NCBI GenBank assembly: GCA_029959295.1
Contig: JASCOH010000009.1
Coordinates: forward strand, 1 to 64,000
From: Flavobacteriaceae bacterium PS02334
GTDB lineage: Bacteria > Bacteroidota > Bacteroidia > Flavobacteriales > Flavobacteriaceae
Direction: 5' to 3'
Length of the DNA: 64,000 nucleotides
In this document: one piece after another, positions 1-64,000 of the stretch
How the letters are laid out: every line of letters begins with the position of its first letter
Numbering within the stretch: position 1 is the stretch's first letter
Position numbers and translations under genes: made by a program
The notes under the pieces: generated by a model
What the model was told of the DNA's origin: nothing
The model's input: only the letters and a program-made list of their open reading frames with translations
Database searches by the model: none

Positions 1-118
1 GCGATAATTAACCGCAGAAGTGAGTACCAAAAAACAAAATTAACAACGAATCAAATAAAACAATTATCTTTGAATTATTAACTAAATACTCTCTTAGGAA
101 AAGTCCAATTTAGTTTGA

Positions 119-594
119 AGACATACAGTTGCTACCAAAAATTACGAACAAATCTTCGAAGACGACCTGCGCCTGTTTCTGTTTGAACAAGGTGTAGACT
201 ATCCTTTTTCAACCCCGCTCTCAACTTCTGGCAGGGCTGACATCATTGGCGAAATAGAAACTGATGATCCGTCGATAGTAGAAATAAAGATATTTGACCG
301 GGTAAAAAGCTGTGGAAAAGACCGCATAAACGATGGATTTTCACAAATTTGAGATATGAAAGAGACTATAATAAAGATGTCGGGTACCTTGTGAACTATA
401 ATATGGATGACGCCGAACTAAATTTTAAATTTGACTCGCCAACAAAAGTTTTTCCACCTTCTTTTATGTCCAACAACAAGACTTTTTATTTTGTCGTGAT
501 CAATAGTCATTCTTCAACATCGGCAAGCAAATCAGGTACGACTAATGAGGTTATAATTACGAAAAAAGAGCTTACCTTCAAAGATGCTTTTTGA
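119..594 (+). pseudogene. Broken PD-(D/E)XK nuclease-like gene
   Basis: One frame is open from about 119 to a TGA at 350-352; the protein continues in another frame (349-594) without loss of sense, so a frameshift near 350 is the simplest reading. The first part has the motif GRADIIG, then about a dozen residues later VEIK, which is the D...ExK arrangement of PD-(D/E)XK nucleases. The second part reads YNKDVGYLVNYN and ends in a lysine-rich tail. No ATG precedes the first part; a TGA lies at 116-118, so the 5' end is lost too. The family assignment is an inference from the motif alone. It lies convergent to hsdR with a 5-bp gap. Confidence 0.5.
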
Positions 595-599
595 TTTAA

Positions 600-3182
600 T
601 TACCGAGCACTACTTTGTCCAAAAGCTTTTTTTAAATTATCGAAGACGGCAACAAATTCTCCATTAAATTTTAAATCTATTTCCTGATATGAACCTATCA
701 GTCTTTCAAGTATAGGATTTCCAAAAATATCATTTACTTCAATATTTCTTTTTGATGCAACATTAGAAACAAAAACATCTTTTATTTTTCTGAGAATTAC
801 TATTTGGTCATCTGTAAAAGTGTAGGTCTGAATATAGGAGTCATAATTTTTTTCAATACGTTGTTTAGGCGTTGGTATTTTCTTTTTACCTAAAGCGTGT
901 AATAAGAAATCCCAAGCAGAGCCTTCTCTATAATCATACATTTTTTGTAAATGTCCTTCGTCTAGGAAGATATTTGGTTTACTTAACCAATCAACAAATT
1001 TTTTGATTTCATCTTCTGTTGGCTGGTATTTTATATCTTTTGCCTTTCTTTTAAGCTCGGTCATTATTGGTTCTTGAGATTTTTTCAACTCATCCTCAAA
1101 AATTCGTTTAGCTTCTTCAATTGGAATATTATCTTTTACAATAATAGTATCTCCGTGAATTTCTACACGCTGAATTAAATTAGCTGGGTCAGGATTATCA
1201 ATTAAAAAATATTCGCCTTTTGGTTGTGTAGAGGTTGCATTTAAAACTGTTTTTTGTCCACCAGGTTTTACAATTTTATTATTTTCTTTTGATGTTCCTT
1301 TACCATTGTCTTCCATACGTTTACACAAGCCAACAAAATCTAAAACCGTAAAACTAAATTTACCTGTTTTTGGGTCTAGTCGTGTACCACGTCCAACCAT
1401 TTGTATGTATTTTCCAACCGATTTGGTCAATGCTGCGAAAGCAATGTAACGAACACAAGGAATATCAACTCCAGTACTTAATATATCTACTGAAGTAACT
1501 ACATAAGGTTTTTGATATGGTTTTTTGAACCATGCTTTTAAAGTTTCGTTCAACTCATTGTTTTCAGAGATAATAGCTTCAGCATAATAAGGCTTATCAG
1601 AATTATCATTTTCAAAAACTTTATTCACAGCTTTAGCTAATTCAATACAATGTGCTTGACTTACCCCAAATAAAATTATCTTTTCACCCCATTGGGTATT
1701 TTTCTTTAATTCTTCCGCTATTCGTAAACAGTTTTCTTCTGAAATAAATTTTCTGTTTAATTGTTCCAATTTTAGTTTCTTTTCAGCGCCTAAATCAATA
1801 GTGTATTTTTCATTAGGTTCTAGAACATGATCAAACGTAATTCCATTTTCTTCGGCTTCAATAACAAGAGAAGATAACAATTCGATAGGCTTATATGGTG
1901 CCAAAAATCCTTCCGAAATTCCTCTATCCATATCAAACTGAAAATCAGGCTCTCCAGTTTCGCAACCAAATAGTTTGTAAGTATCAATAATTGCCAAATC
2001 TTCCTCATCAACATCAGCTCCTTCTTTTGGTGTTGCAATTCTTGGAGTTGCTGTAAGTCCAACTCTTGGGCAAAGAAAATGGTCGAAAATTAATTTCCTG
2101 TTGACATTTATGCTTCTGTGACACTCATCAACAATTATTAAATCATAGAAATTTGAAGGTAAATCACTATGAATTGATTCTAATGTATCTATTACGACTA
2201 CATGGATACTCGCTTGTTTTCGTGTTCTGAAGTTAGAGGTGGTTATCCAACTTGATGTATATTCTCTACTGATTAATGAAAAACCATCATCAACAGATTG
2301 TTTAGCCAACATTCTCCTATCTACCACAAACAATATGCGTTTAGCTAAACCACTACTTAGTAATGCCTTTACTAAAGCTACAGCAGTTCTCGTTTTACCA
2401 AGTCCTGTTGCCATGTGAACTAACATTTTTTGTTTGCCTTCTTTGTAGTTTTCAATAACGGTTCTAATACATTGCAACTGGTAATAACGTTCTTTACCTA
2501 CTGTAGGGTCAAAGCCACCTGCAATAGTGGTGTCAATAGTTATTTCTTTATTGGTAGCAATTTTCTTTTGTTGTTCAATTTTAAGTTTCATATCCTCCAA
2601 AGTCATGAAGGAAGTTACTTGTTTGAACTCTCCGGCATCTAAACCTCTCCAGTTGTTATCATAAAACAAAATACGTTCTGCACTACAGGCATAAAGAAAC
2701 CTTGGTTTTAACAAGTGGGTTACAATAGTTCGAAGTTTTAAAAGATCTTTATTTTCTTTGTCAAGATTGTTTTCAATAACAGCAATAACATTACCATTCA
2801 TATCCTGTAAAACTATATCAGGACGGATATTCTTATAATTTGGATAATCCTTTTTCAGATTTTCAGGAATATCATATATCTGTTGATATAACAAAGTGTC
2901 TCCAACTTTCCATCCATACTCATTGACTAATGTCATTATAATTGGTAAATCTGTAGAAGTTGCTTCGTTAACTTTTTTTGTGAATCCTGTAAAGACAGTA
3001 TTCAATGTGGTTTCTAATTTTTCTGTCTTAAGCTCGAGTTTTAATTCGTCAAGGTATTCCTCAGTATTTTTCACCAAACCTAAATAGAAAATATTACCAG
3101 GATTTTTTTCTAAATCCGATTTATATCGTTTTAAAGTCTCTTCAAACGATTTAATGGTCTGTATAATGTTTTCTGTTTTCAT
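600..3182 (-). CDS. hsdR: Type I restriction enzyme R subunit (HsdR-like helicase/nuclease)
   Basis: This 860-aa protein is the motor and nuclease subunit of a type I restriction system; it would translocate unmodified DNA and cleave it. An N-terminal nuclease-like domain (about 60-200) has D122 and E137, but the usual lysine of the ExK motif is N139 (ENN), so catalytic competence is uncertain. The superfamily 2 helicase follows: Walker A ATGLGKT (258-264), motif II DECH (352-355), motif III LTATP (376-380), and a motif VI-like QMVGRGTR near 640. The C-terminal third is a helical HsdR-type region. Its ATG overlaps the stop of the upstream nucleotidyltransferase gene by one base (TGATG), so translational coupling is likely. 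It is the last gene of the operon. Confidence 0.9.
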   Translation of the reverse strand: MKTENIIQTIKSFEETLKRYKSDLEKNPGNIFYLGLVKNTEEYLDELKLELKTEKLETTLNTVFTGFTKKVNEATSTDLPIIMTLVNEYGWKVGDTLLYQQIYDIPENLKKDYPNYKNIRPDIVLQDMNGNVIAVIENNLDKENKDLLKLRTIVTHLLKPRFLYACSAERILFYDNNWRGLDAGEFKQVTSFMTLEDMKLKIEQQKKIATNKEITIDTTIAGGFDPTVGKERYYQLQCIRTVIENYKEGKQKMLVHMATGLGKTRTAVALVKALLSSGLAKRILFVVDRRMLAKQSVDDGFSLISREYTSSWITTSNFRTRKQASIHVVVIDTLESIHSDLPSNFYDLIIVDECHRSINVNRKLIFDHFLCPRVGLTATPRIATPKEGADVDEEDLAIIDTYKLFGCETGEPDFQFDMDRGISEGFLAPYKPIELLSSLVIEAEENGITFDHVLEPNEKYTIDLGAEKKLKLEQLNRKFISEENCLRIAEELKKNTQWGEKIILFGVSQAHCIELAKAVNKVFENDNSDKPYYAEAIISENNELNETLKAWFKKPYQKPYVVTSVDILSTGVDIPCVRYIAFAALTKSVGKYIQMVGRGTRLDPKTGKFSFTVLDFVGLCKRMEDNGKGTSKENNKIVKPGGQKTVLNATSTQPKGEYFLIDNPDPANLIQRVEIHGDTIIVKDNIPIEEAKRIFEDELKKSQEPIMTELKRKAKDIKYQPTEDEIKKFVDWLSKPNIFLDEGHLQKMYDYREGSAWDFLLHALGKKKIPTPKQRIEKNYDSYIQTYTFTDDQIVILRKIKDVFVSNVASKRNIEVNDIFGNPILERLIGSYQEIDLKFNGEFVAVFDNLKKAFGQSSAR

Positions 3183-3643
3183 CAGTTATAATACATTCTA
3201 AAAATGCCTTTTGGTGTTATATTATCATAACAAGTTCCATATGTTTTTTGCCATTGCTGATAATCCAAATCATTACCTCTTACACCATAAAAAACCTCCA
3301 CTTTATAATTATTCTTTATGAATTTTCGTGTCATAAATAACCTTTCAAACAACTCTTTTCTTTCCGCATCAAGAGCATTAATCTCGGATGGGTTAAAATA
3401 AAACACTACATCAATATCAGACGGATCAGGTGCCAACGTAGCAAATGAACCATCAATCCATATTTCAGCTGAAATATGTAATCTTTTAAATTCTTCTAAA
3501 AAATGACCAAAACTGTTTAATAATTTTTTTCTATGATCAAAAGAATTATACTTGAATGGTTCTACGAACTCATTAAAAAGATCTAACTCAGCAATATCTT
3601 TAAACGGCTCTGACACTAATGGAGCGTATTCTCTTTCTCTCAT
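3182..3643 (-). CDS. Nucleotidyltransferase-like protein (DUF6932-like) inside the RM operon
   Basis: A 153-aa protein with a nucleotidyltransferase signature: GSF at 65-67, then DPSDID with D76 and D78 as candidate metal ligands. This is the layout of minimal DNA polymerase-beta-like nucleotidyltransferases, and the sequence resembles DUF6932. It overlaps hsdMS by four bases (ATGA at 3640-3643) and hsdR by one base, so it is translated as part of the restriction operon. Family members often act as toxins or as modifiers in defence loci. A role here in RNA or protein nucleotidylation, or in controlling the restriction enzyme, is inference. No HEPN partner is visible next to it. Confidence 0.7.
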   Translation of the reverse strand: MREREYAPLVSEPFKDIAELDLFNEFVEPFKYNSFDHRKKLLNSFGHFLEEFKRLHISAEIWIDGSFATLAPDPSDIDVVFYFNPSEINALDAERKELFERLFMTRKFIKNNYKVEVFYGVRGNDLDYQQWQKTYGTCYDNITPKGIFRMYYN

Positions 3644-6600
3644 TCTTCAACCTCCTCTATTACGGGTTCTATAAATTCAACTCCCCAAACCTCAGCTAAA
3701 ATGGAATTGATTTTATTTTCTGCTTCAGATTTCATTTTACGAATTCCATTTATAACTTGCATTTGATTATCTAATTCATTAACAATATTTTGCTGGATTT
3801 CAAATGATGGAAAATCTATTTCAAATTGTGAACAAATTGTTTTAGTTAAATTCCATTGTCCGGTAGAACGTCTGATATTTTCAATAAAACGATTAACAGT
3901 TGATTTTTTTAGTAGATAATATGCCAAAAATCTACTGTCTAAATAGTCTTTTGGTCGAAAACAAATTATTGCTTGATTAATATTGCATTCTTTAATGTTT
4001 TTTGGAACTATTGAAACTTTTCCTAAAGGAGGACCAACAATATTCATTAAAACATCTCCGGCATAACATTTTGAACCTTTTAAGTCTTTGTTGTGAGTTT
4101 GTTCATCAATAAAATATTTGTTTTTAAAATTAAGTGAGAGATCAAACGATAGATTGTTTACTTTTAAATACGTAATTTCTCCTTCATCTTTTACTTTGCC
4201 TGTTGGTGTATTTCCGATTTTTATTTCATAACAACAATCAGATAATTTTTCTCGATTCCATTCATAAATATTTGTAAATTCAAATTCAAAATTTTTATTG
4301 ATTTTTTCAGCCCCATCAATTATTTCTTTCAGTTTTGCTATATGTGAAACTATTATGTTTTGGTCGTCAATAGAAGGTAAAGGAATTTCCCATGCTTCCA
4401 TATATTCATATTTGAAATTCATTCTTACACCACCATCTCCACTCGCTTTGCCATCAACAAATTTTAAAAAGGCTTTACTATCAAAAAGAGCCTCTAAATA
4501 TTTTGGATTTAACTCATCTTCTTTGCATCCAAAAACTACATAAGCGCCACTGATAATCTGATTGTCGTAGTCATGAGGGTTTAAACCAATACTCCCTACA
4601 TTAATTCTGTATGGGTTATAGCAAAATTCATTTTTTGCAACTATAAAGTAGCTTTGGTTGGTTTCTTCGGCTTGTAATTTTTCATTCAAGAAAATTCCAA
4701 TTTCATTACTAACCCCAAGCACTTTATAATTGACATCTGGACTTTTGTTCGGCTTAATTTTATTTTCATTGAGTATCAAATAGTCTTTCAACTTAACCAT
4801 TGGATACTTGGCACCATTTTTTAAAATCTTTTTAATAGTGTAGATTTCTTTGTGGTCAACGACTATTGTTTCTTCGATATTACTTACATATTCACGAGCA
4901 ATATCAGCTTCTAAAGTATTTGTAGGGTTTAGCTTTACCAAATAAGGCAAAACATTTTCGGGTTTGCTGGTTTCTAGTTTTTTATAGATATCATCTAATG
5001 TTGTTACTCCATTTGGTTGTATGTGTCGCAGAGCATCATACCATTCTTTTATTTGGCTATCGCTAATTGCACTTTTATAATTAGCTAAATTGAATGAATA
5101 GTTATACGCCTTGTCAATGCGTTTGGCTATTTCATTTTGAATCCTGTTTTCAGTAACATCTTCAAATTGTTTGGCTTCAAGGGGGTTTGCCTTTTTATAA
5201 TCAACCCAAAAACTCTCCTTAGTACCTTTTATTAAAGCACCTTTTCCAACTGTTTTCTCTTGCCATTTACCAATGATTTTAAGCTTTTCAAGTTCCGCTT
5301 TTTGAGTTAATTCTTCTCGAACTTCTTTTCTAATTTTTTGCTTAATTCTAGGGTCAAGTGTTTTTATCCAATCTACAGGAATGCAAAACTGGTTTTTAGT
5401 TTCCGGCGGTTTTTGTCCGTGCTTTACATATTTGTGATAAAGTTCTAAACATTCTATTAATTGATTTCCTTTTTGTTCTTTACGATTGGTTCCCATAGTG
5501 TAACCATCGTTAGTAATCTTATAAAACCAAGTCCAGTCTGTTCTACCACCTTTTTCAAAAATAAGAATAGAAGTTTTTGGACCAACTCCACTTTTACTCA
5601 CAAATAATCCTTGTGGTAAAGAAATAACAGCTCTTAAATTAGCTTCATCCAAAAGCATTTTACGTAAAGCTTTAGCACTAAATTGATCCCACGTATTAAA
5701 GCCCTCTGAAACTACAACAGCACATTTTCCTCCTTGTTTTAATTGCTCAAAAATCAGTTTTACAAAAAGAATTGTTGTTTCCGATTCTTTGCTGTATTCT
5801 TGCCAAACATCTGGATAAGCTTCTTGGTCACGCTGCGCACCAAAGGGCGGATTAGCTAAAATTATGGATTTGCTTTCGTGGTCAGTAACAGGACGGTATT
5901 TGGCTAATGAATCACCTTGCTCAATATTTTCTGGATTTAATCCTCTAATATAAAAATTGATTGCAGCCATTTTGCGTATCATTCCAAGATACTCAATACC
6001 AGTTACACCATTTCTATAGAACTGTGTTGTTTGCTCAAAATTTGGAAACTCTAATTGATTTTCTTTAAAATAGTTATCAAACCATTTTCTTAATTCGGTA
6101 TTTGATTTTTCTCCAGGCCATTCTCTATCAGCATCCACTCTTCGCATTACGAATTCAAAAGCATCAAATAAAAAACCACCTGTACCACATGCTGGGTCAA
6201 AGATAACATCGTTAAAAGTCGGCTCAATCATAGCAGTCATGAACTGTCTAATATGGTCAGGCGTTCTGAATAGTCCAACGTCTTTTGTTCCACCAGTCTC
6301 ACTTAAAGCCGATTCGATGGCGTCGCCTAATAAATCTGTTTTAAGCAATCTAGCTTCTTCAATGTCATTTGCTACAATGTTTATTACTTCACCAAGATTT
6401 CCACTATTTACATTATTAGTAAAATTTGAATTACTAAATACTTCTTCAATTAAAACTAATTGGTCTTTTACCTTCTGTGGAAGATTACCTTGAAATACAT
6501 CTCTAGCACTGTGCAAAATACTTGAGTAGAAGGGGAAAAAATTATCGTTTAATTCTGATAATATTTGTTCGTTTGAAACTGTAGGCAAATAAGAAAATAA

Positions 6601-6885
6601 TCTGTTTTCATTAGACTCTTCTTTACCTGTTTTAGGGTTTTTCCAACTATAATCTGAAGAGAATAGTTTACGAAGAGGTTTAAATTCTTCGTCTTGTTTT
6701 AATTTGGTTTCAAAAATTCTTAATAGAAGTAATTCAATTATGTATTCAACCCTTTGTACTGGAGTGCCAGCAGGGCGTAGTTTATTATGAAGTTGTTTTA
6801 AGGCGTTATTTGTTTTATTATCTGCGTAATGTACTGTTGATCTTCCCATTATTGATTCCGTTCCTTGCGATTTTTTATTTTTCAA
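3640..6885 (-). CDS. hsdM-hsdS: Fused type I methyltransferase-specificity protein (HsdM-HsdS)
   Basis: A 1081-aa polypeptide joins the modification and specificity subunits that are usually separate. The N-terminal methylase has the AdoMet-binding motif DPACGTGGF (230-238) and the N6-adenine catalytic motif NPPF (345-348). From about residue 690 two target-recognition domains follow, each ending in a helical spacer (one around IDDQNIIVSHIAKLKEII, the other around EIQQNIVNELDNQM). Two half-domains in one chain fit recognition of a bipartite site. The start could be at 6885 or at the internal ATG 6849 (MGRSTVHYADNK), which looks the more family-like N-terminus. It is the first gene after the XRE regulator and overlaps the nucleotidyltransferase gene. 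Confidence 0.88.
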   Translation of the reverse strand: MKNKKSQGTESIMGRSTVHYADNKTNNALKQLHNKLRPAGTPVQRVEYIIELLLLRIFETKLKQDEEFKPLRKLFSSDYSWKNPKTGKEESNENRLFSYLPTVSNEQILSELNDNFFPFYSSILHSARDVFQGNLPQKVKDQLVLIEEVFSNSNFTNNVNSGNLGEVINIVANDIEEARLLKTDLLGDAIESALSETGGTKDVGLFRTPDHIRQFMTAMIEPTFNDVIFDPACGTGGFLFDAFEFVMRRVDADREWPGEKSNTELRKWFDNYFKENQLEFPNFEQTTQFYRNGVTGIEYLGMIRKMAAINFYIRGLNPENIEQGDSLAKYRPVTDHESKSIILANPPFGAQRDQEAYPDVWQEYSKESETTILFVKLIFEQLKQGGKCAVVVSEGFNTWDQFSAKALRKMLLDEANLRAVISLPQGLFVSKSGVGPKTSILIFEKGGRTDWTWFYKITNDGYTMGTNRKEQKGNQLIECLELYHKYVKHGQKPPETKNQFCIPVDWIKTLDPRIKQKIRKEVREELTQKAELEKLKIIGKWQEKTVGKGALIKGTKESFWVDYKKANPLEAKQFEDVTENRIQNEIAKRIDKAYNYSFNLANYKSAISDSQIKEWYDALRHIQPNGVTTLDDIYKKLETSKPENVLPYLVKLNPTNTLEADIAREYVSNIEETIVVDHKEIYTIKKILKNGAKYPMVKLKDYLILNENKIKPNKSPDVNYKVLGVSNEIGIFLNEKLQAEETNQSYFIVAKNEFCYNPYRINVGSIGLNPHDYDNQIISGAYVVFGCKEDELNPKYLEALFDSKAFLKFVDGKASGDGGVRMNFKYEYMEAWEIPLPSIDDQNIIVSHIAKLKEIIDGAEKINKNFEFEFTNIYEWNREKLSDCCYEIKIGNTPTGKVKDEGEITYLKVNNLSFDLSLNFKNKYFIDEQTHNKDLKGSKCYAGDVLMNIVGPPLGKVSIVPKNIKECNINQAIICFRPKDYLDSRFLAYYLLKKSTVNRFIENIRRSTGQWNLTKTICSQFEIDFPSFEIQQNIVNELDNQMQVINGIRKMKSEAENKINSILAEVWGVEFIEPVIEEVEE

Positions 6886-6979
6886 AACTAAGGCTTTAAT
6901 TCAACAATACCAAGAGCGCAAAAAGTATTAATAACAACTAAACATGCGGTATTCTTAACGTAAAAACATATTTTCGTTA

Positions 6980-7210
6980 TTAAAACTTTGTAAATAAATC
7001 TTTAACATCTACTTTTAAAGCTTTAGCAATTTTTAAAAGAGTCTTTACTGTGGGATTTGTTTGACCTTTTTCAATCCTACGTATTTGATTTTCTGAAAGA
7101 TCTACTTCTAAAGCTAACTTATCTTGTGAAAGATTTGTAGATTCTTCCCTGATTTTTCGTATTGTCAAACCAAGTGCAATTAATACTTTATTATGTTGAT
7201 CATTTTCCAT
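6980..7210 (-). CDS. XRE-family helix-turn-helix regulator of the RM operon
   Basis: A 76-aa DNA-binding protein that is almost entirely one Cro/C1-type helix-turn-helix: LSQDKLALEVDLSENQIRRIEKG is the core, followed by NPTVKTLLKIAKAL. The ATG at 7210 was chosen over an upstream in-frame start at 7249 because the domain begins right after it. It is separated from hsdMS by about 95 bp on the same strand. Size and position fit a controller (C) protein that delays or limits restriction expression; that role is inferred from context. The next 95 bp contain A/T-rich sequence where its operator could lie, but I could not pick out a clear palindrome. Confidence 0.8.
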   Translation of the reverse strand: MENDQHNKVLIALGLTIRKIREESTNLSQDKLALEVDLSENQIRRIEKGQTNPTVKTLLKIAKALKVDVKDLFTKF

Positions 7211-7394
7211 TTTATAAATTTCAATTATTACAGAAAAATAAAAGCGCACATATATGTTTGGTTTGACTTTTTTTCAATATATTTGTAATTGAATACATAT
7301 ATTTGCGATTCTTCAAATAAAAATATTGAAGCATTCGCTTTGAATCTCGAACGGAAAACTGGTAATTTTTAGCAACGAGATGATAAGTTAAGAT

Positions 7395-7415
7395 GCTCAC
7401 GTCACTGGCGTGGGC
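7395..7415. repeat. Inverted repeat (7-bp stem, 7-nt loop)
   Basis: GCTCACG at 7395-7401 pairs with CGTGGGC at 7409-7415 (one G-T wobble). No T-run follows, so it is not a clear terminator. Role unknown. Confidence 0.4.
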
Positions 7416-7910
7416 TCACTTATTGTTGCTAGGTATACCAGTACCTCCGTTCGATAAGCTGAGTTCCGCGCCTTTTTTATGGCCATTAACCAAGGCACTC
7501 CTAGCTGTTTCAAGGCATTCTTCCTTTTTTTTAGCATAGTTCGCAAACGATTTCGTAAAAGGAGTTAGTTCGGAAACGCACTGCCTGCCCCTGGCTGCAA
7601 CAGGCAACGGCGGTGTGCTTTCCTTTTTTTTCAAAAACCTCAAAAACCTGAAGCCTATGCACTAGAACCAAAAACCGCAGCACATTTAGCCAGATCGTAA
7701 ATCCCGCAGGGTAAAAAACAGGCACAACATAAAAAATCCTTGCAATCTGTGTAATCTGTGGCATCTGTCGGAAGAAAAACACAGCAGGAGAGCGCATCGT
7801 TCCTCCCGCTACCGCATACCTTTTAAGACTAAAAAGTATAGTTGTATAGCTATAATAGGATTTATTTGATAGCCTCTATGGCTATTTCAGGAAGAGTCAT
7901 AGGACGAGTC

Positions 7911-7954
7911 TAGTGTATAGATAGTGTATGGATAATGCATGGATAGTGCATGAA
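7911..7954. repeat. Four tandem 11-bp iteron-like repeats
   Basis: Four head-to-tail units: TAGTGTATAGA, TAGTGTATGGA, TAATGCATGGA and TAGTGCATGAA. The period is exactly 11 bp, about one helical turn, so a protein binding each unit would sit on one face of the DNA. They lie about 250 bp upstream of susC and next to a small hairpin (7869-7885). Function unknown. Confidence 0.6.
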
Positions 7955-8205
7955 ATAAGTACTGGGCATTAGCCGATAGGCAAAAGCCAGCAACCCATCA
8001 ATAAACCAAAATCTAATGGTCTAACAATCTATAAAGTATAACAGTCTAAAAAAACAGCCTATGTAAAATAAATTACCCGCCGCAAGCCTGGGGCCTGAAA
8101 GCCAAACTTTGCACCAGTTATAAAAAAAGCCCTCTAACCCGTCGTCGAAAACAGCTAGAGGACCAGAGCCAACAAAACATTGTTTCATTAAACCATCCCA
8201 AAATT

Positions 8206-11200
8206 ATGAAAAACCTTTCATATCTCAAGGGCAGGAAGGCTTTTTGGTGCCTTATTTTTCTAAGCGCACCGCTGCTCCATCCTCCCGCACAGGCCGGAAC
8301 TAAGGCGCTTGCCTTCTGTTTCCAGCAGTCCAATACTATCACAGGCACTGTGTCCGACGGTACCGGCCCTCTTCCGGGCGTCACCGTTGCCGTAAAAGGA
8401 AAGCCCCTATCTACGCTCTCCGACCTCCAAGGCCACTACCGCATCGAAGCCACCCAGGGCGACATCCTCGTCTTCTCCTATCTCGGCTATGCCACGCAGG
8501 AAATCCCTATTGAAAACAAAAAAAACCTAGACGCAGTGCTCAAAACAGACAGCAGGAACCTGCAGGAAGTCACCATCAATGCCGGCTACTATTCCGTAAA
8601 GGACAAGGAGCGCACCGGAAGCATCGCCTCCATCGGCGCCAAAGACATCGCCACCCAGCCCGTCAGCAATGCCCTTGCCGCCATGCAGGGACGAATGGCT
8701 GGGGTCAATATCACCCAGACCACCGGCACCCCGGGCGGCGGCTTCAACATCCAGATCCGAGGCACCAACAGCCTTCGGGCCGACGCCAACGCGCCCCTGT
8801 ACATCATCGACGGGGTGCCCTATTCCTCCGATCCGATCGGAACGGGCCCCAGCAATACCATCCACCCCACAGTTACCAGCCCGCTGAACAACCTGAACCC
8901 TGCCGACATCGAAAGCCTCGAAGTCCTCAAGGATGCCGACGCCACGGCCATCTACGGGGCCCGCGGGGCCAACGGGGTCGTGCTGGTCACTACCAAAAAG
9001 GGAAAGCAGGGCAAGACGGCCTTCACCGCCAGCCTCTCGAGGGGCTACGGCGAGGTCACCCGCTTCCTGAAGCTCATGGACACCCGGCAGTACCTGGCCA
9101 TGCGCGCGCAGGCGTTCGCCAACGACGGCATCGCCGCCTATCCCGCCACGGCCTACGACATCAACGGCACCTGGGATCCCAGCCGCTACACCGACTGGCA
9201 AAAAGAACTGCTGGGCGGCAAGGCAGACATCACCGCTATCAGCGCCGCGCTTACGGGCGGGAGCGAACAGACCCAGTTCCGGATCGGCGGGAGCTTCAAC
9301 AGGGAAACCACCGTATTTCCGGGCGACTTTGCCTACCGCAAGGGCAACCTGCGCGCCAGCCTGAACCACCATTCCGCCGACCAGAAGTTCTCCATGACCT
9401 TTTCGGCGGGCTATACCCTGCAGGACAACGACCAGCCCTCCAGGGACCTGAGCCCCGCGGCCTGGACCACGCCCCCGAACGCCCCGGCGCTCTACACCGA
9501 ATCGGGCGAGCTGAACTGGGAAAACGGCACGTTTACCAATCCGCTGGCCGCGCTCAACGGAAAATCGCTGGCCGCTACCAATGACCTGGTCTCGAGCCTC
9601 GCGCTCTCCTACCAGCTGCCCTGGGGCTTCGAGGCCAAGGCAAGCCTGGGCTATACCAGCCTGCACCACGAAGAGAGCAACACCTCCCCTTCGACCGCCT
9701 ACAACCCGTCCTTCGGATTCGGTCCCGATTTCTCCTCGATCTATGTCACCCGCTCTTCCCGAGCGTCCTGGATCGCCGAGCCCCAGCTGCACTGGAAAAA
9801 GGAACTGGGAAAGGCCAGGCTGGAATTCCTGGCCGGCACGACCTTCCAAAGGCAGGGCGCCGGACTGCTCGCGCAGCTCGGCAGCGGGTTCCCTTCCAAC
9901 AGCCTGATCTATAACCTGGCTGCGGCCTCCTATTCCAAAATAACGGCCGACGACCAGTCCGTATACAAGTACCAGGCGTCCTTCGGGCGCGCCAACCTGA
10001 ACTGGGACGGCCGGTTCCTTTTCAACCTGACCGGAAGGAGGGACGGCTCGAGCCGCTTCGGTTCCGGAAGGCAGTTCGCCAATTTCGGGGCCGCAGGCGC
10101 CGCCTGGGTATTTTCCAAGGAACGCTGGATGGAGGCCGACGGCCTGTTCAGCTTCGGCAAGCTCCGCGCCAGCTACGGCACCAGCGGCAGCGACCAGATC
10201 GGCAACTACCAGTTCCTGGATACCTATGCCACGACAGGTACGAACTACATGGGCGTTACCGGCCTGCAGCCCACGCGCCTCTACAACCCCGACTTCGGGT
10301 GGGAAGAAAACAGGAAGCTGGAAATCGCCATGGAAACGGGCTTCCTGCAGGACCGTATCCTTTGCAGCTGGGCCTGGTACCGCAACCGCTCCTCCAGCCA
10401 GCTGGTCGGCATCCCGCTTCCGGCAACCACGGGCTTTGCCTCGCTGCAGGCCAACCTGGACGCCGTGGTCGAAAATGAAGGCGTGGAACTGACCCTGCGC
10501 ACGGCCAATATCCAGACCGATACGTTCAGCTGGACCACCGACATCAACTTTTCCGCCTCCAAAAACAGGCTGGTTTCCTTTCCGGGGCTGGAAGGCTCGA
10601 CCTATGCCAATACCTTTGTGATCGGGCAGCCGCTCAACATCGTCAAGGTCTTCAAGTACACCGGCATCGATCCGCAGACCGGGACCTACACCTTTGAAGA
10701 TGCCAACGGGGACGGGGTGCTTTCGGCTCCAGACGACCGCCAGACGGTGAAAGACCTGAATCCGAAGTTCTACGGGGGCGTACTGAACCAGATCCGCTAC
10801 CGCGGCCTCCAGCTGGACTTCCTCTTCCAGTTCGTAAAGCAGGAAAATTACAATACCGTCGCCATGTTCAGCCGCCCGGGCACGATGGTCAACCAGCCGG
10901 CAGATGTGGGCGGAAACTGGACGCCCCAGAACGGCGGCGGCCCCTACCAGGTGCTCACCTCCGGCGCCAACAGCGCCACATCCCTGCCATTCTCCAGGTA
11001 CGTGGCCAGCGACGCGGCCATCAGCGACGCTTCCTATATCCGCCTGAAAAACGTGTCGCTCGCCTATGAGCTGCCCAGGCGCTGGACGGGCGCTGCAGGG
11101 TGCCGCCTGTCGCTCCTGGCACAGAACCTTCTGACCATCACGGCGTACAGGGGCGCCGACCCGGAATTCCGAACGCTGGGCTTTACCCCGCCGCTGCGCG

Positions 11201-11232
11201 TGGTTACCGCCGGACTGCACCTAACCTTCTAA
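8206..11232 (+). CDS. susC-like: SusC/RagA-family TonB-dependent outer membrane transporter
   Basis: A 1008-aa outer membrane protein. It has a hydrophobic signal sequence (about 10-32), a carboxypeptidase-regulatory-like beta-sandwich beginning ITGTVSDGTGPLPGVTV (about 45-115), a TonB plug domain with the SusC signature IRGTNSL...APLYIIDGVPY and LKDADATAIYGARGANGVVLVTTKKG, and a long beta-barrel ending in an aromatic residue (HLTF). It would import an oligomeric nutrient across the outer membrane with energy from TonB. susD follows after 10 bp and an S9 peptidase gene 2 bp after that, so peptide uptake is a better guess than glycan uptake. Strong GC bias at third codon positions sets it apart from the RM genes. 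Confidence 0.93.
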   Translation: MKNLSYLKGRKAFWCLIFLSAPLLHPPAQAGTKALAFCFQQSNTITGTVSDGTGPLPGVTVAVKGKPLSTLSDLQGHYRIEATQGDILVFSYLGYATQEIPIENKKNLDAVLKTDSRNLQEVTINAGYYSVKDKERTGSIASIGAKDIATQPVSNALAAMQGRMAGVNITQTTGTPGGGFNIQIRGTNSLRADANAPLYIIDGVPYSSDPIGTGPSNTIHPTVTSPLNNLNPADIESLEVLKDADATAIYGARGANGVVLVTTKKGKQGKTAFTASLSRGYGEVTRFLKLMDTRQYLAMRAQAFANDGIAAYPATAYDINGTWDPSRYTDWQKELLGGKADITAISAALTGGSEQTQFRIGGSFNRETTVFPGDFAYRKGNLRASLNHHSADQKFSMTFSAGYTLQDNDQPSRDLSPAAWTTPPNAPALYTESGELNWENGTFTNPLAALNGKSLAATNDLVSSLALSYQLPWGFEAKASLGYTSLHHEESNTSPSTAYNPSFGFGPDFSSIYVTRSSRASWIAEPQLHWKKELGKARLEFLAGTTFQRQGAGLLAQLGSGFPSNSLIYNLAAASYSKITADDQSVYKYQASFGRANLNWDGRFLFNLTGRRDGSSRFGSGRQFANFGAAGAAWVFSKERWMEADGLFSFGKLRASYGTSGSDQIGNYQFLDTYATTGTNYMGVTGLQPTRLYNPDFGWEENRKLEIAMETGFLQDRILCSWAWYRNRSSSQLVGIPLPATTGFASLQANLDAVVENEGVELTLRTANIQTDTFSWTTDINFSASKNRLVSFPGLEGSTYANTFVIGQPLNIVKVFKYTGIDPQTGTYTFEDANGDGVLSAPDDRQTVKDLNPKFYGGVLNQIRYRGLQLDFLFQFVKQENYNTVAMFSRPGTMVNQPADVGGNWTPQNGGGPYQVLTSGANSATSLPFSRYVASDAAISDASYIRLKNVSLAYELPRRWTGAAGCRLSLLAQNLLTITAYRGADPEFRTLGFTPPLRVVTAGLHLTF

Positions 11233-11242
11233 TAAAAAAATC

Positions 11243-12622
11243 ATGAAAAAAGCAAATCTTTACACCATGCTGGCCCTGGCCTCCCTGCTCGCCTTTTCTG
11301 GATGCGAGGATTTCGTGGAGGTGGACATGCCTCCCACCCAGCTGACGGCCGAAGCCGTATTCCAGAGCACCGCCACGGCCAACGCGGCCCTGGCAAGCAT
11401 CTATGCGGCCATCCGCGAGAAAGGCCCCATGGCCGGCACCCAGACGGGCATCGCCAACCTGATGGGGGGCTACGCCGACGAGCTGGACTACTACGGCATG
11501 GCCGGCGCCAGTCCCGAACTCTTCTTTACCAACACCGTACTCCCGAGCGACGTGCAGGTCGCCTCCCTCTGGTCCTCGAGCTACAGCCAGATTTATGCGT
11601 CGAACGCCATCATCGAGGGAATCGGGCCCCTTTCCCCAATTCCCCAGGCCGACAAGGACCGGATCCTGGGCGAGGCGCTCTTCCTCAGGGCCTGGCTCCA
11701 TTTCTACCTGGCGGGGCTCTACGGGGACATTCCCTATGTGGCCTCCACCGATTATGCGGCCAATTCCCGCATTGCCAGGATGCCGCTGGCGGATGTCTAC
11801 AGCCGGATTGCCGCCGACCTGGAACAGGCCCTGCCGCTGCTGCCAGACAATGATCCCGCCGCGGCACGCGCCAAGCCCAGCCGCTGGGCCGCCAAGGCGA
11901 TGCTCGCCAAAGTTTTCCTGGAAGCGGGCCGCTGGGCAGCGGCATCAGACGCCGCATCCGCTATGCTCAACAATACGGCACAGTTCCGCCTGAACCCCGA
12001 CCTCCTGCAGGCATTCCGCAACACCAGCACCGAAACCATCTGGCAGCTGCGCCCGGCCGCGGCCAACACCAACACCTTGGAAGCCTCCACCTTTATCTTC
12101 CTGACCGGACCGCCGCCCAATATGGCGCTGGCCCCGGGGCTCATGGCCGCCTTCGAGCCTGGCGATGCCAGACGGGAGGCCTGGACCAAAGCCGTTTCCA
12201 GCGGCACCCAGACCTGGTACCATGCCTACAAGTACCGCCAGCAGGGCAGCAGCGGATCGACCACCGAAAATTCCATATTGCTGCGCATCGCGGAAATCTG
12301 CCTGATACGGGCAGAAGCCCGGGCGCGACAGGGCGAACTCAGCGGTGCCAGGGAGGATCTCGACGCCATACGGCTGCGGGCGGGCCTTACGCGCACGGCC
12401 GCCCAGACGCAGCAGGAAATCCTGAATGCCGTACTGCAGGAAAGAAGGGTGGAACTTTTTGCCGAAGCGGGACACCGCTTTTTTGACCTGAGGCGCTTCG
12501 GCGCCATCGATGCCGTCTTGGGAACCAAGGCGAACTGGGATGCTACGGATGCCCTGCTGCCGCTTCCGGAAACAGAACTGCAGCGCAACCCGAGCCTTGG
12601 CGCTCAAAATCCAGGATACTGA
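11243..12622 (+). CDS. susD-like: SusD/RagB-family surface lipoprotein
   Basis: A 459-aa nutrient-binding lipoprotein that would cap the SusC barrel. The N-terminus is a lipoprotein signal ending in LLAFSGC (lipobox Cys about residue 20). The body is alpha-helical with tetratricopeptide-like repeats; typical SusD segments are visible: FLRAWLHFYLAGLYGDIPYV and, near the C-terminus, EICLIRAEARARQGELSGA, followed by EILNAVLQERRVELFAEAGHRFFDLRRFG. At 459 aa it is somewhat shorter than many SusD proteins. It lies in one operon with the transporter and the S9 peptidase. Confidence 0.93.
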   Translation: MKKANLYTMLALASLLAFSGCEDFVEVDMPPTQLTAEAVFQSTATANAALASIYAAIREKGPMAGTQTGIANLMGGYADELDYYGMAGASPELFFTNTVLPSDVQVASLWSSSYSQIYASNAIIEGIGPLSPIPQADKDRILGEALFLRAWLHFYLAGLYGDIPYVASTDYAANSRIARMPLADVYSRIAADLEQALPLLPDNDPAAARAKPSRWAAKAMLAKVFLEAGRWAAASDAASAMLNNTAQFRLNPDLLQAFRNTSTETIWQLRPAAANTNTLEASTFIFLTGPPPNMALAPGLMAAFEPGDARREAWTKAVSSGTQTWYHAYKYRQQGSSGSTTENSILLRIAEICLIRAEARARQGELSGAREDLDAIRLRAGLTRTAAQTQQEILNAVLQERRVELFAEAGHRFFDLRRFGAIDAVLGTKANWDATDALLPLPETELQRNPSLGAQNPGY

Positions 12623-12624
12623 TT

Positions 12625-15201
12625 ATGGAAAACTATAGCAAACAGATAAGGGCCCGGATCTTTTTCCTGCTCTTTGGACTGGCAGGCAGCGCCTGTCCGC
12701 TCTTCGGACAGGCCAGCCCAGCCAAAATTCTTTCTGAAAAAGACTATGCCCTGTGGGGCAGGCTCGTACAGGGCCAGATGAACGCCGAGGGGACGTGGAC
12801 CAGCTGGCGCATGCGCTACGATGACGGGCGCGACACCCTGTATGTCGGAAAGACTTCAGGCGCCGGCGGGCACCGGTCCTTCACCAATGCCGGCAAGGAA
12901 AGCTTTTTCGGCAGATCCCATTTCGCCTATCTCACGTCCCAGCAGACGCTGCGCGTTCTCGATCTGGACAACGGAAGGGAATGGGAAAAGACCGCGGTAG
13001 CCTCCTATGAAGCATTCGGCGCCCGCGGCCTGCTCCTGGCCCAGTCGCCTCAAGAAAACGGGCTGTCGCACATCGCAATTACCGACTGGGCAGGCAGGGA
13101 AAAGCTGGCGATCCGAAGCGTGCGGTTTTGGAAGGCCTGCCCGGCGGGCCGCCGCATCGCGCTGGTTGCTGAAACGGACGGCTTCTCGTACTGCGCCGTG
13201 CTGGACCTGGGGCGCCTTACAATGGATACGGTGGCGCGCACGGCAGGGAAATTCGAATTTCCTGCCTGGGACCGCAATGGGAGATTTCTGGCGCTGGCCA
13301 GCAAAGGCCACACCGGCGGCGGGGACGGGCTTTATTGCCACGATACCCGCACCCAAAAGACCTTGACTCTTGACACCGACAGCATCAAGCTGTTTTCAGG
13401 GGTACGCCGGATCAGTACCGGTGCCAGGACGCTCCTTTCCGTCAGCGAGAACGGGAAAAATGTCTTTTTCAATACGTTCTTGCCGCAGCGCCCGACAAGC
13501 GAAGGCAGGCCGCTCGTCGAGATCTGGAATGCTTCCGACCGGCTCATCTATCCCAGCCAGCGCGCTTTAGACGCCGCCCCGCAGACGCTCCTGGCCCGCT
13601 GGGAAACGGCAGCGGGCAGGGCATCGCTCGTGTCCGATACCGCCACGCCTGTGGCAGCCCTCACGGGCAAGATGGATTTTGCCGTCGCCTTCGACCCGTT
13701 GGCCTATGAACCGCAGCTGGAGCGCGACGGCCCCGCCGACCTCTATCTGGCAGACCTGCGCACAGGACAGAAAAAGAAGTGGCTGGAAAGGCAGCACCTG
13801 CATGGGGTCTTTCCGCTGCCCGCCAGCAATAAGATTCTCTATAAGGAAGGAACATGGAAAATATTCGATCCTCAAAACGGAAGCGTGCTGGACTGCGGCG
13901 TGCCCACGGACAGCATCGCTTCGGAAAGGCTGTCCCAGAACCTGATGCCCGCATCGGATGCGGCAGGCCGCTTCCTGCTCCTGCCCGACGGGGCCGACCT
14001 ATGGAAAATCAGCACGGCCAGCGGCAGAAAGACCCGCCTGACCAGAGGCCGGGAAAAAGGGATCGCCTACCTGCTTCCCGAAAAGAGCGCACTGCCGACG
14101 GACAATTACGGGCTCCGCTTCCTGCCGTCATTCGACCTTTCCAAACCTCTGGCGCTGCGGATGAAAAACAGGGAGGGAAGCCTGACGGGCTACAGCCTGC
14201 TGCTTCCTGACGGCAAGCTGCAAAAAATTGCCTATGATGCGCTCGGGCACTCCGGCATCATCTCCGATGCCGAAGGCCGCTGCCTGGGCTTCATTACCGA
14301 ATCCTTCGAACGCCCGAGAGCCCTTAAGATTTACCGCAATGGAGCATGCACGGAAATTTTTGCCAGCAACCCGCACCAGAAGGAATACCGCTGGGGAACC
14401 GCCGAACTGGTCAAGTACCAGGTAGGCGGTCAGGAAATGCAGGGCGTGCTCTACTGCCCGCACGGCACAGACAGCAGCGAGAAGCATCCCCTGGTAGCCC
14501 ATATTTATGAGATACAGAGCGACGGCCTTTACAAGGCGGCCCATCCCAGCTTTACCAACGCCGCCGGATTCAATGTTGCCAATCTGGTGGGGAAAGGCTA
14601 TTTCGTGCTGCTGCCCGACATCCGCCACGGCATGGGAAATCCAGGCAAGGATGCATCGGCAAGCCTGGATGCTGCCCTGGACAGCGTAATAGCGCGATAC
14701 CCCGTCGATCCGTCGCGGCTGGCACTGGTCGGGCATTCCTTCGGCGGCTATGAGACCGCGGCAGTAATCGGCTACACGAACCGTTTCCGTGCCGCTGTCA
14801 TGGGGGCCGGCATGTCGGATGCGGTCAGCTTTTACCTGACGGCCAACAAGAACAACAGGAAGGCCAATTACTGGCGCTACGAGACGGGACAGTCGCGCAT
14901 CGGCAAGAGCCTTTTTGAAGACCGGCAGGCGTATCTCGACAATTCCCCCGTGCTCGCCGCCGATAAGATCGAAACGCCGCTGCTCATATGGACCGGCGCC
15001 AACGATATACAGGTGCCTCCCGAGCAGTCCTACGCCATGCATTTGGCGCTCAGGCGCCTGGGCAAAAGAAGCGCCCTGCTGGTCTACCCGGACGAAGGGC
15101 ACTCCTTTCTCAGGCCGGACAGCAACAGGGACCTGACCCTGCGGCTCGAGCAGTGGCTCGACTACTTTCTGAAGGGAGTTCCTGCGGACTGGATAAAATA
15201 A
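12625..15201 (+). CDS. S9-family prolyl-oligopeptidase-like serine peptidase
   Basis: An 858-aa secreted or periplasmic peptidase: a hydrophobic N-terminal segment (about 10-28) looks like a signal peptide, a beta-propeller-like region follows, and the C-terminal alpha/beta-hydrolase domain holds the catalytic triad. The nucleophile is S705 in GHSFGG; D794 (ANDIQVP) and H826 (DEGHSF) sit at the expected places. S9 enzymes cleave peptides or act as acyl-aminoacyl peptidases. The gene starts 2 bp after susD, so the three genes probably form one uptake-and-digest unit for peptides. The substrate cannot be told from the sequence. Confidence 0.88.
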   Translation: MENYSKQIRARIFFLLFGLAGSACPLFGQASPAKILSEKDYALWGRLVQGQMNAEGTWTSWRMRYDDGRDTLYVGKTSGAGGHRSFTNAGKESFFGRSHFAYLTSQQTLRVLDLDNGREWEKTAVASYEAFGARGLLLAQSPQENGLSHIAITDWAGREKLAIRSVRFWKACPAGRRIALVAETDGFSYCAVLDLGRLTMDTVARTAGKFEFPAWDRNGRFLALASKGHTGGGDGLYCHDTRTQKTLTLDTDSIKLFSGVRRISTGARTLLSVSENGKNVFFNTFLPQRPTSEGRPLVEIWNASDRLIYPSQRALDAAPQTLLARWETAAGRASLVSDTATPVAALTGKMDFAVAFDPLAYEPQLERDGPADLYLADLRTGQKKKWLERQHLHGVFPLPASNKILYKEGTWKIFDPQNGSVLDCGVPTDSIASERLSQNLMPASDAAGRFLLLPDGADLWKISTASGRKTRLTRGREKGIAYLLPEKSALPTDNYGLRFLPSFDLSKPLALRMKNREGSLTGYSLLLPDGKLQKIAYDALGHSGIISDAEGRCLGFITESFERPRALKIYRNGACTEIFASNPHQKEYRWGTAELVKYQVGGQEMQGVLYCPHGTDSSEKHPLVAHIYEIQSDGLYKAAHPSFTNAAGFNVANLVGKGYFVLLPDIRHGMGNPGKDASASLDAALDSVIARYPVDPSRLALVGHSFGGYETAAVIGYTNRFRAAVMGAGMSDAVSFYLTANKNNRKANYWRYETGQSRIGKSLFEDRQAYLDNSPVLAADKIETPLLIWTGANDIQVPPEQSYAMHLALRRLGKRSALLVYPDEGHSFLRPDSNRDLTLRLEQWLDYFLKGVPADWIK

Positions 15202-15229
15202 GAAACGGCTCCCAATTGGGAGCCGTTTC
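15202..15229. terminator. Bidirectional intrinsic terminator
   Basis: A perfect 28-bp palindrome begins with GAAACGGCTCCC and is centred on AATT, one base after the S9 peptidase stop and 9 bp from the convergent DUF6520 stop. The AAAATAAG on one side gives a U-rich tail for the leftward transcript; the TTTCGTTCTGCATTT side serves the rightward transcript. Confidence 0.85.
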
Positions 15230-15238
15230 GTTCTGCAT

Positions 15239-15511
15239 TTACGGTTCGTAGACCGCTATGTTGCAGGGAGCGCCTTCGCTCGGCTGGTGCCAGAGCTGCT
15301 GTGCGCCAGGCGTGCCGTCGACGGTACATAAAACCGTCGGCACGTCGGAACACATCTTGACAAACTCACAGGGCTGTGTCGGATTGCCCGTGATGCGGTA
15401 GCCCTGCAACAGTGCTGCCGCGCCCTCCTCTTTCGCAGTGCCTACTGCGGCGGCCGAAGCCAGCGCAAAAGCGGCTACCGGCAAGACCATTTTTAAAAGT
15501 GTGGCTTTCAT
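15239..15511 (-). CDS. DUF6520-type small secreted cysteine-containing protein
   Basis: A 90-aa protein with a signal-like N-terminus (MKATLLKMVLPVAAFALASAA) and a mature part with four cysteines (PCEF, KMCSD, LCTV, PCNI). This matches the layout of the DUF6520 family of Flavobacteriia, whose function is unknown. It lies 25 bp downstream of the MauE-like gene on the same strand. Four cysteines next to a putative disulfide-linked membrane partner suggest a redox or disulfide connection; that is inference. Confidence 0.7.
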   Translation of the reverse strand: MKATLLKMVLPVAAFALASAAAVGTAKEEGAAALLQGYRITGNPTQPCEFVKMCSDVPTVLCTVDGTPGAQQLWHQPSEGAPCNIAVYEP

Positions 15512-15536
15512 AATAAAAAAATTTAATGGTTGTGAT

Positions 15537-17078
15537 CTACTCTCTTTCAGGTTTTCGATCGGATCCCTGAACCTGGCCTGGTGTATCTTGAAGGCCGTCC
15601 AACAGCTGCTGTCTCAGGTCATAGCGGACGATCCATTTTTCATTAATTAGGTAAATGCGGTTCTCGATGACCCTGAAGCTCTCCAGCTTGTTGCCGTCTA
15701 TATCGTACAGCGGAAAGCTGAAACGGTACGAGCCGTCGTTGGTATCGTATACGTCAATGATGCTTGCCTGCTTCCACAGCTTGCCGAAATCTTCCCTGCC
15801 GGGAAGCTGGGAATTGACGAACAGGAGATTTTGGTACAGCGCCGCCCTCCGGTTTACCAGCAGGGGCGCCTGCCCCAGCCGCTTCAATCCCGACCTGCTC
15901 TCTGCAACTTTCACCTGTGCCCTGCTGACGGTATCGATCGTCCTGCCCCTGGCGCGGATTGTAAGCGTCGCGTCAGACACCAGAAATTCGTTGCGGTAGA
16001 AATACAGGTAGGCGAACCTGTCCCCGCTGGCCACCAGGGTGCCGTCAGTATCAAAGATGCCATCTTCCTGCTTCTCCAGCATTTTCAGGCTGTACTGGGG
16101 AGCTTTGCCCGGTACCAGCGGCTGGTAACCTAAAATATGTTCGCCCTGCTCGGAGAATGTCCTGACGGCCATGCCCTGGCCGAGCATTTCAGCCAGCGTA
16201 AATCGCTTCAGTCCTGCCTCGCTCCTGCAGCCGATCCAGTCCGCTAGGCTGCCTTCGAATACATACGGCACCGTTCCGTTGGCCAGATAAAAGCGTCCCG
16301 CTGCTACCCTTACCTGGGCGGTGCTGAAAGACAGGCCGGCAGTATCGATACGGATCTCATGGCTGCGGAAATGCTCCAGGCTGTAGTCGCACGATAGCAG
16401 GTGCAGCGGCGCGGTCACATTGCCCAAGTAGATCCTGCCCTTTTCAAATCCTGCTATGTAATAGCTGTTGTGCGGCAATTGGACCTTCGCAATTTCTGCC
16501 ACTGACGGATGCGGGTAGCGGCGCTGGAAGCGGTTTTCGTAATGGACGATCTCCTCAGACATCAGGAAAAGCTTTACGGTACCTCCGGCACCCGCGAAGA
16601 GCCCGAAGGCCAGAACGGCAATGCCGTAAGCATTTCTTTTCCGAGGCGATTCCTTATTGCAGCTCCAGCCAATTGCCACGGCTGCCGACGCGAGCACCAT
16701 AAATGCGAGATTGAAGTAGAAGTGCTCGACCCATCCCATATCCTCCAGGATGCCGCCGCAGGAGCAGGGAACGTGCGATGCGTAGTTCATGATCAGGTAG
16801 ATGTACGTCGTAAATGCCCCCATGAGGCACAAGGAACCATATATTCCAAGCATGCGGGTCTTGGGCAAAGCCAGCAGCAGCGCCAGCAGCAATTCAAGGA
16901 CAGGTACCAGCCAAGACAGCCAAGAGGCATGGCTGGTCAGTACCGGGGACATCGCCAGCTGCCGGTGAAAATTGTCATAATCGATAAGCTTGCTCAATGC
17001 CGCGTACACGAACAGCAAGATATAGAGTGCTGCGATCGACTGCACGATCCCTTTTCGAAAAGAAATTGTTTTTATCAT
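15537..17078 (-). CDS. MauE/DoxX-like membrane protein with large C-terminal domain
   Basis: A 513-aa protein. Residues 1 to about 150 form four predicted transmembrane helices of the MauE/DoxX type, with VPCSCGG in the loop, the cysteine pair typical of MauE-like redox proteins. After a fifth hydrophobic segment (about 155-170) comes a 340-residue domain outside the membrane with repeated short beta-strands (for example GRIYLGNVTAPLH and NRIYLINEKWIVRY), perhaps a beta-propeller. MauE-like proteins are thought to help disulfide formation in secreted partners. Its likely partner is the cysteine-rich DUF6520 peptide encoded 25 bp downstream. The link to the neighbouring SusCD-peptidase operon, which shares its high GC content, is by proximity. 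Confidence 0.72.
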   Translation of the reverse strand: MIKTISFRKGIVQSIAALYILLFVYAALSKLIDYDNFHRQLAMSPVLTSHASWLSWLVPVLELLLALLLALPKTRMLGIYGSLCLMGAFTTYIYLIMNYASHVPCSCGGILEDMGWVEHFYFNLAFMVLASAAVAIGWSCNKESPRKRNAYGIAVLAFGLFAGAGGTVKLFLMSEEIVHYENRFQRRYPHPSVAEIAKVQLPHNSYYIAGFEKGRIYLGNVTAPLHLLSCDYSLEHFRSHEIRIDTAGLSFSTAQVRVAAGRFYLANGTVPYVFEGSLADWIGCRSEAGLKRFTLAEMLGQGMAVRTFSEQGEHILGYQPLVPGKAPQYSLKMLEKQEDGIFDTDGTLVASGDRFAYLYFYRNEFLVSDATLTIRARGRTIDTVSRAQVKVAESRSGLKRLGQAPLLVNRRAALYQNLLFVNSQLPGREDFGKLWKQASIIDVYDTNDGSYRFSFPLYDIDGNKLESFRVIENRIYLINEKWIVRYDLRQQLLDGLQDTPGQVQGSDRKPERE

Positions 17079-17608
17079 GGTTTCCTTATATTAACCTGCG
17101 AGCCATTGCCCGTACCATTTTCTGGCGCCGCAGCATGGAGATCTAAGCAATACAGCGTTCTACAAATAGCGCCCGCAAGTGGTTTCCAGATCAAAATTAT
17201 AAAGATAAAAACAGGGGATTGTTGCGAGAATACGCCAAGATTTGTAAAAAACGGCCAATTTTAAGGACACCTTAAAATGCCTGCCTTGGCAATGCTTTCT
17301 TATCATTTTCGGCGCAGACCGCTAAAGGCCCTCTCTTTCCGAATCAAACAACGAGACGCTAATGCTCCCAACAATTGGCCTCTGCCCATCGCTGCCAATT
17401 GGCAGCATAGCGCGCTACGGATTTAGCGCTATCTCAAAAATGCAAAAAAACAGCACGCCCGGCCAAGGCACGCCGCTGCTGCATATCAAAATTACGAACT
17501 TAGAAAAAGTGCATTTTCCATTGGCACTGCTTGGCTTCCTAAAATCCCTACCGTTCGCAACTTTGAAGTGCATCCTGCTAAAGTTCCAAGCAACCAGGAG
17601 CAGTCGGG
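17079..17608. other. Divergent intergenic region with inverted repeats
   Basis: 530 bp between the MauE-like gene (minus) and the HTH gene (plus), with no convincing gene. An exact 9-bp inverted repeat with a 3-nt loop lies at 17257-17277 (ATTTTAAGG/CCTTAAAAT). A second pair, CAATTGGC (17372-17379) and GCCAATTG (17394-17401), is spaced 14 bp. The first could be a terminator-like hairpin or an operator; neither role is proved. Confidence 0.45.
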
Positions 17609-17935
17609 ATGCCAGCAAAAACTAAAGCCATGAATATAGACAGGACAGAATTCCTGGCATGGATGGAGCGCCTCCTGCAGCGCTTCGACCTGCTGGGCGA
17701 AAACATCAGGAAACAGCATCAGGCCAAAAGCGAAATCGATGGAGAGGAACTGCTCGACAACCAGGACGTGATGCAGCTGCTGAAGGTCAGCTCCCGATCG
17801 CTGCAGCGCTACCGCTCTGCAGGCAGGCTTCCCTACTACACCATCAGCGGGAAGCTCTACTACAAGCTGTCCGACGTGCACCAGTTCCTGCGCGAAAGCC
17901 TGAGCAGCGCCGGACGCAGCAAGGACTCCCGGTGA
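17609..17935 (+). CDS. Helix-turn-helix (MerR/excisionase-like) protein
   Basis: 108 aa (an alternative ATG at 17630 would give 101 aa). The N-terminal half is a helical, possibly coiled segment; the C-terminal half is a winged helix-turn-helix of the excisionase/MerR type: DNQDVMQLLKVSSRSLQRYR, then GRLPYYTISGKLYYKLSDVHQFL. Such small HTH proteins are common in Bacteroidota ICEs next to the topB module, where they may act as excisionase-like or regulatory proteins. The gene opens the accessory backbone that continues with DUF3945 and topB on the same strand. Confidence 0.75.
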   Translation: MPAKTKAMNIDRTEFLAWMERLLQRFDLLGENIRKQHQAKSEIDGEELLDNQDVMQLLKVSSRSLQRYRSAGRLPYYTISGKLYYKLSDVHQFLRESLSSAGRSKDSR

Positions 17936-17966
17936 CAAACGAAGACACGTAGCGACGGCTAAGCGA

Positions 17967-17993
17967 TTGCCAAGCGGCAGCTTCTTTACTTTG
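17967..17993 (+). promoter_or_regulatory. Candidate Bacteroidota promoter for the DUF3945-topB operon
   Basis: TTG at 17967-17969 and TTACTTTG at 17986-17993, the latter one base from the -7 consensus TAnnTTTG, 23 bp before the start codon at 18017. The spacing is slightly short, so this is tentative. Confidence 0.35.
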
Positions 17994-18016
17994 GAACCAA
18001 GAAAAAATGATGCGCT

Positions 18017-19486
18017 ATGGAAAAGGATTTTGAAAACACGAAATTACGCCGTGAAGTACAGCCGGACATGCTCCTGGCCAGGGACATGGAAAAGAACACG
18101 ATCCGCGCAGTCACGGGCATAGGCCCGAAAGGCCGCCTGAAGACCGTGGGTCCCTATGCTAAAAACCAGTCCCAGTTCATGCGGATCAACCCGCATGGGG
18201 ACGCCTTTACCAATTTTTTTTCCAACTTTCTGAGCCAGCTCAAGAATCCCACGCGCTTTGCCTTTTTCCTGGCGCATTCCAGCAAGGCCTCCCAAAAGGC
18301 CGCGCAGCTGCAGCGGCTGGCCGACAGGCCTGCCCGTGAAGAAGGCATCAAATTACCCCACTTGAAAGATCTTGAAGAAATCCACGACACGCAAAATCAC
18401 AAAAACCGCAATACTATGGAAAATGAGAACACAGCCCCGGACAACGGCGGCTACCGCTACAAGGCCGAGGACATCGACTGGGCGACGATGAACAGCATGG
18501 GCCTCAGCCAGGAAAGGCTGGAAAAGATGAACCTGATGGATCCCCTGCTGAGGGGCTACAAGACCAACGAGCTGGTGCCGGTCACCATCAACCTGGGTAC
18601 GGCCGTCAGCCGCACCGATGCCAGGCTTTCCCTGCAGCAGAATGCGGAGGGCGCCGTCACGGTTGCTATCCACGGCATCCGAAAAGAACCCAACCTCAAC
18701 TATCCCTTCTTCGGGCACGAGTTTACCAAGGAAGACAAGGCCAACCTGCTGCAGACAGGGAATATGGGCCGCACGGTGGAACTTGAAAACCCCAAGACAG
18801 GCGAGATGCTACCCTCGATTATCAGCGTAGACCGGCTGACCAACGAGCTGGTGGCGCTGCGTACGGAATTCATAAAGATCCCCGATGAAATCAAGGGCAT
18901 AAAGCTCGACGATGCCCAAAAGCAGACGCTGATGGAAGGAAGACCGCTTTACCTGGAAGGGATGATTTCCAAAAAAGGAACGGAATTCTCGGCAACAGTC
19001 CAGTTCAATGCCGACAAACATTATGTTGAATTTCTGTTCGACAGGAGCAGCACCAGCAAGCAGGCTCAAAGCAACGGACAGACCAATGAGCAAGGCAGCC
19101 AGAAGCTCCAGACACAGGAAGCTCCAAAAACTTTTCGCGGCAAGGAACTGACCGACGCCCAGCACAATGATCTTAAAGACGGCCAGACCGTCTACATTGA
19201 CGGATTGAAAGACAAAAAAGGACAGCCGTACCAAGGCTATATCACTTTCAATAATGAAAACGGTACAACAAATTTTGAATTTCCCAATCAATACAAGGAA
19301 AGGGTAAAACCGGCTGAAGCGCACAAAACGCAAACCGCGGTCAATTCGGAGGGCAAGACCAACGAAGCAACCAAAAAAAGCAGCGAGCCTTTGAAATCGG
19401 GACAACAGACTCCGAAAAACAAGCAGCAGCAGGAACAACAAGAAAAGCCCAAAGCTCCGGCAAAATCCAAAGGCGTAAAAAGATAG
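18017..19486 (+). CDS. DUF3945/DUF4099-type ICE protein
   Basis: 489 aa, cytoplasmic, rich in charged residues. It contains two copies of a DUF3945-like repeat of about 50 residues: one around IKLDDAQKQTLMEGRPLYLEG...KKGTEFSATVQFN and one around GKELTDAQHNDLKDGQTVYIDG...KGQPYQGYITFN. The region IDWATMNSMGLSQERLEKMNLMDPLLRGYKTNELVPV precedes them and is typical of DUF4099/DUF3945 proteins. The C-terminal 70 residues are low-complexity (Gln, Lys, Pro). These proteins are encoded next to topB in many Bacteroidota ICEs; the molecular role is unknown. topB follows after 6 bp. Confidence 0.8.
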   Translation: MEKDFENTKLRREVQPDMLLARDMEKNTIRAVTGIGPKGRLKTVGPYAKNQSQFMRINPHGDAFTNFFSNFLSQLKNPTRFAFFLAHSSKASQKAAQLQRLADRPAREEGIKLPHLKDLEEIHDTQNHKNRNTMENENTAPDNGGYRYKAEDIDWATMNSMGLSQERLEKMNLMDPLLRGYKTNELVPVTINLGTAVSRTDARLSLQQNAEGAVTVAIHGIRKEPNLNYPFFGHEFTKEDKANLLQTGNMGRTVELENPKTGEMLPSIISVDRLTNELVALRTEFIKIPDEIKGIKLDDAQKQTLMEGRPLYLEGMISKKGTEFSATVQFNADKHYVEFLFDRSSTSKQAQSNGQTNEQGSQKLQTQEAPKTFRGKELTDAQHNDLKDGQTVYIDGLKDKKGQPYQGYITFNNENGTTNFEFPNQYKERVKPAEAHKTQTAVNSEGKTNEATKKSSEPLKSGQQTPKNKQQQEQQEKPKAPAKSKGVKR

Positions 19487-19492
19487 CAAAGT

Positions 19493-21577
19493 ATGAAAAC
19501 AATCATTGCAGAAAAACCAAGCGTGGCAAGGGAAATAGCCGGAATTGTAGGGGCTGCCGAGAAAAAGGACGGCTACCTTACCGGAAACGGCTATTTTGTT
19601 ACGTGGGCACTCGGCCACCTGGTAGGCTTGGGAATGCCCGAAGATTACGGAATTGATGGATTTGACAAAAGCGCATTGCCGATTCTGCCAGACCCCTTTT
19701 TGCTCACCGTCCGGAAAGTGAAAAAGGATAAAGGCTGCGCTGCCGATACAGGAGCGTTAGGGCAGCTTAAAATCATCGAACAGCTTTTCAATAAATGCGA
19801 CAGCATTATTGCCGCTACCGATGCGGGACGTGAAGGCGAATTGATATTCCGATATATTTATGAATATTTGAAATGCAGCAAGCCCTTCGAACGCCTCTGG
19901 ATAAGCTCTCTTACCGAAAAAGCCATCAGGCAGGGATTTGAAAACCTGAAACCCGGTACCGCATTTGACGGATTATTTCAGTCTGCGCAAGCAAGAAGCC
20001 GTGCCGACTGGCTGGTAGGCATCAATGCCTCGCAGGCCCTGACCCTGGCCGTAGGAAACGGCACCTACTCGCTCGGCAGGGTGCAGACGCCGACATTGGC
20101 CCTGATCTGCAGACGCTATCTGGAAAACAAAAATTTTGCCGTCAAGAGCTATTGGCAGCTGCAACTGCTGCACAACAAAGGATTGATAGATTTTAAAAGC
20201 AATTCTCAAATAAAATGGGAAGACCCAAAACTTGCCGCCGCTGCGCTGAAAGCCATACAGCGAAGCGGAAAAGCGACAATAGTATCGGTTGAAAGCAAAA
20301 AAGTTACAGAAGAGCCTCCCCTGCTGTTTGACCTGACGGGATTGCAAAAGGAAGCAAACAAAAAACTAAACCTTTCCGCTGACGAAACGCTGAGCGTTGC
20401 CCAAAGCCTTTACGAAAAGAAGTTTATCACGTATCCCCGAACCGGAAGCAAATACATTCCCGAAGACATGTGGGCGGAAATTCCCAATCTCGTCAGGGCT
20501 CTGCAGGACAAGGAAAATTGCAAATCGGCTCTATCAAAAATGAAATGGGGACGCTTCAATAAGCGCATCGTGAACGACCTGCGCGTTACCGACCATCACG
20601 GACTGCTGGTTACGGATAAAATCCCTTCTGCACTATCTGCCAAGGAAAATGCCGTTTACGACCTGATTGCCTTTCGATTGCTCGAAGCGCTGTCGCGGGC
20701 CTGTATCAAGGAGATAACCGATGTTGATTTACAGGCGTTGCATTACGATTTTACCGCAAAAGGCTGTAAGATTATAGAAGCAGGCTGGCGTTCCATCAAA
20801 GGCAGTTTCTCTGATGATGATACCGAACCTGTGCAGGATTTGCCCGAACTAAAAAAAGGCGATGAAATCAAAATAAAAGAAGCCTCTGTTCTCGAAAAGA
20901 AAACCAGGCCGCCTTTCCTCTATACCGAAGCAGGACTCTTGTCGGCTATGGAAACTGCCGGCAAGGAAATTGAAAATGAAGACGAACGAAAGGCTTTACA
21001 ACATATAGGTATCGGCACTCCGGCAACAAGAGCCTCCATCATCGAAACGCTGTTTACCCGCAACTATATCCAAAGGAAAAAGAAATCCTTAATCCCTAGC
21101 GAAAAAGGATTGCAGGTGTATGAATTGGTTAAAGACCGGAAAATTGCGGACGTGGCAATGACAGCCGAATGGGAACTGGCTTTGCAGCAAATCGAGAACA
21201 ACGAAGCAGATGCCGGGACATTTCAAAAGGAAATGGAAAACTACGCCTCCTCTATCGCCAATGAATTGTTGCAAACTTCCATTGCCCAAAACAATCTACC
21301 TAAATTAGTTTGTCCGAAATGCAAAAGCCAGCAGCTCATTATCCGTGATAAAATCGTGAAGTGTCCTGATGAGATTTGCAATTGGGTGCAGTTCCGCAAT
21401 GTATGCGGCGTACAAATCAGCCTATCCGATATAGAAAGCCTTGTCAACGAAGGTAAAACTTCACTTATTACAGGAATGACAAGCAGGGCAGGAAAGAAAT
21501 TTGATGCTTATATCGCATTGGATGAGGACTGCAAAACCTCATTTGAATTTGAGAAAAGTAAATACGGCAAGAAATGA
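19493..21577 (+). CDS. topB: DNA topoisomerase III (type IA)
   Basis: A 694-aa type IA topoisomerase. The TOPRIM domain starts at the N-terminus (IIAEKPSVAREIA) and has the metal-binding ATDAGREGE motif. The catalytic tyrosine is Y314 in FITYPRTGSKYIP, and the strand-binding region LGRVQTPTLALI is present. Near the C-terminus LVCPKCKSQQLIIRDKIVKCPDEICNW is a zinc-ribbon-like four-cysteine motif. It would decatenate or relax single-stranded DNA intermediates during ICE transfer or replication. GC content is lower than in the DUF3945 gene just upstream. The stop overlaps a possible downstream ATG (ATGA), but the next gene more likely starts at 21628. Confidence 0.95.
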   Translation: MKTIIAEKPSVAREIAGIVGAAEKKDGYLTGNGYFVTWALGHLVGLGMPEDYGIDGFDKSALPILPDPFLLTVRKVKKDKGCAADTGALGQLKIIEQLFNKCDSIIAATDAGREGELIFRYIYEYLKCSKPFERLWISSLTEKAIRQGFENLKPGTAFDGLFQSAQARSRADWLVGINASQALTLAVGNGTYSLGRVQTPTLALICRRYLENKNFAVKSYWQLQLLHNKGLIDFKSNSQIKWEDPKLAAAALKAIQRSGKATIVSVESKKVTEEPPLLFDLTGLQKEANKKLNLSADETLSVAQSLYEKKFITYPRTGSKYIPEDMWAEIPNLVRALQDKENCKSALSKMKWGRFNKRIVNDLRVTDHHGLLVTDKIPSALSAKENAVYDLIAFRLLEALSRACIKEITDVDLQALHYDFTAKGCKIIEAGWRSIKGSFSDDDTEPVQDLPELKKGDEIKIKEASVLEKKTRPPFLYTEAGLLSAMETAGKEIENEDERKALQHIGIGTPATRASIIETLFTRNYIQRKKKSLIPSEKGLQVYELVKDRKIADVAMTAEWELALQQIENNEADAGTFQKEMENYASSIANELLQTSIAQNNLPKLVCPKCKSQQLIIRDKIVKCPDEICNWVQFRNVCGVQISLSDIESLVNEGKTSLITGMTSRAGKKFDAYIALDEDCKTSFEFEKSKYGKK

Positions 21578-21595
21578 CAATCATTTTCGGTTTAT

Positions 21596-21603
21596 TATCT
21601 TTG
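21596..21603 (+). promoter_or_regulatory. -7 box of the DUF1016 gene
   Basis: TATCTTTG, an exact match to the Bacteroidota -7 consensus TAnnTTTG, lies 24 bp before the ATG at 21628. No clear -33 TTG at the usual distance. Confidence 0.45.
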
Positions 21604-21627
21604 CGACACATTAAGAATAAGCAAGCC

Positions 21628-22758
21628 ATGAATTTTGAAAAACTAGCTTTCCGCATACAGCAGACCAATGATTTTTTACAGCAAAATGCCGTAAAGGCAG
21701 TCAACATGCATGTTACGCTCAGGAACTGGCTCACGGGATTTTACATTGTGGAATTCGAACAGCGCGGCAGCGACAGGGCGGCATACGGAAGCAAATTGCT
21801 TGAAAATTTAGCGAACAAAATATACGTCAAGGGGCTGTCAGCTCCCGAGCTGTCCCGATGCCGGCAGTTTTATCACGCCTATCCGCGAATTCTTGGGTCG
21901 GTAACCCAAAATTTCAAAAACCTTATCCCTGCAGCATTTTTTGAAGATTTTCCCCTTTCAGCTGTCCAGGAACCAATTCTTGGGTCGGCAACCCAAAAAT
22001 TAGAGGATAGCAGGAAGGATGAAGATTCTGACCATTCGGCTGCTATCTTCCAGTCGGTTTCCTACACGCATTTTACCGAACTCCTAAAAATTGGCGACCC
22101 CTTGAAAAGGCGTTTTTACGAGCTGCTGGTCCTGCAGACCCAGCCCAGCGTAAAAGAACTGAAACGGCAGATCGGCGCGCTCACTTACGAGAGGGTCGGA
22201 CTGTCGGGCGACCACAAGGGCTCCTTTGGGGAAGCGCTGCAAAAGATTCGGCCGCAGCAGACCGCCGATCTGGTAAAGTCGCATTACTTTTTTGAGTTCC
22301 TGGATATCCGCCAGCCGCACCTGATAGAAGAAAGCGAACTCGAACAGGGCCTTATCGAGCACCTCCAGCAGTTTATCGTAGAACTGGGGAACGGATTCTG
22401 TTTTGAAGCGCGGCAGAAACGGCTGCTGATCGGCGATGAGTATTATTTCGTCGACCTGGTCTTCTACCACCGCATACTGAAGTGCCACGTCCTGGTAGAG
22501 CTGAAAACGGAAATTGCCAAGCACGAGCACATCGGACAGCTGAAGACCTACCTGAACTATTACAAGAAAAATATTCGGGAAAGCAGCGACAATCCGCCGG
22601 TAGGCATATTGCTTGTCACGAGCCAGAACAGGGCCCTGGCAGAATATGCCATTGCCGACAGCGACCTGGATATCTTTGTGAGCCAGTACCAACTGCAGCT
22701 GCCCGATACGGCGCAGCTGGAAGCCTTTATCAATAACGAGCTGCGAAATGCAAAATAG
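21628..22758 (+). CDS. DUF1016/YhcG-type PD-(D/E)XK nuclease domain protein
   Basis: 376 aa from the ATG at 21628 (an in-frame ATG at 21574 overlaps topB; the later one gives the usual family start and follows a -7 box). The N-terminal part, VNMHVTLRNWLTGFYIVEFEQ...YGSKLLENLA, is the DUF1016 helical domain with a possible winged helix. The C-terminal half has the nuclease core: YYFVDLVFYHRILKCHVLVELKTE gives the D...ExK signature. YhcG-like proteins occur on mobile elements and are thought to act in DNA processing or defence. A terminator follows directly. Confidence 0.85.
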   Translation: MNFEKLAFRIQQTNDFLQQNAVKAVNMHVTLRNWLTGFYIVEFEQRGSDRAAYGSKLLENLANKIYVKGLSAPELSRCRQFYHAYPRILGSVTQNFKNLIPAAFFEDFPLSAVQEPILGSATQKLEDSRKDEDSDHSAAIFQSVSYTHFTELLKIGDPLKRRFYELLVLQTQPSVKELKRQIGALTYERVGLSGDHKGSFGEALQKIRPQQTADLVKSHYFFEFLDIRQPHLIEESELEQGLIEHLQQFIVELGNGFCFEARQKRLLIGDEYYFVDLVFYHRILKCHVLVELKTEIAKHEHIGQLKTYLNYYKKNIRESSDNPPVGILLVTSQNRALAEYAIADSDLDIFVSQYQLQLPDTAQLEAFINNELRNAK

Positions 22759-22764
22759 TAAATG

Positions 22765-22791
22765 ACCCTGCAGATTTGCAGGGTTTTCTTT
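22765..22791 (+). terminator. Intrinsic terminator after the DUF1016 gene
   Basis: ACCCTGCA (22765-22772), loop GATT, TGCAGGGT (22777-22784), then TTTCTTTT. It lies 7 bp after the stop codon. Confidence 0.85.
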
Positions 22792-22816
22792 TACATGCTG
22801 CGGCCGATTGCAATAG

Positions 22817-23641
22817 ATGCCGTTCCATTTGTATGTTGTGAGGACTGGCCAGGCTGGGCAGTTTCTATTGAACTATCGCGATTCCAGCTGCAATGAGGCT
22901 TACATTCCATTTCCTGCACTCCTGTTTTTTCCTCAAAAGCACCGACCAGACACCTCCGCAGCTTACTTTTATTCAGACATTGGTAGATTCCTGGAGCCGG
23001 CCGCAGGTATCGGCTCATTTATAGCCTCTTTTTCGGAAAATCAAAATGCTAGCGTTACCGCTTATGAAAAAGACTTGCTGACAGGCAAGATTTTAAAACA
23101 GCTCTATCCCGAAAGCACCATCCGGATTAGCGGTTTTGAAGAAATTCCCGAAAAGGAACAAAACAGCTATGATGTAATCGCCAGCAACATTCCGTTTGGC
23201 GACACCTCCGTCTTCGACCTTTCCTATTCCCGAAGCAAAGACACGGCAAAAGTGCAGGCTGCTCGAAGCATCCACAATTGCTTCTTTCTGAAAGGCGCTG
23301 ATATGCTGCGTGAGGGCGGTCTGCTGGCTTACATTACTTCACAGGGCATTCTCAATAGCTCAAGGAACGAACCGATACGCAGGGCGCTGATGCAGGATAA
23401 TAATCTGGTTTCAGCTGTCCGCCTGCCCAACAACCTGTTTACCGAATATGCAGGAACGGAGGTCGGAAGCGACCTGCTTATCCTGCAAAAAAAACACGGC
23501 GAAACAAAGCCTGACCGAAGTTGTCCTAAAGCCATTTCTGCAATAACCGTATATTTTACTATTCGATGTTATCCCGACCTTTTAATCAATAATTGCTATC
23601 TTTTACTGTCCAATAGCTATTTATACAAGAAAACAGGATAG
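22817..23641 (+). pseudogene. Truncated N6-adenine methylase of the ICE methylase-helicase type
   Basis: Only the methylase core survives. From about 22977 the translation has AdoMet motif I FLEPAAGIGSF, then YDVIASNIPFG (motif IV, NxPF-like), then GADMLREGGLLAYITSQGIL. Homology seems to end near 23520 at GETKPDRS; the last 40 residues are hydrophobic and unrelated. The first 50 residues also look random. The equivalent gene in Bacteroidota ICEs usually encodes a very large methylase-helicase, so about 200 residues remain here. The break marks the left edge of the first cargo insertion. Confidence 0.75.
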
Positions 23642-23646
23642 CATCC

Positions 23647-23962
23647 TCATTTGAGCATAGCTTCCGTTTTACTCAAAAATTGATCGACAGCCTCCCTGAT
23701 GTCGATTCCAGACCTTTCTGCCAAAATAATCAGCCACCAAATATTTTCGCCCAGTGTATGCTTTAGTTCTTCTTCAGAGCCAATTTTGGGCCAGCGTTGC
23801 TGTTGCGACATAATGCTACGCCAGTCCCGCATCGGTCAGGTAGGCCAAGGCATCTCCTTCCACCGTCCATTCACTTCCATGGTGCAACACCTCTAGTTCG
23901 CGGTATTTTCTTCTAACTTCCATGGAGCGACGGATGATTTCGCCTAAATTATCTCTACTCAT
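23647..23962 (-). pseudogene. MazG-like small protein, copy 1 (frameshifted)
   Basis: The 5' half runs from ATG 23962 to TAG 23816 (48 aa: EIIRRSMEVRRKYRELE, HHGSEWTVEG, ALAYLTDAGLA). The 3' half is in another frame from ATG 23811 or 23832 to 23647 (RWPKIGSEEELKHTLGENIWWLIILAERSGIDIREAVDQFLSKTEAML). The LGENIWWLIILAERSGIDIREAV helix looks like a MazG-type nucleotide pyrophosphohydrolase helix. A second copy at 61367-61670 supports one original ORF of about 105 codons. If the two ORFs are really separate genes they would be 48 and 54 aa. Its stop is 5 bp from the end of the methylase remnant. Confidence 0.6.
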
Positions 23963-23975
23963 AACCGTATTGTTT

Positions 23976-24317
23976 TTATTGATGAATTAAATCTGCCCTT
24001 ACGAAGGCTATTTTGCCTTCCTTAAACTTAAAATCAAAAGTACCTCCAATTGTACCTTCAGGAAAATCTCCCGTGAACAGTACTTCCAGATGGGCATTTG
24101 CTTCATCAATTATTTTAAGCTTTACTTGTTCAGTATGGGTATTGTACCCGATAAAGTAGCTGTCAAAATAGTGCCGAATTCCATGATGCCCTTCAAACTT
24201 TCGGCCCACTGACGGATCGTCTAAAACAGCTTCAAGCTGGTAGAAGTTAAGGTATTTTTCAATATCGAATGCATTGCTGGCAGCAATCCAATTTTTGATA
24301 AATGTTTCAGTATTCAT
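23976..24317 (-). CDS. NTF2-like/SnoaL-like small protein
   Basis: 113 aa with the cone-shaped NTF2-like fold pattern: FIKNWIAASNAFDIEKYLNFYQLEAVLDDPSVGRKFEGHHGIRHYFDSYF, followed by strands ending in GTFDFKFKEGKIAFVRADLIH. Proteins of this group bind small hydrophobic ligands, and some are polyketide cyclases, isomerases or hydrolases; the substrate is not visible here. It is on the same strand as the SDR operon but separated from it by a 334-bp gap that holds its own candidate -7 box. Confidence 0.75.
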   Translation of the reverse strand: MNTETFIKNWIAASNAFDIEKYLNFYQLEAVLDDPSVGRKFEGHHGIRHYFDSYFIGYNTHTEQVKLKIIDEANAHLEVLFTGDFPEGTIGGTFDFKFKEGKIAFVRADLIHQ

Positions 24318-24651
24318 TTTATTGTTGTTTAGTCCACAATGGATCTGTTTCTGATATAGCCCCTACGTACTGGGCAGGAGGGTAAGGATAGTTTCCCGAC
24401 TCCGCCCCGCTTGATTTATTTCCATGATCAGGCGGAAGAAAAGCTTATGTCATCATGAATGGGAAACACTCAATGATTGTCGTGATAATTCTGGTGAAGT
24501 CTCCGGCTTGGTTCCTTCATCATAGGTATGCAGTTGCAGTAACTCATTGTTATTAATTTATGTCAATACAAAGATGGACTAAACTGTGAAGTTAAAGTTC
24601 ATCAAAATGGAAGGTTTCGTTGCCATTTTGACGAACATTTTATCTATGCTT
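24318..24651. other. Intergenic region with hairpin and promoter-like box
   Basis: An inverted repeat, TCAAAATGG (24602-24610) and CCATTTTGA (24623-24631), lies just after the stop of the 159-aa NTF2 gene and may terminate it. On the minus strand a CATCTTTG box (about 24568-24575) resembles the -7 of the SDR gene at 38973. The minus strand also has a short open stretch (NNNELLQLHTYDEG...) that ends in a stop and may be a gene remnant; it was not identified. Confidence 0.4.
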
Positions 24652-25131
24652 TCAAACAGCTTGTGTCCTTCTGTTTTCAACTGTCTGAGGGTCGATGGTA
24701 TTTGGCATTGCGTGGTGTGAAAGATCTCCTGCCAGCGTAATGATAAGTTCCCTGACCGAAAATTCCCAACGACCATCCACACACCTAAAAGTATCGTGGT
24801 AACGCCCCACAGCGATTGGCTGTAAAGAAAGTCCTCTTTCGTCATCAGCCTGTAAAATCGTAAGATAGGATACCGCCGTTGCCTCATCTGTATCTTCCTG
24901 AATATCCAAAACCGTGTTGGTGGTCAGGTGTGCGGTTCTAAGAGTTCCATCTGCATAGACCTGCAAATTTTTGGCCAATTGGCTAACCACCCCATCTTTG
25001 CCTTCCATCACATTACCTGGGGATATAATTTTCCCGTTGGCAAATAAATCTCCAACCTTATCAAATCTAGCCTGATCTACATAATGCGTGTATCGGGCAA
25101 TTAAGTTATGGATCTGCTGTTCGTTGCTCAT
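24652..25131 (-). CDS. NTF2-like/SnoaL-like protein (159 aa)
   Basis: 159 aa, a larger NTF2-like protein: IHNLIARYTHYVDQARFDKVGDLFANG is the N-terminal helix pair, and VGRYHDTFRCVDGRWEFSVRELII is the curved-sheet strand region of the SnoaL-like/ring-hydroxylating beta-subunit type. It probably binds a small hydrophobic molecule; whether it is catalytic is not clear. It is the last gene of a tight operon (18 bp after the saccharopine-dehydrogenase-like gene) led by two SDR genes, so a role on the same substrate is likely. Confidence 0.75.
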   Translation of the reverse strand: MSNEQQIHNLIARYTHYVDQARFDKVGDLFANGKIISPGNVMEGKDGVVSQLAKNLQVYADGTLRTAHLTTNTVLDIQEDTDEATAVSYLTILQADDERGLSLQPIAVGRYHDTFRCVDGRWEFSVRELIITLAGDLSHHAMPNTIDPQTVENRRTQAV

Positions 25132-25149
25132 TTTTTAAATTTTATTTTG

Positions 25150-26154
25150 TTAGACATCATGGTCGATTAGATAGGTATCGGGGATATCGTTAATAATATC
25201 CTCACCATAAGCTGAACCTGGTGATTGATAGCCTACTTTAAAGTCGCCGTTTAAGATGCGATGCGCTACCGCGACTACCGAAAGCGGTGTAAGATCATAG
25301 CCCGATGGAGCGTCTACATACGCTTTTACTATTTTCCCGTCTTTGCCTGTAAGTTCAGCTGAAATCCCATTTCGTCCCAACGCCCGTTCTTCTTCTGTAG
25401 GTCCTTCGGGCAGATTCTCTGCTGTCAGGTCAGGCAGCTCAGAGGCGGGAAGTTTCAGGGAGAAAAATTCTTCAATATTGGGGATGCCCGTACTTTTATA
25501 GCTCAGGATTATTCCTCCCAAGGGCGTTGGCAAACATTCTACTTCCTCACTGCCAAAAGAAAATATTTTCGGATCTGGATCCGGGTCCTCAATGAGATGG
25601 CCATTCTTACGGATCAATAGGCCCAAATCGGCAATATGCTTGCTGCTTAATACCGAACCTTTGGAAAAGCCGCCATAGTGACGGAAGCCTATTTTCAGGT
25701 ATTCAGGTTCGGCCACCAATTTTGACAGATGCACAACCAGTGCATCGTAGCTTACAAAAAGTCCGGCACCCGATATGAGCTGAATTCCCGCCGCTTTGGC
25801 ATCTCCATCGAGCGCCTCTGCCAATCGGTAGGTATCCAGTTCCGCACTGATGTCCAGATAGTGAACGCCAGCTCTCAGGCAGGCCCTCATTGCTTGTTCG
25901 GCAGTAAACTTAAATGGTCCTGCGGCATTGACCAGAACCTTTTTATCCTGCAATGCTTTTTGCCAGGCGTACTCGGAATCAACATCAAAAATGTGATAAT
26001 CAACCGCTAATTCTTCTGCCAATTTTCGGGTTTTATTCGGTTCCCGTCCTGCAATCTCAAAATTAATATTCAACTCCTTTGCCCTGGCGGCAATGATTTC
26101 CCCCGTATACCCGGCTGCACCATAAATCAGGAGCTTATTTTTCTTATTGTCCAT
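25150..26154 (-). CDS. Saccharopine-dehydrogenase-like NAD(P)-binding protein
   Basis: 334 aa with an N-terminal Rossmann fold (LLIYGAAGYTGEIIAARAKE), followed by NAAGPFKFTAEQAMRACLRAGVHYLDISAE, the signature of the saccharopine dehydrogenase NADP-binding family that includes trans-acting enoyl reductases. It may reduce an enoyl or imine intermediate with NADPH. It lies 20 bp downstream of an SDR gene and 18 bp upstream of the 159-aa NTF2-like gene, in the operon controlled from the operator at 27832-27847. Substrate unknown. Confidence 0.8.
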   Translation of the reverse strand: MDNKKNKLLIYGAAGYTGEIIAARAKELNINFEIAGREPNKTRKLAEELAVDYHIFDVDSEYAWQKALQDKKVLVNAAGPFKFTAEQAMRACLRAGVHYLDISAELDTYRLAEALDGDAKAAGIQLISGAGLFVSYDALVVHLSKLVAEPEYLKIGFRHYGGFSKGSVLSSKHIADLGLLIRKNGHLIEDPDPDPKIFSFGSEEVECLPTPLGGIILSYKSTGIPNIEEFFSLKLPASELPDLTAENLPEGPTEEERALGRNGISAELTGKDGKIVKAYVDAPSGYDLTPLSVVAVAHRILNGDFKVGYQSPGSAYGEDIINDIPDTYLIDHDV

Positions 26155-26174
26155 ATGCTAATAGTATTTAGTAA

Positions 26175-26951
26175 TTATAATGACGGATTTGACCCTCCGT
26201 CAATAATATAATTTACCCCTGTGATATAGGATGCTTTTGGAGATACCAAAAAGCCGACCAGTTCTGCTATTTCCCCTGGCAGGGCCATCCTTCCCAACGG
26301 TATTCCGCCGAGGCTGTCCATCAGATTTTGTGTTACCTGTTCAACGTCCAGACCCGATGTCTCAGCCAGTGATTGAAGGTAGGCATCCATTGTATCGGTC
26401 TTTACCATTCCCGGTGAGACAGCAGCCACCCTGATCCCTTTTGGGCTAAACTCTTTTGACAAACTTTTGCTGTAATTATTTAGGGCAGCTTTGGCTGCGG
26501 CATAACCGCCCAATGACTGGTATACCGGAAGCGTGCCTGTGACTGAAGAAATATGAATGATGACACCGCTTTTCTTTTCCACCAGCTGCGGCAATATTGC
26601 CCTGTCTATGCGTACGGCAGATTGAAGGTTTACTTGCAGGTCATTTTCCCAATGTTCATCGGTAAGTGCTGCAAACCCACCCGAAGGACTGGCAGAACCG
26701 CCCATATTATTTACCAGGATATCAATTGATCCAAATTTTTCATTGATTTCATTAACCACCTTATCGGTTTCACTGGCAATAGTCAGATCTGCGGCAATGA
26801 AATGATGTTTTGGCTGCGTTTCGGCAGGGCGTCTTCTCGCCGTTACTGCTACTATTGCTCCAGCTTCCGACAATCTTTCTGCGATTGCCCTGCCTATGCC
26901 TTTCGTGCCTCCGGTTACCAAGGCTACTTTCCCTATGAGTTCCTTATCCAT
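26175..26951 (-). CDS. SDR-family oxidoreductase (operon gene 2)
   Basis: 258 aa, a classical short-chain dehydrogenase/reductase: cofactor motif TGGTKGIG (14-21), NNMGG segment, catalytic Ser in ISSVTG, YxxxK as YAAAK, and the C-terminal VNYIIDGG. It reduces or oxidises a carbonyl/alcohol with NAD(P)H. It resembles the SDR gene 81 bp upstream (27033-27815) throughout, so the two look like a tandem duplication. The substrate cannot be told. Confidence 0.88.
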   Translation of the reverse strand: MDKELIGKVALVTGGTKGIGRAIAERLSEAGAIVAVTARRRPAETQPKHHFIAADLTIASETDKVVNEINEKFGSIDILVNNMGGSASPSGGFAALTDEHWENDLQVNLQSAVRIDRAILPQLVEKKSGVIIHISSVTGTLPVYQSLGGYAAAKAALNNYSKSLSKEFSPKGIRVAAVSPGMVKTDTMDAYLQSLAETSGLDVEQVTQNLMDSLGGIPLGRMALPGEIAELVGFLVSPKASYITGVNYIIDGGSNPSL

Positions 26952-27032
26952 TATGTCTTTTTTAAATTGAACGATCTCTCGAAACCAATGTTCCTGAACT
27001 TATATTTTTTTCTATTGTTAACTTACCGGTAA

Positions 27033-27815
27033 TTAAACAGCCGGAAATGTACCGCCATCAACAAGCATATTGGCTCCCGTAATGTAACTCGCACCATCCG
27101 ACACCAGGAAAGCTACCATATTCGCAATTTCTTCAGGCTCTGCCAAGCGGTTCATCGGCACGCCGCCAAGCCCATCCATAATCTGCTGTCCGGCTTCCGC
27201 TACGGTTTTGCCAATCGACTGCGCATAGCCTTCCAGAAATGTTTCCATAGCCGTAGTCCTTACCATTCCAGGGGAAACGGTATTTACGCGAATACCGTTT
27301 TTGGCGACTTCGTTGGCAAGGGTCTTACTGTAAGCGTTTAAAGCCGATTTCATTACTCCGTAAGAGAAATTGGACTGGTACAAGGGTATCTTGCCGTTCA
27401 GTGAGGAAATATGGACCACCACTCCCGAGTTCTTTTCCATCATCTTCGGAACCACAGCCTTGTCAAGTCTGATGGAAGCCAAAAGATTGAGTTCGATATC
27501 CCTGTTCCAGTCGTCGCCGCTGAGCATCTGGAAGCCTCCTGCCGGAGAGGAAGTACCTCCCACATTATTGATCAGGATATCTAACGTTCCGTATTTTTCG
27601 ATGATTTTTCCTGTCAGCTCAGTTATAGCGCTACTGTCGGTCATGTCTGCCGCTATAAAATGATGTCCGCTTTCTTCTTGGGATGGTTTTCGGGCCGTTA
27701 CCACAACTGTTGCCCCATTGGATGCCAACTTATCTGCAATGGCTTTTCCAATACCTTTTGTTCCGCCGGTAACCAAGGCTATCTTGCCCGATAATTCATT
27801 GTTTGATTTTTCCAT
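27033..27815 (-). CDS. SDR-family oxidoreductase (operon gene 1)
   Basis: 260 aa, a classical SDR: TGGTKGIG cofactor motif near residue 16, NNVGG, catalytic Ser in HISSLNG, YxxxK as YGVMK, and ANMLVDGG near the C-terminus. It is the first gene of the operon SDR-SDR-saccharopine-dehydrogenase-like-NTF2 (27815 to 24652). A 16-bp perfect palindrome (27832-27847) lies 16 bp before its start codon and matches sites in front of the GyrI-like and tetR genes, so repression by the nearby TetR is likely. Paralogous to the next gene. Confidence 0.88.
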   Translation of the reverse strand: MEKSNNELSGKIALVTGGTKGIGKAIADKLASNGATVVVTARKPSQEESGHHFIAADMTDSSAITELTGKIIEKYGTLDILINNVGGTSSPAGGFQMLSGDDWNRDIELNLLASIRLDKAVVPKMMEKNSGVVVHISSLNGKIPLYQSNFSYGVMKSALNAYSKTLANEVAKNGIRVNTVSPGMVRTTAMETFLEGYAQSIGKTVAEAGQQIMDGLGGVPMNRLAEPEEIANMVAFLVSDGASYITGANMLVDGGTFPAV

Positions 27816-27831
27816 TATTGATTGTAATTAT

Positions 27832-27847
27832 TGAAACATTTGTTTCA
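27832..27847 (-). promoter_or_regulatory. TetR operator 1 (upstream of the SDR operon)
   Basis: TGAAACATTTGTTTCA, a perfect palindrome with a TT centre. It matches 15 of 16 bases of the site at 28494 and shares its outer bases with the one at 29132. Confidence 0.7.
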
Positions 27848-27864
27848 GATTTATTTAAAAAAAT

Positions 27865-28479
27865 TCAGTCTTGTTTTATCACCGGGTCACGCAGGATGGT
27901 CTGCAGATGCGCCTGGCTTTGTCCCAATTCAAAATGGGTCAGGTGGATTTCGTGGTGCATACCGGATTTCTTAAATCCATTCTCCGTAGCGAATTCTTGC
28001 AGCAAGGGTAGCGTTTCCAATTCTCCTGCGAAAGGACCTTTGTGCAAGAGCTGCACACAGGTCCCCGCCGTGTATGTGAAATGTTCAAAACCCATCGCAG
28101 ATCTATCAGGCCGCTGCAAGGCAATCTGTCCAATAGCCTCACTCGTGATAAACTCAGGAATTCTGATGGCAATGCGATACTGGAGTAGCGCCAGATCAAC
28201 TGTGGTGTAGAAATTTCCGATGTCCACATAGCCAACCTTATCCTCATCAAACCAGTAGAATATTTCCACAACATCGCTTGAAAATGCAAGATCCGTTCCA
28301 GCATAATTGCTTTCCAATTCGGCTGCAAATTCCTTTATCGCTTTTTTCTTCTCGTAGAAAACAGCAGTTCCAGGGCTTCCTTTTCCCAAAATGGAAACGT
28401 AGCTTGCTTTCCCAATCGCTACCACCTCTGGCTGCTGCTTTGCCGTATAGTAGTTTTTGTATTCCTTAAGTATGTTCAT
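27865..28479 (-). CDS. GyrI-like small-molecule-binding domain protein
   Basis: 204 aa. The pattern resembles the GyrI-like/SOUL-type ligand-binding fold: VVAIGKASYVSILGKGSPGTAVFYEKKKAI in the first half, and HHEIHLTHFELGQSQAHLQTILRDPV at the C-terminus, a characteristic GyrI-like ending. Such proteins bind hydrophobic drugs or metabolites and often accompany regulators. It sits between the SDR operon and tetR on the same strand with its own copy of the palindrome at 28494-28509, so it appears to be a separately started member of the same regulon. Confidence 0.7.
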   Translation of the reverse strand: MNILKEYKNYYTAKQQPEVVAIGKASYVSILGKGSPGTAVFYEKKKAIKEFAAELESNYAGTDLAFSSDVVEIFYWFDEDKVGYVDIGNFYTTVDLALLQYRIAIRIPEFITSEAIGQIALQRPDRSAMGFEHFTYTAGTCVQLLHKGPFAGELETLPLLQEFATENGFKKSGMHHEIHLTHFELGQSQAHLQTILRDPVIKQD

Positions 28480-28493
28480 TTTATAAATAATTT

Positions 28494-28509
28494 TAAAACA
28501 TTTGTTTCA
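28494..28509 (-). promoter_or_regulatory. TetR operator 2 (upstream of the GyrI-like gene)
   Basis: TAAAACATTTGTTTCA; 15 of 16 bases equal operator 1. The bases after it (GATTTA) are also the same in both sites, which suggests a duplicated promoter region. Confidence 0.65.
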
Positions 28510-28525
28510 GATTTAGCCAAAAAAA

Positions 28526-29104
28526 TTATTGTTTGATTTGTTTGATCAGGAATGTTGCCATATTCTTGATGCGATTTTTATCCTTGTGGATGATAAAAAA
28601 TTCGTGCCAGCCACTAAAGTGATTGATGATATAGTCCGTCAGCATAGCTGCATCCTGGGTTACTGTTATTTCTCCTTTCTGGATCGCTTTTTCTACCAAA
28701 CTGCTCAAAAGGTCATAGGTAAAATCATTATCGGCTTTAATGATTTTTTGCACCTTTTCATCGGTAGCAGCTACCTCAAAAGTAGTCTTGATGGCCAAAC
28801 AGCTATTGGGTTCGTTCGTAATGACATAAACCGACGATAGTATAAATTTTTCAATTGCCTTTATTGGAGATTTGATAGGCTCCAGCTGCTTTAGGGCATC
28901 CTTCATTCTCGTCTCGGTATAATGCTTTATACTGCGGATAAAAAGTTCATGCTTGTCGCCGATGGTGTTGTAAAGACTGCTGCTATTGATACCCATGGCC
29001 TCGGTGAGGTCCCGCATCGTGGCGCCATTATAGCCTTTCCTCCAAAAGACATCCATTGCCTTGGAAACCGCTGCCTGTTCGTCAAATTCAACACTTCTTG
29101 CCAT
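28526..29104 (-). CDS. TetR/AcrR-family repressor
   Basis: 192 aa from the ATG at 29104 (an in-frame start at 29143 is possible but would lie inside the operator). N-terminal TetR helix-turn-helix: QAAVSKAMDVFWRKGYNGATMRDLTEAMGINSSSLYNTIGDKHELF. The C-terminal helical ligand-binding domain (IEKFILSSVYV..., NSCLAIKTTFEV) is unassigned. An operator-like palindrome overlaps its own promoter and two related palindromes precede the GyrI-like gene and the SDR operon, so it is likely an autoregulated repressor whose ligand is probably the substrate of those enzymes. Confidence 0.9.
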   Translation of the reverse strand: MARSVEFDEQAAVSKAMDVFWRKGYNGATMRDLTEAMGINSSSLYNTIGDKHELFIRSIKHYTETRMKDALKQLEPIKSPIKAIEKFILSSVYVITNEPNSCLAIKTTFEVAATDEKVQKIIKADNDFTYDLLSSLVEKAIQKGEITVTQDAAMLTDYIINHFSGWHEFFIIHKDKNRIKNMATFLIKQIKQ

Positions 29105-29113
29105 AATTCTTTG

Positions 29114-29147
29114 CAAAGATATAAAAATATCTGAAACAATCATTTCA
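29114..29147 (-). promoter_or_regulatory. tetR promoter with overlapping operator 3
   Basis: On the minus strand, an exact -7 box TATCTTTG (29114-29121) lies 10 bp from the start codon. The palindrome TGAAACAATCATTTCA (29132-29147) covers the position of the -33 TTG (29137-29139). Repression by blocking the -33 element is the simplest reading. Confidence 0.65.
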
Positions 29148-29180
29148 GAATTATTTAATTTGGTATATTTTTACGAATAT

Positions 29181-29540
29181 CTACCTTCCCGTAATCTCAT
29201 GGCGATGCGTTGTGCCCCAGTCGGCAAGTGCTTTAATTACCGGTTCCAGTGTGTGTCCGTACGCTGTCAGCTCATAGGATACCGTGATTGGCTTCGTAGC
29301 ATTTACGGTTCTGGTAATAAGCCCGTTAATCTCCAAATCCTGAAGTTCCTTCGAGAGCATCTTTGCTCCAAGTCCATCAATTTGCCGCTGCAGATCAGTG
29401 AAATTCTTCCTGCCGTAAAGCAATACGCTCACCACCTTGATTTTCCATTTTCCGCTTATCAGGTCAAGTGTGTCCTGAATGGCAAAAAGTATTTTGGAGC
29501 AATCTTCTTTTTCATCAATCAGCTGTTTAATTTTTTCCAT
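29181..29540 (-). CDS. HxlR-family winged-helix regulator
   Basis: 119 aa, a complete HxlR-type wHTH: LDLISGKWKIKVVSVLLYGRKNFTDLQRQIDGLGAKMLSKELQDLEINGLI, then the wing TRTVNATKPITVSYELTAYG. One cysteine (CSKIL, about residue 14) is at the N-terminal position where HxlR/YodB-type sensors often carry their reactive thiol. It is divergent from the SDR gene at 29651, and two palindromes in the 110-bp gap are its likely operators. It may sense electrophiles such as quinones or aldehydes, by analogy with the family. Confidence 0.9.
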   Translation of the reverse strand: MEKIKQLIDEKEDCSKILFAIQDTLDLISGKWKIKVVSVLLYGRKNFTDLQRQIDGLGAKMLSKELQDLEINGLITRTVNATKPITVSYELTAYGHTLEPVIKALADWGTTHRHEITGR

Positions 29541-29565
29541 TTTATTTTATTACAGGGAAAGATAC

Positions 29566-29604
29566 TTTACTTGAGTAAACCCATATCAAAAGTAAAGTTA
29601 CTTT
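29566..29604. promoter_or_regulatory. Two HxlR operator candidates
   Basis: Two palindromes lie between hxlR and its divergent SDR: TTTACTTGAGTAAA (29566-29579) and AAAGTAAAGTTACTTT (29589-29604). The first lies near a minus-strand -7-like TATCTTTC, the second just upstream of the plus-strand -7 box at 29609. Both share the half-site AAGTAAA/TTTACTT. Confidence 0.6.
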
Positions 29605-29608
29605 AATT

Positions 29609-29616
29609 TAGATTTG
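29609..29616 (+). promoter_or_regulatory. -7 box of the divergent SDR gene
   Basis: TAGATTTG, exact match to TAnnTTTG, 34 bp before the start codon at 29651. The palindrome at 29589-29604 occupies the -33 region. Confidence 0.6.
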
Positions 29617-29650
29617 TACCATAATCAAATCAATATAAAAATTACATCAG

Positions 29651-30403
29651 ATGAAATTAAAAGATAAAGTAGCTATAGTAACAGGTGCTTCAAAAGGCAT
29701 CGGTGCAGGCATTGCGAAAGCGTTGGGAGCTGCTGGAGCTGCTGTAGTGGTCAATTATGCCTCGGGAGAGAATGATGCCAAGCAGGTTGTCAGCGAAATA
29801 CAATCAAATGGAGGAAAAGCTACGTCCATCCAAGCTGATATGAGCAAATCAGCTGATGTCAAACGCTTGTTTGATACAGCAAAATCGGAATTCGGAACAA
29901 TTGACATTCTGGTAAACAATGCTGGCCTGGCCATATTCGAAATGATAGAAGATTTGACAGAGGATGCCTTCCATAAGCAATTCGACCTAAATGTACTGGG
30001 ATACCTTTTGGCAACGCAGCAGGCTGTCAAACATATGGGTAACGGGGGCGGAAGCATTATCAATATCAGTTCTATCCTAAGCACTGATCCGTACCTTGCA
30101 TCGAGCGTCTATGCGGCAACCAAAGGTGCAGTAGATACCATCACGCTTGCATTGGCAAGAGAGCTTGGTCCGAAGAGCATCAGGGTAAATGCCATCCTTC
30201 CGGGACATACGAACACACCTGCAACAGCAGGAAATTTTGATGGGGAGTTTGGCGAGAAGCTGCTTGCGGGAACTCCGCTTGGTAGGTTCGGTGAGCCGGC
30301 GGATATCGCACCGCTTGCGGTATTCCTTGCTTCGGAAGATGCCCATTGGATAACGGGCGAATCCATAAGGGCTTCTGGAGGTGTCAGGGGTGTTGGCTAT
30401 TGA
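29651..30403 (+). CDS. SDR-family oxidoreductase (HxlR-linked)
   Basis: 250 aa, a classical SDR: cofactor motif TGASKGIGAG (about 12-21), NNAG, catalytic Ser in INISSIL, YxxxK as YAATK, and a typical C-terminus ITGESIRASGG. The gene is divergent from hxlR and has its own -7 box with the palindrome covering the -33 region. Induction by the HxlR ligand is likely. It ends at a strong bidirectional terminator shared with the AraC gene. Confidence 0.9.
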   Translation: MKLKDKVAIVTGASKGIGAGIAKALGAAGAAVVVNYASGENDAKQVVSEIQSNGGKATSIQADMSKSADVKRLFDTAKSEFGTIDILVNNAGLAIFEMIEDLTEDAFHKQFDLNVLGYLLATQQAVKHMGNGGGSIINISSILSTDPYLASSVYAATKGAVDTITLALARELGPKSIRVNAILPGHTNTPATAGNFDGEFGEKLLAGTPLGRFGEPADIAPLAVFLASEDAHWITGESIRASGGVRGVGY

Positions 30404-30419
30404 GCTAAGATGTTTATGC

Positions 30420-30457
30420 AAAGGTCGAAATAGGAACAATACCCTATTTCGACCTTT
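30420..30457. terminator. Bidirectional intrinsic terminator
   Basis: A 15-bp perfect stem, AAAGGTCGAAATAGG (30420-30434) paired with 30443-30457, loop of 8 nt, followed by ATTTTTAG. It lies between convergent SDR and AraC genes. Confidence 0.9.
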
Positions 30458-30498
30458 ATTTTTAGAAAGAACTCTATGAGAGGTCACCTAATTTCCGG

Positions 30499-31410
30499 TT
30501 AATTCAGCAAACTCTTTTTGAAGGCTGAAGGAGAAAGGGAAGTTTTGCTTTTAAAGAGCTTATTAAAGGATTGCGGATGTTCAAAACCTAGATGATAGGC
30601 GATTTCAGCAATGGTCAGTTCATCTTTTGCAAGATATTCTTTTGCCTTTTCTATGACTTTTTCGTGGATGAACTGCTGGGCATTCAATCCGACAAGATTT
30701 CGCAGCAGGTCACTTAGGTACCTTGGCGTCACATTCAGGTTTTCTGCCGCGGCGTTCACGGCAGGAAGTCCTTTGACTAATGAGCTGTCTTCATTAAAAT
30801 AGTCTTCCAATTGCTGTTCCAGCCTGGCAAGCAGGTCATTGTTAACAGCCTTTCTGGTGATAAACTGCCGGTCATAAAAGCGGTTCGCATAATTGAGCAG
30901 TACCTCGATTTGCGAAATGATTACATCCTGGCTGAATTTATCAATACGCTCGCTCAGTTCATCTTGAATAAATCTGTAAATACTCAGGATGGTCGCCTTT
31001 TCCTTTTCGGAAAGATATAGCGCCTCGGCTGCCGAATAGCTGAAAAAGCCATACTGCCTGATAACAGAATTTAACGGATACGTCCTCAGGTAATCCGGGT
31101 GGATATGCAGCGTCATACCACTATAGTTCGCTTCCTCGTCCTGCATTTTCAAAAGCTGTCCAGGGGCGATGAACGACATTCCGCCTTCTTCAAAATCGTA
31201 ATATCCCTGGCCGTACTTCAATTTTCCCGAAAAACTGGTCTTAAAAGAGATCTTGTAGAAGTCCATAATAATGCCCTGTTCGAAATTTTTGGGGTCAAAC
31301 CTTGCATCCCCATAATTCATAATGCTGATCAGCGGATGTGACGGAGCCGGCTGTCCCATTGCCTTATGCAGTTGGGATAGGGAATTGAATATGACCGGAT
31401 TTTTTTTCAT
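30499..31410 (-). CDS. AraC-family regulator, group A copy 1
   Basis: 303 aa. The N-terminal cupin-like ligand domain begins LSQLHKAMGQPAPSHPLIS, and the C-terminal two-helix AraC domain has LTIAEIAYHLGFEHPQSFNKLFKSKTSLSPSAFKKSL. Three paralogs with the same layout lie at 40332, 42141 and 48750 (shared: LHKxxGxPxPxHPLI, FSQDVxISQ, NRFYxRQFITRK). It is encoded downstream of the SDR gene 31484-32290, whose promoter carries the tandem operator at 32316-32379; it probably activates that promoter. It also has a -7 box of its own just before its start. Confidence 0.9.
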   Translation of the reverse strand: MKKNPVIFNSLSQLHKAMGQPAPSHPLISIMNYGDARFDPKNFEQGIIMDFYKISFKTSFSGKLKYGQGYYDFEEGGMSFIAPGQLLKMQDEEANYSGMTLHIHPDYLRTYPLNSVIRQYGFFSYSAAEALYLSEKEKATILSIYRFIQDELSERIDKFSQDVIISQIEVLLNYANRFYDRQFITRKAVNNDLLARLEQQLEDYFNEDSSLVKGLPAVNAAAENLNVTPRYLSDLLRNLVGLNAQQFIHEKVIEKAKEYLAKDELTIAEIAYHLGFEHPQSFNKLFKSKTSLSPSAFKKSLLN

Positions 31411-31414
31411 AGTA

Positions 31415-31422
31415 CAAATTTA
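31415..31422 (-). promoter_or_regulatory. -7 box of AraC copy 1 with very short leader
   Basis: TAAATTTG on the minus strand, an exact TAnnTTTG match, only 4 bp from the ATG at 31410. A transcript starting a few bases after it would be leaderless or nearly so. Confidence 0.45.
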
Positions 31423-31437
31423 GGCAATTCATTAGAA

Positions 31438-31474
31438 GCCATTCCTATCTCAACCCATAATAGACAGGAATGGC
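31438..31474 (-). terminator. Hairpin between SDR and AraC copy 1
   Basis: GCCATTCCT (31438-31446) pairs with AGGAATGGC (31466-31474), extended by three more pairs after one mismatch. It lies in the gap between the SDR stop and the AraC start. There is no U-run, so it may be a processing or partial termination site. Confidence 0.4.
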
Positions 31475-31483
31475 CATTATGGT

Positions 31484-32290
31484 TTAAAATATAAACTTGG
31501 AGCGCATTTTTTCGACTTGCCCTTCTGGCGTCAGTTCAAGGCGTTCCTTGTATAAACTGACAGCATCATTTCCTGCTATATACCTTAGCTGATCCTTGTT
31601 ATCAGTGGCTGCATCATAAATAATCTGAGCCACGTCTTCTGCTCTTGTATAATTGGCAAGCTGCTCCTCGCTATAGCCTTCGCTAACCTTAGCCACCAGT
31701 TGAGCATACGCTTCATGCATTCCTCCCTGCAAAGACCTTCCTGCAAAGTCGGTCTGCATACCACCTGGAGCCACTACTTTCACTCTAATTCCGAATTGTG
31801 CCAATTCATAGGCCAGACCTTCTGAAAAACCATCAACAGCAAATTTCGCCGCATTATAAATGGAGCAGGTTGGATATCCAAGCAGGCCAAAAGTACTGGT
31901 AATATTGATGAAAGTACCGCTTTTTCTTTCCCTAAAATAGGGAACAAACGCCTTTGTCACATGAATAACGCCGAACAGATTGGTCTGCACCTGCATTTGG
32001 ATCTGCTCATCTGTCAGGACTTCCAGAGGGCCGATCAGACCGTAGCCGGCATTGTTCAGGACTACATCAACAGCATGGGACTTCAAAACTTCTGAGATTG
32101 TATGCTTAATCTTTTCCTGATCGGTAACATCCAGCTGCACCATGGTTACATTTGGAAGTTCCTTCAATTCGCTTTCTTTTTCAGGATGGCGCATCGTTGC
32201 GATTACCTTCCAGCCATTTGCCTGAAATAATTTGGCTGTTGCCTTGCCCAGCCCCGAAGAGGCTCCGGTAATGAAAATTGTCTTTTGCAT
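31484..32290 (-). CDS. SDR-family oxidoreductase, AraC module 1
   Basis: 268 aa, a classical SDR: TGASSGLGKATAKLF cofactor motif (residues 7-21), NNAGYG, catalytic Ser in INITSTFG, YxxxK as YNAAK, long C-terminal part with ADDVAQIIYDAATDNKDQLRYIAGNDA, typical of the oxidoreductase subgroup near 270 aa. The gene heads the module operator-SDR-AraC. Its promoter has no T at the first -7 position and two 12-bp repeats upstream, so it probably depends on the AraC activator. Confidence 0.9.
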   Translation of the reverse strand: MQKTIFITGASSGLGKATAKLFQANGWKVIATMRHPEKESELKELPNVTMVQLDVTDQEKIKHTISEVLKSHAVDVVLNNAGYGLIGPLEVLTDEQIQMQVQTNLFGVIHVTKAFVPYFRERKSGTFINITSTFGLLGYPTCSIYNAAKFAVDGFSEGLAYELAQFGIRVKVVAPGGMQTDFAGRSLQGGMHEAYAQLVAKVSEGYSEEQLANYTRAEDVAQIIYDAATDNKDQLRYIAGNDAVSLYKERLELTPEGQVEKMRSKFIF

Positions 32291-32315
32291 AATTTGTTTG
32301 TTTAAGTTAACTATG

Positions 32316-32379
32316 CAAAGGTGGGCATTACGAAAAGCCTAAAATTAATCTAAAATGAGATATTGTAAGCCGAAATGAC
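32316..32379 (-). promoter_or_regulatory. Tandem AraC operator and -7 box of SDR module 1
   Basis: In gene direction: distal GTCATTTCGGCT (32368-32379), proximal CTCATTTTAGAT (32348-32359), 24-bp gap, -7 box CACCTTTG (32316-32323). The repeat period is 20 bp; the other group-A sites have 21. Confidence 0.65.
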
Positions 32380-32479
32380 ATTGGCATACTTTATTTGGAA
32401 GTCGCAAGCTATCCCAAAGAGTACATCCTTTTTGCACCCCATTGTAAAATAGCCCACTTTAGTCCCGTTTATTGTTGGT

Positions 32480-32965
32480 TTATACAGCCTTGTTAATGCT
32501 TCGTTGTTTTCTGAATTGCAGAACAGAACCTATAATAAATAGCATTAACAATAAAAATAGTGTTTTAGCAATTAACGGGTCGGCTGGGCCAGCGGCCAAA
32601 GGATGTCCAATAGGGACACGGGTAAAAGTTTCATTAACGGTGGGAACCCACGATAGGAAAAAGCTAAATGAAAGTAGAAAATTTTCAAAATACCTACTTC
32701 TTTTGTTCTCTTGTTTTTTAGCATGAAGGTAATACGCAACCGTTACTAACACCACTATAAAAATTGCAAAAATATGCCCAGGATTAAAGCCGTGCTTCAA
32801 AAGGCCCAATGATGTGAGTGATGTAAAGATGGTAAAGTAAAAATAGGTTTTGCCGGTTTTGCCTGCCAAATTTATTTTGCCATATCTTATGTATGAAATG
32901 ATGGCTGCAACAATAGCAATAACGCCGATTACAGTATGAAAAATCCCTAAAATTGATAGTCCCAT
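32480..32965 (-). CDS. Small integral membrane protein
   Basis: 161 aa with four predicted transmembrane helices: about 5-25 (ILGIFHTVIGVIAIVAAIISY), 41-60 (YFYFTIFTSLTSLGLL), 66-84 (GHIFAIFIVVLVTVAYYL) and 130-150 (LFLLLMLFIIGSVLQF). A fifth, weaker segment lies around 95-110. I do not recognise the family with confidence. It lies downstream of a promoter with the second type of AraC repeat (32992-33058), so it is probably a target of AraC-2 encoded just upstream on the same strand. Confidence 0.65.
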   Translation of the reverse strand: MGLSILGIFHTVIGVIAIVAAIISYIRYGKINLAGKTGKTYFYFTIFTSLTSLGLLKHGFNPGHIFAIFIVVLVTVAYYLHAKKQENKRSRYFENFLLSFSFFLSWVPTVNETFTRVPIGHPLAAGPADPLIAKTLFLLLMLFIIGSVLQFRKQRSINKAV

Positions 32966-32991
32966 AATTTTTGATTTAAATTTTTATGGTA

Positions 32992-33058
32992 CAAAATTGC
33001 AATAAATGGAAGGGATATATTTTGTGGATTAGTTCAATTATTTGGCAATTTGGTTCAG
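32992..33058 (-). promoter_or_regulatory. Group-B AraC operator 1
   Basis: On the plus strand GTTCA occurs at 33032-33036 and again 21 bp later at 33053-33057, within AGTTCAATTATT and TTTGGTTCAG. In gene direction a -7-like CAATTTTG lies at 32992-32999, 26 bp from the half-site. The site overlaps sequence between the membrane gene and AraC-2. Confidence 0.55.
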
Positions 33059-33086
33059 CCGATAATTGGAAGGCGAGACACTATAT

Positions 33087-33890
33087 TTATCGTGAAAGCT
33101 TTTTGGTAAAATTTGCCAGATCTTTAAATCCGCAATCAAAAGCAATATCTGAAATACGTTCATTGGAAGCCAAAAGCAATTCTGCACCTCTTTCCAGCCT
33201 TTTGGTTTTAATATAATTGGCGGGTGAATTATCATACAACTTTTTAAATTCCCTTTTAAACGAAGAGACGCTCAGATTGGTTCTGTCTGCCAGTTCTTCT
33301 ATATTAATATGTGCAAACAGATTGGCTTCTATAATCTGCTTGAACGTATAGTTTAGGGGTGAAAAAAGCTGGGATAATATCACCTGTATCGTTTCAAAAT
33401 CTTGTGTCTGTGATAATAAGAGTATGATTTCCTTTAACTTTAAAACCAAAATTTCATCATTTACCAACGCAGGATTTTCAAAATAAAAAAGAAGGCCTTC
33501 AATGTATTTGTGAATTAAAAAGTCATTATTAATGGCTTTCCTTGATTGATTGGTTACTTGGTTAACAGATCTAAATATGATTGGAATTTCTTTGTCGTAG
33601 ACTCTTTTCAATATATCTGGATGAAAGGTAACAATTACAATTTCGCCATCTCTATTTGAATTGGTATCTTGTATTTGCCTACCAGAATTTAGACAGTTGA
33701 GCAACAAAGCATGATGGGTTGGGATTTTCAAGCGGTCGTATTTTTCCTGAAATTCCATCTCCCCTTTCAACATATATAAGAAACAGGCCTGTTCTGCCAT
33801 AGGGAAAGCATATTCTAAAGGTGGTTTTAAATCCACTTTTTGAATGAAAGTTTTACCGAACAAATCTATTTTTTTATAGTCATTAACCAT
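33087..33890 (-). CDS. AraC-family regulator, group B
   Basis: 267 aa. The N-terminal half is a small beta-barrel domain unlike the group-A paralogs (FLYMLKGEMEFQEKYDRLKIPTHHALLLNCLNSG); the C-terminus has the AraC domain (HINIEELADRTNLSVSSFKREFKKLYDNSPANYIKTKRLERGAELLLASNERISDIAFDCGFKDLANFTKKLSR). Two promoters nearby carry its likely recognition repeat (GTTCA half-sites 21 bp apart): those of the membrane protein at 32480 and of the decayed osmC gene at 33965-34426. It would activate both. Confidence 0.88.
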   Translation of the reverse strand: MVNDYKKIDLFGKTFIQKVDLKPPLEYAFPMAEQACFLYMLKGEMEFQEKYDRLKIPTHHALLLNCLNSGRQIQDTNSNRDGEIVIVTFHPDILKRVYDKEIPIIFRSVNQVTNQSRKAINNDFLIHKYIEGLLFYFENPALVNDEILVLKLKEIILLLSQTQDFETIQVILSQLFSPLNYTFKQIIEANLFAHINIEELADRTNLSVSSFKREFKKLYDNSPANYIKTKRLERGAELLLASNERISDIAFDCGFKDLANFTKKLSR

Positions 33891-33964
33891 CCAGATGCAC
33901 TGTTACATTGTGTTATTTGAATCAATGCCAAATAAAAAACACGCTCATTCAATAACAGTGCAAT

Positions 33965-34426
33965 TTAAGCAAAATAATTAACAAGAATGTGATGACTCTT
34001 TACCACAAAATCCATTTTAGATAAAAGAAGGAATTCTGAACTGACAGGTATATTCAGTACTTTAGAGATTAGGAAATTCTGCTCCGCCTCTCTAGTGATA
34101 GATTCAAAATCTTCTGCACTAATATTCGATATCTCTCCTGTGATCGAAAGGTGTACGGAAGTGATACCAAAGCCTCCCAGCGATACAGCGGCTTCGATAG
34201 TAAGAAGTTGGAATGAAGCCTTTTCCGTCACGGCATAAATAACTGCGATCGTAAAACAGCCAGCATGTGCCTGCCAGCAATTCTTGCGGATTGGTACCTT
34301 ATTCTTCCCCTGTACAACGGGTTTTGAAACTGTAATTGGTTTTGTTTAAAATTTCACTTCGTGTATTCAGATCGCCTTTGCCTTCTTTTGCGGCTCCTCC
34401 CTATTCGCTTCTACTATATGATTCAT
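33965..34426 (-). pseudogene. osmC-like: Decayed OsmC-family peroxiredoxin-like gene
   Basis: The reading frame from ATG 34426 is MNHIVEANREEPQKKAKA, then a shift to DLNTRSEILNKTNYSFKTRCTGEE, a TAA, GTNPQELLAG, another shift to HAGCFTIAVIYAVTEKASF, and an intact tail to 33965. GTNPxELL and the HAGCF cysteine are OsmC hallmarks. At least two frameshifts and one stop are needed, so it is a dead gene of about 154 codons. OsmC proteins reduce organic hydroperoxides. A group-B AraC operator still precedes it (34463-34528). Confidence 0.75.
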
Positions 34427-34462
34427 TTTTAACTTTTTATGTGATTGTCCATATTGACGGTA

Positions 34463-34528
34463 CAAAGCTGCGAGACACCTATAGAACTATTTTGCGAATC
34501 GGTTCAATTATTAGGGAATCAGGTTCAA
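34463..34528 (-). promoter_or_regulatory. Group-B AraC operator 2 (in front of the osmC remnant)
   Basis: On the plus strand GGTTCAA occurs at 34501-34507 and 34522-34528, a 21-bp period, each preceded by GAATC. In gene direction a -7-like CAGCTTTG is at 34463-34470, 25 bp from the half-site. The central stretch matches the site at 33032 almost base for base. Confidence 0.6.
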
Positions 34529-34575
34529 GCACCAACTAGTTCATATTAGAAGAAATAAATCTGATTTGATTTAGT

Positions 34576-36588
34576 TTATTTAGCACCTTCACAATTGTGC
34601 ACCAGATGCTGTAAATCCGGATCATTTTTTATCCGTTCCGATTCCAACGCAATGACATGAACAATATCTTGCTTTATTTGGCGGTAATTGGCTTCTATTT
34701 CCTGCTTCATCTGGTCTTCCCCGTTTTCATTCACAAAGGATAAAATTTGAGGAAGCTGCTGGTATGCTTTGGTTTCGGACGCCACCCTGTCAGTATCCAC
34801 CACTATTGCAGCGTGAAAGATTTTCTGCACGATGCGTTCCTCAAAATTATCTGATACCGCCCCGACAAACATTCCCTGGGTCAGCGTCGAAATTTTGGAA
34901 GCGGGTATCAGGCTGTCCAGCTGGGTCGATATGGAAGTAGAGGTATCATTCCTATTAATTGAGATGCTGTGCCGTTTCTGCACTACTTTCCCGAAACGTT
35001 CTGAAAGGCTCTTAGCTGTTTCTCCCACGACCTGTCCGCTGAAGATATTGCCCACGGTGTTCTGGATCACCTTAGCTTCCTTGTCGCCGTAATCCCTCGT
35101 CAATTGCGAAAAATCCTGAAAGCCTAGACAGACTGCGACTTTGTTTGACCTTGCAGTTGCAATCAAATTATCCAATCCCCTGAAGTAAATGGTAGGAAGC
35201 TCATCGATGATCACCGAACTTTTCAATTGCCCTTTTTTGTTGATGAGCTTCACAATCCTCGAATTGTACAAACCGAGAGCTGCGGAATAAATGTTCTGGC
35301 GGTCTGGATTGTTGCCCACGCATAAGATCTTAGGTTCCTTCGGGTTGTTGATGTCCAGCGAAAAATCATCGCCGGTCATCACCCAATACAATTGCGGACT
35401 AATCATCCTCGACAGGGGGATTTTTGCCGATGCGATCTGTCCCTGCAATTGGTCCTGCGCCCCACCCTGCCAGGCGTCCATAAAAGGCGACAGGTAATTT
35501 TCCAGTTCGGGATACGAAGTCAGTATCGTAAATACGTCCGAATACTTTTTGTTCAAGAGCTCTATGGCGTGCGGAAAGGTGCAGTACTTTCCATCTTCAT
35601 AAATTTTCAGGTACCAGATAATTGCCGCCAACAGGATTATTGGGCTTTCCACAAAGAAATCCCCCTGCTTCTGTATCCATGACCTGTTCAGGTTCAGCAT
35701 GATGGTATAGGCCGCCTCATAGGCATCCGAGATATCCGTCATGAAATCAGGATGGAGCGGGTTGCAGCGGTGGCTTTTCCGGGGGTCGTCAAAGTTGATG
35801 ACGTAAAATTTAGGCTGCACTTTATACTTATCGGCATGTTGCAGCAAATGGTTGTAGGCAATGGTAGAAAGGTCGTCAAACTTAAAATCGTAGATGTACA
35901 TCGAGAAGCCTTTCTCAATCTGCTGTTTGATATAATTATTGACAATCGCATAAGATTTTCCCGAACCAGGAGTCCCTAAAACGATTGTCGCACGGAAAGG
36001 ATTGACAATATTTATCCAGCCATCATTCCATTTATTTTTATAATAAAACTTGGTGGAAAGATTGACAGAATATTCGTTTTCCATCAGCTTGGTTTCCTGC
36101 TGGAAGCTCTCGTTCTCGTTGTTGAAAACATCTTCCATCAGGTTGGTACGCAGCAAGCGGCTCATCCAAACTCCGGCTACCATAAAAGCAATATAACCTA
36201 AAGCAGTGGTAAGGATATATAGGATTGTGGCAGTAGTTATGGATAGCTTCAATAACGGTGTGTCCAGAAAAAACAGTACAAAGCCCACGCCCAAAGCCAC
36301 GCATATTTTAGACCAGGTTATCTTCTCGTTCTTTACACCTTTTGTTCCCAAACAGCTCAAAGCCAGCAATACCAAAGCGAATGCTTTGGTATATAAGGCA
36401 TGTGAAAACAAGCCTGCCGTTCGTTGAAAGTTACCCAATATTTTGTTGATGATTTCTAACGTCCATCCACATTGCATAAAGAAACCGTAGCAGAACCAAT
36501 ACAAATGCATCATTACCAAGATGATGCTTACTGCCCGCATAAATGCCATGATCTTGGCAAGTCCCCTTAGATCGTCTTCTCCCTGCAT
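34576..36588 (-). CDS. mobC: Conjugative coupling protein (MobC/TraG-like, VirD4 family)
   Basis: 670 aa from the ATG at 36588 (MQGEDDLRGLAKIMAFMRAVS; an in-frame start at 36657 adds an unlikely 23 residues). Four N-terminal transmembrane helices (up to about residue 150) are followed by the ATPase: Walker A VLGTPGSGKSYAI, IYDFKFDDLS, SSVIIDELPTIYFRGLDNLIATARSNKVAVCLGFQDFSQL (Walker B and motif around it). It links the relaxosome to the transfer channel. In related ICEs it follows the relaxase gene directly; here a 6.5-kb cargo block separates them. Confidence 0.92.
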   Translation of the reverse strand: MQGEDDLRGLAKIMAFMRAVSIILVMMHLYWFCYGFFMQCGWTLEIINKILGNFQRTAGLFSHALYTKAFALVLLALSCLGTKGVKNEKITWSKICVALGVGFVLFFLDTPLLKLSITTATILYILTTALGYIAFMVAGVWMSRLLRTNLMEDVFNNENESFQQETKLMENEYSVNLSTKFYYKNKWNDGWINIVNPFRATIVLGTPGSGKSYAIVNNYIKQQIEKGFSMYIYDFKFDDLSTIAYNHLLQHADKYKVQPKFYVINFDDPRKSHRCNPLHPDFMTDISDAYEAAYTIMLNLNRSWIQKQGDFFVESPIILLAAIIWYLKIYEDGKYCTFPHAIELLNKKYSDVFTILTSYPELENYLSPFMDAWQGGAQDQLQGQIASAKIPLSRMISPQLYWVMTGDDFSLDINNPKEPKILCVGNNPDRQNIYSAALGLYNSRIVKLINKKGQLKSSVIIDELPTIYFRGLDNLIATARSNKVAVCLGFQDFSQLTRDYGDKEAKVIQNTVGNIFSGQVVGETAKSLSERFGKVVQKRHSISINRNDTSTSISTQLDSLIPASKISTLTQGMFVGAVSDNFEERIVQKIFHAAIVVDTDRVASETKAYQQLPQILSFVNENGEDQMKQEIEANYRQIKQDIVHVIALESERIKNDPDLQHLVHNCEGAK

Positions 36589-36723
36589 CTTAAAAATATT
36601 AATGTTCGGGCATGAATTTAAAGGCTCTAAAAATTGGATGAAAAATAGGGCTTTCATTGGCGCTGCGCAGCCGTATTTGCCTGACTGCTGCTTTGGCCTC
36701 GTGTACGTTTATTTTGCGCAATA

Positions 36724-37533
36724 TTATTGCTGCCCCATTAATTCCCGCGGCGTCATTCCATATTGTTTTTTGAAAGCAAATGAAAAATGGGAAAGGTTTT
36801 CGAATCCGACTTCATAATAAAAATCAACAGGCTTTTTCTTTTTCTCCGTCAATTCATAATATGCCAGTTCCAAGCGCTTTTTGGTGAGCCACCGCTGCGG
36901 TGTCATATGGAATGCTTTCTGAAAATCACGCTTGAAGGTGGTCAGGCTGCGGCCGGTCAGGTATCCAAATTTTTCCAATGGCATGTTGAAGGTGAAGTTT
37001 TTTTCCATAAAAGCCTTCAGGTCAATTTTTCCCGGCTCTTCAAAATTGTTCAGAACCGCCTCGATTTTCGGGTCGATGGCTCGCAAAATAGCAATTGCCT
37101 CATTGATTTTTAACGAGGCAATATTTTCAGGGAAATCATTTTGTATTTCGAAATAAGGAATCAGCGAATTCAGGCAGCTGTCCAGCAGGGGATGCTGCTG
37201 GAAATGGATAATCTTTTCGGTTCCAATTTCCGATTTGGCAGATTTATCGTCAAAAAAATCTTTTAATCTCTTTGTCGAAAGGTGCATCGCAACCGCCTTG
37301 TGCGGCAATCCATCTTTGGGATAATTGATAATGGTTGCCAGTTGGTTCCTGGGAATCAAAAAAGTGCTACCTGCGCCGAAAACAAAGCGCTCATCAGCCT
37401 GAATGATTTTGGTTTCCCCTGAAAGCAGCCAGACCAGCAGATGATCCTGAAATGCCGCTTCCGTTTTGAACAGCTTTCCTTCATAACAGGAAAGCTTAAG
37501 TTCCGTGTTGATGTAATTTACCTGATAATCCAT
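36724..37533 (-). CDS. AraC-family regulator, group C
   Basis: 269 aa from the ATG at 37533 (an upstream TTG at 37557 would overlap the SDR stop). N-terminal domain: YEGKLFKTEAAFQDHLLVWLLSGETKIIQADERFVFGAG, cupin-like; C-terminal AraC domain: MPLEKFGYLTGRSLTTFKRDFQKAFHMTPQRWLTKKRLELAYYELTEKKKKPVDFYYEVGFENLSHFSFAFKKQYGMTPREL. Not closely related to groups A and B. It is encoded 20 bp downstream of the SDR gene at 37554, in the same effector-then-regulator order as the other modules. Confidence 0.88.
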   Translation of the reverse strand: MDYQVNYINTELKLSCYEGKLFKTEAAFQDHLLVWLLSGETKIIQADERFVFGAGSTFLIPRNQLATIINYPKDGLPHKAVAMHLSTKRLKDFFDDKSAKSEIGTEKIIHFQQHPLLDSCLNSLIPYFEIQNDFPENIASLKINEAIAILRAIDPKIEAVLNNFEEPGKIDLKAFMEKNFTFNMPLEKFGYLTGRSLTTFKRDFQKAFHMTPQRWLTKKRLELAYYELTEKKKKPVDFYYEVGFENLSHFSFAFKKQYGMTPRELMGQQ

Positions 37534-37553
37534 GTCCTGCAAATGTACGACTA

Positions 37554-38549
37554 TCAACTCAGTTCGAATAAAATGCCTGTCATTTCTTCACTCATTTTCC
37601 ATAAGCGCTTTGCATTTTTTTCATCCAGCGAATACGCTTTGATGCCGCCTATGACCGATACATCTGAATTAAGATCTGCTACCTCCACGTTTTCACAATA
37701 AACACCTCCTAAATCATCAAGCAACGGACTTGTGGCACACCAAACCGTGGTTGCTGCCCCTTGGGGAATGGTTTTCAACGAAGCGGCAATTTCTGGCAGG
37801 ATGTTTCCTTCTGCATCGCTATAACCTAATTTTTGAAACAAATCTGCTGGTGCTTCTCTTGACAATTCCGTTTCTCCGACGGCTCCAGGACACAAAGCAT
37901 AGCTTCTCACATTGTGCTTTTTTGCACGATTGTCAAGCTCAAGCGAAAAAAGATTGACAGCAGTTTTAGATTGGCCGTAGCCGAGCAATGTTTCATATTC
38001 GCGATGGATAAAATTGGGATCTTCAAAATCGAAATCAGAAAACTGATGCCCGCCGGAAGAAACATTTACAACTCTTGCGCCGTCAGCTTTTTTCAATGCA
38101 GGCCACAATCTTGCCGTCAGCTGAAAATGCGCTAAATAATTGATTGCCAATTGCGATTCGAAACCACGATAATCTCTGCGTAACGGAACCCACATGATGC
38201 CAGCATTGTTGATGAGCAAATGAAGCGGACGTCCTGAAGCTAGAAACTTTTCGGCAAAAGCATCAATAGAACCAGGATTGGCTAAATCCAGATTTTCCAA
38301 TTCTACATGGGCAATTCCGGCAAGATTTCTTTTTGCTTTTTCGATGTCGCGGGCCGGAACGATTACGGCAGCTCCTGCTTTTGACAAAGTTTTTACGGTC
38401 TCCAGGCCGATGCCTGTGTTGCCGCCCGTAACGATTGCGATTTTTCCTGAAAGGTCAATTCCCTGGCTGACTTCTTCGGCTGTTGATTTTGCATTAAATC
38501 CAGAATTGACAGGCTTCTGCAAAGCACCTTGATAATTGTACTGTTCCAT
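37554..38549 (-). CDS. SDR-family oxidoreductase (331 aa), AraC group C module
   Basis: 331 aa, an extended-length SDR: VTGGNTGIGLETVKTLSKAGAAV cofactor motif (about 41-63), NNAGIM, catalytic Ser in VVNVSSGGHQF, YxxxK as YGQSK (after ETLL). It resembles the retinol-dehydrogenase-like group, with long N- and C-terminal extensions, and also the SDR at 38973. It leads the module with the group-C AraC. The -7 box TAATTTTG (38574-38581) is an exact consensus match, so this promoter may have basal activity. Confidence 0.88.
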   Translation of the reverse strand: MEQYNYQGALQKPVNSGFNAKSTAEEVSQGIDLSGKIAIVTGGNTGIGLETVKTLSKAGAAVIVPARDIEKAKRNLAGIAHVELENLDLANPGSIDAFAEKFLASGRPLHLLINNAGIMWVPLRRDYRGFESQLAINYLAHFQLTARLWPALKKADGARVVNVSSGGHQFSDFDFEDPNFIHREYETLLGYGQSKTAVNLFSLELDNRAKKHNVRSYALCPGAVGETELSREAPADLFQKLGYSDAEGNILPEIAASLKTIPQGAATTVWCATSPLLDDLGGVYCENVEVADLNSDVSVIGGIKAYSLDEKNAKRLWKMSEEMTGILFELS

Positions 38550-38573
38550 CTTTTAATTATTTAATTGTTTGAA

Positions 38574-38630
38574 CAAAATTAGGAGTTCACAGCATGAAGA
38601 ACTTTGTTGAAACGTCCTAATTTACTTTGT
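38574..38630 (-). promoter_or_regulatory. Promoter of the group C SDR with direct repeat
   Basis: Minus-strand -7 box TAATTTTG (38574-38581), 24 bp from the ATG. On the plus strand, ACTTTGT repeats at 38601-38607 and 38624-38630 (period 23). AATTAGGA/TCCTAATT arms also frame the region. The repeat as a group-C operator is a guess. Confidence 0.35.
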
Positions 38631-38688
38631 TTAAAAATTCATAAAAGTGGAAGCTATCTTTTTAATAAGTCAGCCTTAGTGCTGTCTT

Positions 38689-38830
38689 TTATTTCGTTTC
38701 CGTTTCTTCCTCATTATTAGCAAAATTTTGTTGCTCGAATCTAAGTCTTTTGCTTCGGGTAATATCCGCCAAATGCTTCGATCGAACCTTCTTCGTGCTT
38801 TTCATTGGCCGGATGGGAAAAGATATGATG
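38689..38830 (-). pseudogene. 3' remnant of a second relaxase gene
   Basis: Reading minus-strand frames with shifts gives HHIFSHPANEKHEEGSIEAFGG, then PEAKDLD, then EQQNFANNEEETETK and a TAA. The intact relaxase at 43101 ends HHLFDFLNANQKQEGVCIEALG, LLPDAQGED, EEQDFANKMKKKKKH. The order and spacing agree, so this is the degraded C-terminal 45 codons of a divergent relaxase gene. The stretch to the next gene at 38973 has the SDR promoter and operator; no more relaxase sequence could be seen upstream. Confidence 0.65.
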
Positions 38831-38887
38831 CCGCAGAATAAAACCATTAATGGCACTGATTTTTAAATGCAATAGATTAAGTAATTG

Positions 38888-38951
38888 TTTTTTTTGACTA
38901 CACCAACAGTCGTTTTGGATAAATCCAGCATTTAATGTTGTCCCATCTTTG
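38888..38951 (+). promoter_or_regulatory. Tandem AraC operator and -7 box of SDR module 2
   Basis: Distal TTTTTTTTGACT (38888-38899), proximal GTCGTTTTGGAT (38909-38920), 23-bp gap, -7 box CATCTTTG (38944-38951), start codon 38973. Period 21 bp. Confidence 0.65.
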
Positions 38952-38972
38952 TATCAATAAAATAAATTTAAA

Positions 38973-39899
38973 ATGGAAAACGATATTAAAAATTGGACCG
39001 CTTCAAATATTCCTCAAAGAAATGACGGTTTAGCTGTAATAACAGGTAGTACAGAAGGTATTGGATTTGAAGATGCTTTGGCATTATCTTCTGCCAGTTG
39101 GAACGTGATCGTAATGGGACGAAACGCTCAAAATGGAGCTGATGCAATTGCTAAAATCCAACAAATTAATCCCAAGGCAAAAGTGAGTTTTGAAAAAATA
39201 GACCTTGCCGACTTGTCTTCGATCAAATCGTTTGCTTCAAGAATGCTTGCAAAAGGCAGAGCTATTGACTTGCTTATAAACAATGCCGGCGTAATGACAC
39301 CGCCCCACAGGCTTGAAACCGCCGACGGCCTTGAGCTGCAGTTCGGTACAAACCATATCGGCCACTTTGCGTTGACAGCGCAGCTGCTTCCATTGTTGCA
39401 AAAAGCGACCAATGCCCGAGTTGTCACGGTTTCCAGCATAGCAAGCCGAAGCGGGGCAATCCATTTTGATGACCTGCAGTCAAAAGCCTCCTATGTTCCG
39501 GGAAAAGCCTACAGCCAGTCTAAACTTGCGAACCTGATGTTTGCCCTGGAACTGCAGCGCCAGAGCGAAAAGCACGGCTGGGGCATCGCGAGCATTGCGT
39601 CCCATCCGGGCATTTCCCGAACCAATCTATTGATAACCGGTGCCGGCAAATGGAGTGCGACAGGAATTATGCGAAGATTTCTTCCGTTTTTATTTCAGCC
39701 ACAATCTCAAGGCGCATTACCCACTTTATTTGCATCCACGTCACCAGAAGCCAAAGGCGGATTGTATTACGGACCTAACAAAATGAGTGAAACACGTGGT
39801 TTTCCAGCTATCGCAAAAGTACCCGAACAGGCAAATGATTTAGCGGTTGTTCAAAAACTGTGGGAAGTAACGCAAAAATTAGCAAAGGTTCAGTTCTAG
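38973..39899 (+). CDS. SDR-family oxidoreductase, AraC module 2
   Basis: 308 aa, SDR with cofactor motif ITGSTEGIGFEDALALS (about 24-40), NNAGVMTPPHRLETADGLELQFGTNHIGHFALT, catalytic Ser in VTVSSIAS, YxxxK as YSQSK. It is of the retinol-dehydrogenase-like type and related to the 331-aa SDR (37554-38549). The likely operon is SDR, DoxX-like membrane gene, AraC; gaps are 62 and 13 bp. The promoter lacks T at the first -7 position and has a tandem operator, so AraC-dependent activation is likely. Codon use changes to GC-richer around the middle of the gene. Confidence 0.9.
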   Translation: MENDIKNWTASNIPQRNDGLAVITGSTEGIGFEDALALSSASWNVIVMGRNAQNGADAIAKIQQINPKAKVSFEKIDLADLSSIKSFASRMLAKGRAIDLLINNAGVMTPPHRLETADGLELQFGTNHIGHFALTAQLLPLLQKATNARVVTVSSIASRSGAIHFDDLQSKASYVPGKAYSQSKLANLMFALELQRQSEKHGWGIASIASHPGISRTNLLITGAGKWSATGIMRRFLPFLFQPQSQGALPTLFASTSPEAKGGLYYGPNKMSETRGFPAIAKVPEQANDLAVVQKLWEVTQKLAKVQF

Positions 39900-39961
39900 C
39901 AGTTCGATGTAATTTAAAAGAATTCAATAAATTAGTAACGTAAGTTTTTAAAAACAAAACG

Positions 39962-40318
39962 ATGGTAAAAAGTATAATTTCTATGGTATTGTTATCAGTG
40001 TCGGCTTTTCTGGCATTCAAACACGGCTGGGACACATTTAATTTCAAAAAACATCCCGAAGCGATGAAAATGATGGGCAAATTGGGCATTAACGAAACAA
40101 TGATACCCGTTTTCGGAGGGGGTACATTATTAGTTGGTATATTGCTGCTCTTTCCCAAAACATTTTTCTTGGGCAATGTCCTCAATGCTATGTCAATTGT
40201 AATCATCATGGCATTGGCAATGAGGGCTGGAAATTTTAAAATGGTATTGCTGGAAATTCCGTTTTTAATGATGCCCTTGGTGTTGATCTGGTTGAAATAT
40301 CCGTTTTTAAAAAATTAA
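39962..40318 (+). CDS. DoxX-like small membrane protein
   Basis: 118 aa with four predicted transmembrane helices: 3-20 (SIISMVLLSVSAFLAF), about 46-64 (MIPVFGGGTLLVGILLLF), 70-86 (GNVLNAMSIVIIMALAM) and 92-110 (FKMVLLEIPFLMMPLVLIWL). The layout is that of DoxX-like family proteins. They occur with SDRs and regulators in stress-related operons; the function is unknown. It sits between the SDR and AraC genes of module 2. Confidence 0.7.
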   Translation: MVKSIISMVLLSVSAFLAFKHGWDTFNFKKHPEAMKMMGKLGINETMIPVFGGGTLLVGILLLFPKTFFLGNVLNAMSIVIIMALAMRAGNFKMVLLEIPFLMMPLVLIWLKYPFLKN

Positions 40319-40331
40319 TCAAAACTGCCTT

Positions 40332-41234
40332 ATGGAAAAGCCAATCCGAATAAAAACCATTTCAGAGTTACACAAAGTAATGGGTTTGCCTAAACCGCAT
40401 CATCCATTGATTGAACTCATTGATTTATCCAAACAAAAAAAGGATACAGGAATTTTTGCTGTACTATTTGATTTGTACGTGATTACTTTAAAAAGAGGAT
40501 GCAATAAATTGTTTTACGGACAACAACAATACGATTTTGATGAGGGCGTGATGGCATTCTTATCGCCCGGACAAATTTTACGTGGAGAAACTACTGACAT
40601 TCCGGAAAATATAGACGGCTGGATGTTGTTTATCCATCCCGATTTTTTATGGAATACTCCTCTGGCTAAAAAAATAAAACAGTACGATTTTTTTGGCTAT
40701 ACTATTAATGAAGCCTTGTTTTTATCGGATAAGGAAGAAACAATGATAAATGGTATTGTAGAAAACATCAAAAACGAATACCAAACAAACATCGATCGGT
40801 TTAGCCAAGACATCATCATTTCACATTTGGAAACTTTATTGAATTATTCGGAGCGGTTTTACCAACGACAATTCATTACCCGTAAGAAAACAAATCATCA
40901 AATCCTCGACCGGTTGGAAGTATTGCTATCCGATTATTTCAACAGTGATGATTTGGTTTCAAAAGGACTGCCAACTGTTCAATACATTTCGGACAACTTA
41001 AATGTTTCGCCAACCTATCTGCGTAGTTTACTCAAAACATTGACAGGCCTGAATACCCAACAGCACATTCACGAAAAACTGATTGAAAAAGCAAAGGAAA
41101 AATTGTCAACTACGGATTTAACGGTAAGTGAAATTGCTTATGAATTAGGTTTTGAGCATTTGCAATCATTCAGCAAATTGTTTAAAGAAAAAACCAGTCA
41201 AAGTCCACTAGAGTTTAGGGCTAGTTTCAATTAG
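40332..41234 (+). CDS. AraC-family regulator, group A copy 2
   Basis: 300 aa. Starts KTISELHKVMGLPKPHHPLIELI, then QQQYDFDEGVMAFLSPGQ (cupin part), and ends LTVSEIAYELGFEHLQSFSKLFKEKTSQSPLEFRASFN (AraC domain). Paralog of the proteins at 30499, 42141 and 48750. It ends the operon SDR-DoxX-AraC whose promoter has the group-A operator, so autoregulation through the whole operon is likely. The start codon is 13 bp after the DoxX-like gene. Confidence 0.9.
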   Translation: MEKPIRIKTISELHKVMGLPKPHHPLIELIDLSKQKKDTGIFAVLFDLYVITLKRGCNKLFYGQQQYDFDEGVMAFLSPGQILRGETTDIPENIDGWMLFIHPDFLWNTPLAKKIKQYDFFGYTINEALFLSDKEETMINGIVENIKNEYQTNIDRFSQDIIISHLETLLNYSERFYQRQFITRKKTNHQILDRLEVLLSDYFNSDDLVSKGLPTVQYISDNLNVSPTYLRSLLKTLTGLNTQQHIHEKLIEKAKEKLSTTDLTVSEIAYELGFEHLQSFSKLFKEKTSQSPLEFRASFN

Positions 41235-41271
41235 AAAACATCATCCAGACTTTGCTGAACTACAGACATTC

Positions 41272-41335
41272 CACAATTTTGTTATCAGAAACCGCAATTG
41301 GGTTACAAACCACATTTTAGATAGAATGACCTTTG
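41272..41335 (+). promoter_or_regulatory. Diverged tandem AraC operator of SDR module 3
   Basis: CACAATTTTGTT (41272-41283) and CGCAATTGGGTT (41293-41304) match each other at 9 of 12 bases with a 21-bp period; a 23-bp gap leads to -7 box GACCTTTG (41328-41335). They match the other group-A half-sites less well, so this regulator may have drifted in specificity. A further CACATTTTAGAT (41311-41322) also resembles the consensus. Confidence 0.5.
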
Positions 41336-41361
41336 TTTTTCAAACATTTAAAATAAAGGAA

Positions 41362-42120
41362 ATGAAAAACGCATTAATTACAGGAGCGAACAAAGGCATT
41401 GGTTTAGAGGCAGCAAAACAATTGTTACAAAAAGGATACTATGTTTATCTGGGTAGCAGAGATTTAAAAAATGGTAGAGAAGCCGTGGAAAAATTACAAA
41501 ATGAAGGGCTGAAAAATGTTGAATTATTAGAAATAGACGTTACCAATCAGCAGTCGGTAGACAATGCCCGCATAGAATTGGGCAAGAAAACACAGGTACT
41601 GGATGTGCTGATCAATAATGCTGGTATCAATGGAATAGAATTTAGCGATGGCAAACCGGTGATGCATACTGCAACAGTAACGGAAGTAGATGTTTACAAG
41701 AAAGTCTATGAGGTAAATGTGTACGGTGTGATAAGAGTTACACAAGCATTTTTGGATCTATTGCGAAACTCATCAGCACCCAGAATTGTCAATGTAAGCT
41801 CCAGCCAAGGCTCACTCACTTTACACAGCGATCCGAATTATATTCACTATAATTTTAAAGGTTCGGTATATCAATCTTCAAAATCAGCCTTAAATATGTA
41901 CACCATTGTGCTGGCGTATGAATTGAAGGATTTGCCTTTTAAGGTAAATGCTGTTAGCCCAGGTTCTACCAAGACAGATTTTAACCATAATTTGGGGCAA
42001 GGTTCCGTTGTAGATGCCGGCAACCGAATTGTAAAATATGCCATCATTGGCGAGGACGGGCCGACAGGTAAATTTTTCTCCGAAGATATAAATACCGATA
42101 CCGGCGAAATTCCGTGGTAG
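41362..42120 (+). CDS. SDR-family oxidoreductase, AraC module 3
   Basis: 252 aa from the ATG at 41362 (MKNALITGANKGIG; a start at 41326 would lie inside the promoter). SDR signatures: TGANKGIGLEAAKQL cofactor motif, NNAGINGIE, catalytic Ser in VNVSSSQGSLT, YxxxK as YQSSK. The C-terminus FSEDINTDTGEIPW is typical of the carbonyl-reductase-like SDRs. The AraC copy 3 gene follows 20 bp downstream. Likely induced by the ligand of that regulator. Confidence 0.9.
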   Translation: MKNALITGANKGIGLEAAKQLLQKGYYVYLGSRDLKNGREAVEKLQNEGLKNVELLEIDVTNQQSVDNARIELGKKTQVLDVLINNAGINGIEFSDGKPVMHTATVTEVDVYKKVYEVNVYGVIRVTQAFLDLLRNSSAPRIVNVSSSQGSLTLHSDPNYIHYNFKGSVYQSSKSALNMYTIVLAYELKDLPFKVNAVSPGSTKTDFNHNLGQGSVVDAGNRIVKYAIIGEDGPTGKFFSEDINTDTGEIPW

Positions 42121-42140
42121 AAAATCACTAAATTTAGGAG

Positions 42141-43061
42141 ATGAAAAAGGACAAAAATATTCCTTACAATTACAATTCACTTACAGAGTTGCATCGGGTG
42201 CTTGGGTTACCTAAACCCTTGCACCCGTTGATTAGTTTTTTTGACAATACCAGTAGAAAGATAGATTATAACAACATAGCCGACCTGCGAACTTCATCGT
42301 TTTATAAGATCTCTTATAAGTCAAATCTTACCGGGCAGTTGAAGTACGGGCAACATTATTATGATTTTGATGAAGGCGGATTGTTTTTTGTATCGCCTAA
42401 TCAGGTTACTGCAAACAGCGATAATAACGGCGACCATTCCGGCTATACGTTATTAATTCATCCCGATTTTTTATTGTCTTATCCTTTGGCAAATAAGATA
42501 AAGAAGTATGGCTTTTTCAGCTATTCTGCCGATGAAGCATTGCATCTTTCAGATAAAGAAAAAGATACTATTATTTCAATTTTCAAAAATATCGACGAAG
42601 AATTGCAGAGCAGAATTGACGATTTTAGTCAAGATGTGATGATCTCACAGATCGAAACTCTGCTCAATTACAGCAATCGATTTTACAAGAGACAATTCAT
42701 AACCCGAAAACAAGCAAACAACGACCTTTTACAAAAAATGGAGCAAATTTTGGAAGAACTATTTAAAGATGAAAATCTGGCCAGCCAGGGTATTCCGACA
42801 GTCCAGCATCTTTCCGAGAGCCTCCATCTTTCGCCAAGCTATTTGAGTGATATGTTGCGCTCCTTAACAGGGCAAAATGCACAACAACACATCCAAAATA
42901 AGATCATTGAAAAAGCAAAAGAAAAATTATCTACTTCTAATTTATCAATTTCAGAAATAGCTTATGAATTAGGGTTTGAATATTCGCAATCTTTCAGTCG
43001 CTTATTTAAGGCTAAAACCAATCTTTCGCCTTTGGAATTCAGGAAGTCTTTCAACAACTAG
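42141..43061 (+). CDS. AraC-family regulator, group A copy 3
   Basis: 306 aa with the group-A layout: LTELHRVLGLPKPLHPLISFF, HYYDFDEGGLFFVSPNQ, FSQDVMISQIETLLNYSNRFYKRQFITRKQANNDL, and the AraC domain LSISEIAYELGFEYSQSFSRLFKAKTNLSPLEFRKSFN. It is encoded 20 bp after SDR module 3 and its promoter is probably that of the SDR. The cognate operator is the diverged one, in line with a regulator that has its own specificity. Confidence 0.9.
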   Translation: MKKDKNIPYNYNSLTELHRVLGLPKPLHPLISFFDNTSRKIDYNNIADLRTSSFYKISYKSNLTGQLKYGQHYYDFDEGGLFFVSPNQVTANSDNNGDHSGYTLLIHPDFLLSYPLANKIKKYGFFSYSADEALHLSDKEKDTIISIFKNIDEELQSRIDDFSQDVMISQIETLLNYSNRFYKRQFITRKQANNDLLQKMEQILEELFKDENLASQGIPTVQHLSESLHLSPSYLSDMLRSLTGQNAQQHIQNKIIEKAKEKLSTSNLSISEIAYELGFEYSQSFSRLFKAKTNLSPLEFRKSFNN

Positions 43062-43100
43062 CCTCTATTGAAAAGAATGCGTTTGAATAACTTCAACATA

Positions 43101-44390
43101 TTATTGTCTATTTCTTTCGTGTTTTTTTTTCTTCTTCATTTTGTTAGCAAAATCCTGTTCCTCATGATCTTCGCCTTGTGCGTCTGGCAATAAACTTCCG
43201 AGCGCCTCAATACAAACGCCTTCCTGTTTTTGATTAGCATTTAAGAAGTCGAACAAATGGTGCGGTTCTTCCCCAGGAAGATCCGAATAATTTGATGTGG
43301 ATACTTTCGCTTTCAGCAAAGCTGGCTCTTTGATCTCCTGTTCGATGTTATTGTTCCAATAATCATTGAAGGTATTGGCAGCAAGTTCCTTGCCCAATCT
43401 TGAACCGTTCCACACTGTTTTAGAATTATGGTCTATAAAAGTTACTCCATAAATTCTACCTGTGTCATTTCTCCTAACCACTGCATTGATACCCTGTTCG
43501 ACTAGCTTCTTCTTAAAACTCAATTCGTCATTTGTATATTGCAATGCAATTTTAATGGCCGATTGCAGCGTTTTTTGGCTTGGATGTTTTTTTAAAGCGG
43601 TTTTACTTTTCTCAAAATGCAATTCCAAAGCAGGCAGTCCGGCATTCTTTCCGAATAAAGAAGCCTTGAATGGATGCCCTGCTCTTTCTCCCCTTTCATT
43701 CAGCGGAATGTACAATAAACCCTTCTGCATCTCTCCCTGCAATTCTCCTTCCACCTTTTCGGCGGTAATATTAAACAAGGAAAGCAAGGCGTTATATTCT
43801 CCTAAAGTTTGGTATTTATAGTAGTCTGGCAAATGGCGAATAACTGAGGCTACCTGACTTTTTACATCGCCTGCTTTGTAGTCCACTGGTCGAAAAATCT
43901 TGTCGTTCTGCTTTTGTTCTTTATCTGTGGCAGGCAGCAATCCGTGTTTTCTTTCGAGTTCCCGGCATACCTTCATGGAACGCATTTTCTCGAACTTGTC
44001 CGAAATCTTTTTGCCCTGTTCGTCCACACAGACCGATACGATATGAATATGGCTGCGGTCAATATCGGTATGTTTGAAAACCACAAAAGGCTGTTCGCCG
44101 TAACCCATTTCACGCATGTATTCTTCGGCCATTTCTCGAAATTTGCCATCACTTACGGTGTCTTTCGGGTCGGGATTGAGCGAAATATGCAGGGTATGTT
44201 TCTCGGTATTTCGGTTGGCTACCAGGTAAGGCGTAAAAGATTGGGCCAATTGTGCAACGGAATAATGGCCGTTGGCGGTTTCAATCATGTTATTGGTAAA
44301 CAAAATCTGTCCGTTTTCATTCTCTACTTTAAGCTGATTGTACGCCAATGCTCCGTGTAAATTGCCGCTTCTGCCGATTTTCGCTATCAT
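43101..44390 (-). CDS. mobB: Relaxase/mobilization nuclease (MobB-like)
   Basis: 429 aa. The N-terminal relaxase domain (MIAKIGRSGNLHGALAYNQLKVENENGQIL) has the three-histidine metal motif HTDIDRSHIHIVSV around residue 110 and EKHTLHISLNPDP before it. It nicks oriT and leads the strand into the recipient. The C-terminal part is lysine-rich and ends KMKKKKKHERNRQ. It follows mobA with a 2-bp gap. Its downstream neighbour, in the backbone, would be mobC, now 6.5 kb away because of the inserted modules. Confidence 0.93.
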   Translation of the reverse strand: MIAKIGRSGNLHGALAYNQLKVENENGQILFTNNMIETANGHYSVAQLAQSFTPYLVANRNTEKHTLHISLNPDPKDTVSDGKFREMAEEYMREMGYGEQPFVVFKHTDIDRSHIHIVSVCVDEQGKKISDKFEKMRSMKVCRELERKHGLLPATDKEQKQNDKIFRPVDYKAGDVKSQVASVIRHLPDYYKYQTLGEYNALLSLFNITAEKVEGELQGEMQKGLLYIPLNERGERAGHPFKASLFGKNAGLPALELHFEKSKTALKKHPSQKTLQSAIKIALQYTNDELSFKKKLVEQGINAVVRRNDTGRIYGVTFIDHNSKTVWNGSRLGKELAANTFNDYWNNNIEQEIKEPALLKAKVSTSNYSDLPGEEPHHLFDFLNANQKQEGVCIEALGSLLPDAQGEDHEEQDFANKMKKKKKHERNRQ

Positions 44391-44392
44391 TT

Positions 44393-44836
44393 CTAAGACT
44401 GTTTTTTCAGATGTTTTGCATCAAATTCTTCAGCTATCTGTATTATTTTTTGGCAGAGCATCGCCATTTCAGCCGTCTGCTTCTCCAATTTATATAAAAA
44501 AGCTGCTGCCTTTTTCTCGGAAAAATGGCGATACAAAAGCTTTACAATCTGGTTGTAATTCACGCCTATCGAACGAAACTGGCTGTGAAAAGAAGTCAGC
44601 CGCATATAAAAATCAACTGTCCCCTTGTCAATCTTGACCGATTTCATTTCCTTGCTAAACAATAGGGAAATGATAAACTTTGCTTTATTGGGCATGCCAG
44701 AGGCATCAAAAAGCGCTAAAAGCCTGGCATTTTCTTCATCCGAAAGACGGAATACGTGGCGGTGGATGCTCGGCTGGACTTTTGGCTTCCGCCCGCCCCT
44801 GTTCTGTTTTCTGCTATTTTTCTCTTCCATTTTCAA
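44393..44836 (-). CDS. mobA: Mobilization accessory protein MobA
   Basis: 147 aa (an ATG at 44830 is also possible). A basic N-terminus (RKQNRGGRKPKVQ) leads into a ribbon-helix-helix-like segment (HRHVFRLSDEENARLLALFDASGM...AKFIISLLF), typical of the relaxosome accessory proteins encoded before MobB in Bacteroidota ICEs. It would bind oriT and help the relaxase. The hairpin cluster just upstream (44884-44991) is the likely binding region. Confidence 0.88.
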   Translation of the reverse strand: MKMEEKNSRKQNRGGRKPKVQPSIHRHVFRLSDEENARLLALFDASGMPNKAKFIISLLFSKEMKSVKIDKGTVDFYMRLTSFHSQFRSIGVNYNQIVKLLYRHFSEKKAAAFLYKLEKQTAEMAMLCQKIIQIAEEFDAKHLKKQS

Positions 44837-45527
44837 TCCATTTTAATCCACGCAAAACCTCGACTTCGGAGAGTGTTTTCTGTCCCCTGCTAGGGGCAAG
44901 TTGTTTTGGGGCACGAACTCCGTTTCGAGTGCCTCAAAACACAACTTGCCGTGTTCCGGTGAACACAAAAATCCGCCCTGCGGGACGGATTGGATGTGAC
45001 AGGGAAAACGGCCCCAAGCCGTTCCCTCTGCCCTCCACTCGGTCAAAATACTCTTGCATACATCCGTTACTAAAAATCACCGTGCAAAGTAAAGCCTTGT
45101 TTGATAGTGCATTGCAAGGCGATACCCGGACAAACACTGCCTTGAAACTCCAAACACTGCCATAGCCACTAAGGCGAATGGACAACTGCATTTCTTTGTA
45201 CCTGCAAACAGGCATAAGGGCATAGTTAGCCATGCAGGTAACAACATAAGTACGCAACGAGCTGCGTAGACTAGCGCAATTGTACAGATATTGAAAAGTA
45301 CCTATTGCGATACCTGATCATGCAGTTGGGTATAGGCGTATTCAAGGATCCAGGCATCCAGGTACAAGCAGGTGTTCAGGTACATAGATAGCATGGTGCG
45401 TAATTACCACCTTAACTATAAAAGTATGTACAGAGCAACAAGCATGCAAACAGCAATACAGGAGCAGATGATTGCGGATATTCGGACATAAGCAAATAGG
45501 GATATAAATAATTAAAAACAGCGCAAT
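44837..45527. other. Divergent region between mobA and parA, with oriT candidate
   Basis: 690 bp without a convincing gene. It holds the hairpin cluster at 44884-44991 (see separate entry) and, further right, short repeats of CAGGTAC around 45359 and 45376. The parA promoter must be here; I could not pick a clear -7 box. Confidence 0.5.
44884..44991. other. oriT: Candidate oriT: cluster of three or four hairpins
   Basis: CCCC/GGGG at 44884-44896, then a long inverted repeat whose arms are GGCAAGTTGT (from 44895) and ACAACTTGCC (44941-44950) with further pairing inside, then GTGTTC/GAACAC (44951-44966), then AATCCG/CGGATT (about 44970-44991). It lies just upstream of mobA and mobB, where oriT sits in related elements. 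The nick site cannot be named from this. Confidence 0.55.
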
Positions 45528-46295
45528 ATGGATTCAAGACACAAGACAGTATTCATCGCCTTCTCTTCCCAGAAGGGCGGTGTCGGCAAGAGCACCTTTA
45601 CAACGTTGGTTGCAAGTACGATGCACTATCGGCTAGGCTACAACGTAGCGGTATTTGATGCGGATTTTCCACAGCACAGCCTGATGAAAATGAAGACAAG
45701 GGACCTAGCAATGGTGATGGAAAACGAGGCCCTGAAAAAGCTGGCCTACAGGCAGTTTACCACCATCAACAAGAAAGCCTATCCGATCAGGCAGCACAAG
45801 GCGGACAGCGTGCTGGAAGCGGCCCATGAATTTATAAATGCCGCTCCTGTCCCCATTGATATGGTATTCTTTGACCTTCCCGGAACGGTGAACACGCCGG
45901 GCATCCTGAAAGCACTTTCAGGAATGCACCATATTTTCACGCCCATCACTGCAGACCGGGTCGTAGTGGAAAGTACGCTCATCTTCACACAGCTCCTGCA
46001 GGACGTGATCATGAAGAAGGGGGAAGCATCCATTTCAACCATCAACCTGTTCTGGAACCAGGTGGACGGCAGGGAAAGTACTCCCCTGTACCAGGTGTAC
46101 AATCGGCTCATCGAAGAATTGGGCTTAAGCCTGATGCAAAGTCAAATTAAAAGCAGCACCCGTTTCCGCAAGGAAAGCGAGGCAGACAGCAGGACCTTTT
46201 TCCGTTCCACCCTGATGCCACCTGATCAGCGCCTTATGAAAACCACCGGGCTGGACCTGTTCATGGACGAATTCTTAAAAATCATTCACTTATAG
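45528..46295 (+). CDS. parA: ParA-family ATPase
   Basis: 255 aa. Deviant Walker A SSQKGGVGKSTFTTLVAS at the N-terminus, and DMVFFDLPGT (Walker B). ParA-type ATPases open the plus-strand transfer gene set of these ICEs and are thought to help keep or position the element before transfer. DUF3408 and TraD genes follow with 4-bp gaps. Confidence 0.9.
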   Translation: MDSRHKTVFIAFSSQKGGVGKSTFTTLVASTMHYRLGYNVAVFDADFPQHSLMKMKTRDLAMVMENEALKKLAYRQFTTINKKAYPIRQHKADSVLEAAHEFINAAPVPIDMVFFDLPGTVNTPGILKALSGMHHIFTPITADRVVVESTLIFTQLLQDVIMKKGEASISTINLFWNQVDGRESTPLYQVYNRLIEELGLSLMQSQIKSSTRFRKESEADSRTFFRSTLMPPDQRLMKTTGLDLFMDEFLKIIHL

Positions 46296-46299
46296 CCCC

Positions 46300-46740
46300 A
46301 TGGAGAAAGACAATATGAAAAAAGCCACCCCCGACATAAACGAGGAGCTTATGATGAACCTTATGGTAGATGGCATCAAGAGGGAGGGCCTGCAGCTTCC
46401 ACCGCAACATCAGGCCGAAGCACCGGAAAAGGAAGGAATCAAGCCCGAGGAAGCACCCCAGGAACAACCTGCGGTCAAGGAAAAGCCCAAGTCCAAAAGG
46501 ACTGGCGAACCCGAATATGAAAGTATCTTTTTCAAAAAGCCTGACACCAATGCCCGTGACGGGAAAACAGTCTACATCCGGCCGGATTTTCATGAAAAGC
46601 TGTCACGCATCGTCCAAGTGATAGGCGAAGACAAGATCACCATCTACGCCTATCTGGACAATCTCCTGGACTACCACTTCCATGAATTTGGGGAGCAGAT
46701 TACCAGGAGCTTTAATGATAAGTACAAACCCATCCTATAA
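46300..46740 (+). CDS. DUF3408-domain ICE protein
   Basis: 146 aa. The N-terminal half is charged and disordered (proline/glutamate/lysine); the C-terminal half, YESIFFKKPDTNARDGKTVYIRPDFHEKLSRIVQVIGEDKITIYAYLDNLLDYHFHEF, is the DUF3408 domain, which looks like a ribbon-helix-helix DNA-binding fold. It usually follows parA in Bacteroidota ICEs, as here, and may be the DNA-binding partner of ParA. Confidence 0.85.
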   Translation: MEKDNMKKATPDINEELMMNLMVDGIKREGLQLPPQHQAEAPEKEGIKPEEAPQEQPAVKEKPKSKRTGEPEYESIFFKKPDTNARDGKTVYIRPDFHEKLSRIVQVIGEDKITIYAYLDNLLDYHFHEFGEQITRSFNDKYKPIL

Positions 46741-46744
46741 GACT

Positions 46745-47380
46745 ATGGAAACAATAATCGTAATCTGCCTGCTGATCATCATTGCCCTTCTTTTACAAGA
46801 CAAGATTGTCATTAAGAAAAGAGGAGAACAAAAGCCGATGCAGCAAAAAGTCAATCCGGAGCTGCCCGATATTATGGGTCAGCCAAAGCCGGCAAGAAGC
46901 CATCTGTTGCCAAATACTTCCAATGAAGGACAGATGGAAGGACAGGAGATAAACCTTGATAACTTAGACATCGAATACGACGAGAATGAAAGTGTCGGCA
47001 CTCAGATTCCGCAGGAAGGACCGGACGAGGTTTTCAGGTACCTGCCCGATCTGGAGGAAGAGGAGGAAGTATGGAACCGGTACGGAATATCCGGCGGCAA
47101 TGACAGTCTTGCCCAAGGGGTCACCTATGAAGAACTCAGCTCCGTAGGGGCATTGCTCCAAAAAGAAAACCTGGAACAGTCCCGAAAGGAAACAGCGGTT
47201 GCGATAGTTCAAAGATTGCACGGCACTGCATTATTCAGCCTGCTGGAAAATTCCATCGAGGGTGCTTCCCGAAAAATTGCCGCGCTTCTGGACAGCACCC
47301 TCCCACCTGAAACCGAAACCGGTTCTTCCACCTTGCGGAAAAGTGATCTGGGTGATTTTGACATCGGGGAATTCTTATAG
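46745..47380 (+). CDS. traD: TraD-like conjugal transfer protein
   Basis: 211 aa from the ATG at 46745 (METIIVICLLIIIALLLQDKIVI). One N-terminal transmembrane helix, then a long acidic cytoplasmic part with GVTYEELSSVGALLQKENLEQSRKETAVAIVQRLHGTALFSLLEN. It resembles the protein called TraD in Bacteroidota ICE annotations; its biochemical role is unknown. It is the last gene before the third cargo insertion (47.5-50.0 kb). Confidence 0.7.
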   Translation: METIIVICLLIIIALLLQDKIVIKKRGEQKPMQQKVNPELPDIMGQPKPARSHLLPNTSNEGQMEGQEINLDNLDIEYDENESVGTQIPQEGPDEVFRYLPDLEEEEEVWNRYGISGGNDSLAQGVTYEELSSVGALLQKENLEQSRKETAVAIVQRLHGTALFSLLENSIEGASRKIAALLDSTLPPETETGSSTLRKSDLGDFDIGEFL

Positions 47381-47492
47381 GCTTCGCCTATGTCTCTTAA
47401 AAACATTAATTGTTCATTGCGGTCTGAAAGGAGTACGGTTATTTTGGGTTCAAATCTTTTATTATTATATCAGTATTTTGTATTGAAACTTT

Positions 47493-47539
47493 AACAGATA
47501 TGGGGATGCTACTAAGTCGGTAGCATCCCCATATTTGTT
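47493..47539. terminator. Bidirectional intrinsic terminator
   Basis: A 20-bp stem: the arm from 47493 (AACAG, then ATATGGGGATGCTAC) pairs with 47520-47539, with a 7-nt loop TAAGTCG. It separates traD from the convergent hydrolase gene. Confidence 0.85.
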
Positions 47540-47573
47540 AAGTTATTTCAAGAGCAAGGTTCTATGATATTAC

Positions 47574-48533
47574 TTATGATTTAATACCAATATGAGCTTT
47601 CGCATTAGGATCTTTTTGAAAATCTTTTTGTAATTGTTCCCAACTGTTATCAGCTGAATCCATTGCAGAATGGATGTAGGCCAAAATAGATTCGCAGACG
47701 AAAGCAACACGTTCCGGGCTTTCATCAGATGTTTCAGCAACATCCCATCCGGACACACCACCGTAGATATGTTCTGCACCAAACACAGTAAGTAAACTTT
47801 TACTTCCAGGAGCGTCATGATATGCATCAGCACGCCAATTTTCAACGTCTGAAAAATTGAGGTTGATGTCTTTGTCGCCATATATTACAAGTGCAGGAAG
47901 AGACATAGTTTTAAAGTTAATGCCTTTCAAGATAGGATAATTTGTTAATGCAAAATCTCCGTTAAGACCTTCTGGACTTCCAGGCGCTCCAATCATTACT
48001 CTAGCTTTTAATCTGGGATCGGGTAAACTTATTGTTTCTCCGGTAATATTGTCAGTTACTTCAGCACCTGCCAGCATTCCTACTGTAAGCGCTCCAAGCG
48101 AGTGGCCGATAGCAGATACTTGTGATATGTCAGCACGGTTTTCCAAACCCGGAACTGTGCGTAAGATTTGGTCCAGATTGTCAAGAATGAAATGCATGTC
48201 TTTTACTCTTGATTTCAAAAATAAACGTCCTTCAGGACCTGTAGGATCAAGACCTAAGAGTTTGGAATCAGGATGGGTTGGCTGAATTACAATGAAGCCT
48301 CTCGAAGAGAAGAACTCAGTCAATGGTGCCAATCCTCGTAGCGAAGAAAGATAGGTTGAGGGACCGTGACCATGTGAAAAAATTACTATGGGAAGATTAT
48401 TTCCATTGACAGGAGCGGATATTTTTAGTTGCATGTCAACAGGTCTGTCAGATACAGGCATTACTAGAGGACTGTAAGTGATAACGGGATTTGTACTCAA
48501 TCCAATAACTGAAATTTGATTTTGATTTTTCAT
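47574..48533 (-). CDS. Alpha/beta-hydrolase (dienelactone-hydrolase/lipase-like)
   Basis: 319 aa. Nucleophile elbow SAIGHSLGALTVG; oxyanion-type GHGPSTYLSS near residue 55; a candidate acid is in IYGDKDINL and a candidate His in VFGAEHIYGG. No signal peptide is seen. It hydrolyses an ester or similar bond; the substrate is unknown. It has its own promoter with a tandem group-A operator (48562-48625) identical in layout to that of the small membrane gene at 49708, so both are probably activated by AraC copy 4 encoded between them. Confidence 0.85.
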   Translation of the reverse strand: MKNQNQISVIGLSTNPVITYSPLVMPVSDRPVDMQLKISAPVNGNNLPIVIFSHGHGPSTYLSSLRGLAPLTEFFSSRGFIVIQPTHPDSKLLGLDPTGPEGRLFLKSRVKDMHFILDNLDQILRTVPGLENRADISQVSAIGHSLGALTVGMLAGAEVTDNITGETISLPDPRLKARVMIGAPGSPEGLNGDFALTNYPILKGINFKTMSLPALVIYGDKDINLNFSDVENWRADAYHDAPGSKSLLTVFGAEHIYGGVSGWDVAETSDESPERVAFVCESILAYIHSAMDSADNSWEQLQKDFQKDPNAKAHIGIKS

Positions 48534-48561
48534 CGTTTAAATATTTTAGTTTAATAATACA

Positions 48562-48625
48562 CAAAGGTTGATAGATTCGCGCAGTCGTAAGTAGTCTAAT
48601 TGAGGATTTGCGTAGTCAAAATGAG
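48562..48625 (-). promoter_or_regulatory. Tandem AraC operator and -7 box of the hydrolase gene
   Basis: In gene direction: distal CTCATTTTGACT (48614-48625), proximal CTCAATTAGACT (48593-48604), 23-bp gap, -7 box AACCTTTG (48562-48569), ATG at 48533. Period 21 bp. Confidence 0.75.
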
Positions 48626-48749
48626 AATAGCTTTTTATAGTGTTTAAACTGGTTTTCAAAATACTATAAAGTAAAAGAGAAACAAATTTCCAAATTGGTA
48701 TTTTGTTTCTCTTTTATAAACGCTGTCAGTGTTTGACAATATGTAACAG

Positions 48750-49664
48750 CTAATTGAATGAATGCCTGAAATCTACGGGAGCTATTTTGGTTTTTGTTTT
48801 AAACAGTTTACTAAATGATTGAGGATGCTCGAAACCCAACTGATAGGCGATTTCTGAAATTGTCAAATCGGTTGTGGACAATAACTCCTTAGCCTTTTCA
48901 ATCATTTTGTTGTGTATGTGTTGCTGCGCATTTTGGCCGGTTAACGAACGTAGCATATCGCTGAGGTAACTTGGTGACAAGTTTACAAGTTCGGCAAGAT
49001 ACTGAACAGTTGGAATACCGTGAGCAGCAGTCTTGCCATTATTGAAATAGTCATCCAGTATCACTTCCAACTTTTCGAGCAAACCGTTGTTTACAGCTTT
49101 TCTTGTAATGAATTGGCGTTTGTAGAAACGATTGCAGTAATTTAATAATAATTCGAGCTGTGAAATAATTACATCCTGGCTGAAATCATCGATGCGGCTG
49201 TCTAATTCATCAAGAACAATATCAAATATAGATAGGATTGTGGTTTTCTCTTTATCTGATAAATGCAATGCTTCATTAGTAGAATATGAAAAATAGCCAT
49301 AATCCTTTATCTTTTTTGCCAAAGGGTAAGATAACAGGAAATCAGGATGAATTAGCAGTACATAACCGGATTTTTTAATTTCATCCGGGCTTTCAAACAA
49401 TTGGTTTGGGGCAGTAAAAATCAAGCCACCCTCACCAAAGTCATAATGATTCTGACCATATTTAACTTTGGATGCCATGCTGGTCTTGTATGCAATTTTA
49501 TAATAATTGAGAACCATCCTATCAGGTAGTGCATCAGGGACTACATTGACATCATCAAGATTTATCATGCTTATCATAGGATGTAATGGCTTTGGCAGTC
49601 CAAGTGCCCTATGGAAGTCATTGAGAGAATCAAATTTTCGGTGGGTTGGTTCTTCCTTTTTCAT
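48750..49664 (-). CDS. AraC-family regulator, group A copy 4
   Basis: 304 aa. Group-A layout: LNDFHRALGLPKPLHPMISMI, HYDFGEGGLIFTAPNQLF, FSQDVIISQLELLLNYCNRFYKRQFITRKAVNNGL, and AraC domain LTISEIAYQLGFEHPQSFSKLFKTKTKIAPVDFRHSF. Its two likely target promoters flank it on the same strand: the small membrane gene upstream (operator 49944-50007) and the hydrolase downstream (48562-48625). Those two operators share the distal half-site exactly, which supports one protein binding both. Confidence 0.9.
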   Translation of the reverse strand: MKKEEPTHRKFDSLNDFHRALGLPKPLHPMISMINLDDVNVVPDALPDRMVLNYYKIAYKTSMASKVKYGQNHYDFGEGGLIFTAPNQLFESPDEIKKSGYVLLIHPDFLLSYPLAKKIKDYGYFSYSTNEALHLSDKEKTTILSIFDIVLDELDSRIDDFSQDVIISQLELLLNYCNRFYKRQFITRKAVNNGLLEKLEVILDDYFNNGKTAAHGIPTVQYLAELVNLSPSYLSDMLRSLTGQNAQQHIHNKMIEKAKELLSTTDLTISEIAYQLGFEHPQSFSKLFKTKTKIAPVDFRHSFN

Positions 49665-49707
49665 CGCTAAATATAAATAAAATTAATTAATAGTCTGTTC
49701 CTTCAAG

Positions 49708-49923
49708 CTATTCCTTATCCAACCATTTTTTAAATAGTTTGGTATAGATTGGCATTACCACATAAGTCATCAATGGCACCAAAACTGCTGATAAAATTAA
49801 TGTACGAATTAGCAGTGGAATTTGCATCAACAGACCATCAAAAAAATAAGACACAATGTTAATTACAGGATAAATCGCCAGCCATGATAAGAATGCTGTT
49901 TTGTGCGTTAACGAGTTTTTCAT
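49708..49923 (-). CDS. Small two-helix membrane protein
   Basis: 71 aa with two predicted transmembrane helices (about 9-29 and 33-53: AFLSWLAIYPVINIVSYFF; LLIRTLILSAVLVPLMTYVV), then a lysine-rich tail. It resembles the DUF2798-like small membrane proteins, with low confidence. It is the first gene of the unit operator-membrane protein-AraC copy 4 and lies 43 bp upstream of that regulator gene. Confidence 0.6.
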   Translation of the reverse strand: MKNSLTHKTAFLSWLAIYPVINIVSYFFDGLLMQIPLLIRTLILSAVLVPLMTYVVMPIYTKLFKKWLDKE

Positions 49924-49943
49924 TCTTTATAAATTTTATGATA

Positions 49944-50007
49944 CAAATTTCACACAATGAGATTTTTAGTATGAAGTCTAAATGAGAAATTTGGTAGTCA
50001 AAATGAG
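49944..50007 (-). promoter_or_regulatory. Tandem AraC operator and -7 box of the small membrane gene
   Basis: In gene direction: distal CTCATTTTGACT (49996-50007), proximal CTCATTTAGACT (49975-49986), 23-bp gap, -7 box GAAATTTG (49944-49951), ATG at 49923. Period 21 bp. It is the best-matching pair in the window. Confidence 0.75.
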
Positions 50008-50649
50008 GATAATACATTTTCTTTAATTATTGAAGTATCTTTTTGTTTCTATGGTGACCGATTGATTATTACTCCCTTTAAATTCCTAGGTGAAATCCAA
50101 TAAATGTTTGCTGACCGAACAAGCTGATGAAATACTTGTTGAACCCAATGCTTGCAAGTGTTGAGGTAATGTAGCGAGACCTTAATTTGTGAATTTTATA
50201 GGTTGGACTGTCTGCAAAAGAAAAAACCTTGCAGATCATAAGATTTACAGCGTTTGCCTACCGTTTGGGATTTTTTCAGCGGAGAAAGTGAAAGTGAAAT
50301 TGAAGCCAAAGTAACTCCGAGCAGACCTGGTTTGCGCAAACCGTAAAATGCAACAATGAGTCGCAGATAAAGACCGGGTATGGACCGTCTAAAAGCCCCA
50401 AGACTAGGAAGAACAAAGTGCAAAGTAAAGAAAGACGCCCCGTGGCATGTAGGGCGCAAACGCCATGCATTAAAACGCCAGAACGTAAAACTTGGCGTTT
50501 TTTTTATGTACAAGCATATTACAGCGCCACCCGCCCCCAAACGATACCTCCGACTGCCAATTTGAAGGACCACCCCCATTTCCAAAGCATCTTTGTCAAC
50601 GCAAGCCCACATTGTGTGGGAAAACAATAATAGATTAAGTATTTCAATT
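50008..50649 (+). other. Leader region of the tra operon with hairpins
   Basis: 640 bp with no convincing gene. It holds a 14-bp palindrome GGTTTGCGCAAACC (50329-50342), a hairpin CGCCC/GGGCG (50436-50456) and an intrinsic-terminator-like structure (50472-50505). It must contain the tra promoter. Confidence 0.55.
50472..50505 (+). terminator. Terminator-like hairpin in the tra leader
   Basis: AAAACGCCA (50472-50480) pairs with TGGCGTTTT (50493-50501), loop of 12 nt, and T's continue to 50505. A second copy of the left arm, AAACGCCA, at 50458-50465 could pair with the same right arm. It lies about 145 bp before traE. It may end an upstream transcript or attenuate the operon. Confidence 0.6.
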
Positions 50650-50955
50650 ATGGAAAAGCAAAGAAACAAAGCCCTGCCGGCGGCAGTGGCACTACTCTCA
50701 GGATTCTCCCTGTACGCCCAGGGAAACGGCTCGGCTGGAATCAACGAAGCCACCCAGATGGTCACTTCCTATTTCGACCCGGCAACCCAATTGATCTATG
50801 CGATCGGTGCGGTCGTAGGGCTAATCGGCGGTGTCAAAGTATACAACAAATTCAGCAGCGGCGACCCCGACACAAGCAAGACGGCGGCTTCCTGGTTCGG
50901 CGCCTGCATCTTCCTTATCGTCGCAGCCACCGTGCTCCGCTCCTTCTTCCTTTAA
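50650..50955 (+). CDS. traE: Conjugal transfer protein TraE (DUF4134)
   Basis: 101 aa from the ATG at 50650. Signal-like N-terminus (KALPAAVALLSGFSLYAQ) and two transmembrane helices (LIYAIGAVVGLIGGVKVY; WFGACIFLIVAATVL). This matches DUF4134/TraE, a VirB2/pilin-like small membrane protein of the CTnDOT-type system. It opens the transfer operon, with traF 11 bp downstream. Confidence 0.88.
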   Translation: MEKQRNKALPAAVALLSGFSLYAQGNGSAGINEATQMVTSYFDPATQLIYAIGAVVGLIGGVKVYNKFSSGDPDTSKTAASWFGACIFLIVAATVLRSFFL

Positions 50956-50966
50956 TCCGTTGCCTT

Positions 50967-51296
50967 ATGAATTACAATATCAACAAAGGAATCGGAAGAA
51001 CGGTAGAATTTAAGGGACTGAAATCACAGTACCTCTTCATTTTTGCCGGCGGATTGCTCGGAACCCTACTCCTGGTCATGGTACTGTACATGGCTGGGGT
51101 CAACTCCTTCATCTGCCTGTTTCTGGGAGCTGGCGGCGCTTCTCTGATCATATGGCAGACTTTCTCCCTGAATAAAAAGTACGGTGAGCACGGACTCATG
51201 AAAGCGGGCGCGAAGAAAAGACATCCCCGCTACATCATTTGCCGCAATCGCGTACAGCGCTACCTAAGAATCACTGCAAAACCCGATGCCTTATGA
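50967..51296 (+). CDS. traF: Conjugal transfer protein TraF (DUF4133)
   Basis: 109 aa, VirB3-like. Two transmembrane helices (LFIFAGGLLGTLLLVMVLYMAG; FICLFLGAGGASLIIWQTF) after the N-terminal MNYNINKGIGRTVEFKGLK, typical of DUF4133. The C-terminus KKRHPRYIICRNRVQRYL is basic. Its stop overlaps the start of traG (ATGA at 51293-51296), so the VirB3-like and VirB4-like proteins are translationally coupled. Confidence 0.88.
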   Translation: MNYNINKGIGRTVEFKGLKSQYLFIFAGGLLGTLLLVMVLYMAGVNSFICLFLGAGGASLIIWQTFSLNKKYGEHGLMKAGAKKRHPRYIICRNRVQRYLRITAKPDAL

Positions 51297-53788
51297 GAAA
51301 CACAGCAAAAACCGCAACGCTGGAAAGTAAATTGCCGCTGCTGGCACTAGAGAACAACTGCATCCTGTCAAAAGATGCGGATATTACGGCCTGCTTTGCC
51401 GTGCGCTTGCCGGAACTCTTTACGGTAGCTTCTGCGGAATATGAAGCTATCCATGCCGCGTGGCACAAGGCTGTCAAGACCCTGCCTGATTTTACGGTTG
51501 TCCACAAACAAGATTGGTATATCAAGGAAAATTATGATCCTGATTTGGCAAAGGAAGACCAGAGCTTCTTGGCGAAATCCTACCAGCGTCATTTTAATGA
51601 GCGCCCCTTCCTGAACCACTACTGCTGCCTGTTCCTGACCAAGACGAGCAAAGAACGTATGCGCATGCAGAGCAATTTCTCTTCGCTATGCAAAGGTTCG
51701 CTCCTGCCAAAGGAAATCAGGGACAAGGAAGCGATCCGTCGTTTTATGGAAGCCGTCGCGCAGTTTGAGCGGATCATCAACGACAGCGGCCTGATCAGGC
51801 TGGACCGCCTGAGTGAAGAAGACATTGTTGGTACAGATGAAAAGCAGGGATTATTGGAGCAATACCTGACGCTTTCGAGAGAAGCCGCGACACCGATGCA
51901 GGATATTGTACTGGGCGCTGAAGAGGTCCGTATCGGAAACAAAAGGCTGTGCCTGCATACCCTGTCCGATACCGATGATCTGCCTGGAAGCGTTTCGGCA
52001 GCTGCCCGCTACGAAAAACTTTCTACAGACCGAAGCGACTGCCGGCTGTCATTTGCTGCACCGGTCGGACTCTTGCTGGGCTGCAATCACATTTACAACC
52101 AGTACCTTTTTTTGGATAACAGCGAAGAGAGCCTTCAGAAGTTTGAAAAATCAGCGAGAAATATGCACTCTCTGGCCCGATACAGCCGTGCCAACCAGAT
52201 CAACAAGGAGTGGATCGAAAAATATCTGAACGAAGCCCATTCTTTCGGCCTTTCTTCCATCAGGGCACACTTCAACATTATGGCGTGGTCGGACGATCCG
52301 GGGGAACTCAAACAGCTAAAAAACGACTGCGGCAGCGCATTGGCACTGATGGAATGCAAGCCGAGGCACAATACCACCGATGCGGCGACGCTGTACTGGG
52401 CTGGTATGCCCGGCAATGCAGCTGACTTCCCAAGCGAGGAAAGCTTCTACACCTTCATTGAACCGGCCCTGTGCTTCTTCACGGAAGAAACGAATTACCG
52501 CAATTCGCCTTCGCCGTTCGGCATCAAGATGGCAGACAGGCTGACGGGCAGGCCCATCCACCTGGATATTTCCGACCTGCCGATGAAGCGCGGGATCATT
52601 ACCAACCGGAACAAATTTATTTTGGGTCCCTCGGGCAGCGGCAAATCTTTTTTTACCAACCATATGGTAAGGCAGTATTACGAGCAGGGCGCACACGTGC
52701 TGCTGGTCGATACCGGCAATTCCTACCAGGGACTGTGCGAGCTGATAAAAGGCAAGACCAAAGGCGAAGACGGGGTATATTTCACCTATACCGAAGACAA
52801 TCCCATCGCCTTTAACCCTTTCTATACCGATGACGGCGTGTTCGACATTGAAAAAAGGGAAAGCGTCAAGACGCTCATCCTTACCCTTTGGAAACGGGAC
52901 GACGAGCCCCCGACCCGTTCGGAGGAAGTAGCCTTGTCCAATGCGGTAATGGGTTATATAGAACGCATTAGGAAAGATCACCTGCACCCTTCCTTCAATG
53001 GTTTTTACGAATATGTGCAGGGAGATTACCGCAGGGTACTGGAAGAAAAACAGGTAAGGGAAAAAGATTTTGACCTCGCCAATTTCCTCAACGTGCTGGA
53101 ACCCTATTACAAAGGCGGCGAGTACGATTACCTGCTCAATTCCGATAAGCAGCTGGACCTGCTTTCCAAGAGGTTCATCGTTTTTGAGATTGATGCCATC
53201 AAAGACCACAAAATCCTTTTTCCCATCGTGACCATCATCATCATGGAGGTGTTCATCAACAAGATGCGAAGGCTCAAGGGCATCCGCAAGCTGATCCTCA
53301 TCGAGGAAGCCTGGAAGGCTATTGCCAAGGAAGGTATGGCCGAATACATCAAGTATCTGTTTAAGACCGTCAGGAAGTTTTTTGGGGAAGCGATCGTCGT
53401 GACGCAGGAAGTGGACGACATCATCCAGTCGCCTATCGTCAAGGAAAGCATCATCAACAACTCCGACTGCAAGATCCTTTTGGACCAGCGCAAGTACATG
53501 AACAAGTTTGATGACATACAGGCCATGCTGGGACTGACCGACAAGGAAAAGGCACAGGTGCTTTCCATCAATATGAATAATGATGCCTCGCGCCTGTACA
53601 AGGAAGTATGGATCGGCCTGGGCGGTACGGAGTCGGCAGTATATGCGACTGAAGTGAGCCTGGAGGAATACCTCGCCTACACTACCGAAGAGTCCGAAAA
53701 AGTGGAAGTGATGCGGCTGGCATCCGAACTGGACGGCAATGTGGAACTCGCCATCAAGCACATCGCCCTGCAGCGGCGGGAAAAATAA
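51293..53788 (+). CDS. traG: TraG conjugation ATPase (VirB4 family)
   Basis: 831 aa from the ATG at 51293, which overlaps the traF stop (an earlier in-frame start at 51239 would lie within traF). Walker A LGPSGSGKSFFTNH lies in the second half; LILIEEAWKAIAKEGMAEYIKYLFKTVRKFFGEAIVVTQEVDDI holds the Walker B and following motifs. It powers the assembly of the mating channel. Length and order match TraG of CTnDOT-type elements, between the VirB3-like TraF and TraI. Confidence 0.95.
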   Translation: MRNTAKTATLESKLPLLALENNCILSKDADITACFAVRLPELFTVASAEYEAIHAAWHKAVKTLPDFTVVHKQDWYIKENYDPDLAKEDQSFLAKSYQRHFNERPFLNHYCCLFLTKTSKERMRMQSNFSSLCKGSLLPKEIRDKEAIRRFMEAVAQFERIINDSGLIRLDRLSEEDIVGTDEKQGLLEQYLTLSREAATPMQDIVLGAEEVRIGNKRLCLHTLSDTDDLPGSVSAAARYEKLSTDRSDCRLSFAAPVGLLLGCNHIYNQYLFLDNSEESLQKFEKSARNMHSLARYSRANQINKEWIEKYLNEAHSFGLSSIRAHFNIMAWSDDPGELKQLKNDCGSALALMECKPRHNTTDAATLYWAGMPGNAADFPSEESFYTFIEPALCFFTEETNYRNSPSPFGIKMADRLTGRPIHLDISDLPMKRGIITNRNKFILGPSGSGKSFFTNHMVRQYYEQGAHVLLVDTGNSYQGLCELIKGKTKGEDGVYFTYTEDNPIAFNPFYTDDGVFDIEKRESVKTLILTLWKRDDEPPTRSEEVALSNAVMGYIERIRKDHLHPSFNGFYEYVQGDYRRVLEEKQVREKDFDLANFLNVLEPYYKGGEYDYLLNSDKQLDLLSKRFIVFEIDAIKDHKILFPIVTIIIMEVFINKMRRLKGIRKLILIEEAWKAIAKEGMAEYIKYLFKTVRKFFGEAIVVTQEVDDIIQSPIVKESIINNSDCKILLDQRKYMNKFDDIQAMLGLTDKEKAQVLSINMNNDASRLYKEVWIGLGGTESAVYATEVSLEEYLAYTTEESEKVEVMRLASELDGNVELAIKHIALQRREK

Positions 53789-53826
53789 AGTAACCAATAA
53801 TCAGTAAAAATTTAAATCAAAAGAAA

Positions 53827-54459
53827 ATGAAAAAACTACTATTCCTGCTGCAGGCAGCATATATCCTTGCCGCAGCACCATCGGTAAAAGCCCAGCTGGT
53901 CGTCTCAGACCCTACGAATCTGGCTTCAGGCATCGTCAACAGCGCCAATGAGATCGTACAGACCTCCAACACGGTAAGCAACGTGGTCAAGAACTTCAAC
54001 GAAGTCAAGAAAGTCTACGAGCAGGGCAAGGAATACTATGACAGGCTCAAGGCCGTAAGCAGCCTTGTAAAAGACGCGCGCAAGGTGCACCAGGCCGTGC
54101 TTCTGGTCGGAGACGTATCGGAAATGTATGTCACCAATTTCGACAAGATGATGAACGATCCCAATTTCACCCCGCAGGAACTCGCTGCTATAGGAAACGG
54201 CTATGCGGCACTGCTCAACGAAAGCACAGAACTGCTTAAAGAATTAAAGCAGATTGTAACGGCTACCAACCTGTCTCTGAACGACAAGGAGCGCATGGAT
54301 GTCATCGACCGCGTCTGGAAAGAGGTCAAGCAGTACCACAGCCTTGTCAGGTATTATACCAGCAAGAATATTTCTGTCAGCTACCTCAGGGCCAAGAAGA
54401 AAAATGATGCCAAGAGAGTGCTGGAACTCTATGGGACTTCCAACCAAAAATACTGGTAA
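53827..54459 (+). CDS. traI: Conjugal transfer protein TraI (DUF4141)
   Basis: 210 aa. A signal peptide (KKLLFLLQAAYILAAAPSVKAQ) is followed by a helical, coiled-coil-like secreted part (IVNSANEIVQTSNTVSNVVKNFNEVKKVYEQGKEYYDRLKAVSSLV), which fits DUF4141, a VirB5-like periplasmic protein. traJ begins 2 bp after its stop. Confidence 0.88.
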   Translation: MKKLLFLLQAAYILAAAPSVKAQLVVSDPTNLASGIVNSANEIVQTSNTVSNVVKNFNEVKKVYEQGKEYYDRLKAVSSLVKDARKVHQAVLLVGDVSEMYVTNFDKMMNDPNFTPQELAAIGNGYAALLNESTELLKELKQIVTATNLSLNDKERMDVIDRVWKEVKQYHSLVRYYTSKNISVSYLRAKKKNDAKRVLELYGTSNQKYW

Positions 54460-54461
54460 AT

Positions 54462-55457
54462 ATGGAGTGGAATAATCTTCACGAAGTCCTGCGTTCGCTC
54501 TATGACGACATGATGCCGCTTGCCGGCGATATGGCTGCGGTGGCCAAGGGACTCGCAGGACTGGGCGCGATGTTCTATGTAGCATTAAAGGTCTGGCAGG
54601 CACTGAGCCGCGCCGAACCTATCGATATGTTCCCGCTCCTGCGGCCTTTTGCCCTTGGAATCTGCATTATGTTTTTCCCCACCATCGTGCTGGGAGGCGT
54701 AAATGCAATTCTCAGCCCCGTGGTTACAGGTACGCATGAAATTCTCGAAGACCAGGTGCTTGACCTCAACAGGCTGCAGCAGCAGAAAGACCAGCTCGAA
54801 TACGAGGCCATGGTACGAAATCCTGAAACTGCCTATATGGTTTCGGACGCGGAATTTGACAGGAAGCTGGACGAGCTCGGCTGGTCGCCCTCCGACATCG
54901 GGACCATGTCGGGCATGTACATGGACCGCCAGGCCTACAAGGTAGAGAAAGCAATCAAGGACTGGTTCCGCAACCTGCTGGAAGTCCTGTTCCAGGCGGC
55001 GGCATTGGTGGTCGATACCATCAGGACATTTTTTCTTATCGTCCTTTCGATACTCGGGCCCATCGCCTTTGCCCTATCCGTTTGGGACGGCTTCCAGTCT
55101 ACGCTGAACCAATGGCTTACGCGTTACATCAGCGTCTACCTCTGGCTTCCCGTGGCGGACCTCTTCAGCTCCATGCTCGCCAGGATACAGTCCCTGATAC
55201 TGGAACGCGACATCGAAATGCTTTCTGATCCTGCATTCATTCCCGATACTTCAAATACCGTGTATATCATTTTCATGATTATCGGAATCGTGGGCTACTT
55301 TACCATCCCTACCGTAACGGGCTGGATCATCCAGGCGGGCGGCGCAGGCAACTTTACCCGCAACGTCAACCAGACCGCTATGAAAGCAGGAAATGTTACC
55401 GGAGCTGGAGCCGGTTCGGCAGCTGGAAATATCGGCGGCAGGCTGCTAAACAAATAA
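54462..55457 (+). CDS. traJ: Conjugal transfer protein TraJ
   Basis: 331 aa, a polytopic inner-membrane protein (VirB6-like). Hydrophobic segments occur near 20-45 (MAAVAKGLAGLGAMFYVALKV), 55-85, 175-215 (TIRTFFLIVLSILGPIAFALSV), and 260-295 (TVYIIFMIIGIVGYFTIPTVTGWII). The C-terminus is glycine-rich. It is a core part of the mating channel. The gene starts 2 bp after traI, with traK 21 bp downstream. Confidence 0.9.
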   Translation: MEWNNLHEVLRSLYDDMMPLAGDMAAVAKGLAGLGAMFYVALKVWQALSRAEPIDMFPLLRPFALGICIMFFPTIVLGGVNAILSPVVTGTHEILEDQVLDLNRLQQQKDQLEYEAMVRNPETAYMVSDAEFDRKLDELGWSPSDIGTMSGMYMDRQAYKVEKAIKDWFRNLLEVLFQAAALVVDTIRTFFLIVLSILGPIAFALSVWDGFQSTLNQWLTRYISVYLWLPVADLFSSMLARIQSLILERDIEMLSDPAFIPDTSNTVYIIFMIIGIVGYFTIPTVTGWIIQAGGAGNFTRNVNQTAMKAGNVTGAGAGSAAGNIGGRLLNK

Positions 55458-55478
55458 AACAACCAAACATTCAATAAA

Positions 55479-56102
55479 ATGGAATTTAAGACACTGAGAA
55501 ATATCGAAAACAGTTTCAGGCAGATACGATTGTATGCCATTGTGTTTGCAGTGCTCTGCACAGGGATTGCAGGCTATGCCGTATGGCGGTCCTACAGTTT
55601 TGCAGAGCAGCAGCGGGACAAGATCTATGTTCTGGACAATGGCAAATCGCTCATGCTGGCGCTCGCGCAGGATGCGTCCATCAACCGTCCTGTAGAAGCT
55701 AGGGAACACGTAAGGCGGTTCCATGAACTCTTCTTTACGCTCGCTCCTGATAAAAACGCCATTGAGAGCAACATGAAAAGGGCATTCAACCTGGCCGATA
55801 AAAGTGCCTTTGACTATTACAAAGACCTGGCGGAAAAAGGATATTACAACCGTATCATAAGCGGCAATGTGCAGCAGCGCATCGAGATAGACAGCGTAGC
55901 CTGCAATTTCGACAAGTACCCGTATGCCGTGCGCACCTATGCCAAGCAGTTTATCATCCGTTCGAGCAATGTGACCAAACGCAACCTTATTACGTCCTGT
56001 TTCCTTGTCAATTCCGTCCGTTCGGACAACAACCCGCAGGGTTTCAATATCGAAAAGTTCTCGGTGGTGGAAAACAAGGACATAGAAGTGATCGAACGCT
56101 AA
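55479..56102 (+). CDS. traK: Conjugal transfer protein TraK
   Basis: 207 aa. Single N-terminal transmembrane helix (IRLYAIVFAVLCTGIAGYAVW, about 17-37) followed by a periplasmic domain. The pattern IENSFRQIRLYAI...YSFAEQQRDKIYVLDNGKSLMLALAQDASINRPVEAREHVRRFHELFF is typical of TraK (VirB8-like) in Bacteroidota ICEs. It should bridge the inner-membrane channel and the outer complex. Confidence 0.92.
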   Translation: MEFKTLRNIENSFRQIRLYAIVFAVLCTGIAGYAVWRSYSFAEQQRDKIYVLDNGKSLMLALAQDASINRPVEAREHVRRFHELFFTLAPDKNAIESNMKRAFNLADKSAFDYYKDLAEKGYYNRIISGNVQQRIEIDSVACNFDKYPYAVRTYAKQFIIRSSNVTKRNLITSCFLVNSVRSDNNPQGFNIEKFSVVENKDIEVIER

Positions 56103-56112
56103 ACCGCCCGCT

Positions 56113-56397
56113 ATGAAAACAATAAGAACTACTATAGGCAGGTGGCTTGACAAGCAGGATAAAAGCTGGCGGGACTTGCCCTTAGACACACAGCGCGGCT
56201 GTACCCTCTGCCTTTTTTCAGCGTACCTGCTGCTTACCGCCGCGGTTGTATTGAAAGTTTGCTACGACATGGCAGAACCGGAAAACAGGATGGTCATCGA
56301 CCCTATTGACAGCCCTATGCGCAAAAAAGAAAGTCCTGATTCAAAATTGGACACATTATCAACAATAGTAAAAGAAACCATTTATGAAAGAAAATAA
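56113..56397 (+). CDS. traL: Conjugal transfer protein TraL (DUF3989)
   Basis: 94 aa with one transmembrane helix (CLFSAYLLLTAAVVLKVCYDM, about 32-52) and short soluble ends. Order and size match TraL/DUF3989 between TraK and TraM. It overlaps traM by 14 bp. Confidence 0.85.
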   Translation: MKTIRTTIGRWLDKQDKSWRDLPLDTQRGCTLCLFSAYLLLTAAVVLKVCYDMAEPENRMVIDPIDSPMRKKESPDSKLDTLSTIVKETIYERK

Positions 56398-57724
56398 AAA
56401 AAAGGGCAGCGTTCTGGTTGGGGAAGCTGGCCAATCGAGAGCATCCAGTCTGCCTGATGATAAAAAGAGCAGCAGAGAACGGCTTAAAAAACCGGTACTG
56501 TTCCTTCTTATGGGAATCGTTTTTCTCGGATCCCTGCACCTGATATTCAAACCGTCTCCAGACAAGGCGGCAATCGAAAATATCGGGCTGAACGATGCCG
56601 TCCCGCAGGCCAGCGAAGCCGCGATGCAGGCCGACAAGCAGAAAGCTTATGAACAGGAAATGCTGGAACAGAGAGAGCAGGAAAAACGCAATGCCCTCGC
56701 CGCGCTGTCCGATTACTGGAATGAGGACAGTTCATCTAGAGACAATCAGCATACAGTCGCTGGCCAGGAAGATCATGGTACGGATTACGGCAATAATCCC
56801 GGTAGATCAGGCAATCCGGCACTAAACAGCTACCGCAATTCGCAAAGCGCGCTTGGCTCCTTTTATAGGGATGACAATAATGAAACCCGCGAACTCCGCA
56901 GGCAGCTGGACGAGCTGAAAGAAAAGCTGGCTGACAAAGACATTCCCAAAAGTGTGACAGTTGATGACCAGCTGGCACTTATGGAAAAGTCCTATCAGAT
57001 GGCGGCAAAATATCTTCCTACAACTACAGGTACAACTACAGGTACAAGTACAGCTGAGGTTTCCCCGAATAAAGCCAGTACAGCTTCTGCCAGTACACAG
57101 GCAGCATATTTTGTGGCATTCGCTCCTGCAGTAGAGCGCGCGGTTTCGGCTTTGTACAGAGAGCCTTCAGACAGTGCTTTTTTAGCAGACTGGAGCGCAA
57201 ATAAAAACAGGAACTTTTATACTCCGGGATCTGCAGGGCAGATTGCGCACCCCAAAAACAGTGTGAAAGCCTGCATACAGGAAACGCAGACCGTAATTGG
57301 TGAAAGCGGCGTGCGCCTTCGTTTATTGGAACCTGCCCAAACCCCTAACCGCACCATCCCGAAGGGAACGCTCTTAACGGCAATCGCTAAATTTCAGGGT
57401 GGCCGCCTGCAGCTGAAAATTACTTCCATAGAACTCGATGGTACTATTATCCCGGTAGACATAACCATTTATGACCTTGACGGCCAGCAGGGCTTGCACG
57501 TCCCGTATTCTCCTGAAATGAATGCCCTTACTGAGATGGCAGGCAACATGAGCCAGACTTCAGGAACGAGCCTGATGCTGACCCAATCGGCAGGACAGCA
57601 GGCAGTGGCAGATTTGAGCCGAGGCGTCGTGCAGGGCATTTCAGACTATTTCTCCAAAAAAGTAAAAACCCCAAAAGTGACCCTGAAAGCGGGCTATCAG
57701 GTATTTCTTGTCTCTAAAAAATAA
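56384..57724 (+). CDS. traM: Conjugal transfer protein TraM (VirB10-like)
   Basis: 446 aa. Short basic cytoplasmic part, one transmembrane helix (PVLFLLMGIVFLGSLHLIF, about 36-54), a long glutamine-rich coiled-coil stretch with DELKEKLADKDIPKSV, a low-complexity linker TTTGTTTGTSTAE, and the C-terminal beta-rich VirB10-like domain (QTVIGESGVRLRLLEPAQTPNRTIPKGTLLTAIAKFQGGRLQLKITSIELDGTIIPVDITIYDLDGQQGLHV). It spans the envelope as a channel scaffold. Overlaps traL by 14 bp; traN follows after 23 bp. Confidence 0.93.
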   Translation: MKENKKKGSVLVGEAGQSRASSLPDDKKSSRERLKKPVLFLLMGIVFLGSLHLIFKPSPDKAAIENIGLNDAVPQASEAAMQADKQKAYEQEMLEQREQEKRNALAALSDYWNEDSSSRDNQHTVAGQEDHGTDYGNNPGRSGNPALNSYRNSQSALGSFYRDDNNETRELRRQLDELKEKLADKDIPKSVTVDDQLALMEKSYQMAAKYLPTTTGTTTGTSTAEVSPNKASTASASTQAAYFVAFAPAVERAVSALYREPSDSAFLADWSANKNRNFYTPGSAGQIAHPKNSVKACIQETQTVIGESGVRLRLLEPAQTPNRTIPKGTLLTAIAKFQGGRLQLKITSIELDGTIIPVDITIYDLDGQQGLHVPYSPEMNALTEMAGNMSQTSGTSLMLTQSAGQQAVADLSRGVVQGISDYFSKKVKTPKVTLKAGYQVFLVSKK

Positions 57725-57747
57725 CAGCAACCTAAAATAAGGCAACA

Positions 57748-58641
57748 ATGAAAAATTATTTAAAAACCCTCTGGGCAGCTGCCCTTATGATCGGCGCTGC
57801 GGGCGCCACCTTTGCGCAGGAAACTGCAAAAAATACGCTTGCCCTGGGCAGGATAGCATCGCACGAAATTCAGGTTACCTACGATAAGACTTCCCACCTG
57901 ATTTTCCCCAGCGCAATACGCTATGTGGATCTTGGGAGCGAGTACCTGGTTGCTGGAAAAGCAGAAGATGCCCAAAATGTGCTTCGTGTCAAAGCTTCTG
58001 TAAAGGACTTCGAGCCTGAAACCAATTTTTCGGTGATTACAGACGACGGCCGTTTTTACAGCTTCGACGCGTATTATAGTGCCTGCCCGTCTGCATTGAA
58101 TTACAACCTTCTTCAAATGCAGAAGGCGGTGGACAGATCCGCCGGACAGGACGTACTGTTTGAAGAGCTGGGAAACAACCCGCCGTCTCTGGCAGGCCTT
58201 ATACTGGAAACAATCTATAAAAAGGACAAACGTATTGTAAAACATATCGGGGCGAAAAGTTTCGGCATTCAGTTTATCCTAAAAGGCATATACATCCACA
58301 ACGGCAAATACTATTTCCAAACGGAATTGAGGAACCATACTAATGTGCCCTTTCAAATTGATCTTATCAATTTCAAGGTAGTGGATAAAAAAACAGCCAA
58401 ACGTACAGTCATACAGGAACGCCCGATGGTACCGCTGCGCACTTACAAGCCATTGGACGAGATTGGAGGTAAATCGGCCGAACAAAACGTGTTTCTGTTA
58501 GACCAGTTTAGCGTTGCCGACGACAAGGTACTGCTAATTGAAATTTTCGAGAAAAACGGCGGCAGGCACCAGACGCTCCAAGTCGAAAATTCAGATCTGA
58601 TTAGAGCCCGACTGATTAACGATATGCACCTGAAATTTTAA
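57748..58641 (+). CDS. traN: Conjugal transfer protein TraN (VirB9-like)
   Basis: 297 aa. Signal peptide (YLKTLWAAALMIGAAGATFAQ), then a periplasmic beta-rich domain: LALGRIASHEIQVTYDKTSHLIFPSAIRYVDLGSEYLVAGKAEDAQNVLRVKAS, the usual start of TraN, where strand pairing with the VirB10-like TraM is expected. It is part of the outer-membrane core of the transfer system. traO follows after 21 bp. Confidence 0.93.
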   Translation: MKNYLKTLWAAALMIGAAGATFAQETAKNTLALGRIASHEIQVTYDKTSHLIFPSAIRYVDLGSEYLVAGKAEDAQNVLRVKASVKDFEPETNFSVITDDGRFYSFDAYYSACPSALNYNLLQMQKAVDRSAGQDVLFEELGNNPPSLAGLILETIYKKDKRIVKHIGAKSFGIQFILKGIYIHNGKYYFQTELRNHTNVPFQIDLINFKVVDKKTAKRTVIQERPMVPLRTYKPLDEIGGKSAEQNVFLLDQFSVADDKVLLIEIFEKNGGRHQTLQVENSDLIRARLINDMHLKF

Positions 58642-58662
58642 TAAACCTTTTAAAGCAATACT

Positions 58663-59223
58663 ATGAAAAAGCATATCTATACCGCAATGCTCGTCTTGAT
58701 GTCCCTTACGGTTACACAGGGACAAAGAATGCTTCCAAAACAGAAAGGATTGGAAGTAAGTGCAGGCATATTGTCCGATAGCAAGATCGGTAACGATTAT
58801 TACATCGGTGTGGCAATGACCGTAAACAGCAAAAACGGAAACTACCAGCTTTGGGCGTTGGAATACACGCACCAATATCACGACTACAAAGATCTCCGCA
58901 TACCGCAGGAAACCTTTGCGGCAGAAGGCGGTTACAGCTTCGTCCTGATGGGCGATGCCGGAAAAAATATTTCGCTGAACTTTGGAATAACAGGAGTTGT
59001 CGGTTACGAAAGCATCAACCGTGGCGGGGCAATGCTGTATGACGGAGCGAAGATAGTTAGCGGCAATAATTTCATCTATGGAGCTGGGGGACGGCTCACA
59101 TTCGAAACGTACCTGTCCGACCGGTTTATGTTGCTGCTGCAAGGACGTACAAAAGTCTTTTGGGGTACAGATTTGGAACAGTTCCGCCACTCGGCTGGTG
59201 CAGGATTAAGGTTTAATTTTTAA
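58663..59223 (+). CDS. traO: Conjugal transfer protein TraO
   Basis: 186 aa with a signal peptide (HIYTAMLVLMSLTVTQGQ) and a predicted beta-barrel body of alternating strands (YYIGVAMTVNSKNGNYQLWALEYTHQYHDY...FRHSAGAGLRFNF) that ends in phenylalanine, like an outer membrane protein. It matches the TraO family. In canonical elements a traP primase gene often comes next; here traQ follows directly after 10 bp. Confidence 0.88.
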   Translation: MKKHIYTAMLVLMSLTVTQGQRMLPKQKGLEVSAGILSDSKIGNDYYIGVAMTVNSKNGNYQLWALEYTHQYHDYKDLRIPQETFAAEGGYSFVLMGDAGKNISLNFGITGVVGYESINRGGAMLYDGAKIVSGNNFIYGAGGRLTFETYLSDRFMLLLQGRTKVFWGTDLEQFRHSAGAGLRFNF

Positions 59224-59233
59224 AACAGAAATA

Positions 59234-59683
59234 ATGACAGCAAAATTCAGTAAATTCAGATCAGGATTAGGCCCAGTATATATAATGTTGGCAACCCTTA
59301 TAGCTTGGGTTTCTTTGGTATCCTGCAATACAGAGGATGGCATTGAGGTACAGAACAATTTTCCTTTCGAGGTAAACGTGATGCCTGTTCCCAAAGATGT
59401 AGCTAATGGGCAGCTGGTAGAAATACGAATTGGCATACAGCGAACAGGCAATTACAGCAATACGCAATACTATCTCCGCTATTTCCAATTTGACGGACAA
59501 GGCACATTGCAGTATTACGATGAGCAACCGTATTTGCCGAACGACTTGTATCCATTGCCAACAGAACAATTTCGCTTGTATTACAAATCCGAATCTGCCG
59601 TGTCACAATCTTTTGACGTATGGATTTCGGACAGCTTCGGAAATGAGAAGCAATTGAGCTTCCAATTTAGCAGCAGTAACTAG
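59234..59683 (+). CDS. traQ: Conjugal transfer protein TraQ (DUF3872 lipoprotein)
   Basis: 149 aa. Lipoprotein signal (IMLATLIAWVSLVSC; Cys about residue 32), then a beta-sandwich domain: FPFEVNVMPVPKDVANGQLVEIRIGIQRTGNYSNTQYYLRYFQFDGQG, which fits DUF3872/TraQ. It is the last gene of the transfer operon here and ends at a strong palindromic terminator; no lysozyme-like gene follows. Confidence 0.88.
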   Translation: MTAKFSKFRSGLGPVYIMLATLIAWVSLVSCNTEDGIEVQNNFPFEVNVMPVPKDVANGQLVEIRIGIQRTGNYSNTQYYLRYFQFDGQGTLQYYDEQPYLPNDLYPLPTEQFRLYYKSESAVSQSFDVWISDSFGNEKQLSFQFSSSN

Positions 59684-59701
59684 AGCGCTGCCTTTATAAA
59701 A

Positions 59702-59725
59702 AAACCGACCTGTACAGGTCGGTTT
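59702..59725 (+). terminator. Terminator of the tra operon
   Basis: A 24-bp perfect palindrome starting AAACCGACCTG, centred on TA, preceded by A-runs and followed by TTTCTGC, 18 bp after the traQ stop. Confidence 0.85.
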
Positions 59726-59862
59726 CTGCTTCTGATATTGGTATAAAATGGTAAAAGCCTTCGGAATTTATTGATTCATTAATGAAGGTACGTCTTCTGA
59801 GAATATCACTAAATGCTTCTTTTAATCTAGTAAGAAAGGGTGAAAAATCTTAAATCACAACG

Positions 59863-60546
59863 CTATTCCTTTTTTATAAAATTCCAGAAACTAATTTTCC
59901 TTCTCGTCACGAAACCCAGCTTTTCATAAAGCTTTACTGCCCCTATATTTTCTTCTGCTACATGCAGGTACGGTATTTTATTTTCCAAGAGGATGCTATT
60001 CGATGTATGTGCCACTAACTTTTTAGCAAGCCCACGGCCCGTATGATCAGGGTGCGTCACAACGGCGCTCACTTCCGTATAACTGTTCATTTTCATTCGT
60101 TCGCCGGCAACTGCGAGAAGTTGGTTTCCTCCGTATATTCCATAATAGTTTCCTAACTCTGGAGTCTTGTTTTTAAAATACCCTGGCTGCACAAGATTTA
60201 CCAAGTCAAGCAGGTCACTTTTATGTTCCGCATTTAGCTCAACAATTTCCCCATCGTCATCGGTTTCTATAATGCTGTCAAGCACCATTTGGTTGCAAAC
60301 CAATTCTTTGTTCAGTATCAGCGGATTGCTGAATTTTGGCTGCTGCCCCACTACAAAAAAATTAGAAGCCTGATCGGAGTAGCGTCTTAAAGCATGTACT
60401 GTTTCTTCAATATTGATGGAGCCGCCAAAAGGACAGTATGCAGGATCATAGAACTTAGCACCATCAAATTCGATTGCCAATTCTTTGTGGGTTTCAGTCA
60501 AGGAGTGCCACACTGGATTATCCAGTTTGCTGTTTTCAATTATCAT
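59863..60546 (-). CDS. GNAT-family N-acetyltransferase
   Basis: 227 aa. The C-terminal half is a GNAT acetyl-CoA-binding fold: VSAVVTHPDHTGRGLAKKLVAHTSNSILLENKIPYLHVAEENIGAVKLYEKLGFVTRRKISFW, with the pyrophosphate loop in the HTGRGLA segment. The N-terminal part, IEFDGAKFYDPAYCPFGG, is less conserved. The substrate is unknown (amino group of a small molecule or peptide). It is convergent to the tra operon across the terminator at 59702, so it is probably outside the conjugation core. Confidence 0.85.
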   Translation of the reverse strand: MIIENSKLDNPVWHSLTETHKELAIEFDGAKFYDPAYCPFGGSINIEETVHALRRYSDQASNFFVVGQQPKFSNPLILNKELVCNQMVLDSIIETDDDGEIVELNAEHKSDLLDLVNLVQPGYFKNKTPELGNYYGIYGGNQLLAVAGERMKMNSYTEVSAVVTHPDHTGRGLAKKLVAHTSNSILLENKIPYLHVAEENIGAVKLYEKLGFVTRRKISFWNFIKKE

Positions 60547-60912
60547 GCTGAATGGTTATGGGGTTTATAATTACCTCAGGGTCTCAAATTGCCGTAATCT
60601 GCATTTCTGTATAAAAAGAAACAGCTTTTGAGAGAATCCAAATTTATCAAATTGTAAAGCAAGCTCCAATAAAAGCGGCATTCTTTTGCTTCCTTTCTTT
60701 GGCCGCAACTTTGGAAAGAAAAGAATTCCTCTAAAAATAACAAAAGGGATACCCTATATCCCCTATTAAAATTTTCGCAGCCTGTTTGGGAAAATGTGAA
60801 GAATGGAACTGTGTAGCGGTGCATTTTGGCAAACTGGCAGCACCTTATTTTATGTAAAAATGCGTTTCCGACCGCAGGAAGGAGTTGCATTTTTGCCCGA
60901 CGATTTCGACGT
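60547..60912. other. Intergenic region with hairpin, no gene seen
   Basis: 365 bp between the acetyltransferase and the PRTRC fragment. A hairpin GGGATA (60746-60751)/TATCCC (60757-60762) is visible. The short open frames do not look like proteins. Confidence 0.4.
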
Positions 60913-61329
60913 TTAGGTAGCCTTAATTGGGTGGGTGCGGAAATCTTTCAGATTAAGGAAAAATCCCCCGTACTCGGTCATGCCATAGCGGAACAAGCTC
61001 CACAACAGCGAACATCCCATTTGTGCCAAGGCAGAATTGATAAACAATTCCTGTTTTTCCAAGGCTTCTGCTAAGGAACAGCTTGCTGTGTCGTCCTGTT
61101 CTTCGGACTGTAGCAGCAATTCCCCAAATTGTTCGGTAACAAATGGCAGGCTTGCCACCGTTTCATACTTTTCAGAATTGGGTTGCTTAATTTCTCCAAT
61201 ATTGGATAGTATGACCTGTCCTGTATGCTGGCTGTTGCCAAAGTCTAACCAATATTTGGGCGTATCTCTATGATTTCTGCGGTTGCATGATTCTTTAAGT
61301 ATTTCAGCAACACCAAACCTCGATTTCAT
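60913..61329 (-). pseudogene. C-terminal fragment of a PRTRC-system ThiF-family protein
   Basis: 138 aa. The pattern KYWLDFGNSQHTGQVILSNIGEIKQPNSEKYETVASLPFVTEQFGELL followed by SCSLAEALEKQELFINSALAQMGCSLLWSLFRYGMTEYGGFFLNL is that of the C-terminal half of ThiF-type E1-like proteins of the PRTRC cassette (ParB-related, ThiF-related), which are usually about 260-270 aa. The nucleotide-binding N-terminus is missing. The cut edge at 61329 is next to the second MazG-like copy, and no other PRTRC gene is in view. The fragment may still be expressed. Confidence 0.65.
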
Positions 61330-61366
61330 ATCTCAAAGTAGATCGAATTCACTAAAATTAAACAAT

Positions 61367-61670
61367 ATGGGCAATACTAATTTTGACGAAATCATTCGTC
61401 GCTCTTTAGAGCTAAGAAAAAAATACCATCAACTAGAAGTGCATCATCACGGAAGTGAATGGACATTAGAAGAGATGTTCTAGCTTACCTTACTGATGCT
61501 GCCTAGGTCGGTAGAAATGTAATGTCGCAAAAACAGCTAATTCTGAAGCCGAATTAAACCATAAGTTAGGAGAGAATATTTGGCGGCTAATTGTCTTAGC
61601 TGAAAGATCAGGAATAGATATCAGAGAAAGTGTCGATATTTTTTTAGAGAATACTGAAAAACTCTTTTAA
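61367..61670 (+). pseudogene. MazG-like small protein, copy 2 (frameshifted)
   Basis: Starts MGNTNFDEIIRRSLELRKKYHQLEVHHHGSEWTLEE, then runs out of frame at 61483; the lost part reads DVLAYLTDAA, stop, VGRNVMSQK in another frame, and SEAELNHKLGENIWRLIVLAERSGIDIRESVDIFLENTEKLF from 61539 to 61670. It lines up with copy 1 at 23647-23962 along the whole length, with different lesions. Both copies suggest an ancestral ORF of about 105 codons. Confidence 0.6.
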
Positions 61671-61682
61671 TTATTAGATCGT

Positions 61683-62415
61683 TTAACAGGCATTTTTTGG
61701 TTCTGTCGCACCTGTCAGAATCAAATATAAGATTTTAAGTAATTTAAAAGTTAGCCCGCTAATTTTACAGAATGATTTAAACATAGTTATTCCTGGTCCA
61801 ACCATCTGATTCTTTCTCAGCATATGCACAACTTCAATTCCACACAAGGTTCGTTTGGCCGATTCAAAACTTTTAAAGCCTAATCCGTTTTGTATGCGCC
61901 ACTTGATAAAACGATGGTCCTGTTCTACAATATTGCTGCCATATTTACACTGTCGGATTTTAATCTTTGAGAACGAACGCTTGTTATAGATTTTCATAGT
62001 GGCAGATTAGAAGCGCTTTTATCAATGTTTATTACTCATGGGCGGTAGTTATTACTAATTGCTTTAATTAGAAATAACTGAGCGCTCATTCTCTGTCTTT
62101 TTCTGTTCAAAAGAAAGTCTGCTGGATTGCCTAATTTATCTGCCGCTCGATATAAATAGCACCAAATCCCTTTTACTATGATATAGGTCTCATCCAATCT
62201 CCAACTCGCCCCCACTCTGCCTTTTCTTTTTTCATCTCTGACTCAAACAAAAGTGTAAACTTATACACCCCACGCTGAATCGTGGCATGATCAACAGAAA
62301 CTCCTCGAATTTTCATGATCTCTTCAACATCCCGATAGCTTAATGTAAACCTAAGCTTAAAATATACTGCCTGCAGCATAATAGATTTAGGATAGCAATG
62401 ACCTTTCGTATTCAT
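61683..62415 (-). pseudogene. IS6-family transposase, decayed
   Basis: Reading on the minus strand, the pieces are NTKGHCYPKSIMLQAVYFKLRFTLSYRDVEEIMKIRGVSVDHATIQR (from 62415), then in shifted frames WRLDETYI (first Asp), INIDKSASN (second Asp), and an intact tail with IVEQDHRFIKWRIQNGLGFKSF (third acid, Glu). Several frameshifts and a stop break the frame. A terminal-inverted-repeat-like GGTTCTGTCGCA lies at 61699-61710; the other end was not found. Confidence 0.8.
61699..61710. repeat. Terminal inverted repeat of the IS6-family remnant
   Basis: GGTTCTGTCGCA, the typical start of IS6-family ends. The partner expected beyond 62415 could not be found up to 62575. Confidence 0.5.
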
Positions 62416-62575
62416 TTTCGATGGGTTTAAAATTCTAAAGATAAAAGTTATTCCCAGATGCGGCAGCACCACAAATATTTTTTCATTTATCAAAACAGGT
62501 ACATTTACTTGCAAACTAAAAACTAACGTTCAATAATTTAGCACAACAAGTATTACTTTATTAACATACAAAAAC

Positions 62576-63544
62576 ATGGAAAATATGAGCCCTTCAGAAA
62601 TTGAGATTATGAAGCAATCGTTATCGCAGCTGTCTTATTTCGAAAATGAAGTAAGTGGAAACGCCAGCGGACAGCCGTCAGCGCCTCCTGCCGGAACTCC
62701 AACTCCTGCCGGAACTCCAACTCCTGCCGAACTGACAAATATCCTAAACAATGCGCTCAAGGCTCCCGGCACGACATCAATTGTAGTTTCGAATACTAAT
62801 CCGCCTCCATATCCAATCTTTCAGATGCTTAACCCGATCGACTCGCTCGATTCTTACATTATGGTACTGGCTGCATTGTGCGTCTATAATGAGCATCCTT
62901 CTCCCTATGACATCTCGATTCCTTCCGACGCTATGGCATTTGTTTCAGCCCTCGCAAAATGGCGAAATTATGCACTCACAAACACTTCTTCCGATTATAC
63001 AATTTACAGCATTATGCCTTGGGAATCGATTACCCAGCATAGCTTTTCAAAGAATATGACAAGTGCCGACCTGCATACTGAATTCCTTGCTGAATTATTT
63101 GGGGCTTTAGGATTGCCAGAATCTGTTACAGAACAGCTTGACGGCATCCTTACTGATGTATTTGCAAAGCTAAAAACACTGTCTTTGCCATTTGAAAGCC
63201 AAAACCAAACCCTTAACCATTTCTTGACTTACTACTACTTCGAAACAGTACAGAATCCAAACATAGAGGGTATTCCTTCTATTGGGTACATACCTAAGAT
63301 CAGAACATTTTATCTACAGGTAGATCAGCAGACATGGCAAGCTTCGATGGAAAAATCATCCACAGCGGATTTTAATTTCAACATGGTTTATTACCAAATG
63401 GATGCACAGGTAGACCTAGGCGTGGTTACGGACGACATGGGAGAAGTAAACGCTTGCGTTCAGTTGATTTGCGATCAAGGTCCAGGAGAAATGGTGAGCC
63501 TGGTTAACATGCACCTGGTAATGCCTCAGCAACAGGATGTATAA
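62576..63544 (+). CDS. Uncharacterised 322-aa protein
   Basis: I do not recognise this protein. It has no signal peptide or clear transmembrane helix. The N-terminal part has a proline/threonine repeat (PAGTPTPAGTPTPA), coded by an 18-bp tandem repeat (CCGGAACTCCAACTCCTG twice) around 62692-62730. The rest is helical at first (AFVSALAKWRNYAL, ELFGALGLPESVTEQLDGILTDVFAKLKTL) and ends in strands. The gene ends at a terminator. It lies next to an IS6 remnant, outside the tra operon. Confidence 0.6.
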   Translation: MENMSPSEIEIMKQSLSQLSYFENEVSGNASGQPSAPPAGTPTPAGTPTPAELTNILNNALKAPGTTSIVVSNTNPPPYPIFQMLNPIDSLDSYIMVLAALCVYNEHPSPYDISIPSDAMAFVSALAKWRNYALTNTSSDYTIYSIMPWESITQHSFSKNMTSADLHTEFLAELFGALGLPESVTEQLDGILTDVFAKLKTLSLPFESQNQTLNHFLTYYYFETVQNPNIEGIPSIGYIPKIRTFYLQVDQQTWQASMEKSSTADFNFNMVYYQMDAQVDLGVVTDDMGEVNACVQLICDQGPGEMVSLVNMHLVMPQQQDV

Positions 63545-63546
63545 AT

Positions 63547-63578
63547 AAAAAAGCCACTCAGTTGAGCGGCTTTTTTTT
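63547..63578 (+). terminator. Intrinsic terminator of the 322-aa gene
   Basis: AAAAAAGCC (63547-63555) pairs with GGCTTTTTT (63568-63576) around an inner CTCA/TGAG stem, with a T-run. It lies 3 bp after the stop codon. Confidence 0.85.
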
Positions 63579-63740
63579 AATTCTCCAAATCTGACGGCTT
63601 TAAAAATGATATTTCCTGAGGCTCATAAGCAATTGCACTTGCTAAAGTACCATCGCCAATTATTCGGCGTATTCAGTCAATATTTGATTGCGTTATCGCA
63701 TATCCTTCAAGATCGAATGGCTTGTTGATAATATGGAATG
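63577..63740 (-). pseudogene. Unidentified gene fragment
   Basis: On the minus strand: INKPFDLEGYAITQSNID, a TGA, then IRRIIGDGTLASAIAYEPQEISFLKPSDLEN and a TAA at 63577-63579. The composition is protein-like and the stop breaks it, so it may be a decayed 3' end. I could not identify the family. Confidence 0.3.
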
Positions 63741-63898
63741 AAAGGCAATTGCCAGCAATTTATGATAAAAAAATTGTAGAGCCACGCACCTTGTCTTAGC
63801 GTAGGCCAAAAAAAACCTCTCCTATGCTATAAGGGTTTTGGTTTTTTAAATGTAATTTTTCTTACTTTTACTTTGCCAACTATTAAAAGCACGTCCGC

Positions 63899-64000
63899 AT
63901 GCTACATAATACCGATAGGATAAAAGTTATTTTAGTCGATGATGATAAAGATGATATTGAATTGTTCCAGGAAGCATTTTCTTCTGTAAAAGTCAAAAGC
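63899..64000 (+). CDS. Response regulator receiver domain (5' end, cut by window edge)
   Basis: The first 34 residues, with the acidic cluster VILVDDDKDDIELFQEAF, are the start of a CheY-like receiver; the two consecutive Asp residues are the metal-binding pocket. The phosphorylated Asp is beyond the window. A TACTTTG sequence about 30 bp upstream may be part of a -7 box. Single-domain regulators of this kind are common in Flavobacteriia. Confidence 0.75.
   Translation, partial: MLHNTDRIKVILVDDDKDDIELFQEAFSSVKVKS

Follow-up and report, generated by a model that had tools for sequence, protein, structure and literature searches.

The window analysed here, the whole 64,000-nucleotide stretch at positions 1 to 64,000 of contig JASCOH010000009.1 of Flavobacteriaceae bacterium PS02334, holds five promoters at which two direct half-sites are followed by an xAnnTTTG box; this arrangement is present at all five promoters named in the original prediction. 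Spacing between the half-sites (lag) and distance to the box (gap) are 21 bp and 23 bp in four of the five. The remaining one, the group-A operator/promoter of SDR 31484 (32316..32379, minus strand; half-sites 32368-32379 and 32348-32359; box CACCTTTG at 32316-32323), has lag 20 and gap 24; it precedes a short-chain dehydrogenase (SDR; adh_short, 31484..32290, minus) followed as gene 2 of the operon by a group-A AraC of the K286/H280 type (30499..31410, minus). On the plus strand, the operator/promoter at 38888..38951 (half-sites 38888-38899 and 38909-38920; box CATCTTTG at 38944-38951) leads an SDR-DoxX-like-AraC operon, with the SDR at 38973..39899 as gene 1, a DoxX_2 match that stays under its cut-off, and a group-A AraC at 40332..41234 as gene 3. 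The next plus-strand site, at 41272..41335 (half-sites 41272-41283 and 41293-41304; box GACCTTTG at 41328-41335), has T at base 11 and precedes the SDR at 41362..42120, gene 1 of an operon with a group-A AraC at 42141..43061, whose R286 and Y280 fit the T at base 11 of its own operator. Two further sites lie on the minus strand. One (48562..48625; half-sites 48614-48625 and 48593-48604; box AACCTTTG at 48562-48569) belongs to an alpha/beta-hydrolase-like gene with weak Pfam matches (47574..48533, minus), which has this operator of its own and is directly downstream of AraC 48750. The other (49944..50007; half-sites 49996-50007 and 49975-49986; box GAAATTTG at 49944-49951) serves an operon whose gene 1 (49708..49923, minus) encodes a 71-residue protein, hydrophobic by eye and with no NCBIfam match, and whose gene 2 is a group-A AraC of the K286/H280 type (48750..49664, minus). 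The five promoters look to sit on a putative mobile element.

Two group-B operators and one group-C operator in the window are new relative to the original prediction. The group-B operator/promoter of membrane gene 32480 (32992..33056, minus; GAACC... half-sites, lag 21) has the non-T box CAATTTTG at 32992-32999 and was absent from that prediction; in a second one (34463..34526, minus) the box CAGCTTTG, at 34463-34470, lies one base nearer, and a decayed OsmC-like gene, read by eye, lies downstream. Both are assigned to the group-B AraC at 33087..33890 (minus). The group-C operator/promoter of SDR 37554 (38574..38641, minus; half-sites 38626-38641 and 38603-38618, lag 23; box TAATTTTG at 38574-38581) is matched with the group-C AraC encoded after that SDR (36724..37557, minus). 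PF12833 and PF00165 match above the curated cut-off in the four group-A AraC proteins and in 33087 and 36724, giving each two helix-turn-helix units. The window group-A proteins are paralogues, 53-63% identical to AraC 48750; group-A AraC proteins are 300-306 residues long, AraC-type domains alone pass the cut-off in them, and their ~200 N-terminal residues have no Pfam match at E 0.001; 33087 and 36724 carry an ExsA_N domain.

Chance level and recurrence of the operator

Agreement with two copies of CTCATTTTGACT ranges from 23/24 (small gene 49708) and 22/24 (hydrolase 47574) through 18/24 (SDR 31484, at lag 20 and gap 24) and 17/24 (SDR 38973) to only 14/24 (SDR 41362). Scored with a matrix built from 60 foreign sites, the five promoters reach 53.8, 40.6, 33.1, 31.2 and 18.7 bits, the next place in the window 8.2. 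The chance account named with the original prediction, a pattern as frequent in random sequence, is contradicted: 30 Markov-1 copies of the window, each scored on one strand, give at most 5.9 bits against the 18.7-53.8 observed. When no motif is supplied, self-identity of at least 10/16 at lag 21 and gap 23 occurs at six places in the window; 40 Markov copies average 0.6 such places and never exceed 2. Three of the six are named promoters (SDR 41362, the hydrolase and the small gene), a fourth is the group-B site at 32999, and the last two (boxes at 32966 plus and 3082 minus) may be chance. The 12-mer taken singly is not enriched in the window (62 matches at three or fewer mismatches, 77 expected), so a single repeat is no evidence.

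The layout recurs beside group-A AraC genes elsewhere. With the ten window half-sites as a matrix, 80 foreign loci give 59 matches of at least 16 bits in 980 kb, against none in one Markov copy. If the box is not required and lags 12-40 are left free, a lag-21 pair of at least 14 bits is found in 62 of the 80 loci, and such pairs number 70 at lag 21 against 6-19 at each of the 28 other lags; xAnnTTTG then stands 23 bp past the lag-21 pair in 60 of the 62 loci, the other two (L041 and L061, box off register) being excluded from alignment A2. A motif-free scan likewise peaks at lag 21. More broadly, an operator lies beside 125 of 136 group-A AraC matches (at least 380 bits), 124 AraC-operator pairs once duplicates are dropped. 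The opposite strand yields 5 for the same 136, and divergent modules there can be real. The set includes a few duplicate matches, and part of its loci served to train the matrix. Among 99 further distinct group-A AraC proteins, assembled after dropping rows identical to earlier ones, 83 have an operator, all at 21/23. Lags 20-22 and gaps 22-24 were allowed in scoring and anything but 21/23 was penalised; the 127 scored sites fall at 21/23 (124), 21/24 (2) and 20/24 (1), that is, at lag 21 in 126. No operator was scored for 27 of the 235 matches (11 of the first 136, 16 of the 99), at least two of which (L041 and L153) keep the repeats but not an exact TTTG box in register. The box precedes the start codon of the first gene by 12-45 bp (88 genes).

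A cross-genome search of the kind proposed with the original prediction places the pattern where it was expected. Of 198 sampled genomes of the phylum, 47 have an AraC relative at 1e-60, and every one of the 10 genomes with a match to model R1 belongs to these 47 (hypergeometric 2.6e-7); 13 of the 16 matches lie ~2 kb or less upstream of such a relative. The SDR 31484 operator is weak in the model search (E 0.23), and the group-A gene C11:742729 of the same genome has no model match at E<=1, yet passes the score used for the set of 136. Conservation, adjacency and helix-base co-variation together point to AraC-type operators, as had been predicted, and to the group-A AraC of the same operons as the proteins that likely bind them in the window. 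Group-A operons would then be self-regulated and mostly led by an SDR gene.

Second-helix residues and half-site base 11

Because the layout recurs next to numerous related regulators, a regulator's sequence partly reveals which DNA it prefers. Residues 280 and 286 of the second helix co-vary with half-site base 11: among 1365 column-residue tests run under tree control, R/K286 ranks first for TT at this base and H/Y280 first for AA, and both residues fall, by alignment with SoxS, in the region of its second recognition helix. For CC, columns 91 and 193, outside the helix, outrank H280, and on supported branches only, R286 gives four pairs, 1.7 in the same direction and 0 opposite, which is not significant. 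A link between the first helix (residues 232, 236 and 239) and base 3 was rejected, its strong plain mutual information being lost under tree control, where D236 keeps one independent pair, which hardly ever differs; bases 10 and 14 gave suggestive tables, but no resolved residue link in the tree-controlled scan. Among the window proteins, R286 belongs to AraC 42141, whose operator carries T at base 11 of each half-site; the other three have K286, and their operators C or A at that base. The proposal that the four group-A AraC proteins serve these promoters is thereby kept but refined: each operon is predicted to have its own regulator, and the window would hold two or more specificity classes.

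Box base 1 in three AraC subfamilies

The sigma-A promoter of Bacteroidota is described as TAnnTTTG in the promoter accounts of PMC9723704 and PMC12632263, the former placing the -7 box of F. psychrophilum at -12 to -5. The group-A box shares the A and the TTTG, but its first base is G or C rather than T, and an operator stands where -33 would be expected. In the window, base 1 is non-T at all five promoters, as had been noticed (C for SDR 31484 and SDR 38973, G for SDR 41362 and the small gene, A for the hydrolase). Across 207 group-A sites it is T in 10; in a set of 120 that leaves out window sites and repeats it is T in 7, whereas other upstream boxes have T in 116 of 204 cases and antisense boxes in 169 of 526. 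Position 4 is biased too (C in 138/207), position 3 is A in 94 and C in 81, and the commonest group-A box is that of SDR 41362, GACCTTTG (33/127). The conserved half-site ends ~20 bp 5' of the box start, near -33 if the box is placed as in F. psychrophilum. Since a -33 TTG has no peak in control boxes either, its loss at operator promoters cannot be contrasted with them.

The other two subfamilies share the distance from proximal half-site to box with group A and differ in base 1. A group-B operator is found in 33 of the 34 relatives' loci examined (listed matches G886, G1005 and G1000 left out), never with a T box (0/33). The group-B motif-free grid has no clean peak: the plus strand of the contig gives 69 at lag 20 and 47 at lag 21, the minus strand 42 and 44. 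Support for the group-B operator therefore comes from the half-site matrix, run at a fixed lag of 21 but with no constraint on box position. In group C (30 loci examined, own locus included, seven further listed matches left out), half-sites are 22-23 bp apart and T is present in 27/27; a shifted register in this group was considered and dropped, the conserved half-site ending at the same place before the box. Group C bears directly on the controls of the original prediction, nearby promoters said to have a T box and no repeat. The T is indeed there at tetR (TATCTTTG at 29114, minus strand), SDR 29651 and SDR 37554, but the last is not repeat-free: it carries a different half-site, present twice at a spacing of 23 bp. 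A non-T box as the general mark of AraC control is therefore ruled out, group-C promoters, that of SDR 37554 included, combining repeats with T; it is subfamily-specific. Of the deliberately weak box, T avoidance in groups A and B stands as a fact, and weakness as its cause is not supported.

A proposed class-II-like activator and its alternatives

We hypothesize with considerable confidence that a class-II-like AraC activator has its operator at each of the five sites. Two of its subunits would line up in tandem at a 21-bp interval along the same face of the DNA, each reading a half-site of ~16 bp, CTCATTTTGGCTACAA, with both of its helix-turn-helix units, the first on the upstream part (CTCA) and the second on GGCTACA. 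The proximal half-site end would coincide with the expected -33 element, so that the regulator could replace -33 contacts and hold sigma-A on the -7 box [G/C]AnnTTTG, which, lacking the consensus first T, would fire poorly alone. With the regulator gene downstream in the same operon the switch would be self-regulated, and with an SDR as the usual first gene the signal is probably the substrate of that enzyme, for instance a carbonyl or quinone compound. The analysis establishes that the layout is conserved and goes with group-A AraC genes, that base 11 co-varies with the second helix and that box base 1 is biased away from T; from these results we infer activation, the sigma contact, weak basal activity, the first unit's contacts and the ligand. 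The T kept throughout group C and in ten group-A sites counts against a need for a weak box.

The base-1 bias may instead be a by-product of a period-21 architecture of AraC and polymerase, unrelated to weakened basal transcription, a rather improbable reading: non-T goes with 21-bp spacing in groups A and B and T with 22-23 bp in group C, although three subfamilies give the link three cases only, and the ten group-A sites with T have unchanged or nearly unchanged spacing. An alternative sigma factor reading [G/C]AnnTTTG, the missing T marking another promoter type rather than a weak sigma-A box, is less probable still; it would suit the biases at positions 3 and 4, the modal box and the six sigma-type motifs described for F. 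psychrophilum (in the motif account of PMC9723704), but these boxes retain the sigma-A letters A and TTTG at a usual distance from the start codon, and base 1 differs among three groups with the same half-site-to-box distance. We give the same low probability to repression by AraC proteins bound at these operators, or to their mere release on ligand. The operator does end close to the promoter and an operon shared by first gene and regulator suits either sign; the proximal half-site, however, abuts the -33 position and leaves the -7 box uncovered, and a box conserved off consensus makes little sense in a promoter that is strong unless repressed. That the repeats are functionless copies inherited with duplicated modules, or sites of an unrelated regulator, is hardly credible: the window modules are indeed paralogues, but the layout is kept across 81 AraC clusters at 70% identity, in contrast to the poorly conserved 20 bp that separate half-site from box, the half-site letters track residues of the adjoining AraC, and the AraC is present in all 10 operator-bearing genomes of the sample.

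Among the closest known systems are two from E. coli, AraC at araI1-I2 and class-II activation by MarA/SoxS/Rob, where subunits follow one another on a single DNA face at an interval of roughly two turns, the proximal subunit touching the -35 region and each subunit using two helix-turn-helix units. The group-A arrangement differs from these in having a -33/-7 promoter instead of -35/-10, a -7 box conserved off consensus and a regulator inside the regulated operon. Tandem AraC sites 21 bp apart are already known, Bacteroides included: hybrid two-component systems (HTCS) with AraC-type output domains have direct repeats averaging 21 bp apart, as 12-bp sites with a 9-bp spacer or 16-bp sites with a 5-bp spacer (PMC3878776). 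The ~21-bp repeats and the AraC-type DNA-binding domain are shared with these (PMC3878776, motif text), whose text on motifs gives no -7 register, base-1 bias or residue-base code; an HTCS is a sensor kinase fused to a response regulator, whereas the group-A proteins, one-component and mostly beside SDR genes, have no fused sensor, histidine kinase and response regulator and so fall outside that class. RhaR, an AraC-family protein of Bacteroides and others, is an activator in B. thetaiotaomicron (PMC3870299); it differs in regulator and function, and promoter register is not discussed in the part of that paper used here. In the literature searched, which included few subscription journals, we met no case of operators kept in constant register with the -7 box, of an off-consensus box conserved in two AraC subfamilies while a third offers a natural contrast, or of residue-base co-variation assigning operators to regulators.

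The vague annotation of an AraC gene next to an SDR thus becomes, in many species, a testable regulator-operator pair, the activator's role at a -33/-7 promoter becomes testable by one-base changes, and inducible parts are on offer for Bacteroidota genetics. Tentatively, at slightly less than even odds, the three subfamilies may reflect a promoter grammar of Bacteroidota AraC proteins, in which register is fixed, spacing is tied to a box base 1 that sets regulator dependence, and residues 280/286 help predict the operator of every AraC-SDR module, yielding many orthogonal self-regulated switches. Outside group A, two of 22 non-group-A AraC loci of the same genome give all 36 lag-21 cells of the motif-free grid, other lags giving 0-7. 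In the sister AraC clade (~300 bits) the search for group-A operators fails, S>=8 being reached in 2 of 42 matches of 200-350 bits, one of them the L044 fragment; other lag-21 pairs are present at some loci of this clade.

Paired half-sites at a fixed distance from the promoter box

The paired repeats that the original prediction placed upstream of SDR 31484, SDR 38973, SDR 41362, hydrolase 47574 and the small gene 49708 are present at all five promoters. The distance between half-sites (lag) and from the proximal half-site to the xAnnTTTG box (gap) is 21/23 at four of them and 20/24 at SDR 31484, where the sum is still 44. The 12-mer proposed there is, taken singly, no more frequent in the window than chance, and the SDR 41362 operator matches it weakly (14/24), yet is correctly placed. 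Scored with a matrix of 60 foreign sites, window excluded, the five promoters take the five top scores (18.7 to 53.8 bits); the next place reaches 8.2 bits and the best of 30 Markov copies 5.9. The 8.2-bit place (24567-24633, minus) carries a degenerate group-A-like pair and the box CATCTTTG. The 200 bp downstream hold no start of a frame longer than 40 codons, and the place could be what is left of a sixth module. Two more 21/23 pairs, with boxes at 32966 (plus) and 3082 (minus), show 10/16 self-identity and on inspection look unlike all three half-site types; 0.6 such pairs are expected per window by chance.

The pattern is real and distributed over several classes of the phylum. The foreign loci were the top 80 from over 559 with relatives of the group-A AraC proteins (one scan, named genomes), from Flavobacterium, Chryseobacterium, Leeuwenhoekiella, Pedobacter, Mucilaginibacter, Chitinophaga, Niastella, Dyadobacter, Spirosoma, Hymenobacter and others. 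The window's ten-half-site matrix finds 59 matches of at least 16 bits in them and 0 in one Markov copy. A lag-21 pair of at least 14 bits occurs in 62 of the 80 and, with the box not used in the search, the box lies precisely 23 bp past it in 60 of these 62; the consensus reads CTCATTTTGGCTACAAAAtyC CTCAATTAGGCTACA N20 GACCTTTG. In two loci, L153 and L041, the half-sites are paired but the expected position holds no exact TTTG box. A motif-free scan also peaks at lag 21, with 43 sites at 21/23 in the 80 loci against a mean of 1.2 in other cells; the adjacent gaps 22-26 are raised as well because the 16-bp repeat slides. A second set of 40 loci has its lag-21 maximum, 11, at gaps 22 and 24, with 10 at gap 23. 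Between the end of the box and the chosen start codon of the first gene there are 12-45 bp (88 genes), and the 84 first genes scanned include 70 adh_short, two aldo-keto reductases and one FAD-binding domain (E <=1e-6).

Direct repeats at an average distance of 21 bp are already established for Bacteroides HTCS (PMC3878776) and AraC-type rhamnose regulators (PMC3870299). The terms sought are absent from the text of PMC11253607, and a search of titles and abstract starts, covering few subscription journals, returned nothing on the AraC-SDR group or its operator, nor on AraC-run promoters with a non-T box.

Operators and their candidate regulators

In the window, the group-A AraC genes sit downstream of the first gene in each of four operons: SDR 31484-AraC 30499, SDR 38973-DoxX-like-AraC 40332, SDR 41362-AraC 42141 and small gene 49708-AraC 48750. 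The first three regulators are 57, 53 and 63% identical to AraC 48750, right after which hydrolase 47574 has a separate operator of its own. Since a relaxase (PF03432), a ParA-like ATPase and DUF3408 are encoded nearby, the modules appear to ride on a conjugative element. A Chryseobacterium formosense locus (L080, NZ_FPAP01000001.1) has the gene order of window 36724-43061, judged by gene lengths and strands, and two matching group-A operators.

Across 198 genomes of the phylum, with filters that drop weak matches, the operator model matches 16 places spread over 10 genomes, all ten among the 47 with an AraC relative at E 1e-60 (hypergeometric 2.6e-7). Thirteen lie within ~2 kb upstream of the AraC relative gene; the others are at a hydrolase directly downstream of AraC, at a contig end (genome G190) and at an SDR in genome G012. 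At the latter (L219, G012:C1:814800-817200) the operator precedes the SDR with no group-A AraC among the nearby matches listed at 1e-60, making it a possible distant regulon member. The own genome gives 12 matches at E <=1, seven at group-A genes (five of these in the window, SDR 31484 weakly, E 0.23) and five partial ones elsewhere (E 0.02-0.64).

Among 136 AraC matches of at least 380 bits, some from loci that also trained the matrix, 125 have an operator at S >=8, against 5/136 on the opposite strand; the 127 scored sites comprise 124 at 21/23, two at 21/24 and one at 20/24. In a later test of 99 further distinct AraC proteins (class and genus samples), 83 have operators, all 21/23, and 16 have none by the same scoring. 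Binding of group-A AraC proteins to these operators is a well-supported prediction from sequence; the direction of regulation we infer.

Box base 1 and the register of three subfamilies

Sigma-A boxes TAnnTTTG are placed at -12 to -5 in F. psychrophilum (PMC9723704), and PMC12632263 gives the -33/-7 promoter. Measured by the F. psychrophilum box position, the proximal half-site ends near -33. A non-T first base of the box prevails in group A, where 207 sites have G 134, C 60, T 10 and A 3; among 81 representatives clustered at 70% identity, 7 have T. Of 204 further xAnnTTTG boxes lying 10-70 bp before genes in these loci, 57% have T, compared with 32% of 526 antisense boxes and 6% of the 120 operator promoters counted with them; T is therefore avoided, beyond mere relaxation.

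A motif-free check of the window revealed two pairs of a different half-site, GAACC...CAAAT, flanking the group-B AraC 33087 (ExsA_N type). Searched with a matrix of those four half-sites at lag 21 only, and with no constraint on where the box lies, 33 of 34 loci of its relatives have a pair just past the AraC gene (19.3-36.6 vs at most 15.1 over 102 Markov copies), with the box at a single fixed distance in 33/33 and base 1 C 29, G 4, T 0. The motif-free grid on these loci has no clean peak, lags 20 and 21 both being high. What looks by eye like a decayed OsmC-like gene (33965-34470, minus) lies between the second group-B operator and AraC 33087.

Among relatives of the group-C AraC 36724, TGACATTTTAAACAAA-like pairs precede the SDR position, and lags 22 and 23 are prominent with no motif assumed. 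Under a matrix derived from the very loci it scored, 28/30 loci have their top-scoring pair at lag 22 or 23 (18.7-44.3; Markov maximum at lag 22, 17.8), and the box begins 21 bp past the half-site in 27/28, with T at base 1 in 27/27. SDR 37554, originally taken as lacking a repeat, has such a pair with its T box (38574-38641). In all three subfamilies ~20 bp separate the end of the conserved proximal half-site from the box, so the register is shared and the half-site letters are not. The non-T base tracks the 21-bp spacing (two subfamilies) and is absent with 22-23 bp (one), which at n=3 is a lead, not a law.

Two further arrangements were seen. In the own genome (L241, contig C11 near 988877, minus ~2930-3150), several TAGACTAATTTAATTA-like 21-bp tandem units with xAnnTTTG boxes lie near a 55% relative of the group-C AraC; might this be a multi-site operator? 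Loci L191, L193, L198 and L202, from a sister AraC clade (~300 bits), have lag-21 pairs of the GTATACAA type whose box sits at gap 24; they may represent a fourth kind of half-site.

Co-variation of helix residues and half-site base 11

Over 124 pairs, corrected mutual information is greatest between K286 (profile column 284) and half-site base 11, followed by H280 (column 278) with the same base. R286 goes with T in both halves (12/14) and K286 mostly with C or A; in a later set, T occupies 8/10 half-sites for R286 and 4/146 for K286. At base 11, a tree-controlled scan (tree from columns 1-205 only, 207 pairs, 1365 column-residue tests) likewise ranks R/K286 highest for TT and H/Y280 highest for AA; for CC, columns 91 and 193 outrank H280, and half-site bases 3, 10 and 14 receive no residue assignment. 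Not-H280 vs AA gives 23 independent pairs, 11.1 the same way and 0 opposite (13 pairs, 6.9 and 0, on supported branches). R286 vs TT gives 11 pairs, 7 and 0, and on supported branches only 4 pairs, 1.7 vs 0, which is not significant.

H280 and K286 align to S84 and R90 of a solved SoxS chain; the equivalent MarA positions touch bases. AraC-type proteins have two recognition helices in adjacent grooves (PMC6882843). Base 11 is in the promoter-proximal part of the half-site, so a second helix reading it would put the first unit upstream and the second towards the promoter. AraC 42141 is the window's R286/Y280 protein; its own operator has T at base 11 in both halves and is the poorest fit to the original 12-mer among the five.
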